Of a DNA stretch of 64,000 nucleotides, positions 1-64,000 are shown one piece after another. This DNA comes from Bugulina stolonifera (Eukaryota; Bryozoa; Gymnolaemata; Cheilostomatida; Bugulidae): NCBI GenBank assembly GCA_935421135.1, contig OW285189.1, positions 4,175,072 through 4,239,071 on the forward strand, given 5' to 3'. A model generated the notes under the pieces. That model searched no databases. It worked only from the letters and a program-made list of their open reading frames with translations, and had not been told where the DNA came from. A program made the position numbers and the translations under genes. The first letter of the stretch is position 1; each line of letters begins with the position of its first letter.

Positions 1-1740
1 GGGTCCATTTACTACAGCTCCAATTTTATGAATGAAATAGCTAGACAGGGAACTCCGTCGTGAAGGCATGACACAATGTTACAGATGCAGAAGAATAATC
101 AATCTCATTGACATAGTATTACATGGTGTATGGCTAACATATAATGCATGTTTTAACAAGCTTTTTTCTGTTTTTGTATATGTAATATCCCATGCAAAAC
201 ATATGTGTGGTGTAAATTCTTATAAAATACATATATCCTCTGTTCTAGGAAAGAATAAGGGTAGTTATTCTGCTAGATATGTTTGTTGGGTTGTTTAGCA
301 GCAGCTAGTGGCAGTCTAAAAGCCAACACAAAACACAATTCGCAAAAAAAAACAATGATTTGATCCTAGGTCCCATATTTGAATAATTACATGTACAGTG
401 TGCAGCTCTGTGGTGGTCTAAATGGCTTGTATATGAGCAGTTTACAAGGAGTTATCCCACCTTTCAGTTAAGAGAAAACCTTGCTGCTAAGCAACTGACA
501 GGTTCCGGAAGCTCCGCCTACCTTCATTCATAAAAACAAAATGGCTATAGGAAATAGAGAAGTTGATCGTTTTTAAGCCAGTTAGCAGCATTAGGATGAG
601 TGGATGTTCAATATTTAGTAACATTGCAATGGAATATCATTCTACCAGTACTATAAAACCTTTTAAACTGTAGAGCTTCTTTTGAATAGCTGCATCTCAA
701 ATTAAATTAGCAAATTAATATTTTATTTTCTCAAATTTGAACAAGTATTTTAAATCTACTTTATTAAGAGCTTTATTTGAATCATTAAGGATTTGTTTAT
801 ATGTAGCCCCTATGATGAAAGCTTGCTAAAAATGAATTTGGTTAGATATCTGAGCAAACGCTGCTCTATTTCGCTGTAGTTGACGCCAAAAGTTGCTAAT
901 TTTAATTTTGATTGTGGTTCAAAAAAGGGATTTCCCAGAGTTTTTGAAGCTTCCACATAGCCAAATAACTAATCAAAGACAAGCCCGCTTCTTCATGCTT
1001 CAATTGAGCTAAAACTATTAATAAATTGGCTACTACTGCAAAGTGAAGTGAGATAGTTGACGCCAAAGTAATGTCACTAACGCAACGTAAATTGGCCAAA
1101 ATCAAGAGGGGATAACTTCACATGATATACGTGTCCTGCAGTTTAATACTATCCTACCTGTTCCTAAACACTTATAGAAACACCTGCACATGCTAGTTTA
1201 CCTTATGGAAAAGAATTTATTCTACAAATAGGACAAAACTTGGATAAGGTTTTACAGGCAAAAAGCCAGCATAAGAAAAAGTTCTAGGAGGCCATTATTT
1301 TATTTTATCTCTTCATAACACCAGCTTAGGTAAACATTCATGCACATTTAACAATATTATGCAATAATTTAACTAAAAAATAAATTATTCTAGTAACAGC
1401 AGGCAAACTTCATAGTGCTGTTTTCGGTCTTTGACCCCCTGTAACGTTGCGTCATGTGACTTAATGCTAACACTGAAAGCTGTCCAGGCCCTTTCAGACA
1501 TGGTTAAATATGTGGGAAAAATTTCGAAAGAAAATTCAAACCCCAGTTACATAACCTTAAGCTATGCTTAACTACGTTGCGCAACTGGAACTAGTAATGC
1601 GGCACGAAAGGGCCAACGAAATGTGAAACGACAACTTCAACGAAATTGCCGTAGTGGCCCCGGTTCAAACCCCAGTCAGGAACTGGTATTTTTATGGATT
1701 TGAAGCAAGTCTCTGACTGCTCAAAGATAATTTCTTGCTA
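1..1740. other. Non-coding stretch, no gene recognised
   Basis: No reading frame here looks like a protein or has convincing splice context. The sequence is AT-rich with dispersed low-complexity tracts. Around 1650-1670 there is a good match to a tRNA/SINE B box (GGTTCAAACCCC), but I could not find a matching A box upstream, so I do not call a tRNA or a SINE there. Confidence 0.5.
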
Positions 1741-2049
1741 AAAATGCATCATATATATAAAAAATGGCCAAACCCTTAACAACAAATAGAAGCGTTTTTC
1801 TAATGTCAGCTCTCCTCCATTTTGCACATTATTTCTGTTGGAGGTACATGTATGTTGAAACTGACTTGGGACTTATTGTTGCAATGGGAGTACCACAGTA
1901 TACTCTAATTGATGACTATTTGGGGAACAAACCAAGCGAACAGCACGTACCAGGTGACCTTGTGAAGCTATAATGTGATTGATTTCTCCCATCTTTGTCA
2001 CAGTTGTCTAATTATCACCAAATAATATTATATTGCAATTACTATCATG

Positions 2050-2160
2050 AGCATCATCAGGTTGGATGCCCTCCTTAATACTACCAATGAATGATCCTTA
2101 CAGGAATCAGACCTGAGACTCCCTCGTGATAATCCAGAAATCTAACTACTGGTCATTAGA
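2050..2160 (-). mobile_element. tRNA-derived SINE fragment
   Basis: Read on the minus strand, the segment has a degenerate tRNA-like head with a B-box-like GGTCTGATTCC. It is followed by a body shared with the copies near 3100-3266 and 11650-11765, recognisable on the + strand by the words 'ttggatgccct' and 'ttaa.accacca'. It is old and diverged. Confidence 0.55.
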
Positions 2161-2279
2161 TATTCTTGTGAGAGCATACAAGTCATTTCTATGTTATCAA
2201 CCAATTAGTACTTAGTCTGCAAGGCTATAAAGCAATACATACAAGTACATTCATATTAACTTACTTTATCTTATTTTAG

Positions 2280-2795
2280 GGTGTGTAGTTGGCATTTTGA
2301 GGTAAACTTATCAACAACTATCTGTTTCTAACTGCCATTTAGTACTAGTGTACCGCTCACATTAACTCATATCTTCTCAATTTCACCAGATAGACTTGAC
2401 AACAACTACATGAGTAACAGCTTAGCCGTAGAAGTTGTCACATCATGTGAGATTTCATTAAATCCAGTTATTGGCAGTTGCCTCCTCAATATACAGTGAG
2501 AAGTTATTTTCTACCATCAAATTAATGTAGTATTATAACAAAACTGGTTGTGTCATACATGCACATGTACATGTAAGTATAGTTATAAACAATCAAATAC
2601 AGTTACCACAAATCAACTATAAACTGTGGTGGTAAATCAATTTTTGTTGCTAGGATTGACGAAAGCACAAACGTATCCCAAGTGCTGTCAACAGTTAGTC
2701 AACCATATTATCTGGTTGCAATGTCGACACATTCACCTGGTGTAATAAATGAGGAGTTGTTCCCAAAGCTGAATGGAATCTGTGGAAAGAAATAA
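2280..2795 (+). CDS. 3' exons of a small unidentified gene (weak resemblance to proteasome assembly chaperone 4)
   Basis: Three short exons join in one open frame with consensus splice sites: 2280-2301, 2394-2495 and 2654-2795, with stop TAA at 2793-2795. Acceptors are TTTTAG, GATAG and TTGCTAG; donors are GTAAAC and GTGAGA. The phases agree at both joins. The product is the last 88 residues or so of a protein, containing the stretches SNSLAVEVV, PVIGSCLLN and QPYYLVAMST. The alternation of hydrophobic strands with a VVG and a SLAV motif reminds me of the C-terminal part of PSMG4-type chaperones, but that is from memory and weak. I could not find the 5' exons. A decayed copy lies at 11896-12405, which supports these being real exons that were duplicated with the block. 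Confidence 0.45.
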
Positions 2796-3099
2796 CATGA
2801 GATGTGAGTGTTGTGACCACAGTACACACACTATACACTCACTCTCACTCACTCACACACCAAATAGTATTATCTGTTGTGGACTAACCTCTCTCCCTTC
2901 TGGTGCAATTATACATGTATGTTGAGTAGACCACATTTAGTAGGCTAAAAATATGAAATTATAAGCGATCTGCCAACCACACAATGAACAATAGATATGT
3001 AATGATAATAATAAAAAACTTACCAATTTTACTTCCCGCTATTAATCCCAGGTAAGAAAACAATGATCTACATGTACATGTAAAGAGATCTCAAATTTT

Positions 3100-3266
3100 T
3101 CTAATTTGGGGTGGAGAAGGCACTTCACCAATAGCAAAGCTATGTAGCACAGAAGCATTATAACGTTGGAAGCCCTTCTTAACACCACCAATGAGCCTTA
3201 TAAATATTGAACCTAGGACTCCCACATGGAAGTCCAGTGCCCTTCCCACTAGGCCACGGCTGCATG
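3100..3266 (-). mobile_element. tRNA-derived SINE
   Basis: On the minus strand the head (3266 down to about 3200) has an A box, TGGCCTAGTGGGAAGGGC, and a B box, GGTTCAAT, about 35 bases further on, as in Pol III promoters of tRNA-derived SINEs. The body runs down to about 3100 and is shared with the fragments at 2050-2160 and 11650-11765. No intact tRNA fold was found, so this is a SINE and not a tRNA gene. Confidence 0.7.
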
Positions 3267-3384
3267 TAATGATAATAATGTTACATGTATTAGTTCGCTG
3301 CATTAACTGTGTATGTGTATACTCTAAGAGCAGAAATTATCGTCATAGGTCAGCCAATACTGAAACATTTTGCAAGTGGTTGTT

Positions 3385-3780
3385 GGAACTCAGGCTATGC
3401 TAGCAGCGGAGATACTCCTGGACCCGTGATTTATGTTTCACAATGCTACCGGTGAAGATCTCGGATCCGGGTGGTGCTAGGACCATGGGAACAAGTCCCC
3501 AGGCATCGCTGCCCGGGTGGAGTCATAGCCTTAGGCCCTCGACCCCCACTCAGGGCGGGGTGGGTACCCGCTGGATAAGTGTTGAAACTTGGGCTATGCC
3601 AGCAGTGAAGATTCTCCTGGACCCGTGATTTATATATGTTACAATGCTGCCGGTGAAGATCACGGTTCCGGGTGGTCCTAGGACTTTGAGACCTGGTCTC
3701 CAGGTATCACTGCCCGGGGCAGGTCCCTAGCCTTAGGCCCTCAGACCTGACCGATGGCGGGGTGGGTGAGTACTCACCCC
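3385..3780. repeat. Two-copy direct repeat, about 197-bp units
   Basis: Two diverged GC-richer units lie head to tail (about 3385-3581 and 3582-3780). Each has the order 'gctatgc.agcag', 'ctcctggacccgtgattta', 'aatgct.ccggtgaagatc' and 'ccttaggccctc'. They stand out in base composition from the AT-rich surroundings. Their function is unknown and no gene was recognised. Confidence 0.75.
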
Positions 3781-3789
3781 ACCCAACAT

Positions 3790-6079
3790 ATTGGTGTATG
3801 AATTTGGGCTGTTGACTTGGAGCGTCTTCTTAATGCAAGGGAGCACAACACCTCATAGAGTCATTGAAGCATGCCTGTGCCACCAGAGGTCATGCACATG
3901 CATGGCCACAGTACATGAACACAAGCCATCATTACATGTGAGCGAAGGAAGCAATTAATGTAGTGAGACTTGCCTAGCAGACCAAGCACGAAGAGCTTGT
4001 GTGTATGATACCTACATGACATAATGGTTTAACATTAAATAAGGCCTACAGGTAAATGTGACAGTATGGGGATATAAGTGAGACAGTTATAATGTCACAC
4101 CCAACAGCCACAGCATTGTACTGGTAGGTTGCTTATCTATAGTAGCAGAACAAAAATTATAGTGAAAAACACAACCATTATACTGTGCATTGTTGAAGGC
4201 ATTGGAGGGGCAATTTTCTCAGTCGTAGTGCAATTTTCGGAAGGCATCGCCACCCTGCCCAGTGTACACGTGTACATGTAAGTTAATAAATAGTTGGACC
4301 TGACTATTCTATAGTAAATACTTATACACCTTGTTTATTGTAAATATCACCAAATCCCAATGTCTAAATTTTCAGCTACTTGTATATTTTTAGCCTACAG
4401 ACGACATGTGATCATACATGCATCTTGTCATGCAACATTAGTTAGAGCTCAAGTGAGCTATACATTCATAGTAATATTGTGATTACGTGCAATAGTGAAT
4501 GGGTGAGGTGACGTTATCTTTCATTGCTTAGCAACATATTAAATGCTCATACTGATAGATGAGCATCGACAGTGACAGTAATACATTAATTTTAGTAACT
4601 CTCTCTTACTAGTGTGTCTGCATTAGTCGATGTCCAGGAACTAGTGCATGTACTAGTAAATACAAGGAGGTACAAGCAAGTGTAATAATTATACTACTAT
4701 ATGTAAGTAAAGTACTAGTAAATATACATGTGTATGTACTAGCAATTATAAGCAAAAGTAAGTAAAATGCTTGCATTTACATTATGTAGTTTAAGTACAC
4801 AAGCACTAGACAGTACTAGTATATATGTATGGTGTAAGTACAAGTATGTAGGCTACATGCTAATGCATGTATGCAAAAGTAGTGCAAGTACCTACATATA
4901 TATGTACAAATATAAACACACTCAAATACAAAGGCATTACAGTGATAGTATAGTTATGTACTGTACATGTATATACCTGTGTATATACTGTTACTGTATA
5001 TTATGTTCTTGGTCATACAAAGATACCAGCATAATCTCAATGTCCACTCTACGTAAATATACACATGTTTAATGCATATACAAAATTATATTTTTTATAT
5101 ATAGTAGTGTACATTCACTAAATAATAACGATTCTAGTGTACACCACTGTAAAATACAAATATAGGCTTTTACATTATACAATGTATACAATGGATTCAG
5201 TATGTGGTCCATGATAGATACGAGTATAATATAATATGATATAATTATTATATCTATCATGTGGTCTTACATACAATGTACATTTGCCATTGAATGGGTG
5301 TTAAAACCATGAGTTCATAGTATATACGTGTCCACTCGATGCTTTGGTACTGTCATTTCATTCCATGTCGAATACAAGCATGATAACACAATCAGCTAGC
5401 ACTGCATCCTGTAGAACTGCTATGGTAGACCATTTTTATTAACAGTCAATAGTTTAATGGACGTTGCTTGATTTACCCCTCTCTCTCTCCATTGAGAAAT
5501 ATAGACTCTGACTGTAGCATACTACACATGACTTGTCCATGTAGAGGTAAATTATACTTTCATAATTACATGTATGTATGGTACTTTGACTTTGAATTGT
5601 CGCTGCGATTAGTGTTTCTACTTGTGTAGCGGATCGAAAATGCCTTTTCTTACAGCTTAACGCTGGGAAAGCTGCCTAGAAAGTTACAAGTAGGAAGTGC
5701 ATGTAACTAGTATAATATTTGATACTGTGTTGTGGTATACCATTAGCTTCATTGTACTACCAATGTGGAGCCAAAGTTGTTACATAACGCTACGCTCCAA
5801 TATTGGCCCCACATTCACACAACATTCAGGAATAATCTCTCAACATCAGCTACGTGACACTCAGTGTGCAGGTTAGTAGTGTTTTGTTCGGTGTGACCCT
5901 TCATACTTTAAACTTACCGGTTGAACCCCCATAAACCACTCTTTATCATAATCCATGTAAGTATACAACCATGTATACGGCACACAAACCAGAATCATGT
6001 AAATATACAAGGCCGGCACGTAAGTTTATCAGACTTCTAATCCTGCAAGCTCATACTCTATCTTCACATTACAGATACG
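3790..6079. other. Upstream region of receptor gene 1, no gene seen
   Basis: AT-rich DNA with many TACATG/GTACAA words. It corresponds to the satellite-bearing 13.4-18.8 kb region of the second block. The acceptor-like CATTACAG a few bases before the receptor start codon is conserved in all three receptor genes, so a 5'-UTR intron may begin in this interval. I could not place its donor. Confidence 0.5.
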
Positions 6080-9000
6080 ATGAGGAATGTACTACTACTA
6101 GTATACATATACCTTCCCATTACTATCTCTACAGACATGTCATTATCACAACTCTGGATTGACTTTGCCTCTGTACCTGGTGGATTAGAGAGATTCTCTA
6201 AATGTCTGGGATATCATACTTGCTACCTTACAGAACAAACTAATGAAACATTTGTTCAAATACAAGACTTACTCAACCAAACTGGGGATATTCCCACTTT
6301 TCCTAGCAGTTACAAAGGTGAGTTAATGAAACACACGAAGTTGACTTTTTGGGTACAACAAGCATATTACATACATGTATCTTAAAACTACAACTCAGAG
6401 TAGTAATATTTGTAAACAGATTTTATTTTTAGTCCAAGTCAGAGTAGCCATGTTTATAGAGATATCTCATATTCAAATCCACCAAAGATTGGATATGTTT
6501 ACTCGGATTTATTTGAAGCAAAACCCTGCGGCACAGAATCTAAACTTACATGCACATGTACATGTAGAAACAATGCGTTTCTGCATTGGATACTGGAGGC
6601 TGCAGGGTGAATGTGTAGACGACCAACACTATTAACTAGTAGTAGCAGATAGTGACCTCTGCTAAGGCATTAAATGGAGCAGAAAATGAACAAATACTAT
6701 CGGCAGACATCTCTCATCTACTTTATATTTTTCAGAAGACCACTGTGCTTGTAATACAACGGCATGCAGTCAGTATGCTGACTGTTGCGCTGACGTAGAA
6801 CAAGAAGAGACACATCTACCAGACCATGTGCCAACCGTCTGCATCTCACAGGATCCAGGTTCATCATCACCAGACTTTTTCTACGCAAATGTGAAATGTC
6901 CATCTAACTTTACTGATTCTACAATACGAGCATTATGTGAGGCACCTATTGATAAGACGACTTCTAAACCAGGTAACCAGGGTTACTGTGTAATAAATAA
7001 TAATAATACACTGCTCATACGTTAAAGCTAATACCAGTAATTTAACACAATTTTAATTATCACACGTGATGTTAGAAATCATATAAATGGCGTCATTAAA
7101 CTTTTGACTCTTTGTCTTGAATAAACTTGCAACACATGAAACTTCTTTTGGATTTTAGATTTGGAATACTGGTTCGTGACGTCAAATACCACATTGTATA
7201 CATATCGTAACATTTACTGTGCCTTGTGTAACGGAGAGTCAATGAATAATTTAGAATTTTGGAATGTGGAAATAAGTTGCGAATCACAAACGACAACAAC
7301 ACCACTACCATCACCGTCACCACCACCACCACTCCCACCTGTGTCCGCCCCTCCCTTCTCTAGTAGTTCTTTTCCGACTCCCCCGTTTACACCAGAACCT
7401 TTACTAAACACTGCAAAAGTTCCATTGTCGACGAAATCACCTGGAGATCTTGCAACTGATTACAGGTTTGGGAAGCCAATTTGTCATCGTTTTGCTATAA
7501 TGTGCTTAGGTCATGTACCAACATAAAACTATTTTTTTTGGTTTAGGCAACCAAACAACAAAAAATAAACCTGGTTGGAGGCTTCCAAGCATCCATTAAC
7601 AAGTTTTACTCACCAAAAAAATTAAAAATATAAAGAAATTAAAAAATATCTACATGTGTATGAGCCTTATTAGTAAATTGAAAATAAGTAGAACATTTCA
7701 TAGTACATGTACTACACTCTGACTGTCTTCTTTTGGCGTCATCAAGGTGCTAACGTAAACTGCACGATCGACATTGACAATGGCTCATATTTAATTATCT
7801 ATCAATTGGTTCCTTTCCATTTTTAGCTCTTGTCACGTGTTCTTCAGAACAACAAAGTCAAAGGTTAGCTGTAAACAACTAGATGTGATCACCAGATGTC
7901 CTTTAGACTACAGAGGAGATCAACATATCTCTGACCAATGTGAGTTTGGAGAGACTGCCAGGATCAGAACTCTTAGCGAACAGTGGTACAAGAACATCTA
8001 CTGTGCTAGTTGTAATGGAATAACAGATCTGAGTAGACTCACCTGCGAACCTGTTTATGGTAGGACTCTACTTATGCCATAATACATGCAGTACTTGAAC
8101 ATTACTTGAATATTTCGATCGAAATTACTAAAACCGATAACCATAGTCCTAGTCTTAGGCATAGTCTTGCCTACCGAGTAAACAACACTCCTAAGCCCTA
8201 ATTGTCAAATCTTCTAATATGGTTGACTTCAAACTTTTTAAACAATTTTAGATCCAGTAGGAGCCAGCACAAACATTATAATACTGATTCACCCTTTTGG
8301 GAAGAGCTGTTCCAAAACTTCGCTGTTTGGTCGAGTGGAGGATGGCTCCTGCGATCCACTATCTGCTGCATTTAGCAGCTGTGCTGATGATGAAATCTAT
8401 AGTTGGACCAATCAGTCGTGTCGAAGTATTTGCCCCTCTCCACTACAGTTTGTGGATGGAAAATGTCGGGTTGTAGATCAATCGTTATTACAAACAGGAA
8501 ACACCACCGGTCTCTCCACTAACTGCTCATATATTCCAAGAAATGAATACCAACAGCTACAGACTGGTGGGGGTTTATCATACAGAACTGATAGCATTCA
8601 GTTAGACGTATGGAATACATCTACCAGCTACTGTACCAGGTGTAAATGGATAGAATATGAACAGAGTGATGTAACAATAGAATATAGTCTTAGGTCTCTA
8701 ACTACACCAGATGGAACTAAGTATAGCAGTATACTATATTATATCATAACTAATATGTCTAAAGTGTTGGTGTGTGGTGACCCAAATGCTACAAACACCA
8801 CAGACACGGAAGGACTGCTAGGAAAGATTTGTACCAGAGTAGAAGAGGGATCAGTGTCAATCACATTGATGTCTATATCTATAGTCTGTCTAGTGATCAT
8901 GATAATAGTATACAGTATTCTACCAAATCTACACAATGTACCTGGGTACATCGTACTAAGTCAGGTAGGTGTACATAACTCTTTTGTCTTTGCATGGCTA

Positions 9001-11053
9001 TACATGTACATGTATATAATTAGCAAAACTTTGAATTCGTTACGCTATTCACCTTCATCTGCTGATGATTTAATGTACAGTGGAACTTGCTTAATTCAAA
9101 CTCCAAGGTACCACCATGATCGGTTTGAATTAGGCCGAGTTTGAATTATGTGATCCCTTAATTTTGTATAATGACATGCATAACATGTACAGGACAACAG
9201 TATGAAAACACATTTAGCTAAGAGTTTTCCCAGCTTAGTTTGAGCACAAAAGTATTGCAAGTAGTAACTACTAATAACTACTAACTACTAGTAATGATTA
9301 CTAGGTGATTAATGCTATCATTGATTATAGTGTGAGCCTACGCCGCAAAACGTTTGAATTACAGATAGCAAGTTTGAATTATTTGAAGCTATTTATATAG
9401 TGCTAAGCAGGGACCAAGGTTAACAGTTTGAACTAACCAAGTTCTTGAATTATACAAGGTTGAATTAAGCAAGTTCCACTGTATTTGATAAGACTGTATT
9501 GTGACCATGGTCAATTCAATTGGCTACAGCGCAGTCTGTAGTTCAAACTCTTATGAAAAATTCCATTTTCAGTCAATACTGCTGACATGATAACATCAAT
9601 GCAATACGTTGTTTGTTTTTAACTATGATAAATAGTATATTCATCTACATGTACATGTACATTGTAAGTTGAGAGTGTTGGTCAATTTTATAATTTTTAA
9701 TAAATTCATGTCAACCTCACTCGAAGCACGAGTCAAGCATCGGGAAAAAAACATCGTGCTAGAAGCCACATAATACTATTAACATAATAGCATGAACCTT
9801 TTACATGTAGATAAGCCTTCACCTCTTCCATTTCATAAGCCGAGTATGCAAGTGTAGTAACTAACCATGCTATAAGCCTATATCCCTTAGTTTGAGCAGC
9901 TAAAATTTATTTTGAATGTCTGTTTATTTACTATACAGGTAGTGCCGCTACTGCTTGGTTACATCTTCTTTCTCCTCCGAGGTGCAGCAGACGTGGATGC
10001 AACAGGATGTTACATCGTATCAGTTCTAGTTCACTATTTCTTCCTTAGCAACAACATCTGGTCATTTCTCTATGCAATGGAAATCACTATAACTGTGACA
10101 TCAGTCTATGCAATCAACCAGAAATCCAAGAAGAAGTTCCTGAGGTTTGATATCAACTTATAAAACTGGTTGGGCTGATTGGGATTATTAGTATTAGTAT
10201 TAGTATTAGTAGTGATTGGCAGTAGTAATATATTGATAGGTATGATTAGGTATTGATATTGTAATATTGATAGTGATAGCGATAGTGATAGCAGTAGCGA
10301 TAGTAATAGATGCGATGTGCATAGCAGCAAGATTTATGACAATGGAGGAGTATATGATGGTAGTCCGATAGGTGGCCATTTTGTCCTTGACTATCTACAT
10401 GTGCATCCATTCTGATGTTTTACACTCTACACCAAATTAAATTGTTTAATGTTTGTTTTAGATACTCAATAGCAGGATGGAGTATACCATTGATACCTGT
10501 TATAGCAGCTCTGGTGGTAGACAGTACAGATCACATGTCAGAATTTGCTCCAAAATACGGACAACCAGAATGTTGGTTCAACTCTGATTATGGTCTCTAC
10601 CTCTATTTCCTGATTCCCATAGCTATAATACTCTTACTTAACTTTATTACATATATAATAATAATAGTTAGGTTTGCTGTACTCGCCTACCAAACTAGAG
10701 GTGTGAGAACTTCTCACAAGGAAAAGTTGATACTCAGCATAAAACTTTTCTTTGCTTTTGGACTTCTGTGGATATTTGGGATACTAGGAGCTATATTCCG
10801 TAATAATTCAGCCATTAGTTGTATATTTGTGTTTGTAAATACTCTATCTGGTGTACTACTTATGTTAGTATTTATTTGTAACCAGTCTGTATTCTCAGCT
10901 CTTAAAAAACATATAAAATCGCACAGTAGTGCTAACACGACAGGATCAGGACAGGCTGTTAGTAAACCCAAAGGTACAGAGTCATCTCATATTGTCAGTG
11001 ATCAGACCCACTACTCTACACAAGATGCCACTACTCAATCCACAAGGATGTAG
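6080..11053 (+). CDS. Receptor gene 1: class B/adhesion-like 7TM GPCR with somatomedin-B-like ectodomain
   Basis: Seven coding exons: 6080-6317, 6736-6972, 7159-7465, 7827-8059, 8252-8964, 9939-10144 and 10462-11053. All have GT/AG introns and phases sum to 841 codons plus stop. Exon 1 encodes a signal peptide and a short N-terminal domain. Exon 2 has a somatomedin-B-like run CxC-x4-C-x5-CC (residues 83-97). Exon 3 ends in a Pro/Ser/Thr stalk. Exons 4-5 are a Cys-rich, N-glycosylation-rich ectodomain. TM1 (about 539-562) ends exon 5, exon 6 holds TM2-TM3 and exon 7 holds TM4-TM7 and a Ser/Thr-rich tail. Cys600 at the top of TM3 and Cys682 in loop 2 (ECW) are the class B/adhesion disulfide pair. 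No GPS autoproteolysis motif is visible before TM1. It is probably a plasma-membrane receptor; the ligand is unknown. Confidence 0.9.
9078..9481. mobile_element. Tc1/mariner-type MITE (TA target) in intron 5 of receptor gene 1
   Basis: The 404-bp element has terminal inverted repeats CAGTGGAACTTGCTTAATTC and its reverse complement, flanked on both sides by TA. There is no reading frame. The TIR start CAGTGGAAC with TA duplication is typical of pogo/Tigger-like non-autonomous elements. A shorter relative lies at 15734-15901. Confidence 0.8.
10180..10310. repeat. Simple repeat (ATTAGT / GATAGT) in intron 6 of receptor gene 1
   Basis: Runs of 'attagt' and 'gatagtgatagc'. The same intron in receptor gene 2 holds a much longer GGT/GGC and GTA/GTG trinucleotide tract, so this is a mutable site that has evolved separately in the paralogues. 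Confidence 0.8.
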
Positions 11054-11649
11054 TATAAACTTAAAATCTGACTTTTCTACTCAATTATTTTTGCCTTTAT
11101 GAGAATTTTGCTATTTTAAATACAAATATAATACAGTAATATTGTGGTGTCTCAGCCACTCCTACAGGACATTGACCTGATCACTAGCCTGTCTACTGTA
11201 AGATAAAGGCCTCCAATCATTCACTAATGACAATGGAGTGCTGGGAAATACCCAGCAGACAGCAGAGCCTATAGCAATGAAGTTTTCTGCTAGTTATACA
11301 ACATTGCTCTTCATCTCATGTGTGGGGTAATCTGGTGTGAATCCGAACAAGGCCAGGCCACACATGGAAGGAGCTGTAGCACCGCCGATTTCTACAGCGC
11401 ATGCCCAGGATCTTTTACGTGATATTTTATAAATACATTATTTCTGTTGGAGGTATGTTGAACTGACTTGGGACTTATTGTTGGAATGGGAGTGCCATAG
11501 AATGCTCTTATTGATGACTATTTGGAGAATAAACCAAGGGGACGACAGGCACGAGGTGACCTTGTGAAGCTATAATGTGGTTGAGTTCTTTCAGCTTTGT
11601 CACAGTTATTGTAATTACCACCATAATTTTGTGTTGCAGTTACCATAAG
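11054..11649. other. Spacer after receptor gene 1 and start of the second duplication block
   Basis: The 3' flank of gene 1, then from about 11430 sequence matching copy 1 near 1830. I see no gene. The reading frame found at 1764-1973 in copy 1 is broken by stops here, so it is not supported as coding. Confidence 0.5.
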
Positions 11650-11765
11650 TATGATCAGGTTGGATGCCCTTCTTAACACCACCAGTGACCTTTTATGGGA
11701 ATATATCCTGGGTCTTCCACATGAAAGGCCAGAGCTCTAACTACTAAGCCAAGGTTGTTCCCTAG
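11650..11765 (-). mobile_element. tRNA-derived SINE fragment
   Basis: Positional counterpart of the fragment at 2050-2160. On the minus strand it has an A-box-like TGGCTTAGTAGTTAGAGC and a decayed B box. It was inherited with the block duplication and was not a new insertion. Confidence 0.55.
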
Positions 11766-11895
11766 TTCCCCAAAATGTATGTTTGTGGAGGCAAATTCCA
11801 TACTTCATCTTTACGTGTATATCATCAAACAATTAGTACTTAGTCTGCAACAGGTACTTCCATCAGAAATGTTAATTTATTTTATTTTATTTCAG

Positions 11896-12405
11896 GGTGT
11901 GCAGTTAGGCTTTTTGAGGTAAACTTACCAACTACAAATGTATCTGTTTTCTAGCTGCCATTTAGTACCAGTGTACCGCTCACATCCAATCATATCTTCC
12001 CAATTTTAGCAGATGGACTTAACAACGACAACATACATGAGTAACAGCTTAGCCATAGAAGTTGTCATATCATGTGAGATTTTGTCTCATTAAATCCTAT
12101 TATTGGTAGTTGTCTTCTCAATATACACTAGGAAGTTATTTTCTATCATCAAAAGTAACACATCGCATTATAACAAAACTTGTTCTAAGTATAACTAAAA
12201 ACAATCAAATACAATTACTTCACATCAACTATAAACTATGGCAGGAAACCAATTTTTTTGCTAGGTGTTCTGGAAGTACAAGGTGTCCCTAATGTCGTCA
12301 ACACTTTGTCAGCCGTATTACTCGGTTGTAATCTCAACACATCTACCTGGTGTAATGAATGAAAAGCTGCTTCAAATGCTGAATGGAATCTGTGGAAAGA
12401 AATAA
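11896..12405 (+). pseudogene. Decayed duplicate of the small gene at 2280-2795
   Basis: All three exon equivalents can be aligned. The first is 23 bases instead of 22, which shifts the frame. The second has lost its AG acceptor and gained an early stop. The last keeps an open frame and the same terminal residues (LNGICGKK). The expected signature of a duplicated gene copy that is no longer maintained. Confidence 0.5.
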
Positions 12406-14525
12406 CACGGGATGTGAGTGTTATGACCACAGTACACACACTATACACTCACTCTCTTTCACTCACACACCAAATAGTATTGCCTGTTGTGGACTAACCT
12501 CTCACACTTCTGGTGCAATTATATGTTGATTTGGCCATATTTTGTTCAATCCCGATTATAAACACCAGGAAAATGAAATAAATCAACATTCAAGCTATCT
12601 TATCCATCCTCAACCATAAATTAAAGTCAAGCCTCTCAAGTGGTTGTTACGTGTAGGAAATATTTAATTGAACTTAAGTTTCAGCGAGCAGAAATATTTC
12701 AACCTGCATGTTCAGATATATTGCTAAAATAGTGGAGGTTTTAATTTTAGCTACAATAAGGAGCGGCTAATCCTAAAGAGATTGCATGTAAATGTGTCAC
12801 AACATCCAATTATCATCTGTAGGCTCACATGCTACATTAATTCATTTGATTTATCTACCCATACCCTTAGTTGAATTAATGAGTAGACAACTTCTTTTGT
12901 TTATAATAAAAACTTGCGATATTCGTAGAGGTTGTGCGTCGTCCGTGTAGCATGACCTTAAAAGCTGGAATTATAGCTGTAAGGATTTTTTAGCAGTCTG
13001 CCAATACTGATACCTATTTTAGCTAAGCTGTGTGCTTATTCATACTTACATACAGCATAAAACTGATACTTATTTTTACAGAGGAGTAACTGTTCAGTGA
13101 GTGCCTAATAGCCTAGCCTAGCCTGTGAACCATGAACATTATAGAATCCCTCGTATGTAGCCACTGGACCCTGTGCTTGGATTATCAGTGGAATGTGTAT
13201 GATATCTACATAAAATAATAGTTTAGCATTAATCTGGATAACAAGTTAATGTGACAGTACCGGATATAAGTGAGATATCTATACCTGTCACACCCTACAG
13301 CTGCATAGTATTGTACTGGTAGGTTTCACGCCATATCCGTTGTAGCAAAAATTATAATGAAAACCACAATCAAATTCATTGTTAATGACAGACAGTGTAT
13401 ATACATGTACATGTACATGTACATGCAAGTTAATAAATAGTTGGACCTGACTATTCTATAGTAAATACTTATGTGCCTTGTTTATTGTAAATATCACCAA
13501 ATTCCAATGTCTAAATTTTCAGCTACTTGTATATTTTTAGCCTACAGACTACATGTGATTATACATGCATCTTGTCATGCGACATGATAACAAAATGATG
13601 AGCTCAAATGAGCTATACAATCATAATGCTATTGCAATCACATGAAAGGGTAACTGGATCAGGCTGATGACGCTATTTTCCATTGCTTAGCAACGCAATA
13701 AGCGTTCATACTGATGGATGAGCATTAACAGTGACAGTAAGAAGTTAATTTCAGTAAATCTTTCGTACTAGTGTGTCTGTATTAGTCGGTGTCCAGGAAC
13801 TACTAGATACAAGTGCAAGTAAGTGAAAATACTAATCAGGAAAGTAGGTACAAGTATACATATAAGTACATATACTCAATCTGCATACAGTGTACTGTTT
13901 CGGTGTTTAACACCTCATCAGTGCAGCTCAGAGATATGCCTGGGAGCACACCTTAGCAATACTGTATATTTGCAGCAAAGCGTATTTAAAAGGTGTGAAA
14001 TCCACTGAACCAAAGTTCTCAAGCTGCCAGAGACAGCGAGAATTGCGTAATGCCACCAGTTCAGTGTATCTCCCAGGTAAAGTGCTCAAGAAATTGGTAT
14101 TGCTACCAATTTCGAGCGTAATACTCAATCTGCATACAGTGTACATATATATATACTAGATCAGACAGTCCGGGTTTGGTTCCCCAGCGGCGGTAACAAG
14201 CGTTTCAGGCTTAGACTGACCACTCAGACCCTGCAGATCACGACTTAATGTAATGGAGGTCCCTGTGTGTATATCATCTGCATGTAGAATAAAGCTCTAC
14301 CTCTGCCCTCTTCGAAACGAGAGCAGCCATATCATGGCGGGGAAGGTAAAATTGGCAGCACCAGCACTGTCTGTTCTGGCCTTCTAGCAGTGCTTCATGC
14401 TGAGTTCATAACAGGCAGTGACTGAATAGTGGTGGTGAGACCTTGGTAAGCTCACACACCACTGTAAGTAAGGCACACCTAAGCAGTGGTATATAACAAT
14501 GCTATCGACATACTCTAGCATTACT
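12406..14525. other. Non-coding part of block copy 2
   Basis: Aligns with copy 1 from about 2800 to 4700, with small gaps. Near 14150-14500 there is GC-richer sequence without a counterpart in copy 1. It has tRNA-like words ('gggtttggttcccc') but no clear A box or ends. No gene recognised. Confidence 0.45.
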
Positions 14526-14775
14526 GTTATAAGTACAAGTACAAGTAAGTATAAGTACAAGTAAGTACAAGTACAAGTAAGTACAAGTACAAGTACAAGT
14601 ACAAGTAAGTACAAGTACAAGTACAAGTACAAGTAAGTACAAGTAAGTACAAGTACAAGTACAAGTACAAGTACAAGTAAGTACAAGTACAAGTACAAGT
14701 ACAAGTAAGTACAAGTAAGTACAAGTACAAGTAAGTACAAGTACAAGTAAGTACAAGTAAGTACAAGTAAGTACA
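14526..14775. repeat. (GTACAA)n microsatellite
   Basis: About 250 bp of 6-bp 'gtacaa' units interspersed with 4-bp 'gtaa' steps. The minus-strand reading frames over it (repeating Leu-Val-Leu-Thr-Cys-Thr) are artefacts of the repeat. Copy 1 has only scattered units, so the expansion followed the duplication. Confidence 0.95.
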
Positions 14776-15004
14776 TGAATTAATAAGTACAATGTAAGTA
14801 AAGTACTAGCAAGTATATGTATAGGCCTACGTACTAGTAATTGCAAGTACAAGTAAGTACAATACTTATACTGTACAAGTACTAGTAAGTGCAAGTAAGT
14901 GTAACTATAAGTTGTACAAGTAAGTGTGTGCAAGTACACAAGTACAAGTCAGCACTAGTATTATTATGTATGATGTAAATGTAAGTCCAATATAAGTACA
15001 AGTA

Positions 15005-15525
15005 GCCTACATATATGAAGTAAGTACATGTGTGTAGGCTACATATATGAAGTAAGTACATGTGTGTAGGCTACATATATGAAGTAAGTACGTGTGTGTA
15101 GGCTACATATATGAAGTAAGTACATGTGTGTAGGCTACATATATGAAGTAAGTACATGTGTGTAGGCTACATGTATGAAGTAAGTACATGTGTGTAAGCT
15201 ACATATATGAAGTAAGTACATGTGTGTAAGCTACATATATGAAGTAAGTACATGTGTGTAGGCTACATATATGAAGTAAGTACATGTGTGTAGGCTACAT
15301 GTATGAAGTAAGTACATGTGTGTAGGCTACATATATGAAGTAAGTACATGTGTGTAGGCTACATGTATGAAGTAAGTACATGTGTGTAGCCTACATATAT
15401 GAAGTAAGTACATGTGTGTAGGCTACATATATGAAGTAAGTACATGTGTGTAAGCTACATATATGAAGTAAGTACATGTGTGTAGGCTACATATATGAAG
15501 TAAGTACGTGTGTAGGCTACATGTT
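15005..15525. repeat. 32-bp minisatellite, about 16 copies
   Basis: Unit 'gtaggctacatatatgaagt' followed by 'aagtacatgtgt', repeated with rare substitutions (atatat/atgtat, gtaggc/gtaagc, acatg/acgtg). The homologous place in copy 1 (about 4830-4870) has a single unit, so the array arose in copy 2. Units contain the ACATGT palindrome. Confidence 0.95.
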
Positions 15526-15733
15526 AATGCACACACACAAGTAGTTTAATTACTGACATGTACAAATGCAAGTACACACGGATACAAATGCATTACAGTG
15601 ATAGTATATGCATGTGCCTGTGGACATGTATGTTATACTGGTATGGTATACTATACTCAGCTATTTATGGTCATACTAAGATACCAGTATAATGCATTCT
15701 CTGTTTTACGAATATACATGTACATTCTATATA

Positions 15734-15901
15734 CACTGGAACTTGGATAACTGGATCATTTATTAGGCCTATTACACTGTATTCCTAAGTGACTGTGCAG
15801 AAATTAATACTGTCATTATATATGATCACATAACTCAAACTTCTCATAACTCAGACCATTTTTGCTGGTCCGCTCAAGTCTGAGTTATCCAAGTTCCACT
15901 G
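15734..15901. mobile_element. Short Tc1/mariner-type MITE (TA target)
   Basis: 168 bp with inverted ends CACTGGAACTTGGATAACT and, reversed, CAGTGGAACTTGGATAACT, flanked by TA on both sides. It belongs with the 9078-9481 element by its TIR start. No coding capacity. Confidence 0.75.
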
Positions 15902-16136
15902 TACATGTATATACACCTACATGTATATAAAAATTATGTATAGTGTAAATGTACATCCAGTATACAGTACTATAATAAAATTATAGTGTACACAGCGTAA
16001 ATGTATTTAATGTATTTAATGTAAAATATATAATCGTACATGTGCATGCACAAAGCATATAGTGGATCCAGTATGTGGTCTTACATACACATACCATAAA
16101 CAGGGTCAGTAGACTGTACATGTACATGCATATAGC

Positions 16137-16400
16137 CAGAGCTGGGTCTAAGTCATGGATTTGACTTGACTTACCAAGTCAAGTCACAAGTCAATTTGAC
16201 TTGGACTTGTCAACTTGCTGACTCGACTTGATTTGGACTTGCACACCAATGTGATTTGGCTTGGAAGCCTGAATGACTTGTGACTTGAACTTAGGGGTCT
16301 ACCAAGTCAATAAAATGTGAAGAAACATTATTTTGTAAAAGGGTTCTCACTGCCTACTCATTTATCATTTTACTTCATCGGTGCTGCTACATGTACGTGT
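16137..16400. mobile_element. hAT-type MITE fragment (left end only)
   Basis: Begins with CAGAGCTGGGTC, the same end as the complete element at 21980-22568, and continues with the 'gacttgacttg' repeats of that family. No right end or target duplication was found, so it is truncated. Confidence 0.6.
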
Positions 16401-16927
16401 GCAGTGGATCCCTGTATGAGGCCTTGCATACATTTAATATAAACAGTGTCGAGGATCAGATTGAACAAGCGTTCTTACCACAAGTTCATGCATTGCGTGT
16501 ATTATGACAACATGCAGTATAAGTCTGTCTACTCAATATATTGGTAATAGTGTAATGTCGAATACAAGCATGATACACTATGATAACACAATCAGCTAGC
16601 ACTGCATCCTATAGAACTGCTATGGTAGACTATTTTTATTAACAGTCAATAGTTTAATGGACGTTGCTTGATTTACCCCTCTCTCTCTCTCTCCATTGAG
16701 AAATATAGACTGGACTGTAGCATACTACACATGACTTGTCCATAAAGAGGTAATGCTATACTTCCATACTTTGATTTTGAATGGTCACTGCAAATTGATG
16801 CTTATATATTATATTTGTATACTAGATAGATCCTGTTTTCTAGGCTATGACTTAGGGAAGCTGCATAGAAAGTAACAGAACGACAAGCATTGTTTGACCC
16901 AATATTTGGTACAGTGTTGTGGTATAT

Positions 16928-17888
16928 TGTGGTAATGGCACCTAGGCCAGCCACACTGACAATATTATTAGCTGACAATCAATATCTTATTCATACATTG
17001 TTATCCACATTATCCATGTATTCATTATCTTATTATCCACTGCTGTCTTATATACAAGTCTGTACTAGCAATCAAGCCTTGGAATTATGTTCTATTGCAG
17101 CTTGGTTTTTCCCACATTTATACTTATTTAGTAATTGTCTGTCCTTACTTGATTGTGAATTATTAGAGTCTTTTTGCCATTTTATACTGTAACCACGTGG
17201 CCGACCTTATGGATTTAGCTCATAATTATATACGACATGTTTCTACTTATTGTAAGCACATTTTGTGCAATGGCCGACCTTTTCATATGGCCGAGTCGGG
17301 CGGAAGCAGACATATTGTTGCGTAAGTTCCGGAGCCGACCCCATGTCGGATAACCGACACCATGTCGCCCCTTTTTACCGGAAGTTTGTTATGTATATAA
17401 GGCAGTGCATTTTCTGTTGTGAATCAGTTGTTGATTGCGCTTGAATAAAGCAACATCTCCTAACTCAACCTACAGAGGCTTACTCTTTAGGCGGGTAACT
17501 CCACCTGAGAATCCTTTGGATTCAGTACGGCTCGAGTTCACCTCATCCTAGGTTAAGCATATCTCTATTCACCCCTTAGGCTTAGACCGATCCCGAGTTC
17601 TAATGAACCTAGCGTCGGACTTAGGCTCTCAAGGTTAGATCTTCTTTCTCTATACTCCCTCGGAGTATAAACTCTACAAGACCTATGTCGGTCCTGGGCT
17701 CCAATGAGTCTCGGCATCGGCCTACGTCTGATATAATCTACAATCTACACTATAAAGAGCACCCATAACTGTTCACTCTTTTATGTAATGAGCAGAAGGT
17801 ACACTTGGTCGGCCTCTACCACCTTCCAAGCCCTTCACATACTTGTAGCCCTCGGCTCTCGTATGCAATAGCACTCAAAAACATTACA
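16928..17888 (+). mobile_element. Solo LTR, 961 bp, 4-bp target duplication ATAT
   Basis: Starts TGTGGTAATGG and ends CATTACA (TG...CA), with ATAT directly on both sides (16924-16927 and 17889-17892). It contains a TATA-like GTATATAAGG (about 17392-17401) and AATAAA (about 17443) in LTR order. Its layout and repeated 'ggccgacc', 'ccggaagt' words match the LTRs of the full element at 30466-36132, so it is a related family. Block copy 1 has the empty site near 5735. Reduction to a solo LTR implies LTR-LTR recombination. Confidence 0.85.
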
Positions 17889-18048
17889 ATATTATTGGTT
17901 CCTAAATAATACCACTTTGTAGCCAATGTTGTGACATAGCATCGCGCTCCAATATTAGTCTCACATTCGCAAAAATATTTAGGCACCATCTCCCAATTTT
18001 AGTGACGGCACTCAGAGCTGGGCTGGCAATGATTTGTCCAGTGTGACC

Positions 18049-18649
18049 CAGAGATGCCAGACTAGAGTTATAGACTCTCACTCGAGTTAATTCAAGCAAT
18101 ATTTTATGGCTTATCATAACGACTCGACTCGTAACTTGAATACACAGCTTTCAAAAACTTGAATTGTAATTCAATTATGGCTATGATCAAAGACTCTCAA
18201 CTCACACATCATTATGTTGAAATATTCAATAACTCGAGAGTTTTCATTGGGCAGCTGTGAATTGTAATGAATAGAAATAACCACAGTTATAACCACCAAC
18301 CACCAACCACAATTATAAGACATTTTACACTAAAACTGTGACAGTTTGCTTTGAAATTTGAACTTCTAACACCATTTCCTAATAAAATTTCACCATAAGC
18401 TAAACAATAACCCAATAACTCTATAAAAAGACTCGAGTTAAACAAGCAAAGAATTGAATTGAAACTTGCTTGTAGTTAACTTGGATAACTTGACAAAAAC
18501 TTGAGTTTCTGGGGACATGCAAATATTTAACTCGTAACTTGAAAGTTTTGATCTGTCACTGAAAGAATTGACTTGTAACTTGAAGAGTCACAACTAAGAG
18601 TTGGCCATGGAAACTTGAGTTTCCAAAATAAAACTTGCACACATCTCTG
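18049..18649. mobile_element. hAT-type MITE, 8-bp target duplication GTGTGACC
   Basis: 601 bp with inverted ends CAGAGATG and CATCTCTG, flanked by perfect GTGTGACC copies (18041-18048 and 18650-18657). Block copy 1 shows the empty site 'gtgtgacccttcat' near 5891. The interior is rich in 'aacttgagtt' and non-coding. Confidence 0.9.
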
Positions 18650-18826
18650 GTGTGACCTTTCATACTTTAAACTCATACACACACACGCACAAGCCATGTA
18701 GGTACATGGTAGCCATGTAGGTACAGGTAGCCATGTAGGTAATTCTATGAGATATACATACAAGACCGGCATGCATACAACCTCCGTTCCTACAAGCTCG
18801 TACTCTATCTTCTCATTACAGATAGG

Positions 18827-21800
18827 ATGATGAATATTCTACTATTAGTCTGTCTATACCTTCCTATTACCATCTCTACAAACACATCATTATCACAGCT
18901 CTGGATTGATTTTGTCTCTACACCTGGTGGATTAAAGAGATTCTCTGAATGTCTGGGATATCATACTTGCTACCTAACAGAACAGACTAACAAAACATTT
19001 ACTCAGATGCAAGAGTTAGTGAATGGAAGTGCAGAATTGCCCCATACCCCAGGTAGATACGACGGTAAGTCTCATATGATTGGCTAGTAAATATAAGTGA
19101 AAATAAGACCAGACTGTTCTCTGTAGATTATAAAACTGTTTAGACTGTGGTTGGTAGTATTTAGATTGGGTGAATGTTTCTTCAAATTTGCAAGACGTGC
19201 TCAATGGTGAATTTTCAATTCAAAAATAGGTATAAGCCAAATTTTCATGAGTTAACATGACACTCAAGGCAGTCTTTGTGGGCATAATCACCATAATATT
19301 CAAGCATGTTGTAGGAGACAGGGTGTTCTCAACCGTACGCTACTACATGTAGCTGATAATTCCAACATGTGTCTACATAGATTTCATGTTTTGCATTATG
19401 CAGCTTTCAGTCTTTTTCTTTTTTCAGTTAAATAACCAGTGATAACAAGTCTTCACATTTACGTAGCACTTGCTGTACTCAAGGCACTGGGCCAGGTGAC
19501 TCAGATAAAATGAACGCTTAACCGTAGGTGCAACATGTTACATGTAAACAGACTAGAGAACATACAGAACCACCTCTGATACGGTCACAACAGTTGCATT
19601 AGTTGCTGTAACAACATTCTACTTTGTGAAAAGAAGTTACATAATTATACATAAATGCATTCCACTAACCCAACCCAGAGTATACATAGACAATCCCCAT
19701 ATTCATACCTACTAGTACTATAATAGAGATGTATAGGTTTACTCATATTAAATCCAAGTGGGAGCATGCCCATACTACATGCCTAAAGTTAACTCTCATA
19801 TTAATGGCCTAAAGCTGCATGTACCACATTCTACATGTATTCATACAAATAATGAGTATTTGAATGCATATCAGTAGAATATTGTAGGTTACAGGGTGAA
19901 TGCGTGGATGACCTTGCACTAGTAGGTCGTTTAGTGAAGCAGAAAATGGGTAAAATTATTTTCTTTTTTCAGCATCTTGGGGTGAATGGCTGGCAATACC
20001 AGGCCATTTATATCTATGACTATTTACAACAGTCATTATCTCAATGACTATTTCACAACAGTTATAAATCAAGTATATTTTTGTATGTGATGGGCGACTA
20101 GGACGTCATTATCTTTTTTGTGATGGCGCCTAGGATGCGGTTCTCTTTTCTTTGTGATGGCGTCTAGGACGCGATTCCCTTTTCTTTGTGATGGCGCCTA
20201 GAACGCATTTTTCTCCTACGCGTGTTCGCCCAAGGAAGCACCCATCTGAAGCAACCAACAATCGTTTCACGTGCAAACTTCTTTGATGCACCATCTTTTA
20301 ACAGTGCTGGAGAAACTTTGTTTGGGGAAACCTGTCCACCGATTCAATCGCCAGACCAATGTTTCTGAAACATAGTGCATAGTAACAGACAGCAGTGACT
20401 GTATTAATTTCTATTTTTCATTCATATTTATTTTGCTTTTTGCCATAGGTTGGCTTTTTAAAGAAAATTGGCATGTGCTAATATCAAACTTATTGCTAAC
20501 CTGTAAATACGAGTAGTACAAAAATTTAGTTACATACGCAATACTAATATCTTATAGAAAACATCAAGGCACTTTGCCGTTGTGGTGGTATAAGTAAAAT
20601 TTAGTAGACATTTTTAGCCAACTTCGGAACAAACAATGTAGTAATAACTGGCTAATACAGTTTTGCTCTCATAGATATTACAAGGTACATGAAATTGCCG
20701 CTTTAAAAACACAAACTCCTTTGTTCACCCTATTAATAGTTAAACAAAAGGGGACATCCTGGAGGTGAAGGTGGTGAGAAATATAGAAAAAGAGTGGAGG
20801 TGGGTAAATTTTTGAAGATGATGACAACCTTCTCCTTGAAGGTGTGGAAGAGGAATGACTACTGTGGTGGTCTAGTTGCAAGATAGCTAAGTACATGTAC
20901 CTGCACCTGTTTTCTCATCCTCACAGATCAAGGAAAGATAACTCCAAGACTAATCAAAAAAATATAATTTTGGACAAAATTATGACATATTTGCAAACAT
21001 CTGTCATCTATTTACATTTCAGAAGACCACTGTGCATGTAACACAATGACATGCAGCCGCTACGCTGACTGCTGTGCAGACGTAGAAAATGAAGAAACAC
21101 ATCTACCAGACCATGTGCCAACCCTCTGTGTTTCACAAGATCCAGGTTCATCATCACCAGACTCTTTCTACGCTAATGTGAAATGTCCGCCTGAATTCAC
21201 TGATTCTACGATGCGAGCACTGTGCGAGACACCTATTGATAAGACGACTTCTAAACCAGGTAGCATATTGAAGCTGATACTAGTCTTTTAGCACAATTTC
21301 AGTCTCTACATGTGATATTATAAACTAAACTGAACAAACTTGCAACACATAAATTTTATTCTGGATTTCAGAGTTGGAATACTGGTTTGTGACGTCAAAC
21401 ATCACCTTATATACGTATCGCAACATCTACTGTGCCTTGTGTAATGGAGAGTCAATAGATAACCTAGAATTCTGGGATGTGGAAATAAGTTGTCCTTCGC
21501 AATCACAATCGTTTAGACCACCTGAACCACCACCACCACCTGGACCGCCACCACCACCACCTGGACCACCACCACCACATGTTGAGTTCATTCCCCCTTT
21601 ACCATTCCCACCTGATTCTGCCCTTCCATTCTCTAGCAGTTCTCCCCCTACTCCCCCACTTACACCAGAGCTTTTACTAAACACTCCAGAAGTTCCATCG
21701 TCAACGGAATCACCAGAAGACTTGGTATCTGAGTACAGGTTTGTAGTAATATCTACATAGTATTTTTGTTTTATAATTGGTAAGACAGACTTGTCATCGT

Positions 21801-24800
21801 TTTACTATCATGTGGTCAATCCTAAATATGTTTAGGTCACGTACATGTATGCACCAACATAAAGCTAACCTCTTCGGTTTAAGCAATCAGACAACAAGAA
21901 GTAAACTGTTTGGAAGCATCCAAGTATTTGTGACCATCAGACTTGTGCTTAGTAGTCAAATATTTAAGTTAAGTAAGAGCAAATCTTGGTCCAAGCCACA
22001 AGTAAACTTGATTTAGATTTGCCAACTAGCTGACTTGACTTGATTTAGACTGGTGCATCAATGTGACTTGACTTGGAAATCTGAATGACTTGTGACCTAG
22101 ACTTGGGGTCCACCAAGTCAATGTGATGAATAAAATTTTTGCACACTTTGTAACCAACATAGAAAACAGGTCTCAATTGTTTACCCATTCACCATTTTTG
22201 CTTTGTCAGAGCTGCCAGCACCACTCAGAGAACATCAGGGTTAGGTATGAGGGTATACAACACAGGTCACATAATGTATGTGCTTGAGTCTATTTAGATT
22301 CGTCATAAGAACTAGTTTAGAATTGCACAGCATATACAATACCACATGGCCAGACTAGACCATAGTGCCAATATTTGGAAGACCCAAAATATTTTGGAGT
22401 TGTCTCCCATTTGACTTGCATTTCTACTTGACTTGACCAGAGGCTTGCATTGCACACTGACTTGACTTGACCTGAAACAGCACTGACTAGACTTCAACTT
22501 GACTTGCCTCAAAAACTTTAGAAATGACTTGACATGTTGACTTGAAGTCCGACTTGGACCCAGCTCTGAGTAAGAATTTCTATTCCTAATTAACAACTAG
22601 AGAGACCAACTTGTCATCATTTAGTCAGTATGCTAACAGTGACCTCTGTACCATATGCTGTATGTTTAGGCCAACAAGTACAAGGTAGACTGGGCCCACA
22701 GGGTCTGCTAACACAGACACATCATAATTATGTACCAATATAGAACTAACCTTTTTGGCTTCAGCAATCAGACTAAAAAATAAACCTGGGTGGTGGCCTC
22801 AAAGTATTTGTGACCAAAATAATGGTTTATTGAATTAAAACCAAGCTGAAATATCCATAACATGGGCCTCAGCTTTCAGTCAGACATGTGTAAAACAGCT
22901 GCTACTGCTATAAGCATGATATGGAACAAACTTGGCACTTTGGTTTTCTCCTATCCTCCTTCTTAAGTGGGCCAAGTAGAAAAACTCCCTATTTCATGTA
23001 CATCTCACTTACATGTATTTTCTTTACATTTGTAGCTCTTGTCACGTGTTCTTCAGAACAACTTCATCAAAAGTCGGATGTAAACAGCTGGGTGTGATCA
23101 GCAGATGTTCTCCAGACTACAGAGGAGATCAACATATTTCTGACCAGTGTGAGTTTGGAAAGACTGCCAGGATCAGAACTCTTGGTGAACAGTGGTACAA
23201 GAACATCTACTGTGCTAGTTGTAACGGAATAACAAATATGAGTGCACTCACCTGCGAACCTGTTTACGGTAGGAGTCTACTTTTGTCCTGACAGTACATG
23301 TACATTTCTACCAACATTGTTCAAAGCAATAATCATTTAGAATAGACACACATGTAAGTTGTTTTTGTGTATAATGGTAAGATTTTTGTGAAACTACACC
23401 AACATAATGCATATATATGTGAGTAACTGCCTTCGACATAGTCTTGCTTAGTTTTATGCAACACTCCTCTGACATATACGTACTTAACTTTAAATTCTTT
23501 AAACAATATTTTAGTTGCAGTAGGACTTAGCAGAAACATTATCATACTGATTCATCCATTTGGGAGGAGCTGTTCCAAAACTGAGTTCTTTGGTCGGGTG
23601 GAGGATGGCTCCTGTGATTCGTTATCTGCGGCATTCAGCAGCTGTGCTGATGGTGAAATCTATAGTTGGACCAATCAGACGTGTCGAAGTATTTGCCCTG
23701 CTCCACTACAGTTTATAAAAGGGAAATGTCGGGCTGTAGATCAATTGCTATCACAAACAGGAAACACCACCGGTCTCTCCAGTAACTGTTCATATATTCC
23801 AAGGGATGACTACCAACAGCTACAAACTGGTGGAGGTTTATCATACAGAACTGACAGTATTCAGTTAGACGTATGGAATACATCTACCAGCTACTGTACC
23901 AGATGTAAATGGGTAGAATATGAACAGAGTGATGTAACAATAGAAGGTAGCCTTAGATCTCTAACTACACCAGAAGGAACTAAGTATAGCAGTAGATTAT
24001 ACATAGTAACGAACCAGTCTAAAGTGTTGGTATGTGGTGACCCAAATGCTACAAACACCACAGACACAAAAGGACTACTAGGAAAGATTTGCATTGGAGT
24101 AGAGGAGGGATCAGTGTCAATCACATTGATGTCTATATCCACGGTCGGCCTAGTGATCATGATAATAGTATACAGTATTCTACCAAATCTACACAATGTA
24201 CCTGGATACATCGTACTTAGTCAGGTAGGTGTGCACAACTCCTTAGTTTGTGTAATGTTATATATAATTAATGTAGCAGCTAAGCTAATAGCAGAATATA
24301 AAATATGTTTCGTTATTCATTTTAATTTACTGATGACCTGAGTAGTATAGTCAGTGCACTTCTATACAGACACGCACTCGTTGACCCCTGTTTTCAGCCA
24401 ATCACAAGCCGGTATTTCCGATTTCAACCAATCACAGAGGAGCACAAAAATTTTGCACACGACCTTGCCAAGGTCACCCCAAAATCCCCCCTTCTGATTG
24501 GTCGAAAAAACATTTGCACACTTGACCTCAAACCCGGCCACGACCCCTCCCCTCCTTCCCACCCTCCTCCCCTCCCCTCCCCCCACTCCTCCCTCCTCCC
24601 CCGCCACCGCCCTCGTCCCGTCCGCACCACCACCACCGCCACCGCCACCGCCGCCGCCACCACCGCCGCCGCCACCACCGCCGCCGCCACCGCCGCTGCC
24701 ACCGCCGCCACCACCACCGCCGCCATCACCGCCGCCATCACCGTCATCACCGCCACCCTTCCTCCACCCCCGCCCACCCTCCCCCGCAACCCCCACTCAC

Positions 24801-26496
24801 CCGAACGACCGATCGTTTGAGGCGGTCAAACCGCGTCCGCCTACGTTGCGTGCGGCGCCGATCGTACACGTGGAGGCGACGCCAGTGCCCCGTATCCACC
24901 GGGCCAAGCGACTAGGCCGCGGCCCGCCGCTCCTCCTGCGCCTCACTCGAAAAGCTTGTGATCTAAACGAGCGAATTCCGCTGCACTTCGCTATAGCTCT
25001 CATTAGCGATAAGAAGAAGTACTACAGAAGGCTTGGTTTATGATGTGCATTGCATTATTAATAAAGAAACGTGTAAAGTCTTGGCTATAAATATACTAAT
25101 GGGAAGAAGGGTTGGTTCTATGATATACATTGTATTGACAATAAAGAAACATGTGCATGTGTTAAGTCAGCATATATAATACATTAAATAAACTTTTCAC
25201 AATGGTGACAATAGAATGGATGAAAGGTTGTGTGCATGTCTTAAGCCAGCATTATGTAGTACATTAGATAAACTTTTCACAATAGTAGCAATAGAATAAA
25301 TAAAAGATTGTGTACACATGTTAAAACACAATTGAAAGAATAAAAGACACATATTTAAAGGAGTATGTCATAGCTATTATTAGCAAGAAAGTCTGTGTGC
25401 ATGTGTTAAGACAGCATATATTATACATTAGATAAACTTTTCACAATAGTAGCAATAGAATAAATAAAAGTTTGTGTGCATGTGTTAAGTCAGCATTATG
25501 TAATACATTAAATAAACTTTTCACAATAGTAGCAATAGAATAAATAAAAGATTGAGTGCATGTGTTAAGTCAGCATTATGTAATACATTAAATACACTTT
25601 TTACAATACTAGCAATAGAATGAATAAAAAAACTACATATGTAAAGGAGTATGTCATAGCTATTGTTAGCAAGAAAAGTCTGTGTGCATGTGTTAAGACA
25701 GCATATATAATACATTATATAAACTTTTCACAATATTAGCAATAGAATAAATAAAAGCTCATGTGCATGTGTTAAGTCAGCATTATGTAATTCATTAAAT
25801 AAACTTTTCACAATAGTAGCAATAGAATAAATAAAGATTGTGTACACATGTTAAAATATCATTATAATATAATTTAAACACAACTGAAAGGATAAAAGAC
25901 ACATATGGAAAGGAGTACGTCATAACTATTATAGCAAGAAACAGCTATGTGCATGTGTTAAGTCAGCACATATAATACATTAAATAAACTTTTTACAATA
26001 GTAGCAATAGAATGTATAAAAGGATGTGTATAAGTGTTAGAATACCATTATATAATAATTTAAAAAATAATTTTAAAAAAATCTTCACTGATTCGCTATC
26101 ACATAAAAGTAAATGCAGAGGGAATGAGACACTACAGAGAGAGAGTGGGAGAAAGAGAGTGGAAGAAAAAAGAAAAAAAAAACTAAAGAAAAGATGATTA
26201 GAGCTTTTCTTCACTGACTCGAAGGTAAGCTTCAGCTTGTGCTATTACCTCTCTGTGATACCCATTCTTCTTGAGATGAAAAATGGCAGAGCGGTAATAC
26301 TCAACTGCTCCAGAAAAAAAGATGGGGGAGTCTGCTTCGATCAACTAGTTCACTGACAGTCTCCTCTTCTATGGGGGTAATAGTGGTGGGGGTATTAAGA
26401 TTGAGTTCAGAAAAACAAGAAGTAGATTGCAAGCTAAGTAGCTCTCTTTCAAAAGAAAGAGAGGGTGAAGCTAAAGAAAAGGAAGAAGTGGTAGCA

Positions 26497-26527
<31 letters not shown>

Positions 26528-29500
26528 AAATAGTAATAAAAGTAGGTATTGAAAGACTAGTAATTGTATTATTAGATCTTTCAAGAGAAAAAGAGGGTGA
26601 ATCTAAGAAAAAGAGTGGAGCAGGTGAAGAGGTGGGAGTAGAAGTAGGTATCGAAACAGTGGTAACTGTATCATCAGATCTTTCAGGAGAATGAGAGGGC
26701 GAATGTGAAGAAAAGAGTGGAGGAAAAGAAGCAGTAGAAGGAGTAGTAGTAATGATAGTAGTAATAGTAGTAGTTGTAGGAGAAGAAGTAGAGGTGGTAA
26801 TGTCTCCATTAGTAAGAGAGTTACTGATGGAAGAAGCATCTGAATTAAAATGATGGTGAGAAGGGAGAGGAAATTGTGAAGAGCACACCCCAGACTTTAA
26901 AGAGAATGGAGTAGTACACATCCCCTTAAAGAAGGGAGGGTATACTACCCCACCAACAGTTGTTGGAGTGTATGCGGGGATGAGTATTTTGGAAGGTGGA
27001 GAGTGACCAGTGACCCTTTGCAAAAAGGATATGGTCTTTTTTAATGAGTAGATATCAGTTAGAAAGCGAGTGTTGAATGAGATGTGGCGGTGACAGGGCT
27101 TTCCATCAATACGATGATTAGATGGAAAGTTGTAGTGTCTATTCATCCCCTCGTCATCTACTGTTATGTGATAGAAAAAACAGATTCTGAGCAAAAAATG
27201 TTGTTGAATATGGACACCTCGTCGGTGCCCAACATTCTTATTACATAAAAAGCAGGGGTCATCCGATTCAAATGGCTTTGCTAGTGACATCTCCAGTCTT
27301 CTTTTTGCCTCATCACTAACAAAGACATAGAATCTTAGACCCCCCCCCCCTTACTTATCGGCTTTGTTCTGAGTCCTAAAAAAAGAAAAAAAAAACAAGA
27401 ATAAGTGAGAGAGGACATAGGACTTACTTGTAAATCAAAAAGATTCTAAATAGACAAATAGATAGTAGATCATTCTTACCTAGCTCTATCCCATCTACTC
27501 CCCCACATTCCTCAAATAATGCAATTTCTTCTTCACCTAGTTCTGTTTCTTTTTCATTCTATAATGTAAATAAAATGTGCAGAGACTAATTAACAAACTA
27601 CATTAACATAGTCTTTTGTAATATATGGTTTTTGAGGAATTTGATGAAAAAACTAGCACTCTAAGTACTAAGCAAGTCTACTAAAGTCTGTCTATTTTCT
27701 CACATAAAGAGAAATATACCATTAACATGAGAAAACCAGTTGTCATTTATGTTTTATTTTTTCACATAAGAAAAGAAAAAAGTGTCTTATTGATAGAAAT
27801 AATACATAAGAAAGAAAGTGCAATACTTATAATAAAAATATAACTAATCTTTAACATCTTAGACATGGTAAGAGACTTATAGAATTAGAGAAAATCATAC
27901 TATGGCTAATTAACATCTGGTTTTAAAAAGGAAGTAGTCTCTTTTGACAATATAGACATGGTAAGAGGCTTATAGTATAAAAAAGTACATTATCATACTA
28001 TGTGTAACTAACATGTACTTCTGAAGAAATGTCAGTAATCTCCTTTGACATCTTAGAAATAATGTGATGAGGTGTAGAAACCCAACACCATAGTGGATGG
28101 AAGTTGTAGTGCATGTGTGAACAAATAAGATAATAGACTAACCATTTCTGGAGATGGGATTCTTTTTCTTGAAATTCTTCTGTCCTCTGAATCGTATGTT
28201 ATCATGTACTTAGTGCCTTTTTTTGTTGTTTTAATTTTTCTTATATATTTTTTTCTTAGATGCTTAGATGTAGAAGCCTGTAAGTATATGTAGAGTAATA
28301 AACATATACCAAAGCATAAGTCAAGTAGACAAAACTACTAATGCAACATAGTTACTAAACAAAGAGAATAAGAATGAATAAAAATATATAAGAAACATGA
28401 GCATAGTGGTAGTGTACAAGTCAAGTATACAAAAATACTAATCCCTATAGTTATTGAGCAAGAAAATAAGAATACTGATAACAACTACTTTTAGAATGAA
28501 TAGAATAGGCAAGTAAAATAACAAGTAATAATATATACTAAAGCCTTAGCTGTGTGGATAAAACCACCAACTCACCATAGTCACTGGGGAATAGAAACAA
28601 GAATAGATAAACAGAACATGTATAAGCAAGGGCGTTTCTAGCTATTGTCGCAGGAGTCGTGCGACCCCCTTTGCACTAACCAAAAGTCAAAACGGATTAT
28701 GTACTACATTGTATTTAGCCTTGCTGGTTGTCAGGGCAACCAGCAATAGCCTGTGTGCACCGTCTAAAATGGAAAGTTGTGTCACCCACGATACCTATTT
28801 CATAGAGTTTAGTATACCAAATCTTTGCTAACTTGATCCTTCTCTCAATCGTTGTGAGTAGCATAGAAAAAACTACCATTCTTCGTTTGATTGAGAGTTT
28901 TATGGCAAATTTGCTGCCACTACTAATCTACTTGACTTTTTGATGTGAGAATGCAACATTTTGTGTCCACATGATATATAACTGACTAATCTACTTGACT
29001 TTTTGAAGTGAGAATGCAACATTTTGTGTCCACATGATATATAACTGACTAGGGACTTTTGTTGTAGTAGAAGTAGTCTAATACTACTGATAATAAAATA
29101 ATAATATAATCAATAAGAATAATTAATAATTATAATTTTAATTTGATAAATATTAATAATAATTGATAATATAAATATCAATTACTGAATTAGTAATAAT
29201 TATTTATAATATAATTAGTAATTTTTGTTGTTTTTTATCACTTTAATTACACAATTTGCTTATTGGTTTACTAGCATAAGCTGTACAACAACTAAAATAA
29301 TACAATATGAATAATTATTAATTTAATATTATTATTAATAATAATACTAAATTAAAATTAATAAATATTCATATTGTTGTATTGTATTATTTTAGTTGTT
29401 GTACAGCTTATGCTAGTAAACCAATAAGCCAATTGTGTAATTAAAGCGATAAAAACAACAAAAATTACTAATTATAGTAAAATTAAAAATAGGTATTTGT

Positions 29501-32500
29501 TTTATTGAATTGTTTAATGATGTTAATAATAATAGTAATAATAAATTTTAAAAACAACTTTTATTATAATAATAATAATAATATATAAGAAGTAAACTAA
29601 AACTACTACTAACTGTCACTGTGGTGACCCTTATGTATATTCATCACAACCTAAGAACTCAGGGAGAAGATAAGTATTGATGTTAGCCTTAGATTAACGG
29701 CTGACTTTATGCGCTTCTCTATAGTAACGTAATAAAGTTGTGCTATGATATAATCTACTAGTACTCAGGCAGAGAGAAAATCTGAAGATAAAAAGTAAAT
29801 ATAAATAATATTGGCTTCTATTATAGATAACATACTAGCATTTTTATAATTTTTTCATTGATTTGATGGTAAGTGGATGTAGACTAACCTTAGGGATAAT
29901 CCTTATCTGTTATTAAAGCCTTCAAGGCTTGTTTAGTGAAGGGTAGGTGGTATCAAAGGTAGGGTAAGTGGTTTCGTATGGGTAGGGTAGAGTAGGCAGT
30001 TTTGTGGGTAGGGTAGGGGTAGGTGGTTTCGCTACACCCCTAAGCGGGTGTAACGTGCGATGCCTGGATAATCTGTTTGTAACCACTTGTCTTGTTCTCT
30101 TTAGGTTTTGAATATGATGTAGACCTATTTTATATTTGAATACTTACTAGTCTTTAAAAGGTCTGGATATATTTACATGTATATCTTGATAATACTCGGA
30201 TAATCTTTTTGTAACCGCTTGTCTTGCTCTCTTTAGGTTTTGAATATGATATAGACCTATCTCATATTTGAATACTCAATAGTCTGGTCTGGATATATTT
30301 GCATTTATATCTTAATTTCTCGTAATTAGTAAAGAACACATTTGGTGTATTCCAACTATAAGTTGTGTTAAACATGGTTTTGTATTGCAATAAATACCAG
30401 CCTACATAATATACGCCTACTGCAGTCGTAGAACTTTTATAGTTGTAATCAGTGCTTGGAAGTATTGTGATGGTACAGGACATTTGTATACGACCCCAAC
30501 TCCCGGACGAAGCTCCACCGCACCCTAAGTGCCTAGTAGTTGTTACAGCGCTACTCACCTGACACTAACATTCTCACAATTAGTGCTCGTATACTTACCT
30601 TTAACTGCATTGCATGTTCAAAGTACTTAATTACCGTCTATATACATGTCTCCATGTGTTTATGCTCATTCCTTATTCATGTATCTTACTATATGTTGTT
30701 GTACATAGTCACATGAATGTTACTAAGTCCTTTTTTATGCCTTTTATACCCATGTACAGAGGCCCGACCTCTCAGAATCCTTTGATATTCATTTTGTACA
30801 TGAATTGGACCATTATAAGCAACTTTTGTAGAACCCGACCTATTTTGGGTCGGCCGTCGGGCTTCCGGCGGCCATCTTGTTGCGCAACTTCCGGACGACC
30901 ACACGTCGTCTTTTCCCGACGTCACGTCGGCCGGAAGTCCTTATACTATATAAAGGGCACTGTTTTACTGTTCATTGTCTCAGTCTACACTTGGCTTTCA
31001 ATAAAGACACATCTACACTTGATACAGGGACTTTCTCTTCCTTTTACTAGGTCATTCGCTTTGCGAACCGCCTACTAGGTTGAACTACTCTCTTTCACTG
31101 TATAGTCTGAAGGTCGGACTTGAGATCAGATGGGTCGTCTTTGGTAGTATTTGAGCTACTGAGACCGCTCGATCTTTCATGTAATGCGAAGTCCTATTAC
31201 CACTCATAGGCACTTCATTTCTGGGTCGATAGTCGTCCAAGGACGACCGCACCAAATCACAGAAACCATTACATTGGTGGCAGCGGTGGGATTCTAAGGT
31301 CGTACTCTTACGATACGAAGCGAAGGAAGGTGACCTCGGCCTCGGGTGACCGACCGACCTCATTCTTCAATACTTCTACGGCGATTTAGGACTCGGACCC
31401 GGGAACCTTGGATACGAGAAGGTGACAAACGCTAAAGTGCACCCATAATTCTCGTGGTTCCGCTGGATGTAGCCCGACCTACGCCGGATCTTCAATCAAA
31501 GACCGACCTCGGATCCAGAATAGATTGACGGTACTCAGTACGACCATCAGGCCGACCCGGCCTAACAAACTACGGTAGTTAACTAACTACCCGACACCCT
31601 ACAGACATCAAACCGAGGACGACACGTCCCCTTCACCAAAGAGGCTCCATCTATACTCAGAATGGCTAGCGATATAGACAGGCTAGTAGAGGTAATCGGA
31701 CAGTACATAGAAGTAGCTCGACCTCAGCCGCCTCAACCCTCTTTCAAGACACCACAGTTCGACGGACAAGGAGACGTCGAGTTCTTTATAGAACAGTTCC
31801 TGACCATAGCCGAGGCAAACGACTGGAGCCCGGCAGCCATGTACCTTCACCTAAGAGAGGCCCTCAAGGGACCGGCACAAGAATGTGACCGACCCGGCAC
31901 CTCAGAAGGGATCTTCGAAGCTCTACGCGCCCGATACGGGTTAACTGATAAAGAAGCTAGACTCCAGCTCATACAGCTGCGGAAAGATCCCGGCATGTCA
32001 TTACAAGAACATGCCACCTTAGTCAAGAAACTTGTACATGTGGCTTTCCAGGAACTACCCGAAGCGCACCGCCGGGTATTGGCTGTGGAAAACTTCAGTA
32101 ACTCTCTTGAGGACGGACACCTACAGAGACACCTCTTGGCAATAAACCCCAGAGACGTGGACTCGGCCGTCCGAGCCGGAAATGACTTCCTGCTCGTCAA
32201 GGGACCTTCCCGTGGAAGTAAAGCACACCAAATCAGGGCAGTCACAGAACCCGAGCCGGAGACACTCCAAATAAAGACAGTGGACTCCGACCTGACCTGG
32301 ATCAACGACCTGAAAGAGGCCATCCAGACACTCAGCCAAGAAGTCAGACGACTTCGAGGACTACTAGACGCCCCCAGAGCGCCAGGACCTCGGAACAGAC
32401 CCTCCTGGCAGACCAGCAAAAAGCCTGGTCCCCCTCCTCAACGGACCAATGGGAACACTCCCCCCACATATCCTGAGCCGCCAGTACCCGAGTCGGGAAA

Positions 32501-35500
32501 AGGCTCCGGCCCGAGACAGTAGAGGCTGGCACTCGGGCCCTACAAGTTCCTCGCACCTCTCACCTTTCCATCTCGGAAGACCGTCCCAAGTATCCGGTCG
32601 GCAAGGCCGACCCCCCTTCTAAAACAGTGACTCAAGTGACGTATGTAAAGCCGCATGTACCTAGCCTGTACATACAAGGACGACTATGTAGCCAAGATGT
32701 AACCCTACTCTTGGACACGGGCTGTACGACCAACCTAATATCACCCCGCATCCTGAAGAAGCTGCAGAGACCCGACCTAGAGGTCCTACCAGTAAGTCAG
32801 CCATATGGCAAGATGGCCGACGGCTCGACTCTCAGGTTCGAGGGAATGGTAAGGCTACCTATGGTAGTCGGTCGTACCTTTAGCCAAGAACTGTTCCTCA
32901 TCGGCTCCATACCAGAAGATGGCGTCCTAGGGATGCCCTACCTGACTAAACACAAGTGCTCTGTAAACTGCCATACCGCTAAGGTATACACCAGCCGAGA
33001 TCAATGGCCGTGTGTCAATAGAACGGGAAGCCCTTATACATTGAGGACGATGCCTGAGATGAAGCCTAGTACGCCTCCGCCCGACGTCGATGACTCATGC
33101 CGACGTCAAGGACACCCCACCAGAGGATCCAGGGCCGAGGGAGGAACGGATAATTCAGTACCTAGTACACCTGCGCCCGACGTTGATGATCAATGCCGAC
33201 GTCAAGGACACCCCCACAGAGGATCCAGGGCCGAGGGAGGAACGGGAAGCTCATCACTTAGTACACCTGCGCCCGACGTTGATGATCAATGCCGACGTCA
33301 AGGACACCCCCACAGAGGATCCAGGGCCGAGGGAGGAAAAGGATCATTACCGCCCAGTACAACTCCGCATGGCGTCGAAGTACAATGCCGACGTCCTGGC
33401 CACCCGATAGGGGGGCTAGAAGCCGAGGGAGGAACAGCGAAGAAAAAGAGGCAAGTAGAGGACCAGGGCCGACAGGCTAAAAAGCCGCGCATCCAGGAGC
33501 GTAGACAAGGCGCAAACCGCCTCGAGGAAGGTGCTGTCGACTATTTCCAGCACCCGATATTCCCGCCGCCCGACTGGGGCAGAGGTTCAAAAGGTAGACC
33601 CTCCTACGTCCGGATGCTTACGCCCTACACTAGGGAACACAGACCCCTATCATACAGGAGGAAGGCCCGGTGGAAGCGAGGCCGACCCCCAGAGGTTATA
33701 CTAGAAAGAATTCATCACAAATGGGCTGCCCAGACGACTACCTGTCGTAGGCCGACACGGCCAGGCCCGTGTTTACTCCCCAATTCAATAGACAGATCCG
33801 GTGACCCAGACAACCTTGAGATCAAAATAGATCTAACAACCGGGGTCAGACAAGTGCACTTCCGCCGCAACGTAGCCCTACTACATGGTGAGAAGCCAGC
33901 TGTTGCAGACATAACGTCGCACACCAGAAGGAGAACCAGGGCAGCCCCCACACCTATAAAAGGCCAGGATCCAGATGGATCCCTCAGTACCTTCACCACC
34001 ACCACTCAGTCAACACCTAGTCGGACAACAGAGCACTCTATTCGAGACTCCTCAACAAGGACGGTGCCCTCCCTAGTCGGCCTACTCATGGACTTGCCAG
34101 GTGAGCCAATAGACCTGGACGAGGTACTGTTGCTTTTGGACGACGACGAATTATATGCTGATCTCGGGAACCCCTCGAGGGATGAGGTCGTGCCAGTCGG
34201 GTCGGGTCATACTGAAGTATCTTCGGTACTTCGGGACGATACCGTCCTAACCGACTCGGACATGCACCACCTCCCCTCCGGGACGACCTCGGACATGCAT
34301 ATGTACTCTAATGACATTGTACACCATGTGACTGAGTCGGGTGACGAAGACGACTCGGCCTACGCAAACATTGATAATCTAAATGATCAACCTCTTGTAT
34401 CTACACTTTCTCTTATAGAGACCTCTCCAGAGACGCCTATGCCGCAGTCTCAACTTTGCTGGATCTCTCCACGGACCAGTAGTGATATACGTCGGACAGC
34501 CCGATGTAAAGGAAGGAACTCCTATTGTCGACTATGTAAGCTAGAAGGGACGGAGAACACCATCAAGGCTCACACACGCCAACACTTTACCCAGTTCTTC
34601 TGTTCCTGTGGAGTCAGCGCCCGTGATGCAGAGACTGTCTATCGGCACCAAAGCCAGACAGGCCACGGAGCCATCCAGTATGAAGTGGATTCCCACATGT
34701 TCCAGCTTTTCCTCAAGGCGATGAAGCTCGACAAGAGGGTCGCTTACCCCTCATGTATCCCAGCCGACGTAGGACCAAAACCTTTCACTATACCAGCTCC
34801 TCCAGAAGCTGAAGCCAGAGCAGCAGTGGTGCGACTGACACCTCCTCCTGCCCCAAAGAAAACAAGTAAAAGAAAGTCGCCCTGGGAGCGACTAGGCAGT
34901 CCAAAGCGACCACAGACTCGTATGGACCCTCCAGCCTTGGACCACAGAGGGACTGATACTTACGACATACCCAAACGTCGGCCCCGGCCGCCTAAGGCTA
35001 GAACCGGATCAGACAAGGCCGTCCTATTGTCGACCAGCCCTCCAGATACTAAAAACACAAAGAAATCTCTTGAGTCCCGCACCCCTACAGCAGAATTCCA
35101 GAAGGAAAGAGAACGATTGTGTGCCACTTTAAACAATCGTCTCGGACGCCTCAGGCACCAACTGCACATACTCCAGCAGAGACTTCTTCACTCACATGTT
35201 AGAGACCGGCTTACTATAGTCCAGCAGACGGAAGCCGTACAGGACGAAATATCCCTCCACCAACGGCTCACGGAGCAGATCCTTAGACATACTCGAAGAG
35301 ATAGTGCCAAGGATCGGGGGGCTATGTGATGGTACAGGACATTTGTATACGACCCCAACTCCCGGACGAAGCTCCACCGCACCCTAAGTGCCTAGTAGTT
35401 GTTACAGCGCTACTCACCTGACACTAACATTCTCACAATTAGTGCTCGTATACTTACCTTTAACTGCATTGCATGTTCAAAGTACTTAATTACCGTCTAT

Positions 35501-38500
35501 ATACATGTCTCCATGTGTTTATGCTCATTCCTTATTCATGTATCTTACTATATGTTGTTGTACATAGTCACATGAATGTTACTAAGTCCTTTTTTATGCC
35601 TTTTATACCCATGTACAGAGGCCCGACCTCTCAGAATCCTTTGATATTCATTTTGTACATGAATTGGACCATTATAAGCAACTTTTGTAGAACCCGACCT
35701 ATTTTGGGTCGGCCGTCGGGCTTCCGGCGGCCATCTTGTTGCGCAACTTCCGGACGACCACACGTCGTCTTTTCCCGACGTCACGTCGGCCGGAAGTCCT
35801 TATACTATATAAAGGGCACTGTTTTACTGTTCATTGTCTCAGTCTACACTTGGCTTTCAATAAAGACACATCTATACTTGATACAGGGACTTTCTCTTCC
35901 TTTTACTAGGTCATTCGCTTTGCGAACCGCCTACTAGGTTGAACTACTCTCTTTCACTGTATAGTCTGAAGGTCGGACTTGAGATCAGATGGGTCGTCTT
36001 TGGTAGTATTTGGGCTACTGAGACCGCTCGATCTTTCATGTAATGCGAAGTCCTATTACCACTCATAGGCACTTCATTTCTGGGTCGATAGTCGTCCAAG
36101 GACGACCGCACCAAATCACAGAAACCATTACAGTATGTAGGCCCTACATGTAAACTGAATTATCTAACCAAACTGAACAACCAATATACTTTAGCCCGTA
36201 TCTAATCTGTCTGTCTATACCGCATGATTAAATCTAGACACATTATCATTCCAAAAGTTACCCTTCCTATAATACCTGGCTGGTTTATAGTAACCAGAGG
36301 GAAACTCCTTAGAAAGGTTGAACAGGCCAAGGCAACTCCTATGATAAATGATCAGCCTATGTCTAGGCGGGAATTTTTTTGTGGCACTAGGAAGAATTAG
36401 CTGCATGCACTCTGTTCATACATACAAGGTCGTCTAAAATATATTGATGAAGCACTGAGGTTTGCATAATTCGATGTCTGGGGATTACTATGCCTGACAT
36501 AGATTACTCGTCCATTTTGACAATATTTTTCACCAGCATCCAAAAAAGAGCTGTTTGAAATACCACAGTTTTGTCTTTTAGATGAGCTCTGGATGCAGCT
36601 TTGGACACTGAAATGCGCTCAGCAGCTTCAGCGGCCGGGGCGCTGCCCCGGACCCCGCCAGGGGGCCTAGGCGGCCCCCTGGACCCCCGGCCTGCTGATT
36701 TCGCCATCCCTTTGATAATTTTCTAGAAACGCCCCTGATAAGCAAGAACTAATTTTGAAGTGAATAATCAGTATAAGACAGAAAAAAAACCAAAAATACC
36801 ACCCCTTACTTTTTATGTGTCTTTTTAACCAATTAAGTCTTTCTGATGGTAAGCTCCTCCCAAACAGAGAGATAAATTACTCTTGTGTTAGTGCAGATCT
36901 ATTTATTAGAATTAGTCAGTTAGTCTTTTTAGCATCAAGTTCATCCCAAGTAGTGTAATAAATCACTTTGGTGTAGACCTATTTATTAGAATTATTCAGT
37001 TAATCTTTTTAGCAACAAGTTCATCCCAAGTAGTGTAATAAATCACTTTAGTGCAGACCTATTCATTAGAATTATCCAGTTAATCTTTTTAGCAGCAAGT
37101 CCACCCCAAGTATTGTGATAGACCACTTTAGTACAGTATAGTCTTGGATGTAGAGTATAGGCTACACTTGATAATATACTTCTTTGCTAGGATGTACTAG
37201 TATAGTCAGTACAAGTGGTAATAAACTGTTTTGATACTTATTACACTACTAGTGGTATAACTACTCATATTGAAAATAAATCTCACCACTTATAAAGTTT
37301 CTAAGCTCTGGTCACACTAATTGTAGTATAGACAGAGCAGATCTCTACACACATGCTTTCATGTTGAGAATCAAAACACTTTAATATATAAGCTTACAAA
37401 GTTTCTAAGCCCTGGACATACCAAAGGAGAATTATATCACTACTAAAATAGAATTAGTCCCAATGTTAACTCAAATGAGTGAATTCATATTAAAATACAT
37501 ATTAAAATAGCTAGGATGTACTAGTATAGCCAGTACAAGTGGTAATAAACTTGTTTTGATACTTATTACACTACTAGTGATATAACTACTCATATTGAAA
37601 ATATATCTCACCACTTATAAAGTTTCTAAGCTCTGGTCACACAAATTGTAGTATAGACAGATCAGATCTCTACATACTTGCTCTCATGTTGAGAATCAAA
37701 ACAGTTTAATATTTAAGCTTACAAAGTTTCTAAGCCCTGGTCATACCAAAGGAGTATTATATCACTACTAAAATAGAATTAGTCCCAATGTTAACTCAAA
37801 TGAGTAAATTCATATTACAATACATATTAAAATAAGTTTACTTACCATATTAATTGTTGAGTGATGTTTATTCAGAGAAATTAGTAAATATCCACAGAGT
37901 TGCAAGTCTTTACTAGATGGTTGAGTGGTGATGATAAAAATCCTCTCTCATGCTTGCTTTTATGGAAGTCTTTGTCCAATCAGAAGTGATGTGCCTTTTT
38001 TTAGTCTGATTTATTACATCCCGATGTGATTCGATGTATCCCGATGTAACCCGATGTGTTTCCGATGTAACCCGATGTAACCCGATGTGTTTTCGACCTC
38101 CCCCGATGTGATTCGATGTGTCCCGATGTGTTTTCGACCTCCCCCGATGTGATTCGATGTGTCTCGATGTGATTCGATGTACCCCGATGTGTTTCTGAAG
38201 CTCCCCGATGTGATTTGATGTTCCCCGATGTGATTCGATGTGACCCGATGTGTTTTCGACCTCCCCCGATGTAAATCGATGTACCCCGATGTGTTTCTGA
38301 AGCTCCCCGATGTGGTCTGATGTCCCCCGATGTGTTTTTGAACTCCCCCGATGTGATTCGATGTGCCCCGATGTGATTTCGACCTCTCCCGATGTGATTC
38401 GATGTGCCCCGATGTGTTTTCGACCTCCCCCGATGTGATTCGATGTGCCCCGATGTGTTTCCGAAGCTCCCCGATGTGTTTCGATGTGCCCCGATGTGTT

Positions 38501-40708
38501 TTCGACCTCTCCCGATGTGTTTTCGACCTCTCTCGATGTGTTTTCGTCCTCTCCCGATGTGTTTCGATGTTCCCCTATGTGTTTTCGATCTCTCCCGATG
38601 TGATTCGATGCACTCCAATGTGTTTCCAATGCGCTCCAATGTATATGTTGTTAGCCAATCAGCTTTATTTGTATCTTTTTATTCACTATATAAAGAGAGA
38701 TGGAAACAGTAGTTTAATTAATTCTTTCTAGCTCCAGTCTGTTCTTAATAAAAATTAAAGAACGTTAGCACACAAATAGCATGGAAAGTGGGTATGGATC
38801 AAGCGAGTATAGCAACAAGCTAATGACTCCTATAAACCAAGAGCTGATGAAGTTAACAGTGGAAAGATGTACAGAACAAAGCGAGTATGAAAATAAAGAC
38901 TTATTTGAGGGAGTATCTGAGCTCTTTCTCCAAGAAAGCTTACCTCTAGACTGGCAGAAATGGGATCCTGTAACCGATATTCGTAATAAGCTTAGCAGAC
39001 AGTTACTAGAAGAAATCCGTTCTATCTTTTGGGAGCAAGATGGAAAGGATGAAGAGTTGTAAGTTATACATACTTCCAACTATTTTTTTTTTTTGTGTTG
39101 TCTTTTATGATCAAAATAAAATATGATAGACAAAACTGAAGTGGTTCAATGCAAATTTCTCATATAACTTCCTCTCAACTATGTGAAAAACAAATATCAT
39201 GCTAAATAATGTAGTGAGGTTCTAGAAGCAGCCCGAGATAGAGATGAGGGAGCCGTTGCACTCGCGGTATTTGTTGCGAGGAGTCACAAACAACTGAATA
39301 CAAAAAACGCGAATCGACAGACGTTACTTCACTTAACTGTACAGTCTTATTGTTCAGATTCACTGATTCGCCTCATCATCACAAGGGGAGCGGATGGAGC
39401 AATAGCCGATGCTTGGGGTTAGTGTTTTATAGCATCAATGTTTGCATGCATTGCTTGTGAAAAAATAAATGTTGCAAAACTCGTAACAATTCGATACTTA
39501 TCTATATTGCTAATGTTTATTTGGAAGGTGACACCCCCCTTCACATTGCTGCACGTCTGGGTAGAGCTAAGGTTATTCATGCTCTAACCACAAGTTTGAC
39601 CAGAGCAGAAGTAAAGCATCCATACTTCAGAGTTCCTTACAAATCACTTCCCCAAGACAATGTACAGAGCTACAATCATGATGGAAGGAGTGTAGTCCAC
39701 CTCATTGTTGAAACAGCGCATAGCAGCAAGCATAGAGAGGCACTAAAGGTACTAAAAGAAAATACTCGGGCTGACTTAGATATGAGGGTAAGTGAATACA
39801 TTACAGTGGAATAAAAGTAGAGTAAATCGAATTGATAAGTTAGATGGGGAGTTTAATTCGATTCCCTTGTTTGATATTATAGCGAATGGGAGATGGTTAC
39901 GCCCCATCTCACATTGCCATAGAGAATGAAGACTACGAATGTCTACATACATGTCTAAGATTGGGAGCTGATTCTGAAGTTCGTAACTACAAAAGTGAAA
40001 CCCCTCAACAACTAGCTCACCTCTACAAATCTCCGGATATGGTAAGAGACCAACAACATAAAGAAGTATAGATTTCTTGCTTTGACCACCTTGAGTGATA
40101 TTCGTCTGAGTAAAAAACTAAAATTATCTTGTAGGTAAGACTGTGTCAAGAGTTTGGAGCTGGAGCATATCAATTAGAGTACGCTGAGACCGAAGTCGTA
40201 AACATCATATTATAGCTTCTAAAACTTCTGATGAAGATGAGTAATAAGTACCTAGACTCATCTCTCTCTCTATTACCCTTTCATCACAATGTGTCTATTT
40301 TAACATTTTTCTCAGTCTCCTACTAAACTCTATTGGCAGGCAAAATCTAACACTTGCACACAACCTTTTATTCGTTCATCCTTTATTGTCAATACAATGT
40401 ATATCATAGAACCGAACCTTCCTCGCATTAATACCACCATCAGAGCAGCTTATCTTTTACAATCCCGCCCTGGTGTAACTCGGGATGGGCGGCGGGCCGC
40501 GGCCTAGTCGCTTGGCCCGGTGGATACGGGGCACTGGCGTCGCCTCCACGTGTACGATCGGCGCCGCACGCAACGTAGGCGGACGCGGCTTGACCGCCTC
40601 AAACGATCGGTCGTTCGGGTGAGTGGGGGTTGCGAGGGAGGGTGGGCGGGGGTGGAGGAAGGGTGGCGGTGATGACGGTGATGACGGTGATGGCGGCGGT
40701 GATGGCGG

Positions 40709-40798
<90 letters not shown>

Positions 40799-41831
40799 TG
40801 GTGGTGGTGCAGACGGGACGAGGGCGGTGGCGGGGGAAGAGGGAGGAGTGGGGGGAGGGGAGGGGAGGAGGGTGGGAAAGAGGGCGGGGAGGGGTCGTGG
40901 CCGGGTTTGAGGTCAAGTGTGCAAATGTTTTTTCGACCAATCAGAAGGGGGGATTTTGGGGTGACCTTGGCAAGGTCGTGTGCAAAATTTTTGTGCTCTT
41001 CTGTGATTGGTTGAAATCGGAAATACCGGCTTGTGATTGGCTGAAAACAGGGGTCAACGAGTGCGTGTCTGTATAGAAGTGCACTGACTATACTACTGAC
41101 CTGTGTCTGTATAAGACAGCGTTGTGGCCATGGTGCTTGAATTGGCTGCAGTACACTCTCTTAAAGAGAATCATTTTCCATCAACATCATAAAAATCTTA
41201 AGATATACGAGTAAATAGTATATTCCTTTAAAAAAATTCATATCAACCTTGCTCAAGCCTGGTGAAGATCCAAAGCAGGCGTCAGTAAAGACAGAACAAT
41301 TAGAAGTCACACAGTACTATATAGAATTATTTTTTAAGATAAGTCTTCACCCCTTCACTCTCATTCAATGAGTGATTGTGTGCAATGTAAGTGAAGTAAT
41401 TAACCTACATGTAGCTAATACATGTATATACAGGTGGATCTATACCTTTTCAGTTTGAGCAGAAGAAAGAATTAATTTATACAATTATGTATGTTGATTT
41501 ACTTATTTCTATGTACATGTAGGTGGTGCCGCTACTGCTTAGTTACATATTCTTTCTCCTCCGAGATGCAGCAGACGAGGATACAACAGGATGTTACATC
41601 GTATCAGTTCTAGTTCATTACTTCTTTCTTAGCAGCAACGTCTGGTCGTTTCTCTATGCAGTAGAAATCACTATAACTGTGACATCAGTCTATGCAATCA
41701 ACCAGAAGTCCAAGAAAAAGTTTTTAAGGTTGGATGTCACTTATAAAACTGTGTGGGCTGATTGGTCGATTGTATATGGAAGTAGTAGCAGTAGTGGTGG
41801 TGGTGGTGGTGGTGGCGGCGGCGGTGGCGGT

Positions 41832-41862
<31 letters not shown>

Positions 41863-42845
41863 GCAGCGGCGGTGGTGTCAGTAGTGGTAGTAGCGGTGTA
41901 GTAGTGGTAGCAGTAGTAGTAGTAGTGGTACCGGTAGTAGTAGTGGTGCCGGTAGTAGTACTGGTACCAGCAGTAGTAGTGATAGTAGTAGTAGTCGTAG
42001 TGGTAGTAGTGGCAGTAGCAGCAGCAGTAGCGGTAGCGGTAGCGGTAGCGGTAGCGGTAGCAGTAGCGGTAGTGGTAGCGGTAGCACTAGCGGTAGCACT
42101 AGCGGTAGCACTAGCGGCGGCGGCAGCGGTAACAGCGGCGAAGCGGTATAGTAGTCGCCTGATTTATTACCGTTTTGTCCTTGACACTCTATTGACACCC
42201 ATTCTGTTGTCATACGTTCTGCACCAAATCAAATTGCTTAATGCTTGTTTTAGATACTCAATAGCAGGATGGAGTATACCATTGATACCTGTTATAGCAG
42301 CTCTGGTGGTAGACAGTACAGATCACATGTCAGAATTTGCTCCACAATACGGACAACCAGAATGTTGGTTTAACTCTGATTACGGTCTCTACCTCTATTT
42401 CCTGATTCCTATAGCTATAATACTCTTACTTAACTTTGTTACGTATATAATAATAATAGTTAGGTTTGCTGTACTCGCCTACCAAACTAGAGGTGTGAAA
42501 ACTTCTCACAAGGAAAAGTTGATACTCAGCATAAAACTCTTCTTTGCTTTTGGACTTCTGTGGATATTTGGGATACTAGGAGCTATATTCCGTAATAATT
42601 CAGCTATTAGTTGTGTATTTGTGTTTGTAAATACTCTATCTGGTGTACTACTTATGTTAGTGTTTATTTGTAACCAGTCTGTATTCTCAGCTCTTAAAAA
42701 ACATATAAAATCGCACAGTGGTGCTAGCACAACAGGATCAGGGCCGGCTGTTAGTAAACCCAAAAGTACAGGGTCATCTCATATTGTCAGTGACCACTCC
42801 AACTACTTTACACAAGATGCCACTACTCAATCCACAAGGATATAA
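18827..42845 (+). CDS. Receptor gene 2: class B/adhesion-like 7TM GPCR, intron 5 holds a 16.8 kb transposon
   Basis: Seven coding exons: 18827-19064, 21023-21259, 21372-21738, 23036-23268, 23515-24224, 41523-41728 and 42254-42845. All have GT/AG sites and the same phases as gene 1, giving 860 codons plus stop. Domain order is the same: signal peptide, somatomedin-B-like cysteines (exon 2), stalk, Cys-rich ectodomain, TM1 in exon 5, TM2-TM3 in exon 6, TM4-TM7 in exon 7. The stalk in exon 3 is longer than in gene 1 and has poly-Pro/Gly runs. Intron 5 is 17.3 kb because of the inserted element, yet all exons are open and splice sites intact. Intron 6 (41729-42253, 525 bp) has no stop in the coding frame, so its retention would insert 175 residues, mostly Gly, Val and Ala, into the second intracellular loop. 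Confidence 0.88.
19065..21022. other. Intron 1 of receptor gene 2, with a short tandem repeat
   Basis: 1.96 kb against 0.42 kb in gene 1, so about 1.5 kb was gained. At about 20090-20215 there are four diverged repeats of roughly 45 bp ('gtgatggcgcctaggacgcg' core). I found no inverted ends or target duplication that would define the rest as a transposon. Confidence 0.55.
21980..22568. mobile_element. hAT-type MITE in intron 3 of receptor gene 2
   Basis: 589 bp. The right end reads GGACCCAGCTCTG; the left is a diverged CAAATCTTGGTCC. The 8-bp flanks AGTAAGAG (21972-21979) and AGTAAGAA (22569-22576) match at 7 of 8. The interior consists of 'gacttgacttg' words. The intron also has two copies of a sequence with the core 'caatcagac', before and after the element. 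Confidence 0.75.
24341..25150. repeat. Left TIR of giant element copy 1
   Basis: Inverted match to 40385-41097. In order it has the 19-bp tip, three CCAAT boxes (two CCAATCAC, one reversed GATTGG) within 150 bp, a CCG/CCA trinucleotide tract (about 24535-24790) and a GC-rich block with 'cgatcgtttgaggcggtc'. AT-rich tandem repeats follow. Long Pro or Gly reading frames over the trinucleotide tract are composition artefacts. Confidence 0.9.
25150..26080. repeat. Subterminal tandem repeats (AATAAA-rich) downstream of gene A
   Basis: About ten diverged units of 75-100 bp built on 'acattaaataaacttttcac', 'aatagtagcaatagaataaa' and 'gtgtgcatgtgttaa'. The same family lies at 49840-50155 and 57120-57860 in copy 2, next to the 3' ends of genes A and B. 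The many AATAAA words could supply polyadenylation signals to both genes; that is inference. Confidence 0.85.
28915..29050. repeat. 64-bp tandem duplication
   Basis: Two nearly identical units start 'ctaatctacttgacttttt' and end 'catgatatataactga'. They lie inside the hAT-type element. Confidence 0.85.
29210..29476. repeat. 267-bp near-perfect palindrome
   Basis: Arms of about 115 bp start at 'tataattagtaatttttgtt' (29210) and are mirrored to 29476, with a short AT-rich centre near 29320-29360. As RNA or single-stranded DNA it would form a long hairpin. It could be a foldback MITE inserted in the hAT element; no target duplication is clear in this AT-rich context. Confidence 0.85.
30060..30310. 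repeat. Two-copy tandem repeat, about 125-bp units
   Basis: Units share 'ggataatct.tttgtaacc', 'ctctttaggttttgaatatg' and 'gtctggatatattt'. Upstream (29940-30030) is a degenerate 'gggtaggtggttt' repeat. All are inside the hAT-type element. Confidence 0.75.
30466..31273 (+). repeat. 5' LTR
   Basis: 808 bp, TGTGATGG...CCATTACA. U3 carries a TATATAAAGG core promoter (about 30947-30956) preceded by 'gacgtcacg', a CRE-like word. AATAAA lies at 31000-31005. It matches 35325-36132 except for a C/T near 31013 and an A/G near 31152. Confidence 0.93.
31275..31294 (+). other. Primer-binding site, complementary to a tRNA-Leu 3' end
   Basis: One base after the LTR the sequence TGGTGGCAGCGGTGGGA begins. 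Its reverse complement, TCCCACCGCTGCCACCA, is the usual 3' end of animal tRNA-Leu including the added CCA. The match continues into the T arm to 31294. Confidence 0.8.
31662..32522 (+). CDS. Gag polyprotein of the LTR retrotransposon
   Basis: 286 codons from an ATG preceded by a 388-bp leader. The part around residues 25-150 has the capsid pattern of Ty3/gypsy Gag: FDGQGDVEFFIEQF, a Trp a few residues on, MYLHLREALKGPA, then YGL...LRKDPGMSLQEHA. No CCHC zinc knuckle is present. The C-terminus is basic and Pro-rich and may serve RNA binding instead. It would assemble virus-like particles in the cytoplasm. The stop codon at 32520-32522 lies in the loop of the frameshift hairpin. Confidence 0.85.
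   Translation: MASDIDRLVEVIGQYIEVARPQPPQPSFKTPQFDGQGDVEFFIEQFLTIAEANDWSPAAMYLHLREALKGPAQECDRPGTSEGIFEALRARYGLTDKEARLQLIQLRKDPGMSLQEHATLVKKLVHVAFQELPEAHRRVLAVENFSNSLEDGHLQRHLLAINPRDVDSAVRAGNDFLLVKGPSRGSKAHQIRAVTEPEPETLQIKTVDSDLTWINDLKEAIQTLSQEVRRLRGLLDAPRAPGPRNRPSWQTSKKPGPPPQRTNGNTPPTYPEPPVPESGKGSGPRQ
32495..32539 (+). promoter_or_regulatory. -1 ribosomal frameshift signal joining gag to protease
   Basis: The heptamer G GGA AAA (32495-32501) is in the correct phase of the gag frame. After a 6-base spacer, GGCCCGAG (32508-32515) pairs perfectly with CTCGGGCC (32532-32539) around a 16-base loop containing the gag stop. The downstream ORF is in the -1 frame and open from 32477, so the overlap with gag is only about 46 bases and contains this signal. 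All three elements of a classical -1 frameshift site are present. Confidence 0.8.
32502..35329 (+). CDS. Protease plus novel repeat/zinc-finger/coiled-coil ORF (in -1 frame after gag)
   Basis: Expressed most likely as a Gag fusion by frameshifting, as the open part begins without an ATG. The N-terminal 130 residues are a retropepsin: LLLDTGCTTNLIS holds the catalytic DTG and GVLGMPYL is the second conserved patch. Next come four 32-residue repeats with CRRQGHP cores (33070-33450), then a long basic, Pro-rich part. Near 34520-34680 are two C2H2-like fingers (YCRLC, then HTRQH; FFCSCG, then RH and GH). The last 60 residues are a probable coiled coil rich in Leu, Gln and Arg. RT, RNase H and integrase motifs are absent. 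The fingers and coiled coil might target or package the RNA; that is inference. Confidence 0.75.
35309..35324 (+). other. Polypurine tract region
   Basis: The purine-rich 'aaggatcgggggg' just before the 3' LTR is the expected plus-strand primer. It overlaps the end of the protease ORF. Confidence 0.6.
35325..36132 (+). repeat. 3' LTR
   Basis: 808 bp, matching 30466-31273 with about two substitutions. The stop codon of the long ORF falls in its first bases (35327-35329). Confidence 0.93.
36850..37130. repeat. Three-copy tandem repeat, about 95-bp units, in gene A intron 1
   Basis: Units share 'tttattagaatta.tcagtt', 'atctttttagca' and 'aagtagtgtaata'. Located between the hAT element and the next repeat. 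I see nothing else in this stretch. Confidence 0.75.
37190..37835. repeat. Two-copy tandem repeat, about 325-bp units, in gene A intron 1
   Basis: Units start 'gctaggatgtactagtatag' and contain 'aaagtttctaagc' and 'cccaatgttaactcaaatga'. The same doubled structure is at 53340-53900 in copy 2, so the duplication is older than the split of the two transposon copies. Confidence 0.8.
38015..38640. repeat. Minisatellite between divergent genes A and B, copy 1
   Basis: Built from 10-bp steps such as CGATGTGTCC and CGATGTGATT and a 21-bp step that includes TTTTCGACCTCCCC. The copy 2 array (51770-53165) uses the same units and is more than twice as long. Because the steps rarely create stops, long reading frames appear in several frames of both strands; none is credible as protein. 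Confidence 0.92.
38654..38694 (+). promoter_or_regulatory. CCAAT and TATA boxes upstream of gene B
   Basis: GCCAATCAG at about 38654 and TATATAAA at 38687-38694, some 87 bases before the ATG at 38781. Spacing and order fit a Pol II core promoter. The minisatellite ends directly upstream. Confidence 0.65.
38781..40215 (+). CDS. Gene B, copy 1: I-kappa-B-like ankyrin-repeat protein of the giant transposon
   Basis: Five exons with GT/AG sites: 38781-39058, 39215-39417, 39528-39787, 39883-40041 and 40135-40215, giving 326 residues. The first 93 residues are acidic and start MESGYGSSEYS, close to the DSGxxS phosphodegron of I-kappa-B proteins. The rest contains about four or five ankyrin repeats, the clearest being GDTPLHIAARLGRAKVIHAL and the exon 4 block with HIAIENEDYECLHTCLRLGAD. 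The last exon ends a few residues earlier than in copy 2 because of a small indel. The family role would be binding a partner, in I-kappa-B a Rel/NF-kB factor; that function here is inference. Its divergent partner is gene A. Confidence 0.82.
40385..41097. repeat. Right TIR of giant element copy 1
   Basis: Inverted counterpart of 24341-25150, with a GGC/GGT tract at about 40660-40810. It is shorter because a segment near 40430-40490 is replaced by unrelated sequence. It ends ...CTATACTACT, followed by GACCTG. Confidence 0.88.
41790..42150. repeat. GGT/GGC and GTA/GTG/GCG trinucleotide tract in intron 6 of receptor gene 2
   Basis: A (GGC/GGT) run of about 90 bp is followed by about 260 bp of GTA, GTG, GCA and GCG triplets. 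It stays open in the receptor frame. Confidence 0.9.
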
Positions 42846-43039
42846 ATATAAACTTAAAAATTGACTTTTCTACTCAATTAATTTTGCCTCTATGAGAATT
42901 TTGCTATTTTAAATAAAAAATATGATGCAGTAATATATACACGTGTACCATCATCTAATTCATATACAATGAGCATAATAATAGTAGTAACATAATAATA
43001 TATTTTAACTGTTTCACAGCCGAGCAGCCTTATTAATAT

Positions 43040-43240
43040 GTCATCTACACTGTATATTACTATATTACTATATCACTATATTACTATTACTATACTATTA
43101 TATTACTATACTACTATATTACTATATCACTATATTACTATTACTATACTATTATATTACTATACTACTATATTACTATATCACTATATTACTATTACTA
43201 TACTATTACATTACTATATTACTATAAAATTACTATACTC
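43040..43240. repeat. TATTAC/TATCAC satellite, about 55-bp higher-order unit
   Basis: Roughly three and a half copies of a 55-bp unit made of 'tattac', 'tatcac' and 'tactac' steps, 0.2 kb after the receptor gene 2 stop codon. Confidence 0.9.
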
Positions 43241-46200
43241 TTATATTATTGTGATTCAAAGTGGGTTACAATATTCAGCATGTTGTTTTATTGCATTGTA
43301 GTTACATGTACATGTAGACCTTGAATTATACAAATGGGCAATACCAATATTATTACTGTCAAACTTGATGCTGGCGAAACATGTTATGTTGCGCAATAAA
43401 CAACATACAATGTACATTGTATGTGTAAAATTTGTTTATTAAAATAAACAACTATACTACTGTGACACTTCATGCTATTGGCAACCATCAGACAATATTC
43501 AAATGAACTATATGTGGAGCAAGACGCGATAAATCTCGAGTCTAGTCTTGAATTGTCCTGTCTCGAAAGTCGCCTCAGGATGACAACTGTGTATTCGAGA
43601 CACATAATAACTTTTATCTATAATAAATTAATCAAAAAGTTGTAATTTTGCAATTCATTGCTAACCGGTAACAAATAATATTTTAATTTCATACATTATA
43701 TGAAATAAAAATATTATTCAAAATTACTTAGTCAAACTACCAAAATTCCCACTCCTAGCACTCATTTCCTAGTAACACTAGTGCAGCTGATAGTGAACTG
43801 CTAGTCCGTACTACTAACACATTACAATCAACTCCAACTCTCCCATAATGATATGTGATCTATACTAAAAGTTGTCTACTCGTGTGATCATTTCGGTAAT
43901 GGAGACATAACTCCCAGGTAGTTATCAGTTACACCTTGCACACAGGTACAAACATGTGTACAAAGTGCACCACATGTGCAATGCATTCCAAATACCACTA
44001 GTTTCCTGCTCATCATCTATTAAAATGCATAATGATATATTGACATTATTTACAGAGTGGTAATTGAATCTATTCGAAAAGCAAATATGCAAATGTAAAA
44101 GCCGGCAAAATGTTTAAGGAAAATCACTAGAATCCTAAAGCTCAGTCTCTTCTGGTCTCAAAGTTTTATGAAGTAGTCAGTAGCGTCTTGAATCTCATCT
44201 CGAATCCAAAAATTCTGTCTCGTTTCACCTCTGATTCGTGTACGTCTGAAAATATATAAACTTGCATCTCTCAACCAGGCAACATTTTATAAATCCACCG
44301 GCTCTCCCCCTACACCACCGCCCAATTACCAAAATTCCATCAATATGGCAAGAGTTGTTAATTACTTTTTGAAACACTCTCTAGCTTTTACCTGATTGCA
44401 ATAGTAGGTAAGTGAATGAATAGTAAATAGATTGTAGGTGAATGGATAACTAATAAATAGGTCAGTGAACGAATAATAATTAGGTCAATGAATAAATGCT
44501 CTTTGAACTTTAAAGCATTTAAAACAAAGTAATACTTTGCAAACCGATTGATATACTAATGCAGTGTAGGAATCGATCTACAGCATTTTTTCCTTGACAT
44601 CTCCTTAAACTATTGCAATGAACAACCCCGGTCTGTTCGTACCTCGACGACCTTTTAGATCGTCGCCAAATTGTGTTAAATTATAAGACTGTTTTATACT
44701 TATGACGTTTTTAATGTATGTGAAGCAATTACAGTAATGTCTTATGTGCAGAGAATTATATAGTAGAGAACGGCTCTTAGTACGGGTCGTCCACTTCCTT
44801 GTGTGATTGTGTTAGTCGTTAGCGTCTTGTGCACAAACCTTGGTCGTTTGGGGTACAAACACAACACTATCCATGCCCTAGGGCCTAGATGCTCTTTAAT
44901 CTCTCCAATGTGAGCAAAGTTATACATGTGTAAATACAATGAGAAGACGACTTTGACTGTTGATGTGTTGGAAATAGATTCCAACATTCGTAAAATTTCT
45001 GCTTTTGGGGCTTTTATAACTTCCTCTCAGCTATGAGGAGACTAAAACGTTCAACTTCACAACAGGAGCAGGGGTACATAACTCCTGTACCTATTTCCAC
45101 CCAACTACCAAGTGCCATAGCAGGTGGAGTAGAATCATTTTGTGTTTAGTGTTTACAAAATACATGCTGTACTTAATAGCACTGCAGTCAATCTTCCTTC
45201 CTTTTGTATGGCTGGTTAGCAGAGACAATAGTGCCCTTGGCTAGGAAACCTTTCATTTTTGGCAAAAACAATCTGTAAAAAATGCTTCCTAAAATTTACA
45301 ATTACCTCACTTACACTTAAATTATACATACAGCGTGTACTTGTCAATTATGACCAATCAATTGCACCATAATTGTTAATGGTATTGAATTTGTTAAGGT
45401 GTCCTGTACAACTAACGTGTCACGCAATTTTCTCTTAAGAATTTTCCGAATGTGTTTACTAGAATATGTCTACTAAATTTCTCGATGATAGACAATGCTG
45501 TCAGTAGAATTACTGAGCGACTCAGTTAACTGCAAGTTCAAAGTTTCAATTTTGGTAAACTCGCTGCCTTATGTAGGCTACGAATTTTGAAAAAGGAAAA
45601 AGAATTTATGTTAGAAATTCCAAGAACGATGTCATTGTTTGGCACTCACTCATCATAATATACTTGCATGCGATTAATCACATATTAGGAGAAGTATGTG
45701 GGGCACATGCAGTCCAGTGTACCAATTCTTGAAAAGTAAATAATAGTTTAGAGATATAGAGAAAAAGTTATCATGTTCATTCAGGAATAAGGAGCAAGAT
45801 TATGGATTAACCCTTCCTCCATCATTTACTTTGTTTTTCCAACAATTGTCGTAAGTTGGCAGGTCTGGTGCTCCATGCACCTATGGTATTACTCAATCTG
45901 CATGTACATACATACACCATGACAATAAACACTTGCCAATTTAGTTGATAGCTGCAAAAGTGACGGGACTGTTTCAAGACTATTTATTTATTACCTGTAA
46001 ACAACGCAAATAGGCTACACGTAGTTCCATATGGTGGGCTGATGGAAAGAAAGACAATTTGACTTCTGAATTGTATAACCCAAGAACTATTCACCATTGA
46101 AGTACCACTACAGGTGAGGAACTTACGTTACTTTCTCTTAAACATCTGGTCTACCTACAATAATATCTACAATTTTGTAAAGAAATTAATTTTTAAATTA

Positions 46201-48560
46201 ATCTTGGATTTGGTGCCCACAACATCATGGTTGATCATAAACAATCGAAAGTCTCTGCAGGAAATGTTTTGACAATTACAAAACTATCCTCTTGTTTGGC
46301 TTAATTAATTTATAGCTATAGGTAAATATGTATAAACCATAATTAGTATCAAATATTCAGTTTACTAGCTAAATGAAAAGATTTATCAGTTATTGATTTA
46401 CAGTTCGTTCGCAATAATGTAGTAGATTCTTGCATAAATATTACCTTTTGTTGTTGCAAATTTAAGAGAATTATTGCCAATTTTTGTTAAATCCAATAAT
46501 CTGATAAATAGAAGAAAAAATTCCATAAACATTAGTCATACATGAACACACCATATATAATATAAAAATGAAGTTAGAGTAAATGAACTATCTCTTTTAC
46601 TTGATTGCTCATATTATAGTCATGATTGTGGGTTGCAACCTTATATTTCATGCTAAGACCTATAAATAATAATGGCCGTTTAATATACCTTCCTTTAGTT
46701 TTCAATATTTCTATTAGTCATTAGGTATATAAAATACTGCAGTGTGAGCACTGAAAATCCAGACTGCTCGGGGTAAATTCGAGAACTTAACAGCCCTGGA
46801 TTACCACCTCTTAGAAACACCTTATTGGTTCGTTTGACCACCTTATTTTTTGTTTTAATTCTCATTGGCATTGGCTAGTTTTCTAGGATTACTAGGCAGT
46901 GTTTTCCAATCTACTTCCTCTTTTCTTAGTTCTCCCACTGCTGTAAACAACATACTGGTTGTGCTGATATTGTAAGTGCAAAACAATTTATTCTTAACCA
47001 TCTTAACATACATGCTGTGTGCTAATGCCAAGGAGTTACCAAGTAAATAGTGATCGTTGGTTAAGTACAATATTAGGCCATGGAGGGTAGCTACCACATA
47101 GGTAGGCTGGTGAGCTAGGAAGACTCTGTGGGGAGCTGGATCTATTTAAGGGCACCAGGTGACCCTTGTGCAACCATAACAATAAGCTGTAAAATAATTG
47201 GTGACAGACTACTTATTGAATGGGAACACAGGCTACTTATTGAGTGGAAACACAGACTATTTATTTAGTGGGAACACATAGTATCAGCGGGTCAGATAAG
47301 TAAATACATATACTTGTACATTGACACGATTGTGTGTATGGGCAGGTATGTCTACACTTATCTTATGCATATAGCCTACCCTGTCGGCCATATTAATTCA
47401 CCTTTCACAAAGATCCGATATTTTATTGGTTCCTACCACTAATATATATTGCTATCGAAAACTAATAAAAGCTAATGAACTATTTATTGATAACTGAATG
47501 AATATTATTGTGTCCGGTTGGGTAGCTGAAGTGCAGCTGTACAACATACAGGTCAGAGTATAGGGGAGAGGGAGTCAGAACCACCTGGCCAAGCAAGAGG
47601 GGGCTAAAACTAGAAACAGTTCAAGTTCAGGTCCAACTCGGCACACTGTAAACACATGATGAAGCAACGAGGTGAAACAGAGGACTTCCAGAGCCCGAAG
47701 GTGCCACCGAAGTCCTCGGAGTCAGAGCGAGACCCTGAGGTGTGAGAGCGGCTCCAATAGCTAGATAGTACTAGCAAGACTCATACCTACATCTGTGGGA
47801 GGAAGGTTGGACTGATGGATCTTAGTACAAGTCATGTGAGTGTACTTGGAAGGACTCAAGACCAGGGGAGAGCGCCTGATACCCTACTATTAGCAGTAAA
47901 CAGTAAGAGACTGTATAAGCTCAGTTCAGCAAAATAACTTCATTGAACAGCAGCCTGCAGACAACTACTACTTATGAAAATTAGTTCCGGTCCTAGGTCA
48001 AAAGGTTAACCAGTACATTCAGGTCGGTCTCGACCAAAAGGAGTCCGAGTTACTACTGGTACAAAAGGATTCCGATCACTATGTAAGAGAAGGCATAATC
48101 ATTATACAAAGTACAATTGGTAGTCCCAGGAATAACTAGCACGGTACAGAATACAGTTGCCAAAACGTTAGTGAAATAATAAAGTAGAGAGCATACAAAA
48201 TAAACCAATCTCAATCCCATATAATATGTGAGCATTAGCATTAAGCATCCAACACACAATAATGCGAAATAATGTCAATGTTAATGGGAAATGTACTGTA
48301 TGGGACTTAACAATATTAGGTGAATTCCCAATATGTGGGAATGATATTTGAGGCCGTGAATCACTGGCCATGTGACAAGTGCATGAAAGTCTAATCTGTG
48401 AATCTAACAGTACAGGATGAAGCATGTTTAACCTATACACATACACCTGCATAGGTGTTCATACTGCTAAGTACATTACTTTTAGCTTTTGAAAATTTGG
48501 AACTGTATGCATGTAGACGATTACAGCTAATAAGAATGTACATGGTTTCACCACTTCACC
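43241..48560. other. Intergenic region between receptor genes 2 and 3
   Basis: No gene recognised. At about 44640-45020 on the minus strand there is an LTR-like remnant: a TATA-like 'tactatataattctc', then further on 'aatttggcgacgatc', which resembles the primer-site start of some gypsy elements. It has no defined ends. At 47500-48020 a GC-richer stretch has LTR-like words ('actgtataagctcag') but again no ends. A short minus-strand frame at 46855-47097 looks coding-like at its end, but lacks support. Confidence 0.4.
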
Positions 48561-48591
48561 CGCATTCCCTCTCTTCTCATTACAGATAAGA

Positions 48592-51500
48592 ATGATGATG
48601 AATATGCGTGTACTAATGCTAGTCTGTGTATACCTTCCCATTACCATCTCTACAGACATGTCATTATCACAGCTCTGGATTGACTTTGCCTCTGTACCTG
48701 GTGGATTAAAGAGATTCTCTGAATGTCTGGGATATCATACTTGCTATCTAACAGAACAGACTAATGAGGCATTTACTCAGATGCAAGACCTACTCAACCA
48801 AACTGGGGATATTCCAACCAAAATTCTAGGATACGAAGGTAACAACAATGACCAATAACCAAATACTACGCAGGTTACCATCATTGATTTCTTGAAATAG
48901 AAGTAAATTGTGGAAGGTTGTAATGATATACAATTCTAGACAGACACGCACTCATTGACCCCTGTTTTCAACCAATCACAAGCCGGTATTTCCGATTTCA
49001 ACCAATCACAGAAGAGCACAAAAATTTTGCACACGACCTTGCCAAGGTCACCCCAAAATCCCCCCTTCTGATTGGTCGAAAAAACATTTGCACACTTGAC
49101 CCCGAACCCGGCCACGACCCCTTCCCTCCCTCCTTCCCGCCCTCCTCCCCTCCCCCTCCCCCACCTCCCACTCCTCCCCCACTCCCCGCCACCGCCCTCG
49201 TCCCGTCCGCGCCACCGCCGTCGCCGCCGCCGCCACCGCCGCCCTCACCGCCGCCACCGCCGCCGCCACCACCGCCCTCACCACCGCCGCCACCGCCGCC
49301 GCCACCACCGCCCTCACCACCGCCGCCGCCACCGCCGCCACCACCGCCACCGCCGCCACCCGCCGCCACCGCCGCCACCACCACCACCGCCGCCGCCGCC
49401 ACCACCGCCGCCGCCATCACCGTCATCACCGCCACCCCTCCTCCACCGCCGCCCACCCTCCCCCCGCAACCCCCACTCACCCGAACGACCGATCGTTTGA
49501 GGCGGTCAAGCCGCGTCCGCCCACGTTGCGTGCGGCGCCGACCGTACACGTGGAGGCGACGCCGGTGCCCCGTATCCACCAGGCCAAGCGACTAGGCAGC
49601 GGCCCGCCGCTTCTCCTGCGCCTCCCCACTCGGAAAGCTTGTGATCTAAGCGAGCGAATTCGGCTGCGCTTCGCCTATAGCTCTCATCAGCGATAAGAAG
49701 AAGTACTACGGAAGGCTTGGTTTATGATGTGCATTGCATTGTTAATAAAGAAATGTGTAAAGTCTTGGCTATAAATACACTGATGGGAAGAAGGGTTGGT
49801 TCTATGATATACATTGTATTGACAATAAAGAAACGTGTGCATGTGTTAAGTCAGCATATATAATACATTAAATAAACTTTCCACAATGGTGACAATAGAA
49901 TGAATAAAAGATTGTGTACACGTGTTAAAACACAATTGAAAGAATAAAAGACACATATTTAAAAGAGTATGTCATATCTATTATTAGCAAGAAAGTCTGT
50001 GTGCATGTGTTAAGACAGTGTATATTATACATTAGATAAACTTTTCACAATAGTAGCAATAGAATAAATAAAAGGTTGTGTGCATGTGTTAAGTCAGCAT
50101 TATGTAATATATTAAATAAACGTTTCACAATAGTAGCAATAGAATAAATAAAAGAGGAGTTTAGGTACTTATTACTCATCTTCATCAGAAGTCGTAGGAG
50201 CTATAATGTTTACGACTTCGGTCTCAGCATACTCTAATTGATATGCTCCAGCTCCAAACTCTTGACACAGTCTTACCTACAAGATGATTTTAGTTTTTTA
50301 CTCAGACGAATATCACTCAAGGTGGACAAAGCAAGAAATCTATACTTCTTTATGTTGTTGGTCCCTTACCATATCTGCTGATTTGTAGAGGTGAGCTAGT
50401 TGTTGAGGGGTTTCACTTTTGTAGTTACGAACTTCAGAATCAGCTCCCAATCTTAGACATGTATGTGGACATTCGTAGTCTTCATTCTCTATGGCAATGT
50501 GAGATGGGGCGTATCCATCTCCCATTCGCTATAATATCAAACAAGAGAATAGAATTAAACTCCCCATCTAACTTATCAATTCGATCTACTCTACTTTTAT
50601 TCCACTGTAATGTATTCACTTACCCTCATATCTAAGTCAGCCCGAGTATTTTTTTTTTAGTACCTTTAGTGCCTCTCTATGCTTGCTGCTATGCGCTGTT
50701 TCAACAATGAGGTGGACTACACTCCTTCCATCATGATTGTAGCTCTGTACATTGTCTTGGGGAAGTGATTTGTAAGGAACTCTGAAGTATGGATGCTTTA
50801 CTTCTGCTCTGGTCAAACTTGTGGTTAGAGCATGAATAACCTTAGCTCTACCCAGACGTGCAGCAATGTGAAGGGGGGTGTCACCTTCCAAATAAACATT
50901 AGCAATATAGATAAGTACCGAATTGTTACAAGTTTTGCAACACTTTATTTTTTAACAAGCAATGCATGCAAACATTGGTGCTATAAAACACTAACCCCAA
51001 GCATCGGCTATTGCTCCATCCGCTCCCCTTGTGATGATGAGGCGAATTAGTGAATCCGAACAATAAGACTGTACAGTTAGGTGAAGTAACGTCTGCCGAT
51101 TCGCATTCTTTGTATTCAGTTGTTTGTGACTCCTCGCAACAAATACCGCGAGTGCAACGGCTCTCTCATCTCTATCTCGGGCTGCTTCTAGTACCTCACT
51201 ACATCATTTAGCATGATATTTGTTTTTCACATAGTTGAGAGGTAGTTATATGGGAAATTTGTCTATCATATTTTATTTTGATCATAAAAGACAATACAAA
51301 ACAAAAAAAAAAAAATAGTTGGAAGTATGTATAACTTACAACTCTTCATCCTTTCCATCTTGCTCCCAAAAGATAGAACGAATTTCTTCTAGTAACTGTG
51401 TGCTAAGCTTATTACGAATATCGGTTAAAGGATCCCATTTCTGCCAGTCTAGAGGTAAGCTTTTTTGGAGAAAGAGCTCAGACATCCCCTCAAATAAGTC

Positions 51501-54500
51501 TTTATTCTCATACTTGCTTTGTTCTGTACACCTTTCCACTGTTACCTTCATCAGCTCTTGGTTTATAGGAGTCATTAGCTTGTTGCTATACTCGCTTGAT
51601 CCATATCCACTTTCCATGCTATTTGTGTGCTAACCTTCTTTAATTTCTATTAAGAACAGACTGGAGCTAAAAAGAGTTAACTAAACTACTGTTTCCACCT
51701 CTCTTTATATAGTGAATAAAAAGATACAAATAAAGCTGATTGGCTAACAGCATATACATTGGAGCGCATTGGAAACACATCAGAGTGCATCGAATCACAT
51801 CGGGAAAGATCGAAAACACATAGGGAAACATCGAAACACATCGGGAAAGGTCGAAAACACATCGGGGGAGGTCGAAAACACATCGGGACACATCGAATCA
51901 CATCGGGGGAGGTCGAAAACACATCGGGACACATCGAATCACATCGGGGGAAGTCGAAAACACATCGGGACACATCGAATCACATCGGGGGAGGTCGAAA
52001 ACACATCGGGTCACATCGAATCACATCGGGGGAGGTCGAAAACACATCGAATCACATCGGGGGAGGTCGAAAACACATCGGGGAGGTCGAAAACACATCG
52101 GGTCACATCGAATCACATCGGGGGAGGTCGAAAACACATCGGGGGAGGTCGAAAACACATCGGGACACATCGAATCACATCGGGGGAGGTCGAAAACACA
52201 TCGGGTCACATCGAATCACATCGGGGGAGGTCGAAAACACATCGAATCACATCGGGGGAGGTCGAAAACACATCGGGGGAGGTCGAAAACACATCGAATC
52301 ACATCGGGGGAGGTCGAAAACACATCGAATCACATCGGGGGAGGTCGAAAACACATCGGGGGAGGTCGAAAACACATCGGGACACATCGAATCACATCGG
52401 GGGAGGTCGAAAACACATCGAATCACATCGGGGGAGGTCGAAAACACATCGAATCACATCGGGGGAGGTCGAAAACACAACGAATCACATCGGGGGAGGT
52501 CGAAAACACATCGGGACACATCGAATCACATCGGGGGAGGTCAAAAACACATCGGGTTACATCGGGGAAGGTCGAAAACACATCGAGACACATCGAATCA
52601 CATCGGGGGAGGTCGAAAACACATCGGGGGAGGTCGAAAACACATCGGGACACATCGAATCACATCGGGGGAGGTCGAAAACACATCGAATCACATCGGG
52701 GGAGGTCGAAAACACATCGAATCACATCGGGGGAGGTCGAAAACACAACGAATCACATCTGGGGAGGTCGAAAACACATCGGGACACATCGAATCACATC
52801 GGGGGAGGTCAAAAACACATCGGGTTACATCGGGGAAGGTCGAAAACACATCGAGACACATCGAATCACATCGGGGGAGGTCGAAAACACATCGGGGGAG
52901 ATAAAAAACACATCGGGTTACATCGGGTTACATCGGGTTACATCGGGTTACATCGGGTTACATCGGGTCACATCGGGGAAGGTCAAAAACACATTGGGAC
53001 ACATCGAATCACATCGGGGGAGGTCGAAAACACATCGAGACACATCGAATCACATCGGGGGAGGTCGAAAACACATCGGGGGAGGTCGAAAACACATCGG
53101 GTTACATCGGGTTACATCGGGTTACATCGGGTTACATCGGGTTACATCGAATCACATCGGGATGCAATAAATCAGACTAAAAAAAGGCAAATCACTTCTG
53201 ATTGGACAGAGATTTCCATAAAAGCAAGCGTGAGAGAGGATTTTTATCATTACCACTCAACCACCTAGTAAAGACTTGCAACTCTGTGGATATTTACCAA
53301 TTTCTCTGAATAAACATCACTCAACAATTAATATGGTGAGTAAACTTATTTTAATATGTATTTTAGTATGAATTTACTCATTTGAGTTAACATTGGGACT
53401 AATTATATTTTAGTAGTGATATAATACTCCCTTGGTATGACCAGAGCTTAGAAACTTTGTAAGCTTATGTATTAAACTGTTTTGATTCTCAACATGAGAG
53501 CAAGTATGTAGAGATCTGATCTGTCTATACTACAATTTGTGTGACCAGAGCTTAGAAGCTTTATATGTTGTGAGATTTATTTTCAATATGAGTAGTTATA
53601 CCACTAGTAGTGTAATAAGTATCAAAACTGTTTATTACCACTTGTACTGGCTATACTAGTACATCCTAGCTATTTTAATATGTATTTTAATATGAACTTA
53701 CTCATTTGAGTTAACATTGGGGCTAATTATATTTTAGTAGTGGTATAATTCTCCTTTGGTATGTCCAGGGCTTAAAAACGTTGTAAGCTTATATATTAAA
53801 CTGTTTTGATTCTCAACATGAGAGCATGTGTGTAGAGATCTGCTCTGTCTATACTACAATCAGTGTGACCAGAGCTTAGAAACTTTATTATAAGTGGTTA
53901 TACCACTGTAGTGTTTCTTTCTTTAGTAACTATGTTGCATTAGTAGTTCCATCTACTTGACTCATGCTTTGGTATATGTTTATTACTCTACATATACTTG
54001 CAGGCTTCTACATCTAAATATCAAAGAAAGAAATATATAAGAAAAATTAAAACATCAAAAAAAGGTATGAAGTATATGATTACGTACGATTCGGAAGACA
54101 GAAGACGAATCTCGAGGAAAAGAATCCCATCTCCAGAAATGGTTAGTCTATTATCTTATTTGTTCACACATGCATTACACCTCCAATCCACTATGGTGTT
54201 GGGTTTCTAAGATGTCAAAGGAGATTACTGACATTTCTTCAGAAGTACATGTTAGTTACACATAATCAGGGTTGGGAACTTTGATCTACTTTTGCATTCG
54301 ATTTCCGATTTTCGATTATGCTGACTAAACCAAGGAATACAAGCATTCGATTGTTACTTTACTAAATCAATGATTGTACTTCAATCGATTTTACAATCGA
54401 TGATGATTTTAGAAAATGCACATGTATATAGGTATAATTTTTGTAAAAATGGAGAAATTTATTGTCTTTACTAATTCTGTCTATTACTTTAAAATGTTAT

Positions 54501-57500
54501 AACAACTGTGCCTAATATTACCAGTTTTATTTGCATTTTCTCATAGTCTAGAGTTATCTCCTCTACCTTTATGTTTCTTTTTAGCCTCCAAATATTTATA
54601 TGCACTGCAAATCATAGCCAGAAATTCCAGGCTATTATTTCTTATTTGGTGCTAGCCACTCACATTTTATCCTAGCTTGCAAATAAAAGCTATTATTTTG
54701 TTATTAAATAAAACAGCTCATCATCATTTTTTTATTAAAAAGATAAGAACTAAGCTACAAGGCTTTTTATTTATTCCCTGTACTAAACACTAGCAGATTA
54801 ATTAGCAGCTTAGTGACAATCGAATGCAGCTGTAACCCTATAAAACCAACGAATACATGCATTTCGATGGCTTTGTTGGAAACCAATGATTAGGTGGAAT
54901 CGATGGTGAATAGACCAAAGAAAATCACCATCGAATATCGAATGCTATTGGCGATTCCCAACCCTGCACATAATGATGATGTACTTTTTTATACTATAAG
55001 CCTCTTACCATGTCTAGAATGTCAAAAGAGACTACTTCCTTTTTAAAACCAGATGTTAATTAGCCATAGTATGATTTTCTCTAATTCTATAAGTCTCTTA
55101 CCATGTCTAAGATGTTAAAGATTAGTGATATTTTTATTATAAGTATTGCACTTTCTTTCTTATGTATTATTTTTATCAATAAGACACTTTTTTTTTCTTT
55201 TCTTATGTGAAAAAATATAACATAAATTACAACTGGTTTTCTTATGTTAATGATGTATTTCTCTTTATGTGAGTAAATAGACAGGCTTTAGTAGACTTGC
55301 TTAGTACTTAGAGTGCTAGTTTTTTCATCAAATTCCTCAAAAATCATATATTACAAATAACTATGTTAATGTAGTTTGTTAATTAGTCTCTGCACATTTT
55401 ATTTACATTATAGAATGAAAAAGAAACAGAACTAGGGGAAGAAGAAATTGCGTTATTTGAAGAATGTGGGGGAGTAGATGGGTTCGAGATAGGTAAGAAT
55501 GATCTAGTATCTATTTGTATATTTAGAATCTTTTTTTTTTTTTTTTTTTTTTGATTTACAAGTAAGTCATATGTTCTCTCTCACTTATTCTTGTTATTTT
55601 CTTTCTTTTTTAGGACTCAGAGCAAAGCCGATATGTAAGGGGGGTCTAAGATTCTATGTCTTTGTTAGTGATGAGACAAAAAGAAGACTGGAGATGTCAC
55701 TAACAAAGCCATTTGAATCGGACGACCCCTGCTTTTTATGCAATAAGAATGTTGGGCACCGACGAGGTGTCCACATTCAACAACATTTTTTGCTCCGAAT
55801 CTGTTTTTGCTATCACATAACAGTAGATGATGAGGGGATGAATAGACACTACAACTTTCCATCTAATCATCATATTGATGGAAAGCCCTGTCACCGACAC
55901 ATCTCATTCAACACACGCTTTCTAACCGATATCTATTCATTAAAAAAGACCATATCCTTTTTGCAAAGGGTCACTGGTCACTCTCCACCTTCCAAAATAC
56001 TCATCCCCGCATACACTCCAACAACTGTTGGTGGGGTAGTATACCCTCCCTTCTTTAAGGGGATGTCTACTACTCCATTCTCTTTAAAGTCTGGGGTGTG
56101 CTCTTCACAATTTCCTCTCCCTTCTCACCATCATTTTGATTCAGATGCTTCTTCCATCAGTAACTCTCTTACTAATGGAGACATTACCATCTCTACTTCT
56201 TCTCTTACAACTACTACTATTACTACTACTCCTTCTACTACTTCTTTTCCTCCACTCTTTTCTTCACATTCACCCTCTCATTCTCCTGAAAGATCTGTAA
56301 AGTCTGGGGTGTGCTCTTCACAATTTCCTCTCCCTTCTCACCATCATTTTGATTCAGATGCTTCTTCCATCAGTAACTCTCTTACTAATGGAGACATTAC
56401 CACCTCTACTTCTTCTCTTACAACTACTACTATTACTACTACCATTACTACCACTCCTTCTACTGCTTCTTTTCCCCCACTCTTTTCTTCACATTCACCC
56501 TCTCATTCTCCTGAAAGATCTGATGATACAGTTACCACTGTTTCGATACCTACTTCTACTCCCACCTCTTCACCTGCTCCACTCTTTTTCTTAGATTCAC
56601 CCTCTTTTTCTCTTGGAAGATCTAATAATACAATTACTAGTCTTTCAATACCTACTTTTATTACTACTTCTACTACTACCACTTCTTCCTTTTCTTTAGC
56701 TTCACCCTCTCTTTCTTTTGGAAGAGAGCTACTTAGCTCGCAATCTCCTTCTTGTTCGTCTGAACTCAATCTTAATACCCCCACCACTATTATCCCCATA
56801 GAAGAGGAGACTGTCAGTGAACTAGTTGATCGAAGCAGACTCCCCCCATCTTTTTTCTCTGGAGCAGTTGAGTATTACCGCTCTGCCATTTTTCTTCTCA
56901 AGAAGAATGGGTATCACAGAGAGGTAATAGCACAAGCTGAAGCTTACCTTCGAGTCAGTGAAGAAAAGCTCTAATCATCTTTCTTTAGTTTTTTTCTTTT
57001 TTCTCCCACTCTCTTTCTCCCACTCTCTCTCTGTAGTGTCTCATTCCCTCTGCATTTACTTTTATGTGATAGCAAATCAGTGAGGATTTTTTTTAAATTA
57101 TTTTTTTTAAATTATTATATAATGGTATTCTAACACTTATACACATCCTTTTATACATTCTATTGCTACTATTGTAAAAAGTTTATTTAATGTATTATAT
57201 GTGCTGACTTAACACATGCACACAGCTGTCTCTTGCTATAATAGCTATGACATACTCCTTTACATATGTGTCTTTTATTCTTTCAATTGTGTTTAAATCA
57301 TATTATAATGATATTTCAACATGTGTACACAATCTTTATTTATTCTATTGCTACTATTGTGAAAAGTTTATTTAATGTATTATATATGCTGCCCTTAACA
57401 CATGTACACAGACTTTTCTTGCTAACAATAGCTATGACATACTCCTTTACATATGTAGCTTTTTTATTCATTCTATTGCCAGTGTTGTAAAAAGTGTATT

Positions 57501-58313
57501 TAATGTATTACATAATGCTGACTTAACACATACACTCAATCTTTTATTTATTCTATTGCTACTATTGTGAAAAGTTTATTTAATATATTACATAATGCTG
57601 ACTTAACACATGCACACAACCTTTTATTTATTCTATTGCTACTATTGTGAAAAGTTTATCTAATGTATAATATACACTGTCGTAACACATGCACACAGAC
57701 TTCCTTGCTAATAACAGATATGACATACTCTTTTAAATATGTGTCTTTTATTCTTTCAATTGTGTTTTAACACGTGTACACAATCTTTTATTCATTCTAT
57801 TGTCACCATTGCGAAAAGTTATTTAATGTATTATATATGCTGACTTAACACATGCACACGGTTCTTTGTTGTCAATACAATGTATATCATAGAAACAACC
57901 CTTCTTCCCATCAGTATATTTATAGCCAAGACCTTACACATTTCTTTATTAACAATGCAATGCACATCATAAACCAAGCCTTCCGTAGTACTTCTTCTTA
58001 TCGCTGAAACCAAGCCTTCCGTAGTACTTCTTCTTATCGCTGATGAGAGCTATAGGCGAAGCGCAGCCGAATTCGCTCGCTTAGATCACAAGCTTTCCGA
58101 GTGGGGAGGCGCAGGAGAAGCGGCGGGCCGCTGCCTAGTCGCTTGGCCCGGTGGATACGGGGCACCGGCGTCGCCTCCACGTGTACGGTCGGCGCCGCAC
58201 GCAACGTGGGCGGACGCGGCTTGACCGCCTCAAACGATCGGTCGTTCGGGTGAGTGGGGGTTGCGGAGGGAGGGTGGGCGGCGGTGGAGGAGGGGTGGCG
58301 GTGATGACGGTGA

Positions 58314-58359
<46 letters not shown>

Positions 58360-61300
58360 AGTGGTGGTGGCGGCGGTGGCGGCGGTGGCGGCGGTGGCGG
58401 CGGTGGCGGCGGTGGCGGCGGTGGCGGTGGTGGCGGCGGTGGCGGCGGCGGTGGTGAGGGCGGTGGTGGCGGCGGCGGTGGCGGCGGTGAGGGCGGCGGT
58501 GGCGGCGGCGGCGACGGCGGTGGCGCGGACGGGACGAGGGCGGTGGCGGGGAGTGGGGGAGGAGTGGGAGGTGGGGAGGGGGAGGGGAGGAGGGCGGGAA
58601 GGAGGGAGGGAAGGGGTCGTGGCCGGGTTCGGGGTCAAGTGTGCAAATGTTTTTTCGACCAATCAGAAGGGGGGATTTTGGGGTGACCTTGGCAAGGTCG
58701 TGTGCAAAATTTTTGTGCTCTTCTGTGATTGGTTGAAATCGGAAATACCGGCTTGTGATTGGTTGAAAACAGGGGTCAATGAGTGCGTGTCTGTCTAGAA
58801 GTGCACTGACTATACTACTAATATGATGCAGGATACCACTGCGGGTGTGACACGACCACCTGTGGTCGTCATGGCAACTGTTGCTCCGATGTCAAACGAG
58901 GAGTGAGTTACCAGCCTGATCTGGTGCCACCTGCATGTGTCTTACAGAAAAAACAACCAGAAACTACTGATGACTTCTTCTACACAAAAATGGAGTGCCC
59001 GTCCAACTTTACCGACCCTACTGTAAAAGCATTGTGTGAAATACCTATTGATTGGAAAACCTCTAAACCAGGTATGGAAATAGGTCAATGGTCCTGGTGT
59101 GAGTCTTACCTAGCATATGCATCTTTTCTATGAACTTGTGCAAAGTATTAGCCATTGACTTTTAATATAAGTATTTTTCGTTCTACTATTTGAACATAGG
59201 AGCAATACCATGTAGAAGAATTTCGAACTGTAAATTAACAGGCTAATACTGGTAACCAACTGGTAAATAATATTCTTGGCTAATTCTCAATATGAGTACA
59301 CAAATCCTGTTACCATGGATACTAAAAACAGTGTGTGATTGACAGGCTCAAAGTGATGTAAAGCACAAAATGGTAGTGCTATACCTACATGTATGTAGAA
59401 TAAAATTATCTGCTTTGTAAAGTCTGAAATGGTGACTGTTGGTTCTAGATTTAGAGTACTGGTTTGTGACTTCTAACAAGACCCTGGATGCATATCGTAA
59501 CATCTATTGTGCTTTGTGTAATGGAGAGTCAACAGAAAATTTAGAGTTCTGGGAGGTGGAATTATCTTGCGATAGAGACCCAGAAGAGGTGACAGGTGGT
59601 CAAACAGATAGTTTTGCCACTGAGTACAGGTACGTAAGCAACAGAATATGCTCTTCCTTGACTTGGCAATAATAATAATAATGGATATGATATGATTGGT
59701 CAATGCTAGCAACCAAGTTATTATTTTATACTCGTTGCCAATCATTTTGTGCATTTCCTCATCTTTCTCTGGAACACCCTCATTTGATTGGTCATTGGCA
59801 AATCTTCTTGTTTATTCCTGATGTGCCACTCTTCCTCATCTAGTACGTGTTAAATGATACTAGACGACACTAGACAATCGTCTTCCAAAACCCAATATAA
59901 ATACAATGTGCATACTGGGTAATTAAACTGACTTCTTGTGCACTGGGTAAAGTCACCCTTTAGCAACAAAGAGGTTACAAATATATTGAAAAAGACCTTC
60001 CTAACCTCACGCTTTACTCATAATATTCATTATTTCTGCATCTTTTGTTCCATTGACTATGTTTTAGCTCTTGTCAAGTATCCTTTAACATACCACTGCC
60101 AACATCTCGCTGTGGAACTCCAGATGTGATCACCAGTTGTCCTCCACACTACAGAGGAGATCAACATATCTCTGACCAATGTGAGTTTGGAGAGACTGCC
60201 AGGATCAGAACTCTTAGTAACCAGTGGTACAAGAACATCTACTGTGCTAGTTGTAACGAAATAACAGATCTGAGTACACTCACCTGCGAACCTTCCATAC
60301 GTATGATTCTACACCTGCTATAAAAATATCTCTGAATGAAAATCTGATACACTTTTTTTTATGTCTGTCGGAGTCATTGATCCATGATAGATTCCGCATG
60401 TCATATTATTTCTTCATATACTTTTTGCAGTGAATACAACAATCGAATCCAGCATTAGAATACTAATCCAGCCATTTGGAAACCGTTGTCTAAAAACTTC
60501 ATTTTTCGGAGAACTCTCTGATGGCTCCTGTGCTAAGCTATCTGCTGAGTTCAGCAGCTGTGCTGATGGTGAAATTTATAGTTGGACCAATCAGACGTGT
60601 CGAAGCATTTGCCCCTCTCCACTACAGTTTATAAAGGGGAAATGTCAGGTTGTAGAACAGTCAACATCGCAAACAGGAAATTCTACCGATCTCTCCACAA
60701 ACTGTTCATATATTCCAAGGAATGAATACCAACAGCTACAGACTGGTGGGGGTTTATCATACAGAACTGATAGTATTCAGTTAAACGTATGGAATACATC
60801 TACCAGCTACTGTACCAGATGTAAATGGGTAGAATATGAACAGATTGATGTAACAATAGAAGATAGCCTTAGATCTCTAACTACACCAGATAAAACTAAG
60901 TATAGCAGTAGACTATACATCATAACTAATATGTCTAAAGTGTTGGTATGTGGTGACCCAAATGCTACACACTCCACAGCCACGGAAGGACTGCTAGGAA
61001 AGATTTGTACCAGAGTAGAAGAAGGATCAGTGTCAATCACATTGATGTCTATATCTATAGTCTGTCTAGTGATCATGATAATAGTATACAGTATTCTACC
61101 AAATCTGCACAATGTACCTGGATACATCGTACTTAGTCAGGTAGGGGCACACAACTCCTAAACTTGTACTAAAGCAGGACACTTCTTTATAATTCATTAT
61201 AAGGAAAACAAAATGAAATTTTGTTGACGAACTTTTGAACTTAGCATAAACAACCTAGTGCAACAAATAGTCCTGCTACAAATGATTACACATTTGATTT

Positions 61301-63939
61301 ATTTGCACAAGATTCTAACTCTGGTCCATCTGTACTTATGTAATAAAACGAGTCGTTACTTGTTAGTAAAGTATACAGCATAGATTGTTCTCTATATAGC
61401 AAGTATTGGCTGCCAATTACGTATGCAATTATGTATACAATAGATAATCCATGACCTAAGTAGTGATTTAGGCTACTAACATGACTATTCATAATATCGA
61501 CTAATTATATATTTTCAGGTAGTGCCGCTGTTGCTTGGTTACATCTTCTTTCTCCTCCGAGAAGCAGCAGACGAGGATACAACAGGATGTTACATCGTAT
61601 CAGTTCTAGTTCACTATTTCTTTCTTAGCAACAACGTCTGGTCGTTTCTCTATGCAATGGAAATCACTATAACTGTGACATCAGTCTATGCAATCAACCA
61701 GAAGTCCAAGAAGAAGTTTTTAAGGTTGGTAAATGTTACTCAGTTTATAATTATTAATAAATATTTAGAATAACAATTGCAGTGATGGCAATATACATGT
61801 AGTGCTCATTACAATAAGCTCCAGATCTATTTGAACAACTTAAGAACAAATAGAGTTACATACCGTGGCCTATTTCTGCCACACAATGTGAAACTAAATT
61901 GCAATTTATATGATACTGAATCCTAAAATGAATGAAATAAAAATTAAATTTACCTGAAATAAAATAAATCATGTGAAACCAAACTAATATTTAAATAAAA
62001 TCTGCAGTTCATATGAAACTGAAAGTGAACTCACATGAAACCAAATTGCAATTCACCTGAAATGAAAGTTAGGGGTGTTACTCATAACAACAAAACGAAA
62101 CTACATTTAGTACATGAGTGGTGTGACAGGAAATAGTCCGTTATTTTGGTATTTTTAATTGTATTTTGGTGTTTACCTTAGATGCAAATAATAAAAGTAT
62201 AATATGTATTTCATCAACCTACTTGTAAGAAACAACACGCTTTTATGAGAGTATTTACAGTATTTTTAATAAAAAATAAGTATTTAAATTTACATTTTGA
62301 CAGTCTTGAAAAAAATGATAACATTTTATCAAAAATATTTACAACTTGTTTAGAGTTTTTGTGATTTAATGATAATTTTTGTTGAAAATATACAAAATCA
62401 CTATTAATATTACATTAAAACTATTACAAAATATAATAAAAGAGTTGTACTCTCAAGTCTCGATCTTATTAGTACTGCGAGAGTATTACTAACTGCTGCA
62501 TTTGTTCATTTGGTGCTAATTCCTTTATTTTGAGTATTTCAATAATAATGTGAAAATATAAAAATCAATGGACTAAATTGATGACATTTGCTATATCAAA
62601 TTATTAATAATACCCAGTAATCTCAAAGACGCAAGTGTATCTCTACGCCAGGGTAGAGGTGTAGTTTCGTTTTGCCACAATAAGTAACGCCCATAAATTT
62701 TGTTTCATGTGAATTGGCATTTTGGTTTCAGGCGTTTTTCGTTTTCGTTTCATGTGAGTTCACTTTCAGTTTCATATGAATTTCATATTTTATTTAACTT
62801 TCAGTTTAGTTTCACATGATTTATTTTATTTCAGGTGAATTCAATTTTTATTTTATTTCTTTTAGGATTCAGTATCATGTAAATTGCAATTTAGTTTTAC
62901 ACTGTGTGGCAGAAATCGGCCACGGTAGTTACATGTAACATTGTTATAACTCCATTACTAGTAGCTTTGTGTTATATTGTGATGGCAAATGACACTCTAT
63001 ACTCAGCTTCCCGTACTACATTGCATTATTTATGGCATATCTGTACTTATATATGGTTATATTACCTCAATGTTCATATAAATATTATATTAATATATCT
63101 GGGCAGAAGTAAATTAGCAAGTCGCAAATTGGAGAACTGCTAAAATACTACTTTTTCCAGTTAGAAGCAACCTGTAGTTCCACCTTTATCTGTATTCAAA
63201 TGAAACAGTCAGTAGCAGGCTTGACTATATCTTGTATGGTTGATTATCGACAAATGTGACCGATAGTGAAGAAATTTGGATAGCATCAGTCCCTTGTTTG
63301 TCACTAAGATATGGGTAGGGGTAGGGCCAATAAAGTACTGAGAAAAACATAAACTGCCGCTACTTTCTCTGTTTATGCACCAAACTCACCTCAAGACAGT
63401 CAACCACTCAACACCAAATCAAATTGTTTAATGTTTGTTTTAGATACTCAATAGCAGGATGGAGTATACCATTGATACCTGTTATAGCAGCTCTGGTAGT
63501 AGACAGTACAGATCACATGTCAGAATTTGCTCCACAATACGGACAACCAGAATGTTGGTTTAACTCTGATTACGGTCTCTACTTCTACTTCCTAATTCCT
63601 ATAGCTATAATACTCTTACTTAACTTTGTTACGTATATAATAATAATAGTTAGGTTTGCTGTACTCGCCTACCAAACTAGAGGTGTGAAAACTTCTCACA
63701 AGGAAAAGTTGATACTCAGCATAAAACTCTTCTTTGCTTTTGGACTTCTGTGGATATTTGGGATACTAGGAGCTATATTCCGTAATAATTCAGCCATTAG
63801 TTGTATATTTGTGTTTGTAAATACTCTATCTGGTGTACTACTTATGTTAGTGTTTATTTGTAACCAGTCTGTATTCTTAGCTCTTAAAAAGCATGTTCAA
63901 TCACTGAGTAGTGGGAGTACGCCAAGACGTAACACGTAA
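48592..63939 (+). CDS. Receptor gene 3: class B/adhesion-like 7TM GPCR, intron 1 holds giant element copy 2
   Basis: Seven coding exons: 48592-48838, 58832-59071, 59449-59629, 60068-60300, 60431-61140, 61519-61724 and 63444-63939, in the same phases as genes 1 and 2, for 770 codons plus stop. Exon 2 keeps the CxC-x4-C-x5-CC motif (HCGCDTTTCGRHGNCC) but is otherwise the most diverged exon of the family. Exon 3 lacks the Pro-rich stalk. Exon 4 starts differently, then rejoins the family sequence. TM exons 6-7 are almost identical to the paralogues, and the C-terminal tail is short and different. Three in-frame ATGs open exon 1; the first is used here. The 3' splice site of intron 1 is only 12 bases from the transposon end. 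Confidence 0.88.
48934..49850. repeat. Left TIR of giant element copy 2
   Basis: Same order as in copy 1: CCAATCAC boxes, CCG/CCA trinucleotide tract (about 49190-49430), GC-rich block, 'ttctatgatatacattgtat'. The outermost 19 bases are missing. Confidence 0.88.
49840..50155. repeat. Subterminal AATAAA-rich tandem repeats downstream of gene B (copy 2)
   Basis: Three to four units of the family seen at 25150-26080. The array ends about 15 bases from the gene B stop codon. Confidence 0.85.
50172..51617 (-). pseudogene. Gene B, copy 2: I-kappa-B-like ankyrin gene with one frameshift
   Basis: Exons on the minus strand: 51340-51617, 50996-51198, 50624-50884, 50370-50528 and 50172-50276. Splice sites are all conserved. 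Exon 3 is 261 bases instead of 260, because 10 T replace the interrupted 9-base run of copy 1 (about 50650-50659), which breaks the frame after the third ankyrin block. The last exon keeps a longer acidic tail ending SDEDE. The fault is one base in a homopolymer, so it may be an assembly error or a very recent loss. Confidence 0.72.
51770..53165. repeat. Minisatellite between divergent genes B and A, copy 2
   Basis: About 1.4 kb of ACATCGGGAC, ACATCGAATC and ACATCGGGTT 10-bp steps and a 21-bp step ACATCGGGGGAGGTCGAAAAC. Pure ACATCGGGTT runs occur at 52910-52970 and 53097-53150. Frames of about 380 and 500 codons across it are products of the repeat. Confidence 0.93.
53200..53224 (+). promoter_or_regulatory. 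Reversed CCAAT and TATA-like box upstream of gene A (copy 2)
   Basis: GATTGG at about 53200-53205 and CCATAAAAG at about 53216-53224, some 110 bases before the start codon. With the CCAAT/TATA pair before gene B, the minisatellite is framed by two outward-facing core promoters. Confidence 0.5.
53333..56974 (+). CDS. Gene A, copy 2: intact Cys/His-domain Ser/Thr-rich protein of the giant transposon
   Basis: Four exons: 53333-53335 (the ATG alone, directly followed by GTGAGT), 54004-54141, 55414-55492 and 55614-56974, all with GT/AG sites and consistent phases, giving 526 residues. Order: a Lys/Arg-rich N-terminus that could be a nuclear signal or bind nucleic acid; an acidic linker; a compact domain (about residues 75-200) with Cys and His including CFLCNK, HRRGVHIQQH and CHRHISF, possibly zinc-binding; a Ser/Thr/Pro-rich region with an internal duplication of about 70 residues; and a conserved C-terminal helix (GAVEYYRSAIFLLKKNGYHR). 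I do not recognise the family. Copy 1 shares all parts, with several synonymous changes in exon 2. Confidence 0.8.
54267..54966. mobile_element. hAT-type MITE in gene A intron 2, 8-bp duplication CACATAAT
   Basis: 700 bp with ends CAGGGTTGGGAA and TTCCCAACCCTG and perfect CACATAAT copies on both sides (54259-54266 and 54967-54974). Giant element copy 1 has the empty site near 28000-28012, proving insertion after the two copies separated. Confidence 0.93.
57120..57860. repeat. Subterminal AATAAA-rich tandem repeats downstream of gene A (copy 2)
   Basis: Reverse-strand units of the 25150-26080 family, about eight diverged copies, starting about 150 bases after the gene A stop codon. Confidence 0.85.
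57850..58819. repeat. Right TIR of giant element copy 2
   Basis: Inverted match to 48934-49850 plus the complete tip. A 35-bp block ('accaagccttccgtagtact' core) is doubled at about 57975-58045. The GGC/GGT tract lies at about 58310-58530. Confidence 0.88.
59072..61518. other. Introns 2-5 of receptor gene 3
   Basis: Introns of 377, 438, 130 and 378 bases between the listed exons. Apart from splice sites I see no further features. Confidence 0.6.
61861..62927. mobile_element. 1.07 kb TIR element in intron 6 of receptor gene 3, 6-bp duplication GTTACA
   Basis: Ends TACCGTGGCC and GGCCACGGTA, with GTTACA on both sides (61855-61860 and 62928-62933). The arms (about 200-240 bp) are imperfect inverted repeats containing internal direct repeats of 'catgtgaaaccaaattgcaa' type. 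No coding frame. The superfamily is not assigned. Confidence 0.8.
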
Positions 63940-64000
63940 CACGTAACGAAAGAGATAACCCCATGGGTGGTCAGCATTGACCCTCATGAGGTGCCTCTCC

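Follow-up and report, generated by a model that had tools for sequence, protein, structure and literature searches.

The window, which is the whole 64-kb stretch of DNA that was analysed, contains two copies of an element that is named A/B here after its genes A and B. These copies are probably capsid- and integrase-less members or partners of a recently active, PolB-less Polinton (Maverick) family, and would be moved in trans. Because sister copies carry capsid and integrase genes, the A/B copies look like partners that use borrowed machinery. The features of the window are as follows.

24341..41097, forward strand: A/B element copy 1, spanning 16,757 bp with its nested LTR element and flanked on each side by the 6-bp duplication GACCTG
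24341..24936, forward strand: left TIR of copy 1, with the tip AGTAGTATAGTCAGTGCACTT at 24341-24361
26301..27350, reverse strand: copy 1, gene A exon 4, as an open frame that is altered at both ends
30466..35940, forward strand: nested LTR retroelement in copy 1, end approximate
38021..38610, forward strand: array of 42 [CT]CGATG sites in copy 1, between genes A and B
38781..40215, forward strand: gene B of copy 1, intact, with 5 exons that encode a 326-aa ankyrin-repeat protein
38781-39058, 39215-39417, 39528-39787, 39883-40041 and 40135-40215, forward strand: exons of gene B in copy 1
40483..41097, reverse strand: right TIR of copy 1
48931..58819, reverse strand: A/B element copy 2, which no longer has its left tip
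48931..49984, forward strand: left TIR of copy 2, its tip short of the outermost 16 bases and its inner end approximate
50201..51617, reverse strand: gene B of copy 2, with a one-base insertion
51788..53160, reverse strand: array of 91 [CT]CGATG sites in copy 2, between genes B and A
53333..56974, forward strand: gene A of copy 2, with exons at 54004-54141, 55414-55492 and 55614-56974
57711..58819, reverse strand: right TIR of copy 2, with an approximate inner end and a whole tip at 58799-58819

An initial annotation of this DNA had described two copies in opposite orientation, with long TIRs and with a perfect 6-bp target duplication at one of them, and this description holds. Both copies contain the A/B gene pair with its intervening array, as well as the subterminal repeats, and GACCTG flanks copy 1. 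The TIRs are ~0.6 kb long in copy 1 (94% identity between the ends) and at least ~1.05 kb long in copy 2. Copy 2 shows no target duplication because its left end is without the first 16 tip bases; it is an insertion independent of copy 1. Each copy has one damaged gene, which is gene A in copy 1 and gene B in copy 2. The start codon of gene A in copy 2 would lie at 53333-53335, and its exons 2-4 are open. In the nested LTR element, a 300-bp stretch at 30466 recurs unchanged at 35325, and ORFs lie at 31587-32519 and 32477-35326. Scanning the window against Rfam at the gathering threshold, and for tRNAs, gave no matches.

The two copies belong to a large and recently active family. Searching the genome with the tips and TIRs, as the initial annotation had proposed, returned hundreds of copies, with 363 tips in forward and 371 in reverse orientation (21-bp match, one mismatch allowed). 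Because these 734 tips compare with 0 matches for the reversed-tip control, the family goes far beyond chance. The termini are AGTAGT and the TIRs are ~0.6-1.2 kb long across the elements measured. Among main-type tips, 2 of 100 are unpaired. Further tips with two or three mismatches (88 + 92) are of neither tip type, and PolB elements may exist among such related tips. Perfect 6-bp duplications flank 11 of 11 further distinct elements in addition to copy 1 (12 pairs were tabulated, one element being counted twice), and these comprise 3 elements of the A/B type, 7 of the capsid type and 1 deletion form. A short deletion form of 3.46 kb (L071) is present in the genome.

The sister class, or capsid class, is ~10.7 kb long and has the same tips and TIRs as the A/B elements. 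Its genes were seen in the seven elements that were read. One of the two readings offered in the initial annotation was a non-autonomous Maverick relative, and this reading is supported, since same-tip elements encode an integrase, an ATPase and a capsid protein. The integrase matches rve (PF00665, 4.3e-10) and Chromo (PF00385, 1.1e-6) in one copy, and the packaging ATPase matches Pox_A32 (PF04665, 1.9e-6), again in one copy. The capsid protein has no Pfam match; its structural model (pLDDT 85) matches the capsids of PBCV-1 (3.8e-17), Sputnik (1.1e-15) and mavirus (3.1e-14), and as modelled it is a double-jelly-roll capsid protein. The viral contigs contained no relative of this protein and no tip. 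A 256-aa ORF has no Pfam match and is, from gene order, a putative minor capsid (penton-type) protein. No relative was found for ORF451. A 195-aa ORF has a weak match to the adenain-type protease (PF00770, E 0.14), and its pN/pS of 0.72 is a result against the best reading. In the pN/pS calculations, 2 of 7 integrase sequences and 1 of 7 penton-like sequences were left out (coverage below 95%, cut by piece ends). Several capsid-class genes are broken: the penton-like frame is shortened in L057, the MCP has a stop in L058 and insertions in L069, further insertions lie in the integrase of L057 and L072 and in the protease of L059, and ORF451 is changed in four copies.

The two classes have common ends and separate gene sets. 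In a sample of 49 tip pairs (from C1 and from C2 up to 9.7 Mb), 23 have gene A or B matches, 23 have capsid-class genes and 3 are unclassed. Among the matches listed (gene A, 150 of 306 candidates; gene B, 150 of 368; penton-like, 150 of 449; capsid, 96 of 268), none of the 49 pairs has both gene sets, the 23 A/B pairs have no capsid match and the capsid-class pairs have no gene A match. In a tree of 24 TIRs from 13 elements, 7 changes of class label are required, against a mean of 7.5 after shuffling, and supported branches force at least 4 of them. TIR sequences thus mix between the A/B and capsid classes, and the ends are common to both. Such mixing, next to separate gene sets under common ends, is the pattern by which a multipartite element would be recognised, but the mixing itself fits a satellite and a segment alike.

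Genes A and B look conserved. The pN/pS is 0.233 for gene B, with a divergence of 4.4% in introns vs 1.4% in exons, and 0.47 for gene A; each figure comes from the 20 best-matching loci, picked by similarity to the query, and the copies behind these figures stem from few masters. For the set of gene A exons 2-3, loci without exon 2 were dropped. Gene A matches are stop-free in 140 of the best 150 of 306 candidates, and relics of gene A with 47-79% identity lie at C1:13706319, C11:5922026 and C5:12615204. By these values A and B, whose class equals the capsid class in frequency within the sample, do not behave like passive cargo, which corrects the "cargo genes" of the initial annotation. Gene A has no relative in Pfam, PDB sequences (top match E 0.18), the protein database or the viral contigs. 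Its fold is not claimed because the single-sequence model is uninformative (pLDDT 33). It may have a role in replication or regulation. The only domain recognised by Pfam in the A/B genes is the ankyrin of gene B; an rve integrase and an FtsK/A32-type ATPase were not found in the A/B proteins with Pfam. Gene B was also considered as an IkB mimic. The best 60 of its 314 PDB matches were viewed and are mostly ankyrins or designed ankyrins, and because none of these is named IkB, gene B is called merely an ankyrin-repeat gene.

The arrays between genes A and B have a helical phase. All 41 spacings of the copy 1 array and all 90 of the copy 2 array are in phase, and across 11 arrays of the A/B and capsid classes the [CT]CGATG spacings equal whole DNA turns in 407 of 407 counted. 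Since the sites all point to the same side of the helix, these arrays look as if they bind a single protein common to both classes, in the manner of an enhancer or origin-like element.

The protein-primed DNA polymerase B (PolB) was not found in the A/B or the capsid class, among the tip pairs listed. The search for same-tip autonomous relatives envisaged in the initial annotation thus gave an rve integrase and no PolB. PF03175 has 11 matches in the whole genome at ~10 loci (14 of 14 candidates scored), vs hundreds of elements, and among the tip pairs listed, main or third-class, none encloses any of the five matches on C1. There is a third class, known from its tips and pair sizes alone. It has 327 + 330 tips, whose first 18 bp are common with the main tip, and 27 of its 43 pairs measure 9600-9750 bp; one element of this class lies at C1:3755280-3764988. 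Unpaired tips are 14 of 100 in this class.

Under the preferred reading of borrowed machinery, the rve/chromodomain integrase of the sister class would integrate A/B and capsid elements alike and so produce the 6-bp duplications. The sister class would also supply the capsid protein and the packaging ATPase, integrase and capsid being used in trans. Because PolB is found in neither class, the polymerase would have to come from elsewhere, and replication may depend on the polymerase of another element (~10 PolB loci), on a host enzyme or on the third class. Genes A and B, judging from their conservation, would be kept because they help the elements to spread.

The preferred reading has two sub-cases. 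The first, to which we give an even chance, is that the A/B element is a satellite that hijacks the capsid class, with A and B serving the satellite only (e.g., by acting on host or helper). The ankyrin as sole recognised domain in the A/B genes and the ends common to both classes are consistent with a satellite, whereas the equal frequency of the A/B class and its helper in the 49-pair sample speaks against one, and a hijacker has no need of the array design found in both classes. The second and more tentative sub-case is an obligate bipartite (or tripartite) Polinton, in which A/B is a true segment with a replication or regulatory function needed by the capsid segment. It agrees with the even split of the 49 pairs (23 and 23), in which no pair shows both sets among the matches listed, with the TIR pool and helical-phase arrays of both classes, with the apparent conservation of A and B, and with the size-uniform third class that begins with the same 18 bp. 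It is weakened by the lack of PolB in either class, and equal numbers fit a successful satellite too. Set out in full, a multi-part Polinton is possible though rather doubtful; it would consist of two segments at minimum, and maybe a third, each integrated on its own, ~9.5-10.7 kb long and with common tips, the two read classes would exchange TIRs, one trans-acting protein would bind the common array, and the polymerase would come from elsewhere or from the third class. The segment roles would be capsid/integrase, A/B regulator and a third class of ~9.66 kb.

The initial annotation had also suggested a new DNA transposon family with gene A as part of the mobility machinery. That gene A is a transposase is very improbable. 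It is without a found relative and looks conserved, but a same-tip class with the same 6-bp duplications encodes an rve integrase, and the pairs of this class have no listed gene A match. Gene A itself matched nothing, and no transposase catalytic domain was recognised in it by Pfam, PDB-sequence or protein-database search. A segmental duplication or assembly artefact can practically be dismissed, since both copies do sit among tandem host paralogues but their joined flanks match different parts of these, and the family is neither confined to these copies (734 tips) nor placed in the same flanks, since 11 of 11 elements have flanks of their own together with perfect duplications. Around the insertion point of copy 1 the paralogues are dissimilar, and no empty site could be placed to the exact base.

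By current descriptions, a Polinton is self-synthesising and carries polymerase, integrase and capsid genes together. Here, one genome has hundreds of copies in which the capsid/integrase genes sit on one kind of element and a spliced, conserved pair of genes on another with the same ends. Should the parts be interdependent, this shows a route by which a lineage of DNA viruses turns multipartite; should they be independent, the A/B elements form an abundant satellite system that accompanies a Polinton.

In the sections of the literature drawn on here, Polintons/Mavericks, including adintoviruses, have 6-bp duplications, long TIRs, a chromodomain rve integrase, a packaging ATPase and a double-jelly-roll capsid (PMC8097293; PMC11071308; PMC11071296), and their end motif is (AGT)2 (PMC8097293). 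The capsid class is like them in its duplications, (AGT)2 ends, long TIRs, integrase, ATPase and predicted capsid. Unlike Polintons, it measures 10.7 kb and PolB was not found in it, the core genes were not found in the A/B class, two gene sets that do not occur together among the matches listed have one set of ends in common, and spliced genes and site arrays are present. Polinton-like viruses, virophages and relatives are described in the same sections as having the capsid set without pPolB (PMC11071308; PMC11071296), and the former as mostly without an rve integrase and with other replication proteins (PMC11071308). The capsid class resembles these viruses in having the capsid set, with pPolB not found. 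It differs from Polinton-like viruses in its rve integrase, and replication proteins of their type were not recognised in the ORFs given to Pfam. Bidnaviruses, in the section cited, have up to twelve DNA segments (PMC11071296), and polydnaviruses have several DNA segments per agent (PMC2646287). Several segments would be a common trait, whereas the system described here is known from sequence alone and has ends and an integrase of the Polinton type. Like non-autonomous DNA transposons, the A/B class has the ends of an integrase-bearing element; unlike them, it is full-size, conserves its genes and is as frequent in the sample as its presumed helper.

The initial annotation described two copies of one element in the window, with shared terminal inverted repeats (TIRs), a divergent gene pair A and B, an intervening minisatellite and subterminal repeats, in opposite orientation, and all of these are present in both copies. 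Gene B encodes an ankyrin-repeat protein. The features referred to here are as follows.

24341-41097: copy 1, with GACCTG flanking both sides; both ends start with AGTAGTATAGTCAGTGCACTTCTA
48931-58819: copy 2; one end starts with AGTAGTATAGTCAGTGCACTTCTA, the other is without its first 16 bases
30466-35940: nested LTR element within copy 1, with identical 300-bp pieces
right of copy 1: host frame for a secretin-family receptor (PF00002, 2.4e-14)

The GACCTG on either side of copy 1 is the perfect 6-bp target duplication reported earlier for one copy. The two copies represent two insertions and no duplicated block, because their joined flanks match different positions in tandem paralogues; the earlier concern that a segmental duplication could mimic transposition is thereby removed. 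Copy 1 is longer than copy 2 mainly because of the nested LTR element. A weak match to an aspartyl protease (E 0.0006) is all that the element's 950-aa ORF shows, and neither of its two long ORFs matches a reverse transcriptase. LTR-type pieces resembling it also occur at two other loci, L071 and L063. By eye, one gene A intron of copy 2 has an extra insert (54261-54964) that is missing from copy 1 at that place. The TIR at 24398-24501 has two CCAAT boxes and one ATTGG in about 100 bp, a promoter-like arrangement, and a long repeat tract, rich in CCG/CCT and varying in length, is found at 24541-24780 and in the remaining TIRs of the window. The host receptor frame contains a long glycine/valine-coding repeat tract (41700-42100). 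Spliced genes together with this receptor point to an animal as the host.

Across the 235-Mb genome (27 contigs), the 21-bp tip occurs 363 times in forward and 371 times in reverse orientation with at most one mismatch (reversed control, 0), and 778 and 793 times with at most three (control, 3 and 3). The initial annotation suggested collecting further copies with their 6-bp duplications, and the duplication is perfect in all 11 distinct elements with both ends read (12 pairs, one element entered twice). The first 100 of the 734 tips, from contig C1 and from C2 up to 9.7 Mb, gave 49 tip pairs. Gene A or B matches lie within 23 of these (the A/B class; median length 9,514 bp) and the penton-like gene of a second, capsid class lies within 19 (median 10,732 bp). 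Reading assigned two additional pairs (L067 and L072) to the capsid class, and a capsid match placed C1:20177232 and C1:24020277 there as well. Three pairs of 3.5, 6.9 and 8.6 kb are left outside both classes; the 3.5-kb pair (L071) retains a relative of ORF114 and looks like a deletion form. Among the matches listed, none of the 49 pairs holds both gene sets.

Of the capsid class, seven elements with main tips were read: six in two pieces each and the other in an unbroken stretch of 10,000 bases. All seven match ORF451, ORF145, an ATPase, ORF195, an integrase, a penton-like ORF, a 461-aa capsid protein and a protease-like ORF. ORF134 is found in six and a pVI-like ORF in five; the small ORF114, on the opposite strand, is whole in three and split in one. 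The names penton-like and pVI-like follow gene order and are presumptive. In a Pfam search with one copy of each protein, the ATPase matched PF04665 (1.9e-6), the integrase matched rve (4.3e-10) and a chromodomain (1.1e-6), and the protease-like ORF weakly matched PF00770 (E 0.14), while the capsid, penton-like and pVI-like proteins had no matches. Same-tip relatives encoding PolB or an RVE integrase had been envisaged; the integrase is there, and no PolB was found in the capsid class. At E <= 0.01, 40 relatives of the capsid protein were found, and its model from a 31-relative alignment (pLDDT 85, pTM 0.86) matches capsid proteins of PBCV-1 (3.8e-17), Sputnik (1.1e-15) and mavirus (3.1e-14) with TM of about 0.5-0.6. 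The top E-value in the viral library belongs to a protein of a bracovirus record (4.9e-25, TM 0.36).

Genes A and B look conserved. The five exons of gene B are in frame in 19 of 21 copies (20 loci and copy 2), the exceptions being L038, from which exon 5 is absent, and copy 2, with a one-base insertion. Divergence is 4.4% in gene B introns versus 1.4% in exons, and pN/pS is 0.233 for exons 1, 2, 4 and 5 (12 distinct rows), which played no part in choosing the loci. For gene A, pN/pS is 0.466 in exons 2-3 (15 distinct rows) and 0.14 in a piece of exon 4 that itself served to choose the loci. Values for the capsid class are 0.18 (MCP), 0.10 (integrase), 0.14 (ATPase), 0.14 (penton-like), 0.35 (ORF451) and 0.72 (protease). 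Gene A is stop-free in 140 of the 150 matches listed (of 306 candidates), and none of the 150 penton-like matches listed (of 449) has a stop.

The two classes share their ends. In a maximum-likelihood tree of 24 TIRs from 13 elements they are mixed: class labels change seven times versus a shuffled mean of 7.5, and supported branches force at least four changes. Over 710 columns, a TIR of the A/B element L009 shares 98.3% and 98.7% identity with two TIRs of the capsid class; with a TIR of L063, also A/B, it shares 88.9% over a longer stretch of 1,227 columns. The simplest reading of these sequences is that ends were exchanged between classes.

The minisatellite consists of successive [CT]CGATG sites and was measured in 11 arrays (three A/B elements, seven capsid-class loci and the deletion form). 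Spacers vary from array to array, and all 407 neighbour spacings on the commoner strand are 10-11, 20-21, 31 or 52 bp, against a chance expectation of about 22% (random integers 6 to 70), the copies inside one array not being independent. Five arrays have sites on both strands, with the minority strand left out of this count. A common phase is kept by arrays whose strongest periods are 41, 31 and 21 bp. This suggests a putative protein binding one face of the DNA, and the array may be an enhancer or origin.

A third class has the sister tip AGTAGTATAGTCAGTGCAGAT, which shares the first 18 bp of the main tip and was first met at L005:1-694 (contig C11), adjoining an A/B element. There are 327 and 330 copies genome-wide (control, 0), and 27 of the 43 listed pairs measure 9,600-9,750 bp. 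The one TIR examined is common with other TIRs over its terminal 32-43 bases only. No listed match to gene A, the penton-like gene, PolB or capsid on C1 or C2 lies inside any listed third-class pair.

PolB (PF03175) has 11 matches at about 10 loci across the genome, the longest frame being 1,415 aa, and is too rare to be a gene of the A/B or capsid class. On C1 there are five matches, all of them outside the listed pairs of main and third-class tips; the match at C2:16262050, beyond the main-tip list, lies inside no listed third-class pair. The matches at C1:22080281 and C7:13185903 have capsid genes on the same strand at distances of 5.5 and 9.6 kb (C1:22073506 and C7:13174978), and these genes differ from those of the capsid class; therefore, more complete Polintons seem to be present in this genome, and they could act as helpers. 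Elements with PolB and related tips may be among the 88 and 92 tips (at most three mismatches) that fit neither type. Of the 96 listed capsid matches, 29 are Polinton-type genes outside the capsid class, with 33-46% identity to the query; capsid-class genes are 30-31% identical to the same query.

Two papers describe Polintons as carrying pPolB, an rve integrase, a protease, an ATPase and capsid proteins; they give TIRs and 6-bp duplications for intact vertebrate Mavericks, and (AG)3 or (AGT)2 as end motifs (PMC8097293; PMC11071308). The capsid class resembles Polintons in its integrase, ATPase, capsid protein, TIRs, 6-bp duplications and end motif, but differs in that PolB was looked for and not found. 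Its candidate counterparts of the protease and minor capsid protein are an ORF with a PF00770 match at E 0.14 and a penton-like ORF named by gene order. The A/B class has the end features as its sole Polinton traits; its elements would be mobilised in trans and packaged, with genes A and B having some putative function. Among the titles and abstract openings searched in the mainly open literature, none describes such a pair of classes. Because no PolB was found in the capsid class and the A/B class has end features only, the system is filed not as a standard Polinton but as a variant, working in the manner of a Polinton whose partner class has no capsid gene.
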